Of a DNA stretch of 64,000 bases, positions 1 to 64,000 are shown one piece after another. How positions within the stretch are numbered: the stretch's first letter is position 1; every line of letters starts with the position of its first letter. Source of the stretch: Rhabditoides inermis (lineage: Eukaryota > Nematoda > Chromadorea > Rhabditida > Rhabditidae); contig CAWZYM010000308.1 in NCBI GenBank assembly GCA_963966185.1, positions 421,001 to 485,000 on the forward strand, read 5' to 3'. The translations under genes and the position numbers were made by a program. The notes below the pieces were generated by a model. It was given only the letters and a program-made list of their open reading frames with translations. It searched no databases and was not told the DNA's origin.

Positions 1-714
1 TCATATGAGACTCACAGGAATCTCATATGAGACTCACATGAATCTCATATGAGACTCACATGAATCTCATATGAGACTCACATGAATCTCATATGAGACT
101 CACAGGAATCTCATATGAGACTCACATGAATCTCATATGAGATTTCAATGAATCTCATATGAGACTCACAGGAATCTCATATGAGACTCACAGGAATCTC
201 ATATGAGACTCACATGAATCTCATATAAGACTTCAATGAATCTCATATGAGACTCACAGGAATCTCATATGAGACTCACATGAATCTCATATGAGACTCC
301 AATGAATCTCATATGAGACTCACAGGAATCTCATATGAGACTCACAGGAATCTCATATGAGACTCACTTGAATCTCATATGAGACTCCAATGAATCTCAT
401 ATGAGACTCACAGGAATCTCATATGAGACTCACAGGAATCTCATATGAGACTCACATGAATCTCATATGAGACTCACAGGAATCTTATATGAGACTCACA
501 GGAATCTCATATGAGACTCCAATGAATCTCATATGAAAAATCTCATATGAATTCCATATGAGACTCACATGAATTCCATATGAGACTCACATGAATTCCA
601 TATGAGACTCACAGGAATCTCATATGAGACTCACATGAATCTCATATGAGACTCACATGAATCTCATATGAGACTCACAAGAATCTCATATGAGACTCAC
701 AGGAATCTCATATG
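1..714. repeat. 22-bp satellite array, block 1
   Basis: Tandem 22-bp monomers: a 12-bp palindrome TCTCATATGAGA followed by a variable 10-mer such as CTCACATGAA, CTCACAGGAA or CTCCAATGAA. The block runs off the left edge of the window. TGA occurs twice per monomer and the period is not a multiple of three, so there is no reading frame. Rarer variants (GATTTCAATG near 141, AATTCCATATG near 550-600) reappear in later blocks in the same order, which marks higher-order repeats. Confidence 0.97.
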
Positions 715-1380
715 AACGTTTTATGCATGCGCTTTTGTTGAATTGGGTCAAGACAAACTGACTCTCTTTACGCAAGTACTTTTGAGAGATAATATATGTG
801 CTTTTATTAAATTTCATAGAAATTTCTTCTCTTACTGATTGTCAAGCTCTTTCGTTCATTGTTATGCACATAATCATGATTTATGACACAATTGGACGGT
901 GGTAGCAAATCATTGAATATACTACTACAGGTCGGGTTTGTTGCGTATGTGCAACCATGTTTTTTCATTGTATTGAATGAAATCATTCTGAAACGACTCT
1001 TTTCTTTGTCTTTTCGGTTGTCGCAGCGTAAGTGCAAGCGTCTTTTCGTCTGCGCATCTGCAAACCGCGTTCTCTCTCGCACCCGGCCGCCTGCCGGGAG
1101 AGAGAGCTAGCAGCCCGAGTGACTGGAAACGACACCCACCCACCCACCCACACGCTGGCCTCTCACCTCATGGGTGCGCGCGATCGCTTATAACTTCTTT
1201 CGGAGAAGAGATGCAAAGATGCCACCGACCAGTGATCTGGCCTACGGAACCGTGCGAATCTAACTAACATGAACTGGATGATTTCACATTGGTGCTAACA
1301 TGTCCTTTTGATATCGCTTCTTGAAAATTCTGGCGCGAGCCTTATCCTAAGCCAAAAGAGAGGGCGCTGCGCGCCCTCTC
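715..1380. mobile_element. Non-satellite island ending in a GC-rich hairpin
   Basis: Unique sequence inserted in the satellite. Its first 120 bases are a diverged relative of the right inverted-repeat arm at 26088-26200 in the other island. It ends in a perfect 10-bp stem (GAGAGGGCGC, 1358-1367; GCGCCCTCTC, 1371-1380) with a TGC loop, directly touching satellite that resumes at TAATGAG. No coding potential is convincing; the 72-91 residue frames at 807-1143 overlap one another on both strands and carry no motif. Most likely a 5'-truncated non-autonomous transposon, possibly Helitron-like because of the terminal hairpin followed by CTAA|T; the class is uncertain. Confidence 0.5.
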
Positions 1381-4300
1381 TAATGAGACTCCAATGAATC
1401 TCATATGAGACTCACAGGAATCTCATATGAGACTCACAGGAATCTCATATGAGACTCACAGGAATCTCATATGAGACTCACATGAATCTCATATGAGACT
1501 GCAATGAATCTCATATGAGACTCACAGGAATTTCATATGAGACTAACAGGAATCTCATATGAGACTCCAATGAATCTCATATGAGAAATCTCACAGGAAT
1601 CTCATATGAGACTCCAATGAATCTCATATGAGACTCACAGGTATCTCATATGAGACTCACAGGAATCTCATATGAGACTCACATGAATCTCATATGAGAC
1701 TCCAATGAATCTCATATGAGACTCACAGGAATCTCATATGAGACTCACAGGAATCTCATATGAGACTCACAGGAATCTCATATGAGACTCACATGAATCT
1801 CATATGAGACTCACAGGAATCTCATATGAGACTCACAGGAATCTCATATGAGACTCCAATGAATCTCATATGAAAAATCTCATATGAATTCCATATGAGA
1901 CTCACAGGAATCTCATATGAGACTCACATGAATCTCATATGAGACTCACAGGAATCTCATATGAGACTCACATGAATCTCATATGAGACTCCAATGAGTC
2001 TCATATGTGACTCACAGGAATCTCATATGAGACTCCAATGAATCTCATATGAGACTCACAGGAATCTCATATGAGACTCACATGAATCTCATATGAGACT
2101 CACATGAATCTCATATGATACTATGAGAAATCTCATATGAATCTCATATGAGACTAACAGGAATCTCATATGAGACTCACATGAATCTCATATGAGACTC
2201 ACAGGAATCTCATATGAGACTAACAGGAATCTCCTATGAGACTAACAGGAATCTCATATGAGACTCACATGAATCTCACATGAGACTCACAGGAATCTCA
2301 TATGAGACTCACATGAATCTCATATGAGACTCACATGAATCTCATATGAGACTCCAATGAATCTCATATGAGACTCACAGGAATCTCATATGAGACTCAC
2401 ATGAATCTCATATGAGACTCCAATGAGTCTCATATGTGACTCACAGGAATCTCATATGAGACTCCAATGAGTCTCATATGTGACTCACAGGAATCTCATA
2501 TGAGACTCACAGGAATCTCATATGAGACTCACATGAATATCATATGAGACTCACATGAATCTCATATGAGACTCCAATGAATCTCATATGAGACTCACAG
2601 GAATCTCATATGAGACTCACATGAATCTCATATGAGACTCCAATGAGTCTCATATGTGACTCACAGGAATCTCATATGAGACTCCAATGAATCTCATATG
2701 AGACTCACAGGAATCTCATATGAGACTCACATGAATCTCATATGAGACTCCAATGAGTCTCATATGTGACTCACAGGAATCTCATATGAGACTCCAATGA
2801 ATCTCATATGAGACTCACAGGAATCTCATATGAGACTCACATGAATCTCATATGAGACTCACATGAATCTCATATGAGACTATGAGAAATCTCATATGAA
2901 TCTCATATGAGACTCACATGAATTCCATATGAGACTCACATGAATCTCATATGAGACTCCAATGAATCTCATATGAGACTCACAGGAATCTCATATGAGA
3001 CTCACATGAATCTCATATGAGACTCACATGAATCTCATATGAGACTCACATGAATCTCATATGAGACTCACAGGAATCTCATATGAGACTCACATGAATC
3101 TCATATGAGATTTCAATGAATCTCATATGAGACTCACAGGAATCTCATATGAGACTCACAGGAATCTCATATGAGACTCACATGAATCTCATATAAGACT
3201 TCAATGAATCTCATATGAGACTCACAGGAATCTCATATGAGACTCACAGGAATCTCATATGAGACTCCAATGAATCTCATATGAGACTCACAGGAATCTC
3301 ATATGAGACTCACAGGAATCTCATATGAGACTCACTTGAATCTCATATGAGACTCCAATGAATCTCATATGAGACTCACAGGAATCTCATATGAGACTCA
3401 CAGGAATCTCATATGAGACTCACATGAATCTCATATGAGACTCACAGGAATCTCATATGAGACTCACAGGAATCTCATATGAGACTCCAATGAATCTCAT
3501 ATGAAAAATCTCATATGAATTCCATATGAGACTCACATGAATTCCATATGAGACTCACATGAATTCCATATGAGACTCACAGGAATCTCATATGAGACTC
3601 ACATGAATCTCATATGAGACTCACAGGAATCTCATATGAGACTCACATGAATCTCATATGAGACTCCAATGAATCTCATATGAGACTCACAGGAATCTCA
3701 TATGAGACTCACATGAATCTCATATGAGACTCCAATGAATCTCATATGAGACTCACATGAATCTCATATGAGACTCCAATGAATCTCATATGAGACTCAC
3801 AGGAATCTCATATGAGACTCACAGGAATCTCATATGATACTCACATGAATCTCATATGATACTCACATGAATCTCATATGAGACTCCAATGAATCTCATA
3901 TGAGACTTCAATGAATCTCATATGAGACTCACAGGAATCTCATATGAGACTCACAGGAATCTCATATGAGACTCCAATGAATCTCATATGAGACTCACAG
4001 GAATCTCATATGAGACTCACAGGAATCTCATATGAGACTCACATGAATCTCATATGAGACTCCAATGAATCTCATATGAGACTCACAGGAATCTCATATG
4101 AGACTCACAGGAATCTCATATGAGACTCACAGGAATCTCATATGAGACTCACATGAATCTCATATGAGACTGCAATGAATCTCATATGAGACTCACAGGA
4201 ATTTCATATGAGACTAACAGGAATCTCATATGAGACTCCAATGAATCTCATATGAGAAATCTCACAGGAATCTCATATGAGACTCCAATGAATCTCATAT

Positions 4301-5686
4301 GAGACTCACAGGAATCTCATATGAGACTCACAGGAATCTCATATGAGACTCACATGAATCTCATATGAGACTCCAATGAATCTCATATGAGACTCACAGG
4401 AATCTCATATGAGACTCACAGGAATCTCATATGAGACTCACAGGAATCTCATATGAGACTCACATGAATCTCATATGAGACTCACAGGAATCTCATATGA
4501 GACTCACAGGAATCTCATATGAGACTCCAATGAATCTCATATGAAAAATCTCATATGAATTCCATATGAGACTCACAGGAATCTCATATGAGACTCACAT
4601 GAATCTCATATGAGACTCACAGGAATCTCATATGAGACTCACATGAATCTCATATGAGACTCCAATGAGTCTCATATGTGACTCACAGGAATCTCATATG
4701 AGACTCCAATGAATCTCATATGAGACTCACAGGAATCTCATATGAGACTCACATGAATCTCATATGAGACTCACATGAATCTCATATGAGACTATGAGAA
4801 ATCTCATATGAATCTCATATGAGACTAACAGGAATCTCATATGAGACTCACATGAATCTCATATGAGACTCACAGGAATCTCATATGAGACTAACAGGAA
4901 TCTCCTATGAGACTAACAGGAATCTCATATGAGACTCACATGAATCTCACATGAGACTCACAGGAATCTCATATGAGACTCACATGAATCTCATATGAGA
5001 CTCACATGAATCTCATATGAGACTCCAATGAATCTCATATGAGACTCACAGGAATCTCATATGAGACTCACATGAATCTCATATGAGACTCCAATGAGTC
5101 TCATATGTGACTCACAGGAATCTCATATGAGACTCCAATGAGTCTCATATGTGACTCACAGGAATCTCATATGAGACTCACAGGAATCTCATATGAGACT
5201 CACATGAATATCATATGAGACTCACATGAATCTCATATGAGACTCCAATGAATCTCATATGAGACTCACAGGAATCTCATATGAGACTCACATGAATCTC
5301 ATATGAGACTCCAATGAGTCTCATATGTGACTCACAGGAATCTCATATGAGACTCCAATGAATCTCATATGAGACTCACAGGAATCTCATATGAGACTCA
5401 CATGAATCTCATATGAGACTCACATGAATCTCATATGAGACTATGAGAAATCTCATATGAATCTCATATGAGACTCACATGAATTCCATATGAGACTCAC
5501 AGGAATCTCATATGAGACTCACAGGAATCTCATATGAGACTATGAGAAATCTCATATGAATCTCATATGAGACTCACATGAATTCCATATGAGACTCACA
5601 GGAATCTCATACAGGAATCTCATATGAGACTCACAGGAATCTCATATGAGACTCACAGGAATCTCATATGAGACTCCTGTGAGTCT
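1381..5686. repeat. 22-bp satellite array, block 2
   Basis: Same 22-bp satellite as block 1. Rare monomer variants recur at fixed distances: GACTGCAATG near 1498 and 4169, and a CTCCTATGAG variant near 2229 and 4902, both about 2.67 kb apart. This shows duplication of multi-kilobase pieces inside the array. The right end is a partial inverted monomer (5670-5686) joined to the DIRS fragment. Confidence 0.95.
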
Positions 5687-6434
5687 CCCCGCTCTCTGGA
5701 TCGATGCCGCTTCCACTCCACTCGCAGCCATTGCGGTAGCCTTTCCAGCTCTCAGTCGGTGAGGGGTGAGACGAGAAACATTGGCGCGCTCCGACAGGGC
5801 GACCAACTCGCGACGCACTGAGTCGGCGGACATTCTCCCTCCGCGGAAGTATCTGAACACCGGTCCCTCGTGCCTCTCTTCTGCGTCGAACTTCTTCCAC
5901 TGCTCGAAGCCCTCGGTGGTGGAGCTGACGTATGTCGTCCTGCAGCGCGCAAGCTGGTCGTTCTTAGCTCGCACGACCCGTATTGAGAGAGTACCTAGAG
6001 AGTAATGGAGTGAGCAAGTGGTTATGGTAGCCAATGTTGTACCTGACGCAGAGTAGTCCAGGTGCTCCCAGTCCGAGTTGACAGTTTCGGAGACTCGAAG
6101 CAGCTCGTGGAACGAGAGCCACGTTAGAGCCGCTGCTCTCCTGTCTCTCCTTGACAGCGAAAGTACCCGATTCAGTTCGCTCATGATGAAGGGCTTGTAG
6201 TGAATGACGCTCCTTCCTCTAGCTGCTGCTGCGATGGCGGCGCCCGCTATCACTCCAAACCGTCCGACGAGGGGTGATAGACCGGCGACATCGCTATAAG
6301 GTGGGGGGAGTTAGAGCGGAAAACAGGATATCAACCGAACCTGGCGGCTGCCGCGACGACTCGTAGCGACGACGCTGACGCTCCTTGTTTCCACTTGACA
6401 AGGAGGAAGGCGACCAGTGTCTCAGCGGTGTCGG
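5687..6434 (-). pseudogene. Tyrosine recombinase fragment of a DIRS-like element
   Basis: A 748-bp fragment on the minus strand, differing from 30839-31586 by only five substitutions that I can count. It holds part of the N-terminal recombinase exon, a 47-bp GT-AG intron and the catalytic exon (open frame 5642-6253). The box I arginine lies in a LLR-x-SE context and the box II H-x-x-R is HRLR. The frame then runs into satellite before the nucleophilic tyrosine, so it cannot be an active recombinase. At the position where the longer copy has a TGA stop (about 31513), this copy keeps an arginine codon (about 6363), so the fragment did not descend from that broken allele. Satellite flanks both sides; the right junction is at about 6434. 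Confidence 0.85.
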
Positions 6435-9400
6435 AGAGAAATCTCATATGAATCTCATATGAGACTCACATGAATTCCATATGAGACTCACATGAATCTC
6501 ATATGAGACTCACATGAATCTCATATGAGACTCACATGAATCTCATATGAGACTCACATGAATCTCACATGAGACTCACAGGAATCTCATATGAGACTCA
6601 CATGAATCTCATATGAGACTCACAGGAATCTCATATGAGACTCACAGGAATCTCATATGAGACTCACATGAATCTCATATGAGACTCCAATGAATCTCAT
6701 ATGAGACTCACAGGAATCTCATATGAGACTCACATGAATCTCATATGAGACTCCAATGAGTCTCATATGTGACTCACAGGAATCTCATATGAGACTCCAA
6801 TGAATCTCATATGAGACTCACAGGAATCTCATATGAGACTCACATGAATCTCATATGAGACTCACATGAATCTCATATGAGACTATGAGAAATCTCATAT
6901 GAATCTCATATGAGACTCACATGAATCTCATATGAGACTCCAATGAGTCTCATATGTGACTCACAGGAACCTCATATGAGACTCCAATGAATCTCATATG
7001 AGACTCACATGAATCTCATATGAGACTCACATGAATCTCATATGAGACTCACATGAATCTCATATGAGACTATGAGAAATCTCATATGAATCTCATATGA
7101 GACTCACATGAATTCCATATGAGACTCACATGAATCTCATATGAGACTCCAATGAATCTCATATGAGACTCACAGGAATCTCATATGAGACTCACAGGAA
7201 TCTCATATGAGACTCACATGAATCTCATATGAGACTCACATGAATCTCATATGAGACTCACATGAATCTCATATGAGACTCACAGGAATCTCATATGAGA
7301 CTCCAATGAATCTCATATGAGACTCACATGAATCTCATATGAGACTCACATGAATCTCATATGAGACTCACATGAATCTCATATGAGACTCACATGAATC
7401 TCATATGAGACTCACAGGAATCTCATATGAGACTCACATGAATCTCATATGAGATTTCAATGAATCTCATATGAGACTCACAGGAATCTCATATGAGACT
7501 CACAGGAATCTCATATGAGACTCACATGAATCTCATATAAGACTTCAATGAATCTCATATGAGACTCACAGGAATCTCATATGAGACTCACAGGAATCTC
7601 ATATGAGACTCCAATGAATCTCATATGAGACTCACAGGAATCTCATATGAGACTCACAGGAATCTCATATGAGACTCACTTGAATCTCATATGAGACTCC
7701 AATGAATCTCATATGAGACTCACAGGAATCTCATATGAGACTCACAGGAATCTCATATGAGACTCACATGAATCTCATATGAGACTCACAGGAATCTCAT
7801 ATGAGACTCACAGGAATCTCATATGAGACTCCAATGAATCTCATATGAAAAATCTCATATGAATCTCATATGAGACTCACAGGAATCTCATATGAGACTC
7901 ACAGGAATCTCATATGAGACTCCAATGAATCTCATATGAAAAATCTCATATGAATTCCATATGAGACTCACATGAATTCCATATGAGACTCACATGAATT
8001 CCATATGAGACTCACAGGAATCTCATATGAGACTCACATGAATCTCATATGAGACTCACATGAATCTCATATGAGACTCACAAGAATCTCATATGAGACT
8101 CACAGGAATCTCATATGAGACTCACAGGAATCTCATATGAGACTCACAGGAATCTCATATGAGACTCACATGAATCTCATATGAGACTCACATGAATCTC
8201 ATATGAGACTCACAGGAATCTCATATGAGACTAACAGGAATCTCATATGAGACTCACATGAATCTCATATGAGACTCACAGGAATCTCATATGAGACTAA
8301 CAGGAATCTCATATGAGACTAACAGGAATCTCATATGAGACTCCAATGAATCTCATATGAGAAATCTCATATGAATCTCATATGAGACTCACATGAATTC
8401 CATATGAGACTCACATGAATCTCATATGAGACTCACATGAATCTCATATGAGACTCACATGAATCTCATATGAGACTCACATGAATCTCACATGAGACTC
8501 ACAGGAATCTCACATGAGACTCACATGAATCTCACATGAGACTCACAGGAATCTCATATGAGACTCACAGGAATCTCATATGAGACTCACATGAATCTCA
8601 TATGAGACTCCAATGAATCTCATATGAGACTCACAGGAATCTCATATGAGACTCACATGAATCTCATATGAGACTCCAATGAGTCTCATATGTGACTCAC
8701 AGGAATCTCATATGAGACTCCAATGAATCTCATATGAGACTCACAGGAATCTCATATGAGACTCACATGAATCTCATATGAGACTCACATGAATCTCATA
8801 TGAGACTATGAGAAATCTCATATGAATCTCATATGAGACTCACATGAATTCCATATGAGACTCACATGAATCTCATATGAGACTCCAATGAATCTCATAT
8901 GAGACTCACAGGAATCTCATATGAGACTCACATGAATCTCATATGAGACTCACATGAATCTCATATGAGACTCACATGAATCTCATATGAGACTCACAGG
9001 AATCTCATATGAGACTCACATGAATCTCATATGAGATTTCAATGAATCTCATATGAGACTCACAGGAATCTCATATGAGACTCACAGGAATCTCATATGA
9101 GACTCACATGAATCTCATATAAGACTTCAATGAATCTCATATGAGACTCACAGGAATCTCATATGAGACTCACAGGAATCTCATATGAGACTCCAATGAA
9201 TCTCATATGAGACTCACAGGAATCTCATATGAGACTCACAGGAATCTCATATGAGACTCACTTGAATCTCATATGAGACTCCAATGAATCTCATATGAGA
9301 CTCACAGGAATCTCATATGAGACTCACAGGAATCTCATATGAGACTCACATGAATCTCATATGAGACTCACAGGAATCTCATATGAGACTCACAGGAATC

Positions 9401-12400
9401 TCACATGAGACTCCAATGAATCTCATATGAAAAATCTCATATGAATTCCATATGAGACTCACATGAATTCCATATGAGACTCACATGAATTCCATATGAG
9501 ACTCACAGGAATCTCATATGAGACTCACATGAATCTCATATGAGACTCACATGAATCTCATATGAGACTCACAAGAATCTCATATGAGACTCACAGGAAT
9601 CTCATATGAGACTCACAGGAATCTCATATGAGACTCACAGGAATCTCATATGAGACTCACATGAATCTCATATGAGACTCACATGAATCTCATATGAGAC
9701 TCACAGGAATCTCATATGAGACTAACAGGAATCTCATATGAGACTCACATGAATCTCATATGAGACTCACAGGAATCTCATATGAGACTAACAGGAATCT
9801 CATATGAGACTAACAGGAATCTCATATGAGACTCCAATGAATCTCATATGAGAAATCTCATATGAATCTCATATGAGACTCACATGAATTCCATATGAGA
9901 CTCACATGAATCTCATATGAGACTCACATGAATCTCATATGAGACTCACATGAATCTCATATGAGACTCACATGAATCTCACATGAGACTCACAGGAATC
10001 TCACATGAGACTCACATGAATCTCACATGAGACTCACAGGAATCTCATATGAGACTCACAGGAATCTCATATGAGACTCACATGAATCTCATATGAGACT
10101 CCAATGAATCTCATATGAGACTCACAGGAATCTCATATGAGACTCACATGAATCTCATATGAGACTCCAATGAGTCTCATATGTGACTCACAGGAATCTC
10201 ATATGAGACTCCAATGAATCTCATATGAGACTCACAGGAATCTCATATGAGACTCACATGAATCTCATATGAGACTCACATGAATCTCATATGAGACTAT
10301 GAGAAATCTCATATGAATCTCATATGAGACTCACATGAATTCCATATGAGACTCACATGAATCTCATATGAGACTCCAATGAATCTCATATGAGACTCAC
10401 AGGAATCTCATATGAGACTCACATGAATCTCATATGAGACTCACATGAATCTCATATGAGACTCACATGAATCTCATATGAGACTCACATGAATCTCATA
10501 TGAGACTCACAGGAATCTCATATGAGACTCACATGAATCTCATATGAGATTTCAATGAATCTCATATGAGACTCACAGGAATCTCATATGAGACTCACAG
10601 GAATCTCATATGAGACTCACATGAATCTCATATAAGACTTCAATGAATCTCATATGAGACTCACAGGAATCTCATATGAGACTCACAGGAATCTCATATG
10701 AGACTCCAATGAATCTCATATGAGACTCACAGGAATCTCATATGAGACTCACAGGAATCTCATATGAGACTCACATGAATCTCATATGAGACTCCAATGA
10801 ATCTCATATGAGACTCACAGGAATCTCATATGAGACTCACATGAATCTCATATGAGACTCCAATGAGTCTCATATGTGACTCACAGGAATCTCATATGAG
10901 ACTCCAATGAATCTCATATGAGACTCACAGGAATCTCATATGAGACTCACATGAATCTCATATGAGACTCACATGAATCTCATATGAGACTATGAGAAAT
11001 CTCATATGAATCTCATATGAGACTCACATGAATTCCATATGAGACTCACATGAATCTCATATGAGACTCCAATGAATCTCATATGAGACTCACAGGAATC
11101 TCATATGAGACTCACATGAATCTCATATGAGACTCACATGAATCTCATATGAGACTCACATGAATCTCATATGAGACTCACAGGAATCTCATATGAGACT
11201 CACATGAATCTCATATGAGATTTCAATGAATCTCATATGAGACTCACAGGAATCTCATATGAGACTCACAGGAATCTCATATGAGACTCACATGAATCTC
11301 ATATAAGACTTCAATGAATCTCATATGAGACTCACAGGAATCTCATATGAGACTCACAGGAATCTCATATGAGACTCCAATGAATCTCATATGAGACTCA
11401 CAGGAATCTCATATGAGACTCACAGGAATCTCATATGAGACTCACTTGAATCTCATATGAGACTCCAATGAATCTCATATGAGACTCACAGGAATCTCAT
11501 ATGAGACTCACAGGAATCTCATATAAGACTCACATGAATCTCATATGAGACTCACAGGAATCTCATATGAGACTCACAGGAATCTCATATGAGACTCCAA
11601 TGAATCTCATATGAAAAATCTCATAAGAATTCCATATGAGACTCACATGAATTCCATATGAGACTCACATGAATTCCATATGAGACTCACAGGAATCTCA
11701 TATGAGACTCACATGAATCTCATATGAGACTCACATGAATCTCATATGAGACTCACAAGAATCTCATATGAGACTCACAGGAATCTCATATGAGACTCAC
11801 ATGAATCTCATATGAGACTCACAGGAATCTCATATGAGACTCACAGGAATCTCATATGAGACTCCAATGAATCTCATATGAAAAATCTCATATGAATCTC
11901 ATATGAGACTCACAGGAATCTCATATGAGACTCACAGGAATCTCATATGAGACTCCAATGAATCTCATATGAAAAATCTCATATGAATTCCATATGAGAC
12001 TCACATGAATTCCATATGAGACTCACATGAATTCCATATGAGACTCACAGGAATCTCATATGAGACTCACATGAATCTCATATGAGACTCACATGAATCT
12101 CATATGAGACTCACAAGAATCTCATATGAGACTCACAGGAATCTCATATGAGACTCACAGGAATCTCATATGAGACTCACAGGAATCTCATATGAGACTC
12201 ACATGAATCTCATATGAGACTCACATGAATCTCATATGAGACTCACAGGAATCTCATATGAGACTAACAGGAATCTCATATGAGACTCACATGAATCTCA
12301 TATGAGACTCACAGGAATCTCATATGAGACTAACAGGAATCTCATATGAGACTAACAGGAATCTCATATGAGACTCCAATGAATCTCATATGAGAAATCT

Positions 12401-15400
12401 CATATGAATCTCATATGAGACTCACATGAATTCCATATGAGACTCACATGAATCTCATATGAGACTCACATGAATCTCATATGAGACTCACATGAATCTC
12501 ATATGAGACTCACATGAATCTCACATGAGACTCACAGGAATCTCACATGAGACTCACATGAATCTCACATGAGACTCACAGGAATCTCATATGAGACTCA
12601 CAGGAATCTCATATGAGACTCACATGAATCTCATATGAGACTCCAATGAATCTCATATGAGACTCACAGGAATCTCATATGAGACTCACATGAATCTCAT
12701 ATGAGACTCCAATGAGTCTCATATGTGACTCACAGGAATCTCATATGAGACTCCAATGAATCTCATATGAGACTCACAGGAATCTCATATGAGACTCACA
12801 TGAATCTCATATGAGACTCACATGAATCTCATATGAGACTATGAGAAATCTCATATGAATCTCATATGAGACTCACATGAATTCCATATGAGACTCACAT
12901 GAATCTCATATGAGACTCCAATGAATCTCATATGAGACTCACAGGAATCTCATATGAGACTCACATGAATCTCATATGAGACTCACATGAATCTCATATG
13001 AGACTCACATGAATCTCATATGAGACTCACAGGAATCTCATATGAGACTCACATGAATCTCATATGAGATTTCAATGAATCTCATATGAGACTCACAGGA
13101 ATCTCATATGAGACTCACAGGAATCTCATATGAGACTCACATGAATCTCATATAAGACTTCAATGAATCTCATATGAGACTCACAGGAATCTCATATGAG
13201 ACTCACAGGAATCTCATATGAGACTCCAATGAATCTCATATGAGACTCACAGGAATCTCATATGAGACTCATAGGAATCTCATATGAGACTCACTTGAAT
13301 CTCATATGAGACTCCAATGAATCTCATATGAGACTCACAGGAATCTCATATGAGACTCACAGGAATCTCATATGAGACTCACATGAATCTCATATGAGAC
13401 TCACAGGAATCTCATATGAGACTCACAGGAATCTCATATGAGACTCCAATGAATCTCATATGAAAAATCTCATATGAATTCCATATGAGACTCACATGAA
13501 TTCCATATGAGACTCACATGAATTCCATATGAGACTCACAGGAATCTCATATGAGACTCACATGAATCTCATATGAGACTCACATGAATCTCATATGAGA
13601 CTCACAAGAATCTCATATGAGACTCACAGGAATCTCATATGAGACTCACAGGAATCTCATATGAGACTCACAGGAATCTCATATGAGACTCACATGAATC
13701 TCATATGAGACTCACATGAATCTCATATGAGACTCACAGGAATCTCATATGAGACTAACAGGAATCTCATATGAGACTCACATGAATCTCATATGAGACT
13801 CACAGGAATCTCATATGAGACTAACAGGAATCTCATATGAGACTAACAGGAATCTCATATGAGACTCCAATGAATCTCATATGAGAAATCTCATATGAAT
13901 CTCATATGAGACTCACATGAATTCCATATGAGACTCACATGAATCTCATATGAGACTCACATGAATCTCATATGAGACTCACATGAATCTCATATGAGAC
14001 TCACATGAATCTCACATGAGACTCACAGGAATCTCACATGAGACTCACATGAATCTCACATGAGACTCACAGGAATCTCATATGAGACTCACAGGAATCT
14101 CATATGAGACTCACAGGAATCTCATATGAGACTCACATGAATCTCATATGAGACTCCAATGAATCTCATATGAGACTCACAGGAATCTCATATGAGACTC
14201 ACATGAATCTCATATGAGACTCCAATGAGTCTCATATGTGACTCACAGGAATCTCATATGAGACTCCAATGAATCTCATATGAGACTCACAGGAATCTCA
14301 TATGAGACTCACATGAATCTCATATGAGACTCACATGAATCTCATATGAGACTATGAGAAATCTCATATGAATCTCATATGAGACTCACATGAATTCCAT
14401 ATGAGACTCACATGAATCTCATATGAGACTCCAATGAATCTCATATGAGACTCACAGGAATCTCATATGAGACTCACATGAATCTCATATGAGACTCACA
14501 TGAATCTCATATGAGACTCACATGAATCTCATATGAGACTCACATGAATCTCATATGAGACTCACATGAATCTCATATGAGACTCACAGGAATCTCATAT
14601 GAGACTCACATGAATCTCATATGAGATTTCAATGAATCTCATATGAGACTCACAGGAATCTCATATGAGACTCACAGGAATCTCATATGAGACTCACATG
14701 AATCTCATATAAGACTTCAATGAATCTCATATGAGACTCACAGGAATCTCATATGAGACTCACAGGAATCTCATATGAGACTCCAATGAATCTCATATGA
14801 GACTCACAGGAATCTCATATGAGACTCACAGGAATCTCATATGAGACTCACATGAATCTCATATGAGACTCCAATGAATCTCATATGAGACTCACAGGAA
14901 TCTCATATGAGACTCACATGAATCTCATATGAGACTCCAATGAGTCTCATATGTGACTCACAGGAATCTCATATGAGACTCCAATGAATCTCATATGAGA
15001 CTCACAGGAATCTCATATGAGACTCACATGAATCTCATATGAGACTCACATGAATCTCATATGAGACTATGAGAAATCTCATATGAATCTCATATGAGAC
15101 TCACATGAATTCCATATGAGACTCACATGAATCTCATATGAGACTCCAATGAATCTCATATGAGACTCACAGGAATCTCATATGAGACTCACATGAATCT
15201 CATATGAGACTCACATGAATCTCATATGAGACTCACATGAATCTCATATGAGACTCACAGGAATCTCATATGAGACTCACATGAATCTCATATGAGATTT
15301 CAATGAATCTCATATGAGACTCACAGGAATCTCATATGAGACTCACAGGAATCTCATATGAGACTCACATGAAGCTCATATAAGACTTCAATGAATCTCA

Positions 15401-18400
15401 TATGAGACTCACAGGAATCTCATATGAGACTCACAGGAATCTCATATGAGACTCCAATGAATCTCATATGAGACTCACAGGAATCTCATATGAGACTCAC
15501 AGGAATCTCATATGAGACTCACTTGAATCTCATATGAGACTCCAATGAATCTCATATGAGACTCACAGGAATCTCATATGAGACTCACAGGAATCTCATA
15601 TAAGACTCACATGAATCTCATATGAGACTCACAGGAATCTCATATGAGACTCACAGGAATCTCATATGAGACTCCAATGAATCTCATATGAAAAATCTCA
15701 TAAGAATTCCATATGAGACTCACATGAATTCCATATGAGACTCACATGAATTCCATATGAGACTCACAGGAATCTCATATGAGACTCACATGAATCTCAT
15801 ATGAGACTCACATGAATCTCATATGAGACTCACAAGAATCTCATATGAGACTCACAGGAATCTCATATGAGACTCACAGGAATCTCATATGAGACTCACA
15901 GGAATCTCATATGAGACTCACATGAATCTCATATGAGACTCACATGAATCTCATATGAGACTCACAGGAATCTCATATGAGACTAACAGGAATCTCATAT
16001 GAGACTCACATGAATCTCATATGAGACTCACAGGAATCTCATATGAGACTAACAGGAATCTCATATGAGACTAACAGGAATCTCATATGAGACTCCAATG
16101 AATCTTATATGAGAAATCTCATATGAATCTCATATGAGACTCACATGAATTCCATATGAGACTCACATGAATCTCATATGAGACTCACATGAATCTCATA
16201 TGAGACTCACATGAATCTCATATGAGACTCACATGAATCTCACATGAGACTCACAGGAATCTCACATGAGACTCACATGAATCTCACATGAGACTCACAG
16301 GAATCTCATATGAGACTCACAGGAATCTCATATGAGACTCACATGAATCTCATATGAGACTCCAATGAATCTCATATGAGACTCACAGGAATCTCATATG
16401 AGACTCACATGAATCTCATATGAGACTCCAATGAGTCTCATATGTGACTCACAGGAATCTCATATGAGACTCCAATGAATCTCATATGAGACTCACAGGA
16501 ATCTCATATGAGACTCACATGAATCTCATATGAGACTCACATGAATCTCATATGAGACTATGAGAAATCTCATATGAATCTCATATGAGACTCACATGAA
16601 TTCCATATGAGACTCACATGAATCTCATATGAGACTCCAATGAATCTCATATGAGACTCACAGGAATCTCATATGAGACTCACATGAATCTCATATGAGA
16701 CTCACATGAATCTCATATGAGACTCACATGAATCTCATATGAGACTCACAGGAATCTCATATGAGACTCACATGAATCTCATATGAGATTTCAATGAATC
16801 TCATATGAGACTCACAGGAATCTCATATGAGACTCACAGGAATCTCATATGAGACTCACATGAATCTCATATAAGACTTCAATGAATCTCATATGAGACT
16901 CACAGGAATCTCATATGAGACTCACAGGAATCTCATATGAGACTCCAATGAATCTCATATGAGACTCACAGGAATCTCATATGAGACTCACAGGAATCTC
17001 ATATGAGACTCACTTGAATCTCATATGAGACTCCAATGAATCTCATATGAGACTCACAGGAATCTCATATGAGACTCACATGAATCTCATATGAGACTCC
17101 AATGAATCTCATATGAAAAATCTCATATGAATTCCATATGAGACTCACATGAATTCCATATGAGACTCACATGAATTCCATATGAGACTCACAGGAATCT
17201 CATATGAGACTCACATGAATCTCATATGAGACTCACAGGAATCTCATATGAGACTCACATGAATCTCATATGAGACTCCAATGAATCTCATATGAGACTC
17301 ACAGGAATCTCATATGAGACTCACATGAATCTCATATGAGACTCCAATGAATCTCATATGAGACTCACATGAATCTCATATGAGACTCCAATGAATCTCA
17401 TATGAGACTCACAGGAATCTCATATGAGACTCACAGGAATCTCATATGAGACTCACAGGAATCTCATATGATACTCACATGAATCTCATATGAGACTCCA
17501 ATGAATCTCATATGAGACTTCAATGAATCTCATATGAGACTCACAGGAATCTCATATGAGACTCACAGGAATCTCATATGAGACTCCAATGAATCTCATA
17601 TGAGACTCACAGGAATCTCATATGAGACTCACAGGAATCTCATATGAGACTCACAGGAATCTCATATGAGACTCACATGAATCTCATATGAGACTCCAAT
17701 GAATCTCATATGAGACTCACAGGAATCTCATATGAGACTCCAATGAATCTCATATGAAAAATCTCATATGAATTCCATATGAGACTCACATGAATTCCAT
17801 ATGAGACTCACATGAATTCCATATGAGACTCACAGGAATCTCATATGAGACTCACATGAATCTCATATGAGACTCACATGAATCTCATATGAGACTCACA
17901 AGAATCTCATATGAGACTCACAGGAATCTCATATGAGACTCACAGGAATCTCATATGAGACTCACAGGAATCTCATATGAGACTCACATGAATCTCATAT
18001 GAGACTCACACGAATCTCATATGAGACTCACAGGAATCTCATATGAGACTAACAGGAATCTCATATGAGACTCACATGAATCTCATATGAGACTCACAGG
18101 AATCTCATATGAGACTAACAGGAATCTCATATGAGACTAACAGGAATCTCATATGAGACTCCAATGAATCTCATATGAGAAATCTCATATGAATCTCATA
18201 TGAGACTCACATGAATTCCATATGAGACTCACATGAATCTCATATGAGACTCACATGAATCTCATATGAGACTCACATGAATCTCATATGAGACTCACAT
18301 GAATCTCACATGAGACTCACAGGAATCTCACATGAGACTCACATGAATCTCACATGAGACTCACAGGAATCTCATATGAGACTCACAGGAATCTCATATG

Positions 18401-21400
18401 AGACTCACAGGAATCTCATATGAGACTCACATGAATCTCATATGAGACTCCAATGAATCTCATATGAGACTCACAGGAATCTCATATGAGACTCACATGA
18501 ATCTCATATGAGACTCCAATGAGTCTCATATGTGACTCACAGGAATCTCATATGAGACTCCAATGAATCTCATATGAGACTCACAGGAATCTCATATGAG
18601 ACTCACATGAATCTCATATGAGACTCACATGAATCTCATATGAGACTATGAGAAATCTCATATGAATCTCATATGAGACTCACATGAATTCCATATGAGA
18701 CTCACATGAATCTCATATGAGACTCCAATGAATCTCATATGAGACTCACAGGAATCTCATATGAGACTCACATGAATCTCATATGAGACTCACATGAATC
18801 TCATATGAGACTCACATGAATCTCATATGAGACTCACATGAATCTCATATGAGACTCACAGGAATCTCATATGAGACTCACATGAATCTCATATGAGATT
18901 TCAATGAATCTCATATGAGACTCACAGGAATCTCATATGAGACTCACAGGAATCTCATATGAGACTCACATGAATCTCATATAAGACTTCAATGAATCTC
19001 ATATGAGACTCACAGGAATCTCATATGAGACTCACAGGAATCTCATATGAGACTCCAATGAATCTCATATGAGACTCACAGGAATCTCATATGAGACTCA
19101 CAGGAATCTCATATGAGACTCACATGAATCTCATATGAGACTCCAATGAATCTCATATGAGACTCACAGGAATCTCATATGAGACTCACATGAATCTCAT
19201 ATGAGACTCCAATGAGTCTCATATGTGACTCACAGGAATCTCATATGAGACTCCAATGAATCTCATATGAGACTCACAGGAATCTCATATGAGACTCACA
19301 TGAATCTCATATGAGACTCACATGAATCTCATATGAGACTATGAGAAATCTCATATGAATCTCATATGAGACTCACATGAATTCCATATGAGACTCACAT
19401 GAATCTCATATGAGACTCCAATGAATCTCATATGAGACTCACAGGAATCTCATATGAGACTCACATGAATCTCATATGAGACTCACATGAATCTCATATG
19501 AGACTCACATGAATCTCATATGAGACTCACAGGAATCTCATATGAGACTCACATGAATCTCATATGAGATTTCAATGAATCTCATATGAGACTCACAGGA
19601 ATCTCATATGAGACTCACAGGAATCTCATATGAGACTCACATGAATCTCATATAAGACTTCAATGAATCTCATATGAGACTCACAGGAATCTCATATGAG
19701 ACTCACAGGAATCTCATATGAGACTCCAATGAATCTCATATGAGACTCACAGGAATCTCATATGAGACTCACAGGAATCTCATATGAGACTCACTTGAAT
19801 CTCATATGAGACTCCAATGAATCTCATATGAGACTCACAGGAATCTCATATGAGACTCACAGGAATCTCATATAAGACTCACATGAATCTCATATGAGAC
19901 TCACAGGAATCTCATATGAGACTCACAGGAATCTCATATGAGACTCCAATGAATCTCATATGAAAAATCTCATAAGAATTCCATATGAGACTCACATGAA
20001 TTCCATATGAGACTCACATGAATTCCATATGAGACTCACAGGAATCTCATATGAGACTCACATGAATCTCATATGAGACTCACATGAATCTCATATGAGA
20101 CTCACAAGAATCTCATATGAGACTCACAGGAATCTCATATGAGACTCACAGGAATCTCATATGAGACTCACAGGAATCTCATATGAGACTCACATGAATC
20201 TCATATGAGACTCACATGAATCTCATATGAGACTCACAGGAATCTCATATGAGACTAACAGGAATCTCATATGAGACTCACATGAATCTCATATGAGACT
20301 CACAGGAATCTCATATGAGACTAACAGGAATCTCATATGAGACTAACAGGAATCTCATATGAGACTCCAATGAATCTCATATGAGAAATCTCATATGAAT
20401 CTCATATGAGACTCACATGAATTCCATATGAGACTCACATGAATCTCATATGAGACTCACATGAATCTCATATGAGACTCACATGAATCTCATATGAGAC
20501 TCACATGAATCTCACATGAGACTCACAGGAATCTCACATGAGACTCACATGAATCTCACATGAGACTCACAGGAATCTCATATGAGACTCACAGGAATCT
20601 CATATGAGACTCACATGAATCTCATATGAGACTCCAATGAATCTCATATGAGACTCACAGGAATCTCATATGAGACTCACATGAATCTCATATGAGACTC
20701 CAATGAGTCTCATATGTGACTCACAGGAATCTCATATGAGACTCCAATGAATCTCATATGAGACTCACAGGAATCTCATATGAGACTCACATGAATCTCA
20801 TATGAGACTCACATGAATCTCATATGAGACTATGAGAAATCTCATATGAATCTCATATGAGACTCACATGAATTCCATATGAGACTCACATGAATCTCAT
20901 ATGAGACTCCAATGAATCTCATATGAGACTCACAGGAATCTCATATGAGACTCACATGAATCTCATATGAGACTCACATGAATCTCATATGAGACTCACA
21001 TGAATCTCATATGAGACTCACAGGAATCTCATATGAGACTCACATGAATCTCATATGAGATTTCAATGAATCTCATATGAGACTCACAGGAATCTCATAT
21101 GAGACTCACAGGAATCTCATATGAGACTCACATGAAACTCATATAAGACTTCAATGAATCTCATATGAGACTCACAGGAATCTCATATGAGACTCACAGG
21201 AATCTCATATGAGACTCCAATGAATCTCATATGAGACTCACAGGAATCTCATATGAGACTCACAGGAATCTCATATGAGACTCACTTGAATCTCATATGA
21301 GACTCCAATGAATCTCATATGAGACTCACAGGAATCTCATATGAGACTCACATGAATCTCATATGAGACTCCAATGAATCTCATATGAAAAATCTCATAT

Positions 21401-24400
21401 GAATTCCATATGAGACTCACATGAATTCCATATGAGACTCACATGAATTCCATATGAGACTCACAGGAATCTCATATGAGACTCACATGAATCTCATATG
21501 AGACTCACAGGAATCTCATATGAGACTCACATGAATCTCATATGAGACTCCAATGAATCTCATATGAGACTCACAGGAATCTCATATGAGACTCACATGA
21601 ATCTCATATGAGACTCCAATGAATCTCATATGAGACTCACATGAATCTCATATGAGACTCCAATGAATCTCATATGAGACTCACAGGAATCTCATATGAG
21701 ACTCACAGGAATCTCATATGATACTCACAGGAATCTCATATGATACTCACATGAATCTCATATGAGACTCCAATGAATCTCATATGAGACTTCAATGAAT
21801 CTCATATGAGACTCACAGGAATCTCATATGAGACTCACAGGAATCTCATATGAGACTCCAATGAATCTCATATGAGACTCACAGGAATCTCATATGAGAC
21901 TCACAGGAATCTCATATGAGACTCACAGGAATCTCATATGAGACTCACATGAATCTCATATGAGACTCCAATGAATCTCATATGAGACTCACAGGAATCT
22001 CATATGAGACTCCAATGAATCTCATATGAAAAATCTCATATGAATTCCATATGAGACTCACATGAATTCCATATGAGACTCACATGAATTCCATATGAGA
22101 CTCACAGGAATCTCATATGAGACTCACATGAATCTCATATGAGACTCACATGAATCTCATATGAGACTCACAAGAATCTCATATGAGACTCACAGGAATC
22201 TCATATGAGACTCACAGGAATCTCATATGAGACTCACAGGAATCTCATATGAGACTCACATGAATCTCATATGAGACTCACATGAATCTCATATGAGACT
22301 CACAGGAATCTCATATGAGACTAACAGGAATCTCATATGAGACTCACATGAATCTCATATGAGACTCACAGGAATCTCATATGAGACTAACAGGAATCTC
22401 ATATGAGACTAACAGGAATCTCATATGAGACTCCAATGAATCTCATATGAGAAATCTCATATGAATCTCATATGAGACTCACATGAATTCCATATGAGAC
22501 TCACATGAATCTCATATGAGACTCACATGAATCTCATATGAGACTCACATGAATCTCATATGAGACTCACATGAATCTCACATGAGACTCACAGGAATCT
22601 CACATGAGACTCACATGAATCTCACATGAGACTCACAGGAATCTCATATGAGACTCACAGGAATCTCATATGAGACTCACATGAATCTCATATGAGACTC
22701 CAATGAATCTCATATGAGACTCACAGGAATCTCATATGAGACTCACATGAATCTCATATGAGACTCCAATGAGTCTCATATGTGACTCACAGGAATCTCA
22801 TATGAGACTCCAATGAATCTCATATGAGACTCACAGGAATCTCATATGAGACTCACATGAATCTCATATGAGACTCACATGAATCTCATATGAGACTATG
22901 AGAAATCTCATATGAATCTCATATGAGACTCACATGAATTCCATATGAGACTCACATGAATCTCATATGAGACTCCAATGAATCTCATATGAGACTCACA
23001 GGAATCTCATATGAGACTCACATGAATCTCATATGAGATTTCAATGAATCTCATATGAGACTCACAGGAATCTCATATGAGACTCACAGGAATCTCATAT
23101 GAGACTCACATGAATCTCATATAAGACTTCAATGAATCTCATATGAGACTCACAGGAATCTCATATGAGACTCACAGGAATCTCATATGAGACTCCAATG
23201 AATCTCATATGAGACTCACAGGAATCTCATATGAGACTCACAGGAATCTCATATGAGACTCACTTGAATCTCATATGAGACTCCAATGAATCTCATATGA
23301 GACTCACAGGAATCTCATATGAGACTCACAGGAATCTCATATGAGACTCACATGAATCTCATATGAGACTCACAGGAATCTCATATGAGACTCACAGGAA
23401 TATCATATGAGACTCCAATGAATCTCATATGAAAAATCTCATATGAATTCCATATGAGACTCACATGAATTCCATATGAGACTCACATGAATTCCATATG
23501 AGACTCACAGGAATCTCATATGAGACTCACATGAATCTCATATGAGACTCACAGGAATCTCATATGAGACTCACATGAATCTCATATGAGACTCCAATGA
23601 ATCTCATATGAGACTCACAGGAATCTCATATGAGACTCACATGAATCTCATATGAGACTCCAATGAATCTCATATGAGACTCACATGAATCTCATATGAG
23701 ACTCCAATGAATCTCATATGAGACTCACAGGAATCTCATATGAGACTCACAGGAATCTCATATGATACTCACATGAATCTCATATGAGACTCCAATGAAT
23801 CTCATATGAGACTTCAATGAATCTCATATGAGACTCACAGGAATCTCATATGAGACTCACAGGAATCTCATATGAGACTCCAATGAATCTCATATGAGAC
23901 TCACAGGAATCTCATATGAGACTCACAGGAATCTCATATGAGACTCACAGGAATCTCATATGAGACTCACATGAATCTCATATGAGACTCCAATGAATCT
24001 CATATGAGACTCACAGGAATCTCATATGAGACTCACAGGAATCTCATATGAGACTCACAGGAATCTCATATGAGACTCACATGAATCTCATATGAGACTG
24101 CAATGAATCTCATATGAGACTCACAGGAATTTCATATGAGACTAACAGGAATCTCATATGAGACTCTAATGAATCTCATATGAGAAATCTCACAGGAATC
24201 TCATATGAGACTCCAATGAATCTCATATGAGACTCACAGGAATCTCATATGAGACTCACAGGAATCTCATATGAGACTCACAGGAATCTCATATGAGACT
24301 CACAGGAATCTCATATGAGACTCACATGAATCTCATATGAGACTCCAATGAATCTCATATGAGACTCACAGGAATCTCATATGAGACTCACAGGAATCTC

Positions 24401-25780
24401 ATATGAGACTCACAGGAATCTCATATGAGACTCACATGAATCTCATATGAGACTCACAGGAATCTCATATGAGACTCACAGGAATCTCATATGAGACTCC
24501 AATAAATCTCATATGAAAAATCTCATATGAATTCCATATGAGACTCACAGGAATCTCATATGAGACTCACATGAATCTCATATGAGACTCACAGGAATCT
24601 CATATGAGACTCCAATGAATCTCATATGAGATTTCAATGAATCTCATATGAGACTCACAGGAATCTCGTATGAGACTCACATGAATATCATATGAGACTC
24701 CAATGAATCTCATATGAGACTCACAGGAATCTCATATCAGACTCACATGAATCTCATATGAGACTCCAATGAATCTCATATGAGACTCACAGGAATCTCA
24801 TATGAGACTCACAGGAATCTCATATGAGACTCACATGAATCTCATATGAGACTCACATGAATCTCATATGAGACTCACAGGAATCTCATATGAGACTCAC
24901 AGGAATCTCATATGAGACTCACAGGAATCTCATATGAGACTCACAGGAATCTCATATGAGACTCACAGGAATCTCATATGAGACTCACAGGAATCTCATA
25001 TGAGACTCAAATGAATCTCATATGAGACTCACATGAATCTCATATGAGACTCACAGGAATCTCATATGAGACTAACAGGAATCTCATATGAGACTAACAG
25101 GAATCTCATATGAGACTCACAGGAATCTCATATGAGACTCCAATGAATCTCATATGAGAAATCTCATATGAATCTCATATGAGACTCACATGAATTCCAT
25201 ATGAGACTCCAATGAATCTCATATGATATGAGATTCATGTGAGTCTCATATGAGATTCATGTGAGTCTCATATGAGATTCCTGTGAGTCTCATATGAGAT
25301 TCCTGTGAGTCTCATATGAGATTCCTGTGAGTCTCATATGAGATTCCTGTGAGTCTCATCTCACAGGAATCTCATATGAGACTCACATGAATCTCATATG
25401 AGACTCCAATGAATCTCATATGAGACTCACAGGAATTTCATATGAGACTAACAGGAATCTCATATGAGACTCCAATGAATCTCATATGAGAAATCTCACA
25501 GAAATCTCATATGAGACTCCAATGAATCTCATATGAGACTCACAGGAATCTCATATGAGACTCACAGGAATCTCATATGAGACTCACATGAATCTCATAT
25601 GAGACTCCAATGAATCTCATATGAGACTCACAGGAATCTCATATGAGACTCACAGGAATCTCATATGAGACTCACATGAATCTCATATGAGACTCACAGG
25701 AATCTCATATGAGACTCACAGGAATCTCATATGAGACTCCAATGAATCTCATATGAAAAATCTCATATGAATTCCATATT
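6435..25780. repeat. 22-bp satellite array, block 3 (about 19.3 kb) with higher-order repeats
   Basis: Continuous 22-bp satellite. The rare GATTTCAATG variant occurs near 7452, 9034, 10548, 11219, 13068, 14624, 15296, 16787, 18897, 19568, 21059, 23037 and 24630. Spacings of 671-672 bp recur three times and 1491 bp twice, so a composite unit of about 2162 bp appears at 14624 and again at 18897. A longer period of 4.1-4.3 kb separates 10548, 14624, 18897 and 23037. Other markers (CTATGAGAAATC, AATTCCATATG, CTAACAGG) keep their order. No gene or RNA is visible in the block. Confidence 0.97.
25226..25359. repeat. Inverted patch of six satellite monomers
   Basis: Within block 3 the monomers flip orientation for six copies (GTGAGTCTCATATGAGATTC phase) and then return to the normal orientation. 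Both switch points fall within or beside the palindromic core. It is the only multi-monomer inversion I see in the array. Confidence 0.9.
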
Positions 25781-26152
25781 CTCTTTCGAAAAGTACGTAA
25801 GTAAAGAAAAGAGGTTTGTCTGGATCTGATTCAACAAAAGCACATGCATAAAATCTCTTTGCAGCTGACTAAAATATCAAAACAAACCTGCTCTTTCGAA
25901 TCACTCTAAAATGTGTTTTTAAACATTAAAAATATATAATCTAAGGTGACTGTGAAATAGGCCAAATTTTTATTATAATTCACTGTAAATAAATTATTAT
26001 AATGCATAATATTTATGTTCTATTTTCATAAATTCGAAAGAGCAGGTTTGTTTTGATATTTTAGTCAGCTGCAAAGAGATTTTATGCATGTGCTTTTGTT
26101 GAATCAGATCCAGACAAACCTCTTTTCTTTACTTACGTACTTTTCGAAAGAG
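25781..26152. repeat. Perfect 120-bp inverted repeat (foldback)
   Basis: Left arm 25781-25900 and right arm 26033-26152 are exact reverse complements; both begin with CTCTTTCGAA when read inward. The loop is 132 bp and AT-rich. The left arm starts exactly at the satellite junction. A diverged right arm occurs at about 717-840. Perfect identity suggests recent insertion or ongoing arm conversion. Confidence 0.93.
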
Positions 26153-26925
26153 AATGGATGTCCTTTTCTCAAATTTCGAAGAAATTTTTTTCACATTGGT
26201 GAATTACGAACATAAAATATACATATTACAAACTCACTAGTCAGAATGTCATGATTGAAAATACAAATAACTTATACAACAGTACTACATAGTAATATTC
26301 ACTGGTTTGAAATTATAAAATAGTTTCTGTGATTCCCGCTTTTTTTTGAAACTGATAGATCATGTGTTGCCGAACAATGTTGTGTTATATAACGAATGTA
26401 TGTAAATTAGAAACCTTCGAAATAGCTTGGTCGAATCGCTCACGCGCCTGCCGGTCGCTTATTGACGCGCGCTACACACGTTACAAATTTCTCTCTTCTT
26501 CCCTTCATCTCCTAAGCAGTTCCATTACCTAGCAAGTTACTAGCTAGTCAAAATGAAATTCTACTACGAGTAAACTAGCTATTCTTCACTAGTTATCATG
26601 TCATATCGCGAGTGCATGTATCGTTAAAAGTTTGTTTATCAGCAGTTTCAAGTTATACAACCGTCGACCTAGCCAATAAGGGGACTGACCTAAGGCTCTC
26701 GAGTACAAATCGCTAGCTGCTTACATGGGGTCCATCGATTAATGCAATGAATTTGGATCAGATGACGTCACAGACTTCTGACTAGAGGCTCACGAAAGTT
26801 GTGAAGGTGGTCGTCACTCCACCGTGACTAGCGGTACATCATTGGCCGCCGAGAGAATTGAATTCGAATGTTGCTTTTAGAATCATTTATGTATGCACAT
26901 ACGTACATTAGATTTTGAGCCACAA

Positions 26926-27046
26926 TGACTACAGAGTGCGGGTGAGGCGCGGGTGGGATGCGGGTGGCTGACGACTAGTTGACGGCCCGCGCCCCACCTG
27001 CACCCCACCCGCAGCTCACCCGCACCCCACCCGCACTCTGTAGTCA
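26926..27046. repeat. GC-rich imperfect inverted repeat
   Basis: The outer 19 bp (26926-26944) are the exact reverse complement of 27028-27046. Inside, both arms are built from short GCGGGTG-type repeats, so a long imperfect hairpin is possible. It lies within the island at 25781-27828. Confidence 0.8.
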
Positions 27047-27828
27047 GTGCACTGAAACCTCGGTCATGAATTGTGATTGCAGAGCCGAGTGCGTTAAACT
27101 GATCTTCCTTATTAAATTATGTTAATGGTAGTATTACTGTTAAAATTGGGAAGTTGTGGCACAAAGATCAAAGCAGCCTCACCCGCACTGCTCTGCTCCT
27201 CCCCTATTCGCACGTTCTTTAACTGCCGAGCGCTCTCACTCGCCCTCTCCTCACCGCTCGATCCATTTGATTTCAGGCCGGCTGCCCATTCTGGCTCGCA
27301 CGAGAAAGAGAGCGCGCGCAGAGAGCGTGCGCGAGTGAGATAATCAGAGGTCAGAGAGAGAAAGAGAGTGGCTGATCGAAAAGCGGGGCATGCTCGGCTG
27401 GAAGAAGAGAGAGCGCGCAGAGAGCGTACGCTCGTGAGAGAGCCAAGAGGCGGGGATGTGAGAGTGGCTGAGCGAAAGGCGGGGCATGAGCGTTTGGCCA
27501 ATCAGATTGCACAGACAGTGGGCCGAGCGACCAATGAGCGCAGAGTGCAGTGGGCGGGGCTTACGTGATGCACACCGTCGTCGTCGTCGTCGTCGTAAAC
27601 ACGTTTAGTGGCAGAATGAGCGAAAAGTTGTTTTGGATATTTTGGAAGCCGCAACCGATATTTATTTCTTGTATCATACTCATAAGTCTTGTCAAATGAT
27701 ATTCTAACAAAAAAAACACATACTATGGAGTATATCGTATTGGGATAGAGGAAATTGAGTATGCCTTGGGGGTGACGCGCTGCGCGCGTCAAAGATCAAG
27801 ACAAACGGGCGGCGCTGCGCGCCGCCCT

Positions 27829-28408
27829 CAATGAGACTCACAGGAATCTCATATGAGACTCACAGGAATCTCATATGAGACTCACATGAATCTCATATGA
27901 GACTCACATGAATCTCATATGAGACTCACAGGAATCTCATATGAGACTCACAGGAATCTCATATGAGACTCACAGGAATCTCATATGAGACTCACAGGAA
28001 TCTCATATGAGACTCACATGAATCTCATATGAGACTCACATGAATCTCATATGAGACTCACAGGAATCTCATATGAGACTCACAGGAATCTCATATGAGA
28101 CTCACAGGAATCTCATATGAGACTCACAGGAATCTCATATGAGACTCACATGAATCTCATATGAGACTCACATGAATCTCATATGAGACTCACAGGAATC
28201 TCATATGAGACTAACAGGAATCTCATATGAGACTAACAGGAATCTCATATGAGACTCACATGAATCTCATATGAGACTCACAGGAATCTCATATGAGACT
28301 AACAGGAATCTCCTATGAGACTAACAGGAATCTCATATGAGACTCACATGAATCTCACATGAGACTCACAGGAATCTCATATGAGACTCACATGAATCTC
28401 ATATGAGA
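27829..28408. repeat. 22-bp satellite array, block 4
   Basis: Satellite between the hairpin-ended island and the 5' truncation point of the LINE. The order of CTAACAGG and CTCCTATGAG variants near 28300 matches 2200-2280 and 4880-4950. Confidence 0.95.
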
Positions 28409-30080
28409 CGCATATTTTCTTGAAGCACACTGTAGACTCTGTAGTCACTCCAATCTTTCTCCTCTTCCAGCAGTCTCTTTCCGCGTGTGTCGTTCCTCCT
28501 ATATGGAAGATAGGGTATGTGAGACCCATCCACAAGGGTGGGTCCCAGAGTGAGGTAGTCAACTACCGTCCCATTGCTCTCACTGCCACACTTTCCAAAC
28601 TGCTGGAGAGGATTTGCGCGGCGCAGATGACAGAGCACTTTGAAAAACACTGTCTTCTCACCTCTCGCCAATTCGGTTTCCGCGCGGGCCGATCCACATG
28701 CGCACAGCTCGTTGAGTGTCATGCCCAGTGGTCGCGTGATCTCACCGACGGGCAAGTAGTCGACTGCCTTTATGTAGATTACAAAAAGGCGTTTGATTGC
28801 ATAAATCATTCCATGTTGTTCAAGAAGCTCCACTCACTTGGTGTTCGCGGCAGTGCACTCGCGTGGATCAAATCTTTTCTGTGCGATAGAACAACGCGTG
28901 TACTTGTCAGTCAGTGTCTATCCTCCCCACGCACTGTGAATTGCGGTGTTCCTCAGGGGAGCTGTCTCGGGCCTCTTCTTTTCAATGTATTTATTAACAA
29001 CATTGTCGACTGTTTGCCGGACTATGTTCGCTGCGCATTGTATGCTGACGATTTGAAAGTGTCCTACGCGTTCTGTCCCCTCGATCTCACCGCGCGCACT
29101 AAGTTTCAGCAAGCAGTCGACTGTGTTTCTGAGTGGTCGATTGAGTGGGGTCTTACCATATCTGCTAGCAAAACACAGGTTCTTCACTTGGGCAAGCGAA
29201 ATCCGCTGTATGCATATTCACTTGGCACAGTGACTCTAGAAACCCCTGAGTGTGTTAAAGATCTTGGTGTGTATATCTCTACTCGCCTTTCTTTCGATGA
29301 CTACATTAAACGCATTGTCGATCGCACACTTTGGGGAATCAATGACTTCCTAAGAGCATACCGTACTCGCAGCTTAGCCGTTCTTTGCAAAGCATTTGTG
29401 ACATATTATCGCTGTAAGCTGGAGTACTGTACTGAGCTCTGGAATCCCACCGATGTGCGCTCAGTGAATCTTATTGAGGGCGTTCAACGGTATTTCACCA
29501 GACGAATCTGCCATAGAAATGGCATTTTCAATCTAGGATACTCTGCCAGACTCTGCCTGCTAGGCTTGGAGACTCTCGAGTCACGACGAGCAGTCAATGA
29601 TATTGCCTACATACATAAAATTGTACACGGTCGCACCGTCTTTGACTCATCCGCCATCTATAATATCATATCCACATCATCGAGACACTCTCACTGCCAC
29701 CGAATCGTACCCTCTTTTGATCCGTCCGTTAGAACACAGACATTCATTCACCGCAAGTTTCGAATATGGAATTCCTTACCATCTAACATTATAGCTATCA
29801 GAGACACCGGTTCTTTCAAAGAGGAGGTTAGAAAATGCATGATTGAACCATCTCGCATCCGCGCTTCCTGATCGATACGGGTACGGTCTCCCCAGTATAT
29901 GTAACAGAGTACATTCATTTCATATACATATGTCTGTTGTATTGTCCCATACGCATTTGTATCTGTTTTACCATTCTTTGATTTGATCTTAATCACAAAT
30001 ACGTTGCACCACTTATTACAGCCACACATTTTTGTCCCCATATGTTTTCTGAATACGCAATGATAAATAATTGAAATTGA
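28409..30080 (+). mobile_element. 5'-truncated CR1/jockey-like LINE
   Basis: Inserted in satellite. The left junction is abrupt and falls at the start of the reverse transcriptase domain, so the endonuclease and first ORF are missing, which is typical of 5' truncation on insertion. The 3' untranslated region (29872-30080) ends in a short TTGAAA-type repeat, the kind of tail seen in CR1/L2 elements, followed at once by satellite. I see no clear target-site duplication because the target is repetitive. Confidence 0.85.
28420..29871 (+). CDS. LINE reverse transcriptase (5'-truncated)
   Basis: Open frame of about 483 codons encoding the reverse transcriptase and C-terminal region of a CR1/jockey-type LINE. 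Visible motifs in order: the K-x-G region with PIHKGG near residue 38, NYRPIAL, FGFRAGRST, motif A YVDYKKAFD, motif B GVPQGSCLGPLLFN, and the catalytic ALYADDLK box. A C-terminal tail with KFRIWNSLP-like sequence follows, as usual in this clade. The frame has no internal stop, so this copy is young or recently functional in trans. It opens at the junction (about 28409) without an upstream ATG; the listed start is a TTG, so true initiation was upstream in the missing part. The enzyme would reverse-transcribe its RNA at a nicked target, but this copy lacks the endonuclease. Confidence 0.9.
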   Translation: MKHTVDSVVTPIFLLFQQSLSACVVPPIWKIGYVRPIHKGGSQSEVVNYRPIALTATLSKLLERICAAQMTEHFEKHCLLTSRQFGFRAGRSTCAQLVECHAQWSRDLTDGQVVDCLYVDYKKAFDCINHSMLFKKLHSLGVRGSALAWIKSFLCDRTTRVLVSQCLSSPRTVNCGVPQGSCLGPLLFNVFINNIVDCLPDYVRCALYADDLKVSYAFCPLDLTARTKFQQAVDCVSEWSIEWGLTISASKTQVLHLGKRNPLYAYSLGTVTLETPECVKDLGVYISTRLSFDDYIKRIVDRTLWGINDFLRAYRTRSLAVLCKAFVTYYRCKLEYCTELWNPTDVRSVNLIEGVQRYFTRRICHRNGIFNLGYSARLCLLGLETLESRRAVNDIAYIHKIVHGRTVFDSSAIYNIISTSSRHSHCHRIVPSFDPSVRTQTFIHRKFRIWNSLPSNIIAIRDTGSFKEEVRKCMIEPSRIRAS

Positions 30081-30838
30081 AAATGAATCTCATATGAGAC
30101 TCACATGAATCTCATATGAGACTCACATGAATCTCATATGAGACTCACAGGAATCTCATATGAGACTCACATGAATCTCATATGAGACTCCAATGAGTCT
30201 CATATGTGACTCACAGGAATCTCATATGAGACTCACAGGAATCTCATATGAGACTCACATGAATATCATATGAGACTCACATGAATCTCATATGAGACTC
30301 ACATGAATCTCATATGAGACTCCAATGAATCTCATATGAGACTCACAGGAATCTCATATGAGACTCACATGAATCTCATATGAGACTCCAATGAGTCTCA
30401 TATGTGACTCACAGGAATCTCATATGAGACTCCAATGAATCTCATATGAGACTCACAGGAATCTCATATGAGACTCACATGAATCTCATATGAGACTCAC
30501 ATGAATCTCATATGAGACTATGAGAAATCTCATATGAATCTCATATGAGACTCACATGAATTCCATATGAGACTTACAGGAATCTCATATGAGACTCACA
30601 GGAATCTCATATGAGACTATGAGAAATCTCATATGAATCTCATATGAGACTCACATGAATTCCATATGAGACTCACAGGAATCTCATATGAGACTCACAG
30701 GAATCTCATATGAGACTCCAATGAATCTCATATGAGACTCACAGGAATCTCATATGAGACTCACAGGAATCTCATATGAGACTCACAGGAATCTCATATG
30801 AGACTCACAGGAATCTCATATGAGACTCCTGTGAGTCT
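30081..30838. repeat. 22-bp satellite array, block 5
   Basis: Satellite between the LINE tail and the DIRS-like element. The junction at 30826-30838 (partial inverted monomer, then recombinase sequence) is the same as at 5674-5686, and the preceding monomers match 5441-5660 in order. Confidence 0.95.
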
Positions 30839-31800
30839 CCCCGCTCTCTGGATCGATGCCGCTTCCACTCCACTCGCAGCCATTGCGGTAGCCTTTCCAG
30901 CTCTCAGTCGGTGAGGGGTGAGACGAGAAACATTGGCGCGCTCCGACAGGGCGACCAACTCGCGACGCACTGAGTCGGCGGACATTCTCCCTCCGCGGAA
31001 GTATCTGAACACCGGTCCCTCGTGCCTCTCTTCTGCGTCGAACTTCTTCCACTGCTCGAAGCCCTCGGTGCTGGAGCTGACGTATGTCGTCCTGCCGCGC
31101 GCAAGCTGGTCGTTCTTAGCTCGCACGACCCGTATTGAGAGAGTACCTAGAGAGTAATGGAGTGAGCAAGTGGTTATGGTAGCCAATGTTGTACCTGACG
31201 CAGAGTAGTCCAGGTGCTCCCAGTCCAAGTTGACAGTTTCGGAGAGTCGAAGCAGCTCGTGGAACGAGAGCCACGTTAGAGCCGCTGCTCTCCTGTCTCT
31301 CCTTGACAGCGAAAGTACCCGATTCAGTTCGCTCATGATGAAGGGCTTGTAGTGAATGACGCTCCTTCCTCTAGCTGCTGCTGCGATGGCGGCGCCCGCT
31401 ATCACTCCAAACCGTCCGACGAGGGGTGATAGACCGGCGACATCGCTATAAGGTGGGGGGAGTTAGAGCGGAAAACAGGATATCAACCGAACCTGGCGGC
31501 TGCCGCGACGACTCATAGCGACGACGCTGACGCTCCTTGTTTCCACTTGACAAGGAGGAAGGCGACCAGTGTCTCAGCGGTGTCGGGCGGGAGGTCCTTC
31601 TTGGCGGCGAACGCTCGCAGCTGCTTGATGGCGCTAGCGTAGGCGCGTCTGGTTGACGGGGCGACTCGGGCAGCGATAGCTGCGCGTGCAAGGTGTTCAG
31701 ACTCCTCTCCTGCTGCTACGCCAATGGCGGCGACAGCTCCAGCCAGGGGCTCTGTAAGACATGGGGGTGGGTGGGCAGGGAAAACAAAGAGAATGGAGAA
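30826..31800 (-). pseudogene. Tyrosine recombinase of the DIRS-like element, truncated
   Basis: Minus strand. The exon from about 31752 to 31493 follows a good 3' splice site (TCTTACAG) and encodes an Ala-rich helical N-terminal (core-binding) domain, as in phage-integrase-type enzymes. A GT-AG intron (31446-31492) has a CTAAC branch-like site. The catalytic exon (open frame 31405-30794) shows the box I Arg (LLR-x-SE) and box II HRLR. Two lesions: an in-frame TGA at the end of the first exon (about 31513), and replacement of everything after the QRAG motif by satellite, which removes the nucleophilic Tyr. In the family this enzyme inserts the circular DNA copy; here it cannot. Confidence 0.85.
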
Positions 31801-31909
31801 TGGTGTATTTTCTCTCGGTGCGTGTTGTGGTATAGTGGGCTGCCACGCAGCGAGTAGGCTCCGCCCACATAGCGCCTCCCTCGTCTCGCTACGCAAACGA
31901 AATTGAATA
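31783..31909 (-). repeat. Direct repeat copy 2 of the DIRS-like element
   Basis: About 127 bp nearly identical to 34768-34900, with a core of more than 100 bp differing by about one base. It lies between the RNase H frame and the recombinase, as expected for an internal copy of a split direct repeat. Confidence 0.85.
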
Positions 31910-31987
31910 ATTTTCGCTCCATAAATTCCGTGAAAACTACAATTTCGACGCTTCGCAAAACAGGGAGGAACGGGCTAGAACACTTCC

Positions 31988-34108
31988 CTAAAGATCGGAG
32001 TTGAGGTAGATGATAGCGAAATCGAAATGCAGGCTAGGCGCCGCGAACAGCTCGTTCCCGCCTGTGCCGGGGTTGACGATGGCAGTACCGGGTGGAAAAA
32101 ACACGCGCAGCTTTGACGAAAGACCGCCAGTTACCCTTTCCGTCCTTCACCAATGGATATACGCAGCCAGCCCGACCGCCATAACGGGAAACCCAAAACT
32201 CCTTTGGTGCCCTGCTTCAGCATGAAACTCAACGCTTTCGCCGCCCACGCCGGTGGGGGAACTACTCACGCAACTCCCTCGGCCCACCACTCGACTGACC
32301 GAAAAGCGTCGGCTCCGACGGCTCCTGGTGCCGGGAAACGGGAGACGAATTTGGTGCAGATGGCGGTGAACTCGGAGGCGAACAGATCGACACTGAACGG
32401 GCCAAACTCGTTAGCGAAACTTTCGACCACCCAGCGTTGTATCCCCCAATCGTCCCTGTCTCTACGCCTACTCAGCTCGTCTGCAAGTGCGAGTTGTGCT
32501 CTCGGGAGCCACACTGGGGTGGCGTTCGCGTGAGCTGCGTGGAGAATGCGATTCGTTTCACGTGCCAAAGCGTTGAGAGCAGGAATCATGCTACCCTTGG
32601 ACAGAATAGCGACCGCGCTGGTGTTGTCCGACTGGATGCGTACGTTTTTGCCGCTCAGCTGCTTCACGCATGTCTCGACTCCAAAGAGTATGCCAGCCAG
32701 TTCTCGGTAGGTGCTAGACTGTCCTACTTCGCTCTCTACCAGGTTGCGAGAGCTGGTAAAAGTACCAAAGTTGCCTTCGCATACTATGCCTATGCCAGTA
32801 TCAGACGCGTCAGTAGAAAGGGTGACCTCGGGGGGGGGGGGGGAAGTGGAATACCAAACTGCTTAGGACATCCTGATGCCAATTTCTCTTCCCACCATAG
32901 TCCTTCTTCTCTCATCTCTCCTGACACTTGTACTCTGACCCACCGTGGATCTGTCCACTCGCCGCTTGTGCATCGGCCGCCGCCCTCTGAAGCTCCCTCG
33001 ACTCGCGCGTCGCCTCTGGAACGACGAGATAGAGGCTGATGAGAGTACCAATGAGAGATTGAAGTGAAGCGAGAGAGATAGAGCTCCTTCTGAGGAGGGG
33101 CACTTTGGAAAGTGTTGTCGACAATCTGTTGTCTGATGGAGTGACTACACCTTGCTGAAGGTTTATTCTGAAGCCTAGCCAAGTGATGATCTGAGTCGGC
33201 ACCAGAACGCACTTCTCCGTCGCCAACGAGACTCTCGCTCTTTTCAAATCCCCGGTGATAGCAGAGATGGCTTGTGCCACCTCGTCCGCAGAGTTCCCGA
33301 CAATGAGACCGTCGTCAAGGTAGAGAAAGACCTTGAAGCCTGAGGACCTCCATCTGGCGACGAGAGGCCTGAAGACCTTGGAGAAGATGTAGGGTGCCGG
33401 AGACAGGCCGAACGGTAATCCCCTCATCGCGAGCTCTTCGTCATTCCATCTAAAACCCATAAACTGGAGCGCGTCGTCTGCCATACGGAGGTGGTGGTAA
33501 CCGGACCTAAAATCAAAAGACGCTGCGAAGCCTCCTCGTGGCAGCGAGTCCCACGCCACCGATAGGTCCTCGTACTAAAATGACGACTTGGCCAGGCTCT
33601 CGTTGAGTCGCGACAAATCGAAAATGAGTCTCAGCTTGCCCGAGTTGTTCTCAACGACTGAGAGGGGACTCACTAGCGCCAGGTGCTGGAGAGGAACGAC
33701 GACCCCCGACTTCCGCAACGCTGCCACTTGTGTATCTACAAACTGCCGATGACGGATCGCTGATTCCCTATTGGGGCCTACGATTTCTACCGGAGGCGGA
33801 GAGACAAAATTGAGCGAGTAGCCCTGGCGGAGGACCTTAGCTATCCACGCTTCGACCGGAATCGATACCCAAAAATCAACGCAACGAGACACAGACACGA
33901 ACGGAGCCTCACCACTTCCTCCTTGAGATGACGACATCGCAGTGGCGGGCGTGGTGTCCGTCCCTGCCGCAGCGGAAGCAGGTCTCCCGCGCATGGTGAG
34001 GAGAACGAGATCTCCTACGGTCATCTCTGCGGGACGAGGAGCTTGAGGCGGAAGAGGGGCCCGAGCGGAAGGAGGAAGAGCTGAGGGCAGTGCTCCCCCT
34101 CCCCCCAC
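31988..34108 (-). pseudogene. DIRS-type reverse transcriptase-RNase H, broken
   Basis: Minus strand. The RT part contains the DIRS-type YLDD catalytic box (frame 33559-32912), preceded by SFDFRSGYHHL and GLPFGLSPAPYIF. The RNase H part follows (about 32835-32266), with Asp in STDAS, Glu in RELAGI, then SDNTSAV and ADELSR. A conserved tail with WWAEG and PPP follows to a stop at 31988. Lesions: an in-frame TAG at 33575-33577 just after the FDLSRLN region, at least one frameshift between about 33000 and 32912, another near a 14-G tract (32830-32843), and a TGA at 32266-32268. The start overlaps the gag-like frame in another phase, as in other DIRS elements. Confidence 0.85.
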
Positions 34109-34512
34109 GAAAGGGCTGGCGGGACGAAGTCGCTCCTCCCATGGCAGACAGCGCGAGCGCCATCTGGAGGGACGAGGATCCCTCCGCGGAGCCTCCAGTG
34201 AGCGCAGAGAGAGCTTTAACTCGGTCTGCCTGGACGAGAATATCCGGGTTGCGGTCGGCCTCCACCAACAGGGCGTTCCGCTCCTCGAGCAGCTTGGAGA
34301 CCTGCGAGATGAGCTTCTTACCCTCCTCGGTGGCTCCCTCGCTGGCCCCGTCGAGCAGGGAGAGTACTCGGTGATTGAGGGCAGTTTGCACCGTGTATGC
34401 TCGACAGAGGTGGGGGAGGCTGGCGCTCCACTCGCTGTGCCGGGGTGGCCATCTTCAGAATGTCACCGAGTTGGGCAAGAGTGACCTTTGTGAGGTCGAT
34501 TGAATCGGACAT
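33909..34512 (-). pseudogene. gag-like protein of the DIRS-like element, frameshifted
   Basis: Minus strand. It starts at an ATG at 34512 and shifts frame between about 34450 and 34391, after which a 160-codon frame runs to 33909. The product has a helical segment, a Ser/Gly/Arg-rich linker and one CCHC zinc knuckle of the form C-x2-C-x4-H-x4-C near the C-terminus. These features fit a nucleic-acid-binding capsid-like protein. The 3' end overlaps the reverse transcriptase frame by about 200 bases in a different phase. Confidence 0.75.
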
Positions 34513-34767
34513 CTAGTGGCTGTAATAGAACATTACACGAGAAAGCTCGACATAATTAACTCTAAACATAGGCGTAATGCGAGTATACAAAATTGCTGGC
34601 CTAAAATTCGAATGCTTGAAAAGGTAGTTATATTCGGGTCTGATGAGAAAAAACGCTAGGATGATTGTATAGAGTGATGAACGACGTGACGAAAAATTAC
34701 AACGCTATCGTAAATTTAAAAAAAAACACGTAGGACTAAATCGCAGCAAATAGAAACAGCCGCACAC

Positions 34768-34900
34768 GAACAAAGAGAACCGTAGAATGGTATATTTTCT
34801 CTCGGTGCGTGTTGTGGTATAGTGGGCTGCCACGCAGCGAGTAGGCTCCGCCCACATAGCGCCTCCCTCGTCTCGCTACGCAAACGAAATTGAATAATTT
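34768..34900 (-). repeat. Direct repeat copy 1 of the DIRS-like element
   Basis: Matches 31783-31909 in the same orientation. It lies upstream of the gag-like start codon, so it probably marks the 5' terminal region of the element and may carry its promoter (inference). Sequence beyond 34900 no longer matches. Confidence 0.8.
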
Positions 34901-35798
34901 CCTGAATGATAAAGTCCCTTCCAATTCTCCAGTTCTGAAGGCGTGCGAATAGTGTCGTCGCATAAAAATCTCTCTGTTACTATGAATATTAATGCAACAT
35001 GACCATGCGGGAATGGTAGACAATATTTTTCTCTACCATTCTGTGAAAACTGTATTTCAAAACAATTCGAAATACGCGACTTCGTTCCTTGACGCAAACA
35101 CCACCATCGCTGACACCGTTCTAGAACGTGACATTTTTGAAATTCGATTTTCACTAGTCTATAGATAAAAATATGGCGATTACTGTTCACATTGTCACGG
35201 AATTTATTTCATGCTCGTAGTGCCATGAATTAGAATTCAAATAAAACCATTAGTGCGCAAGCTCCTGGAAAATTGGAGACGAGTTTAACACGCAATCAAA
35301 TCTTCTCAAGCCATGCTTCTTTCTCTCTTTTTTTCTTCCTCTCTCTTAGTCTCCCCATTCCTCTCCTTTCCCCCCCCCTCTCTCTCACTCTCTCGCTCTC
35401 ACTCTTTCTCTCTCTCTCTCCCTCTATCTCTCGCTATCTCTATCGCTATCTCTCTCTATCCCTCTACTTGCTGAATACAACCTGTTTAGTACTATGGAAA
35501 CATCATATCAAATCTAGATGCACAAAAACGAAAACGTCAAAAAAAAAGAGATTTCCGCTTTCTTTTACAGCTGAAAAATGATCGAAATCGCTCGTTTTAA
35601 GTTCAGTGGCCGCCTCATTAGACTAATCAACGCGCAAAACACAGGCGCTAATTAGACTAATTGGCCGGATGTTCACTCGCCCCTCATTTACATACGCTGA
35701 CGTGCGTCTGACGTGAGGGGTGGGACAGACGGCTGTGCGCAAATCGAAAACAACATTCGATCGATAGTCTGATCTTACTCCCAATATTCTGATCGACC
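34901..35798. other. Intergenic region, AT-rich with pyrimidine microsatellite
   Basis: No gene seen. Holds a CT-rich low-complexity tract (about 35318-35465), a short TTAGACTAAT repeat near 35617 and 35653, and the presumed promoter of gene A. The frames at 34876-35190 and 35273-35581 have no motif or splice context. Confidence 0.6.
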
Positions 35799-37958
35799 AT
35801 GTCCAATCTACCGTACTTTGTCGCCGAGCTACCGCCCACTCTGTCTGACAACAAGCGACTCGCCATCGTACACGTGAGTATCAATCGATATCGATCGGTT
35901 TGATTGGCACCGGTAATGCATTGCAGTTCTTCGCATCGTTCGGCATCCAGTCTGCCTTCTTCTGTCGTGATGTCTCGTTCGGACAGGAGTTGGACACACT
36001 CCGGGACTGTCTCCGCAAGCAGCAGCACCTCAAGGCCTGGGCGGACAACCTCCGCCAGCTACAGTCGCAGCAGGTACGCTATCTATGAGGGATTGATGAC
36101 GTCACTGAGCGCAGGGCTGCACCCTGTCGTTTGGCGATGTGGCGATGCCGTCTGGCACAGCTGACATGCCAGCGTCCACTCTCAACCGACTGCCAGAGAA
36201 GACCAACCAAGAGATGATCGCTCCAGACACCAAGTCTGTCACCGTCCCAGACACCGTAGACAAGGTGGGCGAATCTCTTCATATTATTGATTGGGATCTC
36301 GATTATTGATTGATTGCAGTCGACTGACTCGCCTACTCCTCCTACACCAGCCCCTACTACTTTTCCTTCTCCCACTCCCTCCACTGTCTCCGTCGCCCCT
36401 TCCTATCCCGGCAATCCCATCAACTTCAAGTGCGAGGTACGCTTCTTGATAGGTTATCGATTGATATCGATCGCTTTTTGATAGGTTATCGATTATTATC
36501 GATCGCTTCTTAATAAGTTATCGATTGATATCGATCGCTTCTTGATAGGTTATTGATTGATATCGATCGTTTCTTGATAGGTTATCGATTGATTTCGATC
36601 GCTTGCAGGTGTGCTCTCAGCCTCTTCTCAGGGCGTCTCTTCTGCATGTCTACACCCACATCACAGAGAGCCGATTCGCATGCACAGAGTGCAGCTACGA
36701 GACAAATAGTACGTCGATACCGTATACCTCCTCATATTCTACCGTATATCTTACCATAACATACCGTATTCTCAGGTGGTCTCGGTAAGATCACGCACCA
36801 CGCATGGCACCGCATGATCAGCCGCGTCACCACCGACAGCAACGTGGGTGGTCTTGTTTACTTTTGTTTACCTGTTTACTCTTTTCAGTATCGTCGCGCG
36901 TGCATCCGCATGTTCCGCAGCTGTTTCCCGGACTCACCCGTACCCAATCTGCCCCCATTCCAAGGAGTGGTAGTGGAGAAGGAGCAGGAGCAGGCGAAGG
37001 AGGGAGAGGAGGAGGTGGGTGACTGTACTACTTGGGTTACTGTACTGTCACCTTTGAGGGTCCTGCTATGAAACGGTCGTGCCCAGTTGCTCCCGAGGAG
37101 ATCAGCCAGGAGATCAAACCCGCTGCACCCGCTGTCCCTACTCCCGCCACTCCATCTGCGAAGCCCGATCCGGACGGTCAACCCATGGTCGTGTGTGTGG
37201 TGAGTGGGGTACTGTAGCTGTCAGTGTAGACTACTGTAGTTGTTGTCGTCACACTGTAACCTTGTCTCATTGCAGATCTGCCACCCCTCGTCCTCCCCCC
37301 TGTTCCGTCTGTCGGTGCGTGGCTCTGCTGCTCTCCTGTCTGACTCTCTCCAACACGCCCATCTACACATGCCCCTCCCCCGGTTCGCGTGCTGGACCTG
37401 CGGATTCAACCCTGTCGGTCAGTACTCAAAGGTTACTGTAGTTTATCATTGTTTACTGTATTTAGTTATTATTTTGTGCTACTTTAGTAGTCAGGGTTAC
37501 TGTAGTCTGATTCTGGGTTACTGTAGGTGCGTCGCGGAACCAGCTGTTCGAGCACTCGCTCTACCTCAACCACTTTGTCGGTGATCGGATGGCGGGTGAC
37601 GAGAAGGCGAGTCTCTCTCTCTCCTCTCTCTCCCTCCCTCCCTCCCTCTCTCTCTCTCTCTTTCTCTCTTTTCTCTCGCCCCTCTCCCCCCCTCCCTCCC
37701 TCCCTCCCTCCCTCCCTCCCTCCCTCCCTCCCTCCCTCCCTCCCTCCCTATCTCTCTCTCTCACACACACACACACCCTCTCTCACTCCCTCGTTTCAGT
37801 TCCTTGTGAAGTTGCTGCAGTGGCACAGGGCGTGTTTTCCTTACTCTCCCCTTCCGTCCATCAACCAGTCCGACAGTGGAGCAGGAGGAGCAGTGGGAGT
37901 GGGAGAAGCCGGAGAAGAAGAAGGAGTCCGTGTCAAGCAAGAGATTGTGGAGGAGTAG
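35799..37958 (+). CDS. Gene A: clustered zinc-finger family member with two modules
   Basis: Eleven exons: 35799-35873, 35927-36073, 36115-36264, 36320-36436, 36609-36708, 36776-36843, 36889-37014, 37059-37199, 37276-37417, 37527-37606, 37800-37958; 434 residues. Residues 1-60 form the family N-terminal domain (FVAELP near 7, then a VSFGQEL box near 45). A Pro/Thr-rich linker leads to module 1 (about 161-241: C-x2-C-x10-H-x3-H, then C-x2-C-x12-H), closing with FRSCFPDSPVP. An acidic and Pro-rich linker leads to module 2 (about 307-400, first finger with a long loop), closing with HRACFPYSPLP. The last residues are acidic and contain a VKQE sequence of the SUMO-site type. Intron 10 has a GC donor and a CCCT microsatellite. 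AATAAA lies at 38060. Function unknown; paired fingers suggest nucleic-acid binding. The acceptor at 37058 (TTTGAG) is the weakest splice call. Confidence 0.8.
36440..36599 (+). repeat. Five tandem 32-bp repeats in gene A intron 4
   Basis: Five copies of a 32-bp unit (CGCTTCTTGATAGG then TTATCGATTGATATCGAT) start 3 nt after the 5' splice site and run to the 3' splice signal. The ATCGAT core also occurs singly in many other introns of the cluster. Confidence 0.9.
37607..37799 (+). repeat. CT/CCCT microsatellite filling gene A intron 10
   Basis: The intron begins with GCGAGT rather than GT and is almost wholly TCTC and CCCT repeat, then CA repeat, before TTTCAG. Neighbouring exons join in frame across it, so a GC-AG intron is likely. 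Confidence 0.75.
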
Positions 37959-38059
37959 TATGTGTTATAGCGATAGATTAGTTTAGATTCTATAGATTAG
38001 CATTAGTAGTAGTTTGTGTTTGTTTGTGTCGTGGTTCCAGTCCAGTGATTTCAAATTTG

Positions 38060-38065
38060 AATAAA
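38060..38065 (+). terminator. Polyadenylation signal of gene A
   Basis: AATAAA 102 nt after the gene A stop and only 68 nt before the gene B start, with T/G-rich sequence after it. The tight spacing is what a polycistronic pair with trans-splicing would show (inference). Confidence 0.55.
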
Positions 38066-38132
38066 CGTGTTGTTTTCTCGTGTCTGTCCTTCCCTCGTCA
38101 TTTCCCTCGTTTCTCCTCTCCTCGCCTGTCCA

Positions 38133-39190
38133 ATGGAAGCTCACTATCCGCACTTTGTCGCTGATCTACCAGTCGGGTTCTGCGAGCAGAAACGACAGAT
38201 CATCATCGAGGTACGCATTATCGATTGATTGTCGTTGGAATATCGACCTCTCCTAGACGTTCCGATCGCTGGGCGTGGAGTCAGTGTACTTCACGGACGA
38301 CATAGCCCTGGGGACGGAGCTGATCGCTCTTCGCAGGGCGGCGACGGAGGGAGGGGCGGGGAAAGGGGAGGAGATGGTGTGGAGGCGCACACAACCAGTC
38401 GCCACCGCACACCATGTGCCCGCCCCTCCATCCACTCCTCCACCTCCCCCTCCTCCGGAAACCAGCCAGAGGCCTGCCCTTCTTCCTCCTGCTCCTCCTG
38501 CTCCTCCTCCGCCACCGAGGATCATCTGCCAGGTACACTTTACATGTTATTGATTGATTATCGATTTCTAGGCGTGCAACCTCTCTTACGCCATGCCCAC
38601 TCTGAAGCATGCGATTGGCCATGTTGAGACACCGCGCTTTCCCTGCCAACACTGCTACTACAAGGCCAATAGTGCGTCACTGAACTATACAAATACTGTG
38701 CTCGGGATTACTGTACTTAATAAACGTATTTTGTTCAGACTACTACGAGCGGGATCGTCACATGACCGACACTGGCCACACCCTCTCCGATCGACTCACC
38801 AGTGACGCAGAGGTATCGATCCGATCCATCAATCGATATTCATCAACTATTCCAGTACGAGACGCTCTGTCTCCAGCAGTTCGAAGTGTGCTTTCCGGGA
38901 GTGGCACTGCCCAAGAACGGAAACAAGTGGAAACAGGACTGCATCAAGACAACGGTACTCAATCTACAGTAACTCAGCAATCTACAGTAACCCTTTCCTC
39001 ACAGGCGCCGCTGTATGTGTGGGGTGCGACGGTGCATATGGAGGAGGTGCACGAGTCGTGGAAGCAGGCTGTGTTGCGGGGGGAGGCGGCAGTGCAGGAG
39101 CCGGAGAAGCGAGTGCCCAAGAGACAGCAGCGACGACAGGGGCCGCGCGCCGACACACGCAACCGATGCTACTGGGACAGACACGCATAA
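38133..39190 (+). CDS. Gene B: clustered zinc-finger family member with one module
   Basis: Six exons: 38133-38210, 38257-38532, 38572-38671, 38739-38812, 38856-38954, 39005-39190; 270 residues. The N-terminal domain covers residues 1-56 (FVADLP, then FRSLGVESVYF and a DIALGTEL box), split by a phase-0 intron as in its paralogues. A strongly Pro-rich linker (about 75-113) follows. The zinc-finger pair (117-172) is the clearest in the window: C-x2-C-x10-H-x3-H, an R-F linker, then C-x2-C-x12-H-x5-H with TGH at the end. The closing motif is FEVCFPGVALP (about 185-195). The C-terminal 50 residues are rich in Arg, Lys and Gln. Likely a small nuclear nucleic-acid-binding protein (inference). The gene lies 174 nt after gene A on the same strand. 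Confidence 0.83.
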
Positions 39191-39313
39191 GTGACGTCAT
39201 ACCATTTGTCCTGCATCAATGAAAGACTATTATCATACATTTATATTATAACATACTTTTTTAAAGCGTTTCGGAATGGTTTAGTGAATATACACAGTAC
39301 AACTACCGTAGCT

Positions 39314-41296
39314 CTACCGTTTTATGGAATGGGATGAGACGATATGGAACTCGCTTGGCAAGGAACGGCCTGGAAAGCAGCGACGGAAGTTGCTCGCGCA
39401 CTCAGACCGCCACTGCAATGCACACGTCAACCACAAACCCATATCTTTACTCAAACCAATCTAGACAAAATGTGTTCGGCACCTGATCATCGGAGCGCAT
39501 TCTGTCGACGAATTGATGGTTGCCGGGAGGATGGTACATCAAGCTCGCTCAAATATAGAAACATATGTATCACAGTATAAACATTATTTACAAGAACTTA
39601 CAGTAGCCCTCAGCCCTACCGTAACCACCTCCGTTCAGTTCTTTTTACAGTATCTCACTCACACTGGTGGGCGTAGTCGCAGTCACGACACCCGAATCGA
39701 GGCAAGGGGAGGTGCGAGTTGGCGTGGGTGAAAGACGCGCGACACCACAAGCCACACACCTGCCACAAGCAATCGATAAACAGTCAATCAATCAATCGAT
39801 AACTCACCATGCACTGCCGCTCGTCAGGGTTGTGGGGGAAGGCGCAGTGCTCGTCGTCTAAGCCGTTGTTCCGCTCGATCGGTTGAGAGACGCAGGGAAA
39901 GTCGAACTCGTTCAGGGGCGCAGCCGCCATCTTCTCCTGCAACTCTTACTCTTGATTTCGTGTCTAATCTCAAAACAAGGCACGTACGTGTGATAATCAT
40001 CCTGGACATGACTTTCTATCATATACGCATCCGCTACACGGAAATTTGAATAACCAACAAGATTGAAGTGCTCACGAGTTGAGAGAGGTCCGGCTTGACG
40101 TCGTCGTCGTGGTTGAGTTGAATGGGTTGGGGATTGGCGAGTGCGGGCGGCGGGGAGGCGACACGATCGCTCCATTCCTCTGCCCGCACTCCTTCCGACA
40201 GCCTCCTCGGGGGGACTCAAACCACGTTTATATAACACCAAGGGATAGTAGCACGGTAAGAGGCTATAGTGGATGAATAACAAGTCTGACAAGGAAGATT
40301 GTAGAAATGACGGAACTGACCGTTGACATTGGGTTTCATAAGGGGGCGCCGCGGGAAGCCGTCGCCAACCGCGCGGACCCCTCTATAGGGATGGGCCCTG
40401 GTGAACGTACGAGGGGGATGGGGTGCGACTGTGGTGGGAGCGCGCATCGGGGCGAGCTGGTTGACAGGCCGCACCAACGAGACCGGCAGGGCGAGAGGCG
40501 CACGGGGGAGCAACACGCGCACCCCGCCGTTCGGAAGACGAGACGTCGTCGCCTAGGCACGTTACAAGCAATAATCCATAGATACCCACATTTCGAGGAA
40601 TTCCCGTCCACGTTGAGGAAAACTGACGTCTCTGCACCACTCGAGTTGGATAAGTTGTCTGAGTCTGAACGACGAAAATCATAACCATGTAAGGGGAAAT
40701 AGTTCTACCTCCGCGTTGCTGACGCTGTCTTGGCGCGAGACCACCCTGAACGTCTGTGTGGATGAATGACGCACTTTCTTAATAGGGACGGCGTTCTTCG
40801 CTTGATTCGAGAACGTGTACTAAAACAATACACCGTAGAGATGATCACGGAAACACACCACCATCTGTAAAACTCAATTACATACATCGGAGGTGCGAGA
40901 GTCATCGCTCGCACTGGAGCAGGGATGGGCGGAGGCCGCGACTGGTACAGTGGGGACGATTGGCTCGGCAGGGACAGCCAAGGGAGACGCGCCGGCAGCC
41001 AAGACCTCAACAAGTTCGCAGTTCGCTTGCGTTCTACAGTATTGTATTGAAAGTATTGTATACAGTATTGTATTGAAACACGCCGCGTACCTTTGCCCTG
41101 GCCTTCTTGAGCTCGTCGAGCGTGTTGCCGAACGCCACTTCCTCGGCGAATACCACGTCCCGAATGCTCAGTGACGTGTAGAACTGAACAACGAATGTAA
41201 ATGAATAAATAGATAGAACCAACACACCTTCATTATGGCGACGTGGTCGCTGAACTCAGCGGGCAGCGAGGCCACCACGTACCGGTATATGGACAT
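39314..41296 (-). CDS. Gene C: clustered zinc-finger family member with one module
   Basis: Eleven exons on the minus strand, 5' to 3': 41228-41296, 41091-41183, 40886-41005, 40709-40819, 40590-40664, 40321-40552, 40076-40215, 39808-39936, 39663-39759, 39483-39547, 39314-39412; 409 residues. The N-terminal domain covers 1-54 (VVASLP; FYTSLSIRDVVF; EVAFGNTL). A long, low-complexity Pro/Ala/Arg region (55-300) separates it from the finger pair (about 322-368: C-x2-C-x9-H-x3-H, then C-x2-C-x10-H-x4-H). The closing motif is FRRCFPGRSLP near the end. The start is preceded by TTGTAG two bases upstream, a possible trans-splice site. The exon 3 acceptor (TTGTTGAG, at 41006) is the least certain; it was chosen because it alone keeps phase. 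Confidence 0.75.
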
Positions 41297-41654
41297 ACCT
41301 ACAATATGTGATAAAAGCAAGTACAATACATAACGAACAAAACTGAAATATGAAAATCAAAAAGAAAACAATAATATTCAAAAATTGAAATATAAGCGGG
41401 CCCGCGGGAACAGCTGATTCTCATCGGCGCTCAATTTCACGAAATTCGAATCATATGGGTACCGAATCATTTCGATTACGATAATAATGATTAATCATTA
41501 ACGATCTCTTTTATATACCGACCCGACCGTAATTTACATTCTTGTTGTGAAACTAGTAGGCAAGTACACCACGTACACCACAAATTAATTCCGATATCAA
41601 TATTTCATTCACAAAAGAAATGAGCATAAATAATAAAACAATACTAGTACGATA
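41297..41654. other. Intergenic region between genes D and C
   Basis: AT-rich, 358 bp, between the gene D stop and the gene C start on the same strand. No ORF, RNA or repeat of note is visible. Confidence 0.6.
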
Positions 41655-43656
41655 CTAAGTGATCTTAGCCAGGGCAGCAGCGATTCTTGCTTCCGCTTCC
41701 AATCGAAGCCTTTTTCTCTCGGCGATCTGAAATTTAACAATTAGAACTCATTTATCCAGTTGAGTTCACACCTTTTCCCTGAGTGTGAGATGTTTGGGGG
41801 GCGACGAGGGTTTCGGGGGTTCGGGAACATGACTAGTCTTCGGACGCCGTACAATTGTCGTCATCGAAGGCATCACATCGCCTAGAGACTGGACGGTGGT
41901 GAGTTTCTGAAAAAAAGTTATTGAGAGAGAATGAGAGCGGGAGAGAGGGAGAGAGAAGGAGAGAAAGAGAGGGGGGAAGAGAGGGAGAGAGAAAGAGAGA
42001 GAAAGGGGGAGAGAGAGGAACAGAGAGGGAGAGGGAGGGAGAGAGAGAGAGAGGGGGAGAGAGAGGGAGAGAGAAGGAGAGAGAAGGAGAGAGAGGGAGA
42101 GAGAGGGAGAGAGAGGGAGAGAGAGGGAGAGAGAGGGAGAGAGAGGGGGAGAGAGGGGGGGGGAGAGAGAGAGGTGGAGGGACTCACCCCGTTGACGAGC
42201 ATAACAGTGGTCTTGCACGATGGGTGGAGGGAATACGCGCGCATCACCCCCTCACTCTGTGTAACTGGTTGCAACGGCAGTGTACGGATCATCTCAGAAG
42301 AAGGGAATCTAGCCAGCGCGTTTTTAATCACGGAATCAGCAGTGTGGGTCTGAAATGAACGAATTGATCGCTGATGTGATGCATTCATCACTCACCCAGA
42401 CTCGAATCTGAGTATTCTCCAGTTCTCGGTTGATTTCTACTCCCATAGGCACAGCAGCAGAAGTGGCAGCTCTCGTGAGAACAGGGGGAGCCTCTCTCTG
42501 ATCGTGCGACGTCTCTTTGGCCTTTCTCTTCTTCGCATCTGGCTGGCTGGTGTCGGATACTCCCGAATCGGGGGAGGATGCGCAAGGGACGGGGACAGAG
42601 GGAGACTTCGGGGAAGAAGGAGAGACGGCAGCTGGCGATACGACCCACGCCTCATCCCGGAACTCTCGAGGCACGTATTCACCCGGATAGCAGCGAGTGA
42701 ACATGCGACCACACTCATCACGGTACTGCAAAAGAACAGAATTGTTATATCAGAGAATTAATCGATAAACTAACATTCTTGTCCGTCGCCAATCTGTCAA
42801 TATGCGTGTGTTTGTTGGCAGTACTGTGGAGTGACTGTGTGCGTGGATCTGAAAGAGTGGAGTGAATGTGATATGGGAGGGAGGACTGACAGGATGACGT
42901 ATAGCAGCACTGCTGGCACGCGTATCGCTTGCCACTCTTGCCGGGGTGCGCGTGTGCGATGCAGTGAGTCGCCACGTTAGCCACTGTCTTGTGACACATC
43001 TGCAACCATCATATGACATCACTATTACCCTAATCGAAGCAATTCACATCACAAACGCGCGTCTTCTTCGGTAGCGCTGCACGGGCCGTACTGAGCACTG
43101 ACTAAAACATGATTTATCAAAAACGATAGGTAGTGGTATTGCTTACCGCTTGCACTGGAGGAGCATGGTGAGTGTAGAGAGGAGGTGGAGGAGCAGGAAC
43201 AGGAAAAGTAGTGGGAGCAACAGGGGGAGCAGTCTGGAGAGCGGGAGAAGCAGTCGGAAGGGATGGAGGAGCAGCGGAGAGGATAGTCGGCTTGAGCTCC
43301 TCTGCGTCCACCGCTTCTTTCTTCATGCACAGCTTCACCGGCTCACTCGGGACTGATGAATCCGGATCCGGCTCCGGAGAGTCCAGGAAAGGTGGCTCCT
43401 CGCCATCCACAGGGTCAGCGGGTAGCGACTGCGAGGGCGATGACATCATCTGACCCTCTTTCAGCCGAATCAGCTCCGCACCGAAGGCAATCTCACGAGT
43501 GAAGAAGACGTCTTTCACGTTGAAAGCCGCAAAGAACTAAAGAGTACGGTGTACATGGGATACATCGGAGATGTCTTGTACCTTGATGACAAGCTGACGC
43601 TCTGGAGCCGTGAATTCTGGAGGGAGTTCGGCGACGAAGTAGGGTTCGAGAGGCAT
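41655..43656 (-). CDS. Gene D: clustered zinc-finger family member with one module
   Basis: Nine exons on the minus strand, 5' to 3': 43582-43656, 43147-43536, 43048-43101, 42891-42999, 42775-42848, 42396-42725, 42188-42349, 41772-41906, 41655-41726; 466 residues. The N-terminal domain covers 1-55 (YFVAELPPEF; FFAAFNVKDVFF; EIAFGAEL). An acidic then Pro-rich linker (56-165) follows. The finger pair (about 172-228) is C-x2-C-x9-H-x3-H and C-x2-C-x12-H-x5-H. The closing motif is FTRCYPGEYVP (about 242-252). Unlike its paralogues it continues for 210 more residues: a Ser/Pro-rich stretch with a KKRKAK basic patch (possible nuclear signal) and an Arg/Lys/Glu-rich C-terminal helix. Intron 7 is a purine microsatellite on the plus strand. 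The frame stays open upstream to 43905, so an N-terminal extension is possible, but the paralogues support this ATG. Confidence 0.82.
41919..42172 (-). repeat. GA/CT microsatellite in gene D intron 7
   Basis: GAGAGGGA-type repeat on the plus strand, thus CT-rich in the transcript. It begins about 15 nt after the 5' splice site and ends about 13 nt before the 3' splice site. It creates long spurious frames on both strands. Confidence 0.9.
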
Positions 43657-43952
43657 GGCAATGATGGAGTGAATCAGAAGAGTCTCCTGCAGACTACTTG
43701 TCTCCCCCATCTCTTTTCGAATGATACATGCTTGAATGGGGTATGCCTCCGGCGTGGCCATGTAACCGTGAGAGAAACACTTCTGTTCCTGGGTCAAAAT
43801 ATGCGGGAACTGGTTAGTGCCTCCATTCTCCAAAATGTGCGTTTGCTTGGGAGTGAATCGAAAAAAAAGAGCTTTGAGTGAATGAATAACAATTTCCATA
43901 AACACTGACTTTTTCTCAAGTTACGAAGAAGGATTTGATTGAATCATTTCTT
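43657..43952. promoter_or_regulatory. Divergent promoter region between genes D and E
   Basis: 296 bp between two outward-facing start codons. No clear TATA box or operator is seen. Part of it (43657-43905) is an open frame continuous with gene D exon 1, so it could also be 5' coding sequence of D. Confidence 0.35.
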
Positions 43953-44459
43953 ATGTGTTGTTGGATGGAGGGCGGTGTCTGGCTGTGCTTTGTCTCGTTC
44001 ATCGCCACTCTCATCGGCAGCGTGAGTTATCGAGTTATCGATCGACAGCAATTATTGATCTCAGGTCTCCATTGTCATTGTTTGTGGTGGTGGCGAGCAG
44101 AAGGTGAAGAAGCGCAAATGCGGCGACTCCGTGGCCGAGGGAGAGGTAAGCTCCTCCTCTCGAATCCACGCCCATGATTATTTGAGGAGCCGTCGTCGGG
44201 GAAGACTGACAAGGCGGAGAAGACTCAGGAGAAGAGCAACACGGCGAGCCACGCAGCCTCGGCACAGGCGCAGACAGACAGTCGCCTCAAGTCGGCGCCG
44301 GCCAGCGACGCGGCCAGCAAGCGGACAGGGAGCAAGAGCAAGAGCAGGCTGAAGAAGCCGCCCGTCGACGACAGACAGAAGAGCGGAGACATACGTGCGC
44401 CCGTCATCGAGAAGATACAGAAGAGTGGAGATGCGCCAAACAGCGGCGACAAGCCGTGA
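43953..44459 (+). CDS. Gene E: small one-helix membrane protein with Lys/Ser-rich tail
   Basis: Three exons: 43953-44021, 44065-44145, 44187-44459; 140 residues. Residues about 8-32 are hydrophobic (FVSFIATLIG, then VSIVIVCGG) and would make one transmembrane helix or an uncleaved signal anchor. The remaining 105 residues are very hydrophilic, rich in Lys, Ser, Ala and Asp, with several KSG/KTG repeats and no Cys pair. A second in-frame ATG is at 43965. AATAAA lies at 44544. It resembles the small anchored proteins with disordered tails common in animal genomes, but I recognise no family. Unrelated to the zinc-finger genes around it. Confidence 0.7.
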
Positions 44460-44795
44460 ACAACCACGCCTGCTTACAACTTACAATGTCAAGAATTCAA
44501 ACAAAACTTCTTATTACAACTAGGCGTATTTTTAATGTGATTTAATAAATATTTCATAAAATATTATATTTCAATTTACTAATAATGATTTTTCTTTCGT
44601 TCATGAACTTGTAATGTAACACCGTTTCCGTAAGTGTAATTTGAATTGTGCTCTGTAGACACAATTTCGAATAACCCAGCTCCAACGACAACGGTTCGCG
44701 CCAAAATTTGTTTTCTTATTCGAAAATAGCTTATTTTATTGTTGTTTTGTGTTATTGTTCCTCTGAATATCGTGACGACTATGTTTTCCTGCAGC
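44460..44795. other. Intergenic region between genes E and F
   Basis: AT-rich; holds the gene E polyadenylation signal (44544-44549). It ends in TTTTCCTGCAG, one base before the gene F ATG, a possible trans-splice acceptor. No other feature seen. Confidence 0.55.
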
Positions 44796-47700
44796 ATGAT
44801 GACGTTCGCCATGGCGGACGACCGCCAACGGCTTACACAGACTGTCGAGAAGCTCAGCACCCAAACTGTAAGATGTTTGAACCACGGCTCGTCAAGCGCG
44901 CACTCCCTCTATTGAAAAAGCGTGGCGATCAGAGGGGGCGGAGCTTATTGAAGTGGGCGTGGCTTGAATTCGAATTTTTGTTTCAATTGTAATCACACAA
45001 AAGATTCGGACAAGTGAGGTATCGAACCCCGGTAGCTAGATTACCAGGCTACCGTGATCGCATTGCGCCATGGAGGGTCTGAGGCGAACTGCACAAACAC
45101 TTCCCAAGTTGTCGCGAGTTTCGCCACTGGTGATTAGCGAGTTGTGATTCGCAAATATGCATTTTTGGCTTTCGTGCTGAGATTTGATGGGCGTGGCTTA
45201 AATCGATCTGAGTAGTGAAATGGCTTGAGCCCGTCACGGAGGGAGTGCGCGGGCTCTGTTGTTTTGACGAGCCGTGGAACTATTACTTCTTTTTTTACGA
45301 ATTTGGGAGTTATCAGATCTTGCTCTCGAACACAAGTGTGAACACAAGTAGGTACCACCATCGGATGCGGAACTGACGTCTACAGCGCGATCGCTCGTGG
45401 AGATGATGCGAGCTAACCTCGCTCCTCTCGAACCCGCACTTAAACAGGCTCAGCAAAACGTCGTCGAGTGAGTTCAGTCATTAGAATGGTTGAGTTTATC
45501 ATATAATTATAGCCTTGCCCGTCTCGTACCGCTCGCATCCCCCGCAATGGGCGGCTACATGTACACCGTGTTTTTCAAAGCATGCGTCGATCTGCTCCTC
45601 GCTCAGATCATTAAGGTATTTGTGATTTCGAGATAATGTTTTCTTTCGTGATTTGAAAAGCTTTTCGACCCCACTTGAATACAGACTGGAGCATCGGACG
45701 TGGAGTCTCGCGAGCTCGCGGGCGTTCTGCTACACTGCACCCTCGCAGCCGCAGAGACAGTCACCAATGCAATCGATAAGCAGGTATGATTCACGTGATG
45801 GTTCGTTACCATGACTCATCACTCATGTAGGAGCACGGTCTGGTGGTGCTCGACCAGTTGGAAGCGTCTTCGCTGCTCGCTCGCCTCAGCCACTCGTTCC
45901 CCATTGGATGGCTGCGCCGTCGCTGCCTCAACAAGGACAAGGAGGTATATGCGGTTTATTAAATCGCATTGTTTATAATGATTTATCATGCCTATTTTCG
46001 TTTAGATTGGCGAGTGTCTAGTGGAAGATCTGATCCCGCAGGATGTTGTCCACTCTATGCAGCGTATTCCTCCCTCTCTCTTCTCACTGTTCATCGACGT
46101 CAATAAAGTGGCGGAGAGGAGCGAGAAGGCCACGCCCACCGATGAGAAGCTCATCAACGGTGAGTCGCATGTTTACTGATTGTTATCATATGCATTTGTT
46201 TGAGTGAGTTTCCTGGCACGTTTCCACTCTTCTTTCCTTCGCCGCCTTGTGTGGCTCATCGGACACGACAGTGCATTCGCTTCCGGTGAGTGAATGAAGA
46301 TTGCGGATTACGGTAGACGTTGAATGGGGATTGTATATTTACATGCTCATTATAGTTTCATTTGTCGACTCGTTTCTGTCTTCTCTGCCCGCGATTGCTC
46401 CTCTGCAAAATACTGGCGAGATGAAGCTGTATAGGTCTGATGTCAAGGTGAATCTTTGTTGTAGTTACACTTTCATTAGTTTACTGTTGTTTCAGATTCT
46501 TCTGGTGGCCCTGTCTTCCTGGTCGCAGGAGCATTCGTCGACCATCCGGGCTGCCGGATCCGGCAAGTCTCCCGCACCCGTTCCCTCTGCCATCGAGGCT
46601 CGGTGAGGAGGGAGGACGATTGATGAAATAAGTATAAATGATTTTATTATTGATATGATTGATTGCAGTTTCCCGATGACTCGTGAGCAGCTGCAGTGCG
46701 CGACCAAGGTGCTCTCTGTGGCGGAGACGGCCAATAAGTTAGTATCTTGTTGTTGTTGTTGGTGTTATGGCGGTGATTGACGCGTAGAATTGCAGGACTC
46801 AGGCCTGCGACATGATGGTTATGCTGCAACTGCGCAATCTCACTGACACCACTAGACTGGTAAGTGAAAGGGGTTGCTGCTGATAACCTATGATAATTAC
46901 TATGACAACGAGGGCGATACGTGTACGAGAGTCTAACTGACAACAATCATGTTGAGAACCGCTCGGCTCGCGTGTCGATCAGGGTGCTATCGGCTGTGTA
47001 TGAGATGCTGGCTGCGAGTGGGGAAGAGGCGGCCGAGTGGGCGGAGCTGTTCGCCCAGACAATCGAGAAGGTACTGTGGCCGAGTGTGATCCGGTTACCG
47101 TTTTCACCTGATTGTAGATGATCCTGAACACTGACGTGGCGTCGCGTCGCAGTGTGGAGCTGTTCCCGCCCGGCGGAGAGCCACTCACCACCGATGAAGA
47201 GGTACGAGAGGGATGGGATTACTGTATGCCCACTCCTATTCTATAGGGTATCCCCCATTTTCACAGTACAATTTTCGGCGGTCGGTCAGACAGACGAGAA
47301 ATGACGAGGAATTTATGCATAAACAGAGTCATTATGAGGTTTTTGTGAAATAACTCCGTTCAAAATCAGAAATTCAAGAAAAGCCCACGACAATCTCTTC
47401 GTATGTATCTTCCGGACGTGGTGTGCAAGTTTGGTGCAAATTGGTTCAGTTGGAACCAAGTTATTAAAGGTTCTAGTTTTCCCGTTGAAAAACGGTCGTT
47501 TTTACCACTTTGTTGCTCATAATTCACTTAGTTTTTGAGATGTCGAAAAAAGCCCACGACAATCGATGGGCCGTATACAGACCTATACACTCTGAAAATT
47601 TTATGTTATTCGGAAAAGTCTAAACGGAGTTATTAGCTCTGGAAGATGCTCCGATCTGCTTCATTTGACTTGCAAATGACCCTCATTTCCCTAAAATCAG

Positions 47701-50212
47701 ACCGCCAAGCGCGCGAATCGCGCGGTCGAATGGTCTTGCGCAGGCCGATAGCGCGACTAGATGTGATGAAATGATGTCTAGAAAACATGCAGCGAGATGG
47801 CTGCCGTACCGTGAACCGGGGGATACCCTATAAACGTATTAAATGTTGATTGATTGTGTATGCTTATCTAGGAGGATCTGCTGCGTGGTGTGCAGTTGTT
47901 CCTCTGTGGTCGCTCGGCTGCTCGGGGCGAGTGGGCGGCTGCGGTGGCCAAGGCAGACCAGCACAGACACGACAAACACGGCGCCAGCCAGCTCGTCAAG
48001 GTGGGAGGAGGGGATGGTGTGAAGAAGAAAAGTATTATGTCAAGTTATATTTGGTTTGAGTTTTGCAATAGTAATGAGATACCGTTTCAGATCGTGTCTG
48101 CTGCGCAGTCTGCCGGCAAGGCTCTTCCTGAGTGGATTGCGAGGGCAAAGGAGGCTGAGGTGGGTTGTTTCAAGGACTTGAAAATGTGTTTTAATGGAGT
48201 CTGATCAATTGTTATCTCTAGGTGAACCATAATTTCTATCATGTATTGTGTTCAGGCCCTTCTGGCGAAGATGTACGCTGCCAAGCAGCCGGCGCAGCAG
48301 CAGCAGAATAAGGAGAGGGTGGTGGAGCAGTCTGTCCGAGACGCGGACAATCTGCTTCTCCCTCCCAACGCCGATCCCAGTCGCGAGTCTATGTCAGTTT
48401 CTTCTGTCCCTTTTCTGAGTTCTAATTCGCACTAGATCCTCTTTATTCTGATAATTTCTTCCAGTGCCCCGTGCGAGTTTCTCTCCCCCATTGGCTCTCC
48501 GTCTGGCTTCGAGCCGCGCGTCCGCGGACCGAGGAAGAGTCTCATGGTGAGTATTGATTGATTGGCTATTGATTCATTCATTCGTGTGTCAGATTGACGC
48601 GGAGACGATGGTGGACGACTCGTTTGTGTCTGCTCGGTCGGATATGACGGCGACTCCGGAGCCGCAGGAACCGGCCGCCACCCTCATCTCTCCCGTCCTG
48701 CCCGCGGCTGAGCCAGCACCTGCCACGCCTGCCAAGAGCGAGGTTCGGTTGGAGTATGATGTATACATGTAATGGTTCATTTCCAGCGCGGCTGTTCTCC
48801 TATCAACGTGCCGGTGTCGCCTCCCGAGGAGCCACATCCGAGGACTGGAGTGGTGAGTCATGTGGGGGATTATGAGAGTACGGATCGGATATAAATGGAA
48901 TGCAATGAAAATAAGTGATGTTGTTTTAGCCGCCGCCTCTGGGTGGGAATGTGGCGGACATGTCTGTGATGGAGTGTCCGGAAGGCTTCGTCGAATCGCC
49001 GCAGTTCTGGGATGAGATGGAGGAGTCTTTCGCAGACATGCGACTCAAGATGATGCGCATTCAGCTCAAGCAGGTCGAGGTGAGCGTGTTAATTATTGAT
49101 TATCGATTGCATGGTCTTTGCTGTTCTCTATTCACTGGTGTGTATAGGAGGCGAACTCCCGTTCGGCGGCTCGTTCGGAGGAGATTGCGCGGGAGAAGGC
49201 GGAGGAGGAGGAGAGGGAGGTGGACAGACTGCGGGAGGAGGTGCGGCTTCTCAAGGAGCAGCAGACTCGCCTCGCCGGCCCCGCCCCCGCCAGCCCCGCC
49301 CAGCAGTCGCTCGCCCGTCCGCAGCTCGGAGACCCGTCGGCCCTGCTCCGACAGCAGCAAAAGACGCAACTCCAGTCGCTCCTCCAACAGCCCAGTCGAT
49401 TCGGTGCGTTGCATATCGTGTGATTGGCTTCTGATTGTATTGATTGTCTCGTTCCAGCGTTCCCCTCTCCCCAGGCTGCCACTCTTCCGCAGATGATGCC
49501 ACTGCAGAAGGGTTGGTCTGACTTGTTTTTGTTTTGTTTTTGAAAAATATGATGTTTCGAATTAGCGCCTTTATTATTGCGTTGTTGTCAGGAGGCACGG
49601 CGTGGCAGGAGTGGCGCAGTCCGGCGCTGGATGCGACGAACGCGGCGGATGTGACGAGCGAGTCGCCCCTGGCTGCCATCCAGAGGATGGCCATGCAGGC
49701 TGGAGGAGGGGGAGGTGCGGGACTACCCGCCCCCACTGCTCCCGCCACATTCAGCCCCATGTTCCCCCAATGTGCGTGGTGGAAGGTGAAAGAATGAATC
49801 TGAGTTGTTTGGAATCGTGAAGATTGGACGTTATAAGTTATAGTTTGTATATGATGATATTTCAGTGGGTGTGAGTCCGCAGGGCTCGTCTCCTTGCAAC
49901 GACACGATGTCGTTCTTTGGTGGAGGTGGGTTGAGGGAAGACGGTAGATCGATATGGCATGGTGGTTTCAGCTTCCCGCGGAGTGATCTCGCCGCAGGTT
50001 GACCAGACCCTCAACAACACTGTCGACTTTTTCAAGAAGACTGATGACAGTGAGTGTTACAATGGTTTCCTTTTGTATGATTCTGCAATGGTGTTGTTTG
50101 AGAGTGTCACCACGCGGAGGCTGGACGCTGTCTGGGCTGTGGATCGGACGAGGAGATCGAGCGGGTGATGGCTATCCTCACCCAACTGGCCGACAAGGCA
50201 GACATGGAGTAG
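44796..50212 (+). CDS. Gene F: large helical and coiled-coil protein, family not recognised
   Basis: Twenty-six exons: 44796-44867, 45352-45467, 45513-45615, 45685-45783, 45831-45944, 46006-46159, 46205-46285, 46356-46447, 46496-46602, 46669-46737, 46796-46859, 46957-47070, 47118-47201, 47872-48000, 48091-48159, 48256-48392, 48465-48546, 48593-48742, 48787-48852, 48930-49079, 49148-49403, 49458-49511, 49592-49771, 49866-49925, 49972-50049, 50103-50212; 929 residues. Residues 1-490 are predicted by eye to be mostly amphipathic helices with few low-complexity stretches. Residues about 500-640 are Ser/Pro-rich and probably disordered. About 650-720 is a charged coiled coil (EEIAREKAEEEEREVDRL region). 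The rest is Gln/Pro/Gly-rich, ending in a short helix. An adaptor or scaffold role is only a guess. A transposon sits in intron 13. Least certain are the exon 7 and exon 26 acceptors, chosen by phase. Confidence 0.72.
45010..45082 (-). pseudogene. tRNA-like sequence (tRNA pseudogene or SINE head)
   Basis: On the minus strand an A-box-like TGGCGCAATG and a B-box GGTTCGATACC lie at tRNA spacing, with a T-arm of four pairs. The acceptor ends do not pair and the anticodon arm does not form a 5-bp stem with a 7-nt loop, so it is not a working tRNA. It lies in intron 1 of gene F. Confidence 0.35.
47242..47832. mobile_element. MITE-like element in gene F intron 13
   Basis: About 590 bp bounded by perfect 15-bp terminal inverted repeats, TATAGGGTATCCCCC and GGGGGATACCCTATA. 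The ends could include a TA target duplication, as in Tc1/mariner-type insertions (inference). Inside, the 17-mer AAAAGCCCACGACAATC occurs twice, about 175 bp apart. No transposase frame. The host intron is 670 bp, against about 50 bp for its neighbours. Confidence 0.8.
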
Positions 50213-50555
50213 GAGGAGGAGGAGAAGGAGCTGTCTGCTGTCTTTGAGTCCATGTTGTGTTTGTGTAGTAGGAGATTTTGGATTGTGACCCCCTGCGCTC
50301 GTTAAATTCTTTTTCATGCTAGCTCAAATTGTGTTGTACTACTGCCCCCGCTTCCCATTTGTTGAATTGTCCCGGGTTGAATACGTTTTCTCGCGATCTG
50401 CGAATCTGTTCTTGTGTTTGTTCTGTGGTGGGCACTCTCGCCTTGATAAATGTTTTACCTTTATTGCGTTTGAGTGTATGAAAACGTAATTTAGCTGTTT
50501 GCAACAGTTGAATATCTGATGTTTGAAGTAGTGTTTGATTTTAAAAGCGATTTAG
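50213..50555. other. Intergenic region between genes F and G
   Basis: 343 bp, T-rich toward the right. It ends in GATTTAG immediately before the gene G ATG, a possible trans-splice acceptor. No ORF or RNA recognised. Confidence 0.55.
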
Positions 50556-53500
50556 ATGACAAAATTTATGATTGCGCGATTGCCGCATGGATTTGCAAAG
50601 TATGGAGAAGCGATTGAGGTGAGATTGACCACATTGTGTGTGCCATAGCCAGGAACTACAGTACATCTGTCTATATTTGAGTCGCTGTCTCGTCTGGCTG
50701 TGACGACAGTGCACTTTGCGGAGAGTGTGGCATTCGGGGAGGAACTGAACGAGCTGATCAACAAGGCCAGAGAGAGGCGAGTGCAGAGTTGGAATGGAGA
50801 TAGGATAGGGGAGATTGACGTTGGTTTCAGTGGCGCCCGCACCCCTTCTAACCAGGTAGAGTCCACGTCTGCTCCCATGGAGAATGACGACGATTGGTTG
50901 GTGATTAATTGTGTTCGAGTTTGTACAATAATGTCTTTTCATAGTGCGATTATTGGATCTTCCAGTATTATTTTTGTGTAATGCAATGTTCAGTGTGATA
51001 GTGGATGTGGATGAGACGGAGGAGGAGCAGCGCGCCTCGTCTGTTGAGGTGGTGGAGCAAAGGGAAGAGAAGGAGGAGGAGAAGCTTGTGGTGCAGGCGC
51101 AGGATCTGGTTGTGGTGAAGCAGGATGTGGATGTGAGTTATTGCAACTTTTTTGATATCTCATATTGATTTTCATAGGAGCCGACACAATCTTCGTCTGC
51201 TGTGGTGGAAGAACCCGCGACTCCGGATGCAGTCGAGTCTGTGGAGCCAGTGGCGAAGAGAAAGGTGGGCGAGGAGGAGGGAGTAGTGATTTGGTTCTGG
51301 ATTCAGAGACCGTATGTGCAACAACTGGCACACGACGAGGAGGCTGTGCGGTGCAAGGTTGGCGACTCCCTCCCTCCCTCTCCCTCTCCCTCTCCCTCTC
51401 CCTCTCCCTCTCCCTCTCCCTCTCCCTCTCCCTCTCCCTCTCCCTCTCCCTCTCTCCCTCTCTCTCCCTCTCTCTCCCTCTCTCTCCCTCTCGGATGTAG
51501 GACGTTCCCTCTATTTTTGCAAGGTCCTCCACTTTTGCATGGTCCTCCACTAGCATGAACGATTCCTCCACCGACCATGAACGATCCCTCCACTTTGCTA
51601 GGACGTTCCCTCCACTTTAAATTTAGGCGTTTCACATCTAATGTGTAACGTTTGTATGTTCTAATACATTATTTAGCCATAAATAATGAACTTTAATAAT
51701 GCCTAGAAACTTTCACCACGTTTGCTCATAGTTAGTGATTCACATCTCACAAATCTCTCTCCTTCTATTAGGAGCCATGGCCCATGCGCGAGCCAACCAG
51801 AGAGACGATATCGTATTCGCGATGTCGCTACTTGTAAACGGATATGAAGATATCATATTTAATAGAAAATGAGTTAAATATTCATCTGCCCGTTTGTCTG
51901 ATGAAAGATATCAGAACTGAGTGTGAGTAGTGGAATAATGAAGACAAACAACAACAATCATACCTCGTATAGTTTCACTCTTTTCACGAGAGACATTAGA
52001 GTGGTTAGACAAAAATGAGAACGCGTTGGACGATGTTTTCGTTTTGACAAAACTTTGCGTGTGTAGCCAAATTCGAACCGCTGCTTGCAAAGCGAGAGCG
52101 TTACCTTTACGCCACGTGGTCCTGTGAGAGAGTCAGTGAAACGGAGATACGAAAGGCGCCACAAATCTGCTGTGCATTTCGTTCAGTATACTGTATGTTC
52201 AAAATCCACGATAATGTTTTCACCGAAAAATCCTGAGCTAAGTGCGAGTCTATTATAAACGAGAATCAAAGTACTTATTGTTAAAACTAATCTTACACCA
52301 TTAGTGACAATCTGTTCACTAGTAAATATTTCCAAAGTAATGTTTTGATCATATGATGACTTCATGCACAAAAGACGTTCGCGTTTCAATCCGTTCTTGT
52401 TTCCGTTTAGAACACGATAGGATTAGAATACTATAAGGATCAGGATATTTTCAAAGTAGCATAATTGTTCAGATTAGTAATGTAATTTCCTAAGTGTGGT
52501 TCAAGTCCGATACTAATTGTAAGGGTATCGTAGTATGGTATATCCGATTTCAGTATAGAACCCCGATTCATGTCTGGCAGTGATTCGTTAGCATATAGCA
52601 ATCCGCGAAAGATAACTACATATGGGATATGGGCCATAGGCCATAGGCTTGTTTTTTTGGTTTTTTTGATAAAATAGAATTTAAATATTGTTAACCCACA
52701 GAGCTGTGCTATAGCTCCGTAGAATACCCGTAAAACATTATCCGTGAATGCAGTCACTTATGGAAATCATTTGTTAATTGAATTTGCTGAAAAGTTAAGT
52801 TAGAGAATACAGTTGCTGCAAGAAAGTGCGGTAATGTAAGTTTCTATTCCGAAGCCCGTACGACGCGCGAAAAGATTGACAAAAGTCTCTACTTGTGATG
52901 ATGCGTTACTTGAACAATGTTATCGTAATGCGGCAGCGGCATTTGGCTAACATGTTGAAAAAAACACGATGTAGATGCTTTACAAACTAGCATATTATTA
53001 TAACATTGTTTGTACGTAGTGCTGACTTAAATAAATAGTTATGCTGAATGATGTGTTCCATTGTGGTAGAATGTTTGTCTTCAGGTTGGCTCGTGCAAGG
53101 CTCTTTGTGGAAGGAAAGAGATGAGTGATAACTATGACTATGAGCAAACATTTTAAAAGTTTCTAGGCATTATTACGAGCATTATTTATGGCTAAATAAT
53201 GTATTAGAACGTTCAAACGTCACACATTAGCAGTGAAATGCCTAAATTTAAAGTGGAGGGAACGTCCTATCAAAGTGGAGGAATCGTTCATGGTAGGTGG
53301 AGGAATCGTTCATGGTGGTGGAGGAATCGTTCATGGTGGTGGAGGAATCGTCCTTTGCACTCAAACTAAAAATTGTGGAGGGAACGTCCTACATCCGTCC
53401 TACATCCCTCTCCCACTCTCTCTCTCTCTCTCTCTCCCTCTCCCTCCTCTCTCCCCCCCTCTCACCTCCTCCCCGTCCAGATCTGTGCGTGTGTGTTCTC

Positions 53501-55580
53501 GTCTCCGTCTACCCACTGTCTCTTCCTCCACTCGTCCACCCATGTGGCTGTCTCCCTGGGAGACACGCGGGGCCAGTTCAGCTGCCCCGCCTGCCACGCA
53601 CACACCAACAGTGAGTGGAAGGGAGTGGGCAACGCCAACGGTCACTAGCTGGAATGAAAAGCGACAATCGAAACGTATAATTGATACAAACATGGTCGAT
53701 TCTTGTCTTTAACTATTGTGTTGCGTTGCAGGCGCACAGTCTCGTCGCAAGCACGAGAGGGACACTGGCCATGTGATGATCGATCGGCTGGAGGGAGACA
53801 AACAGGTACGGTGTATGCTCACTTGCGATACCCCCTTCCCTCTTCATCGTTGTCTTTATCAAACACCGTTACAGTACGTGTCCAAGTGCGTTCGCGTGTT
53901 CCGCGAGGCATACCCAGACATGGCTCTTCCCCAGAAGATTGCGGAGACGATGTGTGAGATGGGAGTGACGCTGGATGGATTGGAGAAGGAGGAGGAGGAG
54001 GAGGGGGGCAGGAGAGAAGACAGGTGTGATGCACGTGCAGATCACTGGTGGAGTGTGTGAGATGGTGGTATTGCAGTCTGTCGCCGGTAGTCGTGGATGA
54101 GGCTGGTCCGTCGAGAGAGGTCGCGAGTCCGCTCGTGTCATCTGGTCGGGGGAGTGCGGCGGGTGATGGAAGGACGACTTCCGCAACGACGGGCAACGAA
54201 AGGATGTGTGTGGTGGGTGCAGCCAATATAGTTAACTGAAAGTACCAAAATTCACGTGAAAGGTTGTCTGCCGTTTTGTGCTTTTGCTGAAACTTTTATG
54301 TTGTTAGTTCTGGTGGGCGTTGAAAATAGTTTTTTGTGGTTTTCTAGGGAATGTTTTGATGGTGAAACGTATTTTCTTTAAAAGAATTTAAGTGGAAATG
54401 GACATGACTTTGAACGATCAATGCTTTCAGTTGTGTGGTGAGCGTGTCTGCGGTGGATTCTTCGCGCACGCCCGCAGCCACGTGCCTGCCCCAGCCGCCT
54501 TCCCCTTCAGGTTCACGTGCGACGCGTGCGCGTTCCGATCCTTTGGTGAGTAGAAGAAATCACATGTTACTGTTTTTTGTACAACCGTTTCTGGTTAGTT
54601 GCTGTGTATTATGTGTGGGTTGCAGCGTCGTCAGCTATCCGCGCCCATTCCTCCGAGACTGGCCACCGCACCACGGACCGCATGCTCACCGATTCAGGGG
54701 TGGGTCGAGGGTGACTGCTTCCTTATTCCATTCTTCACTTTGAGTACGCGGAGGACTGTCGCGTTGTGAATGAGGCGGCGTTTCCGCGAGAAGATACCCC
54801 GATGGCACGGGCTGCGGAGATGAATGGGAAGCGGTTCGTGTTGGACAGGAGTGCACACAGACACTCACCCACTCTTCCCATGGCATTCCCCGTCAAGATC
54901 ATCAACAAGCACCAGTGCAAGGTAGCCGACTGCTCTACCCATCTCCCCCCCCCTCTCTCTCCCTCTCTCTCCCTCTCTCCCTCTCCCTCTCACCTGTCCC
55001 TTCATCTTCATCACCCTTTCATCGTATTATTTGAGATCTGTTCGTACCGGCTGCACTCTGGCCACTGGCATCTCAAGGCTATCCATGCCTTCACCCACAT
55101 TGTCCACACCACACACGGCACTCGCTTCAAGTGTCTGCACTGCAACTTCACCACCGCCGGTGGGTAGAGTGGGGGGAGAGGGTGCGGGGTACAAGGGCTA
55201 CTGTAGGCATGGCTGCTCGCACAACTCATGTGAAGAAGCTGGGTCATAAGATGCCCGACAGACTGCAGGAGGATCCTGTGGTGAGTGGAGAGAGAGATGG
55301 AAGGGAGAGAGAGAAAAAAACGAGAGAACGAGAGATTTTTGTTTCAGTACGCGAGTGAGTGTCGTCGCATATGGTCTGTGGCGTTCCCGGGCGATCCCTT
55401 CCCTCTAAATGATTACTATTCCAAGCCGCCTGGGAAGGTCAGATTCCATTTACTATGTTTCTTTTGATCATTGCAGTCTACGTCTATTGGTTGTCTAGCC
55501 TCATGTATTTATGAATTCAGGCCACTACTTCGAACGAGCCTTTGTTTGATACGAAGGGCGAATATCTGAAGGAGATCTAA
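50556..55580 (+). CDS. Gene G: clustered zinc-finger family member with three modules
   Basis: Sixteen exons: 50556-50618, 50682-50896, 50994-51132, 51178-51264, 51307-51357, 53481-53610, 53732-53805, 53875-54023, 54077-54212, 54431-54545, 54626-54699, 54745-54921, 55036-55159, 55207-55280, 55348-55437, 55521-55580; 585 residues. The N-terminal domain covers 1-50 ([23 protein letters not shown]). An acidic linker rich in Glu/Val (70-165) follows. Three finger pairs lie at about 184-250, 347-408 and 469-533; each second finger is C-x2-C-x12-H-x5-H and each second-finger exon is 74 nt. Each is followed by its closing motif: [35 protein letters not shown]. The intron inside the first CxxC of module 1 has grown to 2.1 kb by a transposon. 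Likely a nuclear nucleic-acid-binding protein made by repeated module duplication. Confidence 0.8.
51361..51492 (+). repeat. CCCTCT microsatellite in gene G intron 5
   Basis: CT-rich hexamer repeat starting a few bases after the 5' splice site. It is interrupted by the inverted-repeat element and resumes at 53408-53460. Confidence 0.9.
51493..53396. mobile_element. Long-TIR non-autonomous transposon inside gene G intron 5
   Basis: About 1.9 kb with imperfect terminal inverted repeats of roughly 250 bp. Outer ends are GGATGTAGGACGTTCCCTC on the left and its complement on the right (53378-53396). Homology continues through the sequences around TTTAGCCATAAATAATG (left) and CATTATTTATGGCTAAA (right). 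The right arm has about four subterminal copies of GGAGGAATCGTTCATGG, the left arm fewer. It splits a CT microsatellite, so the target was low-complexity DNA. The longest internal frame (105 codons, 52757-52440 minus) has no transposase motif. Confidence 0.8.
52048..52125 (-). pseudogene. tRNA-like sequence inside the long-TIR element
   Basis: Minus strand: A-box-like TGGCGTAAAGG, a D-stem GCGT/ACGC, a potential TTTGCAA anticodon loop and a B-box GGTTCGAAT at tRNA spacing. The anticodon stem and T-stem pair poorly, so it is probably a decayed tRNA or SINE head. Confidence 0.35.
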
Positions 55581-55851
55581 TAATTGATTCTGACTAGAAA
55601 TACCAAAGACCTACGGTATTTAATAACACTATTAGTATTAATCATTACTGCTTCAATAACCTCACTTCACCTTTGTTTGTCTAGAGTTGGAGTTCACGAC
55701 GTTAGTTGTTTTTGTGTGTATAAATGTTAGATAAACTGTTTTTTAATCTTCGTATTTTTGTGAAAGACATGACATGACAATGTGTTAACGGTCACATGAA
55801 TATTTGTGTTGTTAAATTCATTTGTTTTCAAAAAATGGCTGCATTTCAGGA
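55581..55851. other. Intergenic region between genes G and H
   Basis: AT-rich, 271 bp. It ends in GCATTTCAG two bases before the gene H ATG, a good trans-splice-like acceptor. No ORF seen. Confidence 0.5.
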
Positions 55852-56374
55852 ATGGCATCGTTTCTGATAGCTCGTCTTCCGGACGGATTCGATAGACACG
55901 CAGAGGCCGTCAGGGTACGGTGTTGGTTTTATATTTACAAAAGAAGTGCGAATTCAAAAAAAAAGATTCCATTGTCAGGTGTATTTTGCACTATGATGTA
56001 TCTTGATGGTCGTATTGAGTCCATACTGGTTGACTATAATTGTTATTCCGCTTTTTCAGCTGCTCTCGTCTGTGTCGATCCCCAGTGTGTACTTCTCTCA
56101 GAGTGTCTCCATCGCCCTCGAAGTGACACGCCTCGAAAAGGAATGCGAACACAAGGCAAGGTCGGTTGGTTCACACCAATAACAGAACTTTTGAAACATG
56201 GGTTTAGTGTGGAGAGAGTTGATGTGGTCTCTCTTTCACCCCCTGTCCCCGAGAATGGGCAGAGGCGGGTGAAGGAGGAGCCAGTGGAGCCAGTGGAGCA
56301 GGAGCAGATGGAACAACTGTTCGATGTGAAGGAGGAACTGGTGGAGATGCAGGTGAGTGAGAGGAAGAGTGAGA

Positions 56375-56432
<58 letters not shown>

Positions 56433-57665
56433 TGTTCCAGACGCAGCCGAGCACCTCCCACAATAAGTGGTGGCTACGCGAAGGAGAGGTGATTTTTTTT
56501 ACTTAAATAATATGTTCCATATAATAATGACAATCACTGTATGAGAATTATAGTCAATTCGATGAATGTTAGTGATTAATTTCTCTATGCTATGATTGCT
56601 ATGTGTTCAGTCGTCTGTGGTGTTGCCGAGTGGGGAGGTCGTCTCCGCGTCCCTCCCTCCCCTTCCTCTTGTCAAGAACACTCCGAATGTGACCGTGTTC
56701 TCGCAGGTTGGTGGTCTATTGTGTCCTTCCCTCACCTCTCGACAGAGTCAGGCGAAGGAGAAGGCGCGACGCGAGGCCGAGGAGTTGAAGAGACGGCAGT
56801 ACGAGAAGAAAATGCGCGAGGTGAGCGAAGGGGAGAGTGTTCCTACGAGTGGTTGCAGTTGTCGTACGAGTGCTACGTGAAGCGTGGCTCGCCGCCGCAG
56901 TCTACGCGCGCCCCCGAACACTCGTACACCCACACAACAACACAATCCAGCTGTATCCAAGGCTATGTGCAGTGCCAGGTGAGTGGAAGGATCTCTCTCG
57001 GTTGAGTTGCGATGTGATTGGTTGAGGTGTGTGAGCGCAAGTTGGTGGCGACCCAGTCGACGGAGCGGCTGCTGCACGCGATGGAACACGAGTTCCCCGG
57101 GGGCATGCCGGACGAGGCCGGAGCTGGAGGGGAGGACTGGTGGCCGGGCAGCGGAGACACCAGGAAGATGTGCAGGAGGGGCAGGGGTGAGGAGAGGGGA
57201 AGCGACATACATAATGTGTGTTGTGGTTGGCGGTAGTATTTCTCATAGTCTCTGTTCTATGATTCTGTGAAGGTTAAATAGAAAAAAGGTAGTTGATTTC
57301 ATGATTTCAGTGGGTCCGTTGAAGCCGTTCAGTGAGAGTGCAGTGCGGCGGAGAGCCGGGAAGGATCCAAAGGTGAGAGAGGGATGGGGAAGAGGGAAGA
57401 GGGAAGGGAAGAGAAGAGAAGAGAAGAGAAGAGAAGAGAAGAGAAGAGAAGAGAAGAGAAGAGAAGAGAAGAGAAGAGAAGAGAAGAGAAGAGAAGAGAA
57501 GAGAAGAGAAGAGAAGAGAAGAGAAGAGAAGAGAGAGAAGAGAAGAGAAGAGAAGAGAAGAGAGATCAAGGTGTTCAGTTCTTGCGCGCCCTTAGCCGAC
57601 TGATGCATCTCGCTTTCCCCGGTGCTCCGATCCCGTCGTGGATGCATCTGTTGTTGAAGGAGTAA
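55852..57665 (+). CDS. Gene H: clustered zinc-finger family member with a degenerate module
   Basis: Ten exons: 55852-55914, 56060-56160, 56208-56352, 56441-56488, 56611-56706, 56746-56820, 56859-56978, 57027-57186, 57311-57372, 57579-57665; 318 residues. The N-terminal domain covers 1-54 (FLIARLPDGF; VSIPSVYF; SIALEV), closest to gene G. An acidic linker with VKEEP and VKEEL repeats and a basic helix (about 152-176) follow. The module keeps the exon plan but not the fingers: the first CxxC and two His are present (about 215-240), while the second finger lacks its Cys and His ligands. The closing motif survives at the very end (LMHLAFPGAPIP). It may have lost nucleic-acid binding or changed role. 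Introns 3 and 9 are purine microsatellites. Confidence 0.75.
57394..57565 (+). repeat. GAGAA microsatellite in gene H intron 9
   Basis: Nearly perfect GAGAA pentamer repeat within the intron at 57373-57578, starting about 20 nt after the 5' splice site. It produces long repetitive frames on both strands that are not genes. Confidence 0.95.
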
Positions 57666-58020
57666 GAGAGAGAGAGTGGTAGAAGGAGAGAAATCACCCA
57701 TCACAAGACGTTCATGAAGACACTCATTGTATAAAGAATTATTCGTTATTCGAGCTAACTTTGTCGAGAGGTGAGCGATAAAAGCCTACAGTTGGATGAA
57801 CAACGTTAGCAAAAAAAAATCTAACATCATTTTGTTCGGCGGTTCGGCCCTTTCCATGAATTTATTCACCAAAGAATAACACATAAACAGAGCGTCTTTA
57901 TACAAATTGCATTCACACTCTTCTAACTCATTCGCCGAACGCTATCTAACATCAATTGTTGAACGTTTTGATTACACAAAATTTTAAGTGGTAAGTAGAT
58001 TATAATTGTAAGTAGTGCTT
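57666..58020. other. Intergenic region between convergent genes H and I
   Basis: AT-rich, 355 bp between two 3' ends. A TTTATT near 57863 could be the gene I polyadenylation signal on the minus strand. Nothing else seen. Confidence 0.5.
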
Positions 58021-61000
58021 CTACTCGGCAGTGTTGGTGGAACAGACACAGGCGAACCGGCTATACTTGCACTTGCCACATATCTTGCTGGTATTGGTGG
58101 TGGCTTTCTTGGTGGCTGAGCTCTTGCTGTTCCTCCTCGTCTCTTTCTCCGCACTCTTCCGCCTCGTCTTCTCTCCACTCCTCCTCTTCTCCTTCTCCCC
58201 GCTCCTCCGTCTATCCTTCTCCGCACTCTTTCTCTTCCCTTTCCGTCTCGCCATCCCCTCCAGTCTCTTCCCCAGTTCTTCCAATTCTTTCATCTGCTGC
58301 TCCATCGACCGCAGCTGTTTCCTGTCCTCCTTTTTCCTCTGCTCCAGCTGCTCCATTCGCAGTTCCAGGTACTTGTTCTGGTCCCGCAGCATCTTGCGCG
58401 TCTGTCGGAAGCGAGTGAACTGCAAGAGACGATGCGTTAAACAGAGAAGGGGCATAGAAGGGACAATCTCACATGGTTCATCTTCTCATCTTCTTCCTGT
58501 GTGAGCTGCAGTCCTTCTGCCTCGTCGAGCCGCCTCGCCTGTTCTTCTTTCAACCGCTCGATCACCATCGCCTTCTGACATCTCTTCTCCCACGCACGCC
58601 CGTCCCACTTCTTGTTCTTGCATCTCTTCTCGCCAACCATCTAGGTATTCGAATCGTATGTCATGCTGCTCGCATCTGCCCACTCACATATAGACTCCTC
58701 TTGTGTTCTCGCATCCACAGCGCCTGCTTTCTCTCCTGCTTTCTCTTCACGTCTTCTCCGAACAGCTCGAGTAGAAATAGTTTCTCGGCCTTCTGCTCCC
58801 TCTCCAACTGCTTCATGTTCTCCTCGTGGTCCAACTTCTGCCTTTCCTGGAAGAGCATCGATGAGACAGATGGAGATGGATGTAGGGGGGGGGGGAGACG
58901 TACTACATCGTCCTTGACATCGTCTCCGGTAGGGAGCTGTCCGCCCTTCCAGTCTGCCATCAGCTCAGTCGCTCGCAGCTTCCCTATCTGGTCCTTCAGC
59001 CCCTTGTAGTGAACGAATTGCTCCGCCGTGAGATACATCGATTTCTGCAACATGTATACTTTAGCTCAAGCTGCACTACTCTACTTTAATTACTACACTA
59101 CTTTAATTTCATAATTGATTATAGCATTGATATGTAAATAAAGTATTAGGCATACGGTACTGTGACGTACCGCGTTGGTGGTGTCAGGCGACCCGACAGG
59201 CCGCTTGGAGACCTCTCGCTGTGTCGGCTTCTCGAGTATCGATCCCTCGAGGATTGATCGAGCAGACTTTTTAGAGAGCTTGGACTTCTTGGACTTTTTT
59301 TTCTTGGGGTTTTGAACGGGGCTGGACTTTGTGGACTTGGGTGTATCACTGCGAGATTTGGACGGAGACGACTTGGTCTTCTTGGATGTGTCAGACGGGG
59401 AACGCTTCGAATGGCACTGCACCAGAAGAGGGACAACGAGACCTGAGAGGGAGGGGTGGAGAGAGAGAGGGGGAGACTCACATGTGCATAGGGCGAGTGA
59501 GAGTAGATGTATGGGCGGGTTCCATAGTGGATCCATTCGCCGAGGGGAGGAGTGGGCTGGCTGGAAGGGAGCAGGATGTATGGAGGCTGGAGGAGATAGG
59601 GGGAGGAAAAGGCCGCACATGTGAATGTGTATTCGACTGCGCGCGAGTGGAGGACGAGTGATGAATGAATCACTCGCGCCCTCGCACGTTGCCGAGATGT
59701 CCTCATTCCACACACACGTCTGTGTCGTTCATTCAAATTACTCACTGTTCATGATTTGTACAATTATGCACGTTCATCGCCTTGAAATCGCTCACACCTT
59801 CACACACTTCCGCAAATCTACTTTACTAAAAAAGAACAAAAAACAATTACATAACCGTGATGAGAAACAACAATAAAATCTTCTCTACCAACCATCGTCG
59901 GAGAAAGCATCGTCATCGAGGACCTGGAAAAATCAAAGGATCAATTGAATACGAAAGTCTTGAACAAATTGTGATAGACTGAACGAGACCATACGGCTTT
60001 CAAGATTTCTACTGTCTCCCACCTTGTTCTTTCTGTCCTCGATGAGTGGGGCGGCCATCGACACGGCTATGTCAGACGGGCTGAGCGACGGCTGCAACTC
60101 AAGTCAAGCATACACACTCCACTCTCCTGTCTATTCCACCTTGCCAGTCTGCTGTGTCGGCTGATGATGGCTGACGTGAACGGGAGCAGCCACAGGTACA
60201 GGAGCAGGATGAACGGTCATTGAGGAAGTAGTGTCGGAAGCAGCGCTATCCAACTAAACAACCTTGAATCATCCACCAACCCATTCAACCCACCACCTTG
60301 ACCTTCTGACCAACGGGTGCGGTAGCAGAAGTAGGAGCAGGGGCAGACACGGCGGCATTGGACATGACGGGGCGGACAGGAAGAGCAGCGCCGCCGAACC
60401 CCATCGCCATGCCGCGCCTGCAACACAGTATCAGAACCACTCTATCACTCCATCAACCTCTCTCCTCCAGCGACAGGCCGCGCGAACCTTGAAAAGCCAC
60501 TGGAGATGTGAGGCGAGGCGGCCGCTCGATGCGCGAAGCCACGACTGGAAATCATTATGAATGGGCTTTATAATGGTAGATTGCGCACCTCTGCACCACT
60601 TGTCCCATAGGTTGCCACCTGGTCGTTCCGGCACATGCGGGCACTCCGAACGCCGCACTCGCAGGGCCCTCCTCCCATCCCGCAGCGGGCTTCGCAGCCG
60701 CTGCCTCATACAACACACCCGCTACAGTCGGCTTGGAGACCGCAGCAGCCGCCGGCTTCGGAGACACATCTGTGACGACAGTCTTGGCAGCGGCTACAGA
60801 CACAGAGGTGGGACCACCTGAAGTTTTAACTTTGACATATAACGATAAATGTGATTCACCTGGAAGCACGCTTTGGATAGTTGCAGGAGAGTTGACAACA
60901 GGAGACGGCGCATTGCGCACACAATCAATCACCTTCGTGTTAGCATCAGTCCTGCAGTGAAAGTATGAACACATTTCATACGCTACAAGTCCAGAAAGTG

Positions 61001-62771
61001 TGAAAGGCCATGCAGAATACCTTTGCTTCTCTTGCAACCGCTTCTCCACTTCTATCGACTCGACAGGGGAAAACGGTTTGGAAGAAGGAGGAGAAGACGA
61101 CACGCTGCAACCACCAAAAATCAATTATATATGAATATGCCTAAACTACTGTCATGTAATATGCAATCAATTCAATTAGGTAATGGTTAAAACTTCACCG
61201 ACCTCTGTTCGTTGTCGCCGCGCTTCTTGAATGCGGTGAGGCCGCCGTCGAGTGTGACAGCGACGAGGGGAGTGTGGGAGGGAGGCGCGCCGTAGCCAGA
61301 CACCACTCCCACCCCTCTCCTTCCGCCGCCCCTCCCGCCACGCACCCCTCCGCGGAAGCCGCCGCGACGGTGAGGCACTGACACAAGACAATAGAACTTA
61401 AAACAGTGACTGAATGACTGACCTCCGAATACAGGCACTTCACTCCACCCGGGGGCGGCAGGCTGCGGGCGCTGGCCGAAGCCTGTCGGAGGGACACGCT
61501 TCTGGATAAGTTTATGTTTGTATCAAATTCGAACGTATAATGAAGAACATTAGAACAGTAATTATAATACCTCGACTGCGACAACGGTAGGGGAAGTAGT
61601 AGGAGCAGGGAGGCGGCCGGAAGTGAGCGGAAGGGGAGACTTGTCTCGCTTGCGCTGCTCCGCCGTCGGGATAGGAGAGAGGAGCGACTGATGGAAACGG
61701 TCGACACATTCGTGCACTGCACACACCTACCATGATATCCTTGCCTTGCGCGGTCGTCACAGCGACGTGGGGCTGAGGGGAAGAAGATTCGGCCACGTCG
61801 CTTCGCTGCTTCTGTGTTACCGGAATTATCATTCACAATTCACACACTCGTACACCACACCACATACCTCCTGTACATTGACTGCAGGCGTCGGTTGGAT
61901 GGTCTTCGAGGCGGACGCAGGGGACGAGCTATCCTTGCGGGGCGGAGAGCACTTGGCCGCACTCGACGAATCAGGTCGTTTCTGCACTGCCTGAACGAAC
62001 TCGGGATATTATGTAGTCCAAACGCGTACCAACCTCTTTGGTAGATGAAGATAGGGTGTTTGCAGTCAACTTGGCAAGGATGGGCGAGGGCGAGTTCTGA
62101 AGAGGGTGAGATGAAGACTGGCAAGAAGGCCCCACCTGCAGGCGCTGCTTGGAAGCGTACATCTTCTTCGGAGCCTCGCCTCGCACCCACTCGCTTTCGG
62201 GGGCCACGCCGTAGAACGCCTCCTAAACAAACACCTGCCTGCCCATTCATCATTCACACTTTTGCCCCAACTTGCCAACTATATGTTTCAAGACGCGAAC
62301 TTTATGTTTGTAAATTATACCATGTCTAATGCATCTGTAACTAACCTTGCGCTGAACACTGTCATCCCTTTTCTTTGGCGTAGGAGAAGTCTCGTTCACT
62401 GGAATGACCTCTTCTGTCTTGGTCTCCATCTTCACCGAGCTGCCTCCATCCAGAGACACCGGGTCGGTGGACACATCGCGAGTCTCTCTGAACAATCAAT
62501 GATCACACCTTCGAGTTTCACACTAACCAAGAACAACTACCACATATGCACGTCTTCCTACCCCCTGTCCCACATACCTGTGACTGCAATTGCACTTGTC
62601 GACCGGCTCGCCTATAGCTACATGTTTCACGAAACTCGCATCGATGCCCCGAATTAGGAAGAACTGAAACAATAAAAAACATCTTCTACTCTGCTGGCTA
62701 ACCTCAAACACAGCCAATTGGTCGGCTTTTCCGCGGATTTTCGCCACCACAAACACATCATCGCCTGCCAT
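58021..62771 (-). CDS. Gene I: large RGG-box and coiled-coil protein with C-terminal Cys cluster, family not recognised
   Basis: Twenty-three exons on the minus strand, 5' to 3': 62703-62771, 62578-62663, 62346-62487, 62034-62222, 61868-61990, 61731-61811, 61571-61687, 61423-61501, 61203-61377, 61021-61104, 60860-60951, 60589-60817, 60488-60544, 60297-60417, 60140-60253, 60023-60091, 59893-59923, 59482-59636, 59171-59416, 58904-59044, 58688-58846, 58473-58640, 58021-58419; 1041 residues. Residues 1-55 look folded. 60-290 is Ser/Pro-rich. 296-325 is an RGG/GAR box (RRGGFRGGVRGG), usual in RNA-binding proteins. 354-600 is Ala/Pro-rich. 615-670 is rich in Tyr and Pro. 672-753 is Lys/Ser-rich with SP sites. 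754-960 is a charged coiled coil. The end has C1023, C1026, C1033 and C1035, a possible metal site. An RNA or chromatin role is inference only. Confidence 0.73.
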
Positions 62772-63007
62772 GTATCCGAAATTCGTATCATAACGATAAC
62801 AAACAATGTAAACAACAATAAACACAAACACGGCAGACCCGAGTAGAAAAGTTTCCAAAACAAAAAGGTGCGATGATGCGAGGAGTGAGTGTGAAGAAAC
62901 TCGCGCAGAGACAGCGAGCGAGAGCAAGAGCGCGCCAGGCGGCTATGCAAAGTGACGTCACAACGACACTAACTTTGGTCCCGCCACGCAAGTTTGTGTA
63001 AATTGAT
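62772..63007. promoter_or_regulatory. Presumed promoter and 5' region of gene I
   Basis: Upstream of the gene I start on the minus strand. AT-rich near the start and GC-richer beyond, with a TGACGTCA palindrome at 62952-62959 (a CRE/ATF-type site by sequence). Whether it is used is unknown. Confidence 0.35.
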
Positions 63008-63475
63008 TTGGTTTACTCACTCCAACAAGGCCTTCACTCACTCCAACAACGGCGGCACGTCAAGGACCTCGTGATGTTCTACAAGATCCTGGCCGGATTC
63101 GTCGCCATTGACCGGGAAGGGTTGTTTGACCTACGCCCTTCCCGGGGTTTACGCGGTCATGAAATACGGGTAGTCCGACCTCGATTCCGAGTCAGCGCCC
63201 GGGAACACGTATTCAATGTCCGTGTCACTTTTCTCACTTTCTCTTTTCTCACCTCCTTCCTAGTAGCTGTCTGAACACAATGGCCCCGTCTGCTGCGCTT
63301 TCCCCTGCCGCTTTCCAACGGTGGCTCCCTATTTGAGATTCGTTTTGTTGTATTTTTTTCCTATCTTGTCATGTTTGTACATATGTCTTTATCTTGCGTA
63401 ATTGCGTAATTTTTTTTTATCTTGCACGAGTTGTTAAAAACCCGTATAAATTATAATTATTATTATCAAAATTAT
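63008..63475 (+). mobile_element. 3' end of a CR1-like LINE, truncated
   Basis: Residues read from about 63050 (DLVMFYKILAG, then LFDLRPSRGLRGH) match the typical C-terminal tail of CR1/jockey reverse transcriptases. The frame is lost after about 63220. A T-rich 3' region and an AT-rich end follow. It is a different subfamily from the copy at 28409-30080. Confidence 0.65.
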
Positions 63476-63537
63476 GTGGTATAATTTCCTTACCCTTCTT
63501 CTATATCCAGAATGAGTGAGTAAACCTATGCTGACCC

Positions 63538-63950
63538 GTCTGACTGTAACTCGATCACTTTTCGCAGACGATTGCCGGAAAGGTGGACCTGTCTGGCCTG
63601 CGATGTCAGTTCCAAATGAGGGGAGACAAAGCTCTGGAGACGGGGGCAATTCCGCATGCATACTAAGGCTTCAACAAGTTGGATGTTTCTGTGAACACAT
63701 TCCCTGACATCACTCAGATGCCGAATCCCCAGCTAGAGAACACCGATAGTCTGTCTGGACACGGATAGGACAAGCTGTCCCAGCTTCCGCCAGCGGATGT
63801 CTATAAGATGCCCTTCCCTCTCTCTCTCACCTCTTTTTCTATATCTTGCCTTCCATCTGTAGGTGAGGGGTACGACTGTAGATACTCACGTACATCTTCT
63901 CACCCAACACACAACTCTCACCACACACTCAACAAGACACTCGACACATG
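63538..63950 (+). pseudogene. Decayed coding fragment, unidentified
   Basis: After a good acceptor (TTTTCGCAG, ending about 63567) one frame reads protein-like sequence (DLSGLRCQFQ; later FNKLDVSVNTFPDIT and LSQLPPADVYKM) but is broken by at least two stops, near 63664 and 63767. Could be an old exon or a transposon remnant. The gene may continue beyond the window. Confidence 0.3.
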
Positions 63951-64000
63951 TTGATATCGTAATTTTATACAAAACCTTTCGATAAAATTGGTACTATACA

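Follow-up and report, generated by a model that had tools for sequence, protein, structure and literature searches.

Six related genes (A, B, C, D, G and H), distributed over both strands of the window, a 64,000-nucleotide stretch of Rhabditoides inermis DNA, probably represent a lineage-expanded nematode family of nuclear, DNA-binding zinc-finger proteins that would work like the insect ZAD-ZNF genes. All six follow the plan proposed in the initial annotation, which our analysis supports: an N-terminal domain, then a low-complexity linker, then repeated three-exon modules, one to three per protein in the window, with each module consisting of two atypical C2H2 fingers in tandem and a conserved tail, ECxRxFxxCFPxxxLP. 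The analysis shows the splicing of the modules, the finger ligands, the N-terminal domain, the copies elsewhere in the genome and, for two pairs of these copies, purifying selection. We infer the nuclear location, the binding of DNA, the roles of the N-terminal domain and tail, and the biological targets. In the proposed mechanism, each protein would combine the N-terminal domain and a variable linker with one to about five putative DNA-binding units, each made of two C2H2 fingers and a short Cys-containing tail; the fingers would read DNA, the N-terminal domain would pair proteins or recruit a partner, and the family would grow as whole genes and single modules are duplicated in tandem, like the ZAD-ZNF genes in insects.

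Gene models and module splicing

Gene A (35799..37958, plus strand) encodes 434 amino acids in 11 exons, comprising the N-terminal domain, the linker and two modules, with a complete open frame from ATG to stop and consensus splice sites. Its N-terminal domain (35799..36073) is read from 35799-35873 and 35927-36073 across a phase-0 intron, and exon 8 follows a TTTGAG acceptor before 37059. Splice sites and frame delimit module A1 (36609..37014; 36609-36708, 36776-36843 and 36889-37014), the first Cys of which sits in the upstream exon ending at 36436, and module A2 (37276..37958; 37276-37417, 37527-37606 and 37800-37958). Gene B (38133..39190, plus strand; 270 amino acids) is also a complete open frame from ATG to stop and connects its N-terminal domain through a Pro-rich linker to a single module, B1 (38572-38671, 38739-38812 and 38856-38954). 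On the minus strand, gene C (39314..41296; partial model) carries an N-terminal domain at 41296-41228 and 41183-41091 and module C1 (39663-39759, 39483-39547 and 39314-39412), and gene D (42396..43656) an N-terminal domain at 43656-43582 and the start of 43536-43147, followed by module D1 (42891-42999, 42775-42848 and 42396-42725); the frame of gene D extends unbroken over 344 codons up to and including the third module exon, and candidate tail exons reach a stop near 41655. Gene G (50556..55580, plus strand) has its N-terminal domain at 50556-50618 and 50682-50777, a 2.1-kb intron before its first module, a probable last exon from about 55521 and a partial model between the N-terminal domain and G1. 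Its three modules are G1 (53481..54023; 53481-53610, 53732-53805 and 53875-54023), G2 (54431..54921; 54431-54545, 54626-54699 and 54745-54921) and G3 (55036..55437; 55036-55159, 55207-55280 and 55348-55437). Gene H (55852..57665, plus strand; partial model) combines an N-terminal domain at 55852-55914 and 56060-56158 with a degenerate module, H1 (57027-57186, 57311-57372 and 57579-57665), which has kept finger 1 and the tail.

The nine modules had been annotated with these coordinates, and splice sites and open frames confirmed 27 of the 27 exons. AG acceptors precede all of them, the donors are GT with the sole exception of GC at A2 exon 2 (exon 10 of gene A), exon 3 of A2, C1 and H1 terminates at a stop codon rather than at a donor, and the joined frame is open in every module. 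The intron order, phase 0 (inside the first CxxC), phase 1 and phase 0, was likewise found in all nine, but the accompanying statement that the phase-1 intron follows the second CxxC holds for eight of them, because H1 lacks a second CxxC, as well as the second-finger histidines. Since the introns cut the first CxxC and finger 2, exon borders do not coincide with finger borders.

Fingers, tail and N-terminal domain

In an alignment of 22 modules, finger 1 always retains its second Cys and its two His (22/22), and its first Cys is observed in 15 modules and was assumed for the other 7; the finger 2 ligands are conserved in 22/22 and 21/22 (Cys) and in 20/22 and 20/22 (His). Solved C2H2 pairs (ZNF568, CTCF and PRDM9) match a 21-module profile over both fingers, ZNF568 with E = 1.6e-9. 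In Pfam, zf-C2H2_2 was weakly matched by 7 of the 21 modules at E <= 1, and no module was shown to reach the gathering score (5 proteins, with every C2H2 match under the threshold; 21 modules, best E = 0.00079, with bits given for the first member, likewise under the threshold). Two features count against the favored DNA-binding reading: classical C2H2 fingers carry L at the third residue ahead of the first His, whereas F or L frequently occupies the second residue ahead of it in finger 1, and finger 2 mostly closes as H-x5-H (22 modules, by eye), a spacing also found in some RNA-binding fingers. The short, Cys-containing tail probably forms a helix that packs against the fingers.

The N-terminal domain spans approximately 50 residues, with the consensus FVAxLPxxFxxH...IxFFxSLxVxSVxFxxxVAFGxEL. 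The 11 N-terminal domains yielded no Pfam match at E <= 10 and contain no conserved Cys, and a PDB search with the domain returned no match. The domain probably serves protein contact, a guess as to its role, given that it resembles nothing known. The family had been considered undescribed; this holds for the whole architecture, for which no named family was found, but not for the kind of domain, which is already known, the module being a C2H2 finger pair with a tail.

Distribution and evolution of the family

Six further contigs of the 172.6-Mb nematode genome carry spliced modules or N-terminal domains that follow this plan, and the genome search produced weaker matches on additional contigs beyond those six. 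The earlier proposal that the family spread by duplication is supported. Outside the contig of the window (C308), 11 of 38 match loci give spliced modules of 37-69 bits, several of the 11 overlapping; spliced N-terminal domains on other contigs score 56-70 bits. Against the favored reading, the other 27 match loci are without a spliced module of 35 bits; 19 of them had no candidate, and many of the 27 had been fetched for the N-terminal domain. Likewise, of 17 N-domain loci outside C308, the N-domain scan confirmed only five. Contig C295 contains module runs of four and of five. The intron plan is common outside the window, with exceptions: on C295, one module is interrupted by an additional intron, and in another, exons 1 and 2 read as one fused exon.

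Large satellite arrays adjoin the cluster, among them a CTCATATGAG array. The 30-base repeat of Pristionchus pacificus, as given in an extract of PMC8455136, had no match when at most one mismatch was allowed, so the DNA is probably not from that species. The 50 SL1-like RNA matches, each with E <= 1.2e-5, point to a nematode; the best reaches 64.7 bits, and all lie below the Rfam cut-off of 75. PF01808 was not found in a search without an exon-level control; because P. pacificus is reported to retain a PF01808 enzyme (extract of PMC9526060), this absence is uninformative on the genus.

In a tandem pair on C295, dN is 0.030 and dS 0.095 in the fingers, and 0.041 and 0.137, respectively, in the tail (pooled Fisher p = 1.3e-5). 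The C327/C324 pair shows zero amino acid changes in the N-terminal domain and tail, and the selection test on its fingers was not significant (p = 0.21). These substitution patterns indicate that the near-identical copies are under purifying selection in the two pairs. Positive selection on the fingers was looked for and not found, the pooled fingers keeping dN < dS. A tree built from the 22 modules has none of its 19 inner branches starred, and because it is unresolved, we claim no order of duplication.

No homologue was detected at E <= 1 or E <= 10 in a protein collection including Caenorhabditis, Pristionchus, Mesorhabditis and other nematodes, using a search that requires shared 5-residue words (2724 candidates at the E <= 10 stage). 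Thus, the family looks restricted to one lineage or else evolves too fast for a word-based search, and the suggestion that it is old, in the sense of widely conserved, was not borne out.

Alternative readings and known zinc-finger families

It is extremely improbable that the genes are decaying or spurious, whether as pseudogenes or as random CxxC codons linked by fortuitous splice sites, even though H1 has lost finger 2, the linkers are of low complexity and the linker models of C, G and H are partial. When candidates from a splice-aware scan were scored against a profile built from the nine window modules, the cluster, which includes these training modules, reached up to 100.9 bits, whereas 458 kb of first-order Markov surrogates yielded 133 candidates with no more than 5.2 bits. 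The scan yielded no candidate in three further stretches of the window (25.7-35.6, 43.7-50.4 and 57.7-64.0 kb), in loci L001-L011 or in six Rad51 loci. These controls already argue against this reading where the whole family is concerned, as do dN < dS in the copies, the complete open frames of A and B, and the recurrence of the same introns on other contigs. Binding of RNA or proteins, rather than DNA, by the paired fingers is unlikely: finger 2, CxxC-x(10-13)-H-x5-H, would be of the jaz/zf-met type, with the H-x5-H spacing seen by eye in most modules, and zf-C2H2_jaz, a domain described as binding double-stranded RNA, is the top Pfam match of G1 (E = 0.0014; best E = 0.00079 in the 21-module scan), but among the 21 modules, only one matches zf-C2H2_jaz and two match zf-met, and the best PDB matches of the 21-module profile are DNA-binding C2H2 pairs.

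We consider it quite unlikely that the family is related to Caenorhabditis elegans HIM-8/ZIM or performs their function, with the paired fingers and a C-terminal unit binding repeated chromosome motifs in meiosis and tethering chromosomes to the nuclear envelope for pairing; if true, this would bear on how nematode chromosomes recognize each other outside Caenorhabditis. The ZIM/HIM-8 finger-finger-CTD units, which we take to resemble the finger-finger-tail order of the module, have presumably been solved on DNA, 8yva and 8yvb possibly being such entries. PDB 8yvb_A matches the 21-module profile over positions 5-85 of 95 (E = 0.0056) and alone extends past position 65 among the best 60 of 138 PDB matches, but many ordinary C2H2 proteins outscore it with this profile. 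A second profile also matches 8yvb (E = 0.024) and 8yva (E = 0.26); its match to 8yvb, however, ends at position 58, and in further PDB profile searches, 8yvb is not among the matches listed (in some, the best 60), with 8yva at E = 1.3 in one; the lead to 8yvb stayed weak. The cluster adjoins large satellite arrays, and extracts of the literature describe HIM-8 and ZIM-1/2/3 as closely related C2H2 paralogues encoded in one operon and binding 12-base chromosome motifs (PMC9071541), and report that many clade V nematodes, but not Pristionchus, have homologues (PMC8455136). By contrast, the present genes number more than four, lie on both strands and on other contigs, and do not form one operon, and a word-based search (shared 5-residue words) of the Caenorhabditis-containing collection gave no match at E <= 10. 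Their N-terminal domain is conserved, whereas the HIM-8/ZIM N-termini are reported to be unstructured and to carry motifs for recruiting CHK-2 and PLK-2 (extract of PMC9140367); of A, B and D, the N-terminal parts of B and D contain the polo-box core S-[ST]-P, and that of A does not. A bolder and decidedly improbable version holds that a HIM-8/ZIM-like finger-finger-tail unit was turned into a large repeat-reading family in one chromosome block, with one to five units per protein and a new N-terminal interaction domain, which would mark chromosomes via satellites such as the adjoining CTCATATGAG array.

Lineage-specific zinc-finger families, such as KRAB in vertebrates and ZAD in insects, are a source of new DNA-binding specificities. 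If the genes form a lineage-expanded DNA-binding family, as we favor, their different N-terminal domain and unit would make them an independent case of zinc-finger expansion, in which module copies can be compared singly. KRAB had no match at E <= 10 in full-length A or B, nor in the 11 N-terminal domains. As described in an extract of PMC9810180, ZAD-ZNF genes similarly combine an N-terminal domain, a variable linker and C2H2 fingers and form clusters with common intron positions, on one chromosome arm for 26 of 27 genes of one clade, with lineage-specific expansion; the ZAD, however, has four invariant zinc-binding cysteines, whereas the nematode N-terminal domain has no conserved Cys, and the nematode fingers are paired with a CFP tail, repeated as separate units and split by introns inside the CxxC and finger 2. 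Alignment with classical C2H2 arrays (ZNF568, CTCF and PRDM9 in PDB) covers both fingers of the pair, but the nematode units have a longer, variable inter-finger spacer, atypical in-finger spacing and an extra conserved tail. Compared by description, HIM-8/ZIM-1/2/3 are likewise clustered, paralogous nematode C2H2 zinc-finger proteins, but with four genes, one operon and unstructured N-termini (extracts of PMC9071541, PMC8455136, PMC9140367 and PMC9998088), whereas the family described here has more genes, on both strands, a conserved N-terminal domain and proteins with as many as about five units.

Module architecture, gene models and control against chance

Alignment of 22 modules revealed a constant order of CxxC, HxxxH, R[FY]xCxxC, H-x(4-5)-H, DR and a tail, ECxRxFxxCFPxxxLP, and by this residue pattern the module is read as two C2H2 fingers followed by a tail. 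The second cysteine and both histidines of finger 1 are found in all 22 modules, and its first cysteine was seen in 15 and assumed in the other 7, where the upstream exon was unread; in finger 2, the cysteines are present in 22/22 and 21/22 modules and the histidines in 20/22 each. Matches of single modules to Pfam were weak. A profile of 21 modules (H1, the module of gene H, excluded) matched solved C2H2 finger pairs, including ZNF568 (best E = 1.6e-9), CTCF and PRDM9, mostly over profile positions 2-56, which comprise both fingers and leave the tail outside. The ligands and the profile thus identify the family as a member of the C2H2 superfamily. The exon borders are out of register with the fingers, with the upstream exon supplying the first cysteine and finger 2 shared by exons 1 and 2.

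Exon-by-exon translation bore out the exons that the initial annotation had assigned to the nine modules of the window, all of which are present with sound splice sites. The intron phases were as claimed (0 within the first CxxC, 1 past the second CxxC and 0 ahead of the closing motif), except that the reference to a second CxxC fails for H1, which retains finger 1 and the closing motif, whereas this CxxC and the histidines that go with it have been lost. The only non-GT donor noted is a GC at exon 2 of A2, the second module of gene A. Rebuilt models yielded complete open frames for genes A (434 residues) and B (270 residues), and 344 open codons for gene D, up to and including the third module exon; in genes C, G and H, the N-terminal domain and modules were identified and the linker exons modelled in part. 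Splice-site reading of these models also showed that several introns of the six genes end in TTGAG, versus the more common CAG or TAG, namely, before 37059, 50682, 54745, 55036 and 57027 on the plus strand and before 39547 on the minus strand.

In a splice-aware scan that required the module intron phases and scored candidates with a profile of the nine window modules, the cluster reached 100.9 bits. Elsewhere in the window, three stretches yielded no candidates, nor did 11 control loci (L001-L011; other C2H2, SL1 RNA and COX1) or six Rad51 loci, and 458 kb of Markov surrogates produced 133 candidates with a top score of 5.2 bits. The nine modules are therefore not a product of chance.

Genomic distribution, constraint and the N-terminal domain

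Consensus peptides of the module and N-terminal domain also matched outside the window in the 172.6-Mb genome, which carries SL1-like RNA genes, every one below the Rfam cut-off, and is on this basis most likely that of a nematode. Beyond the window's contig, C308, 11 of 38 matched loci contained spliced modules with the same phases (37-69 bits). Seven of these loci are on contig C295, where four overlap, and C312, C331, C327 and C324 have one apiece; 19 of the remaining 27 gave no candidate and 8 scored at most 29.4 bits. On C295, modules line up along one strand in series of four and five that were read as single genes, and tandem copies lie ~7 kb apart. Because one C295 module has an extra intron and another a fused exon 1-2, the intron plan is strongly, not absolutely, conserved. 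Counted by eye, contigs C295-C332 hold 82/91 matches of one module query, 21/32 of the other (the remainder weak) and 23/24 and 12/12 of two N-terminal domain queries, compared with 1/40 for PF00096, the ordinary C2H2 family; matches clustered in tandem are not independent in these counts. If contig numbers follow the map, a single chromosome block contains most of the family.

Along part of their length, C327 and C324 are almost the same in sequence and could represent one locus present twice. Their loci (L057 and L058, respectively) show one mismatch and one gap in ~1297 bases upstream, ~12% difference across the linker and introns and 13% across finger exon 1, a pattern of either divergent haplotypes or gene conversion.

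Substitution patterns indicate that the genes are under constraint. In a tandem pair on C295 (L021/L022), dN/dS is ~0.3 in fingers and tail (Fisher p = 1.3e-5, both together). Between C327 and C324, the N-terminal domain and tail carry 0 amino-acid and 6 synonymous changes, and the fingers 13 nonsynonymous and 6 synonymous changes, not different from neutral (p = 0.21). Positive selection was demonstrated in neither comparison.

The N-terminal domain alignment contains 11 copies, 6 from the window and 5 from elsewhere in the genome, and its pattern suggests a strand-helix-strand-helix fold. None of the copies matched a Pfam family, and their profile matched no PDB chain, at E <= 10. The window copies have a phase-0 intron after 21-26 residues. 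An intron-requiring scan, uncalibrated by surrogates, recovered spliced copies in 5/17 N-terminal domain loci outside C308, two of them on C331 and one each on C396, C327 and C324, with scores of 56-70 bits; the C295 copies were identified by eye.

Relatives and neighboring elements

Gene A found no relative among 7997 scored candidates of the protein collection at E <= 1, nor did a masked five-sequence alignment among 2724 at E <= 10. A nematode major sperm protein query, which is far more conserved than the zinc-finger family and gauges content rather than sensitivity, retrieved 242 proteins at E <= 1e-20, the 120 listed including Caenorhabditis, Pristionchus, Mesorhabditis, Steinernema and others. 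The lack of relatives in a collection containing nematodes suggests that the family is either restricted to a lineage poorly sampled there or evolving too fast for the search method. No description of the paired-finger architecture was found in a mostly open-access literature on HIM-8/ZIM, on zinc fingers of Pristionchus and on the expansion of C2H2 genes in nematodes, nor where PMC9526060 reports zinc-finger protein expansions specific to Pristionchus.

Satellite DNA, mostly of 22-base units, occupies 22-694, 1400-5672, 6454-25735, 27848-28407 and 30089-30824 of the window. The units hold a perfect palindrome, CTCATATGAG, the core of which occurs in 962 copies in the window; a 32-base form occurs 1624 times genome-wide, 348 within the window, and the earliest of its listed positions all fall on C308, starting at 280832. 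Satellite stretches flank a retroelement reverse transcriptase frame at 28396-29868 (PF00078, E = 3.1e-28). Retroelement-like fragments identified by eye at 30797-34454 (minus strand) appear to include a reverse transcriptase and possibly a recombinase, and part of this sequence recurs near 5645-6310. Between genes D and G lies a long multi-exon gene (44797-50212, plus strand); Pfam gave nothing convincing for a 313-residue piece of it joined by eye (DUF5926, E = 0.056). Elsewhere, 21 matches to Rad51-family exons fall on C386, C312, C432, C433 and C27, and at least one of these genes may be DMC1.

Comparison with known zinc-finger systems

Kinship with HIM-8/ZIM, the C2H2 chromosome-pairing proteins of C. 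elegans, is a less likely rival reading on which the evidence is divided. The strongest hint, a weak one, is that the profile of 21 modules matched PDB chain 8yvb_A, which may be a HIM-8/ZIM structure, through the tail; however, a second profile confined this match to the fingers, and the chain is absent among the matches listed for further profile searches. Membership in ZAD-ZNF, an insect zinc-finger gene family, was rejected because the N-terminal domain lacks the ZAD cysteines.

In its mode of action, the family most likely works like ZAD-ZNF. Each finger pair with its tail would most likely form one DNA-reading unit, one to about five of which would be combined per protein, and the N-terminal domain would most likely join proteins or recruit a partner. 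In the cucoid clade of insect ZAD-ZNF genes (PMC9810180), one chromosome arm holds 26 of 27 genes, which have introns in common.
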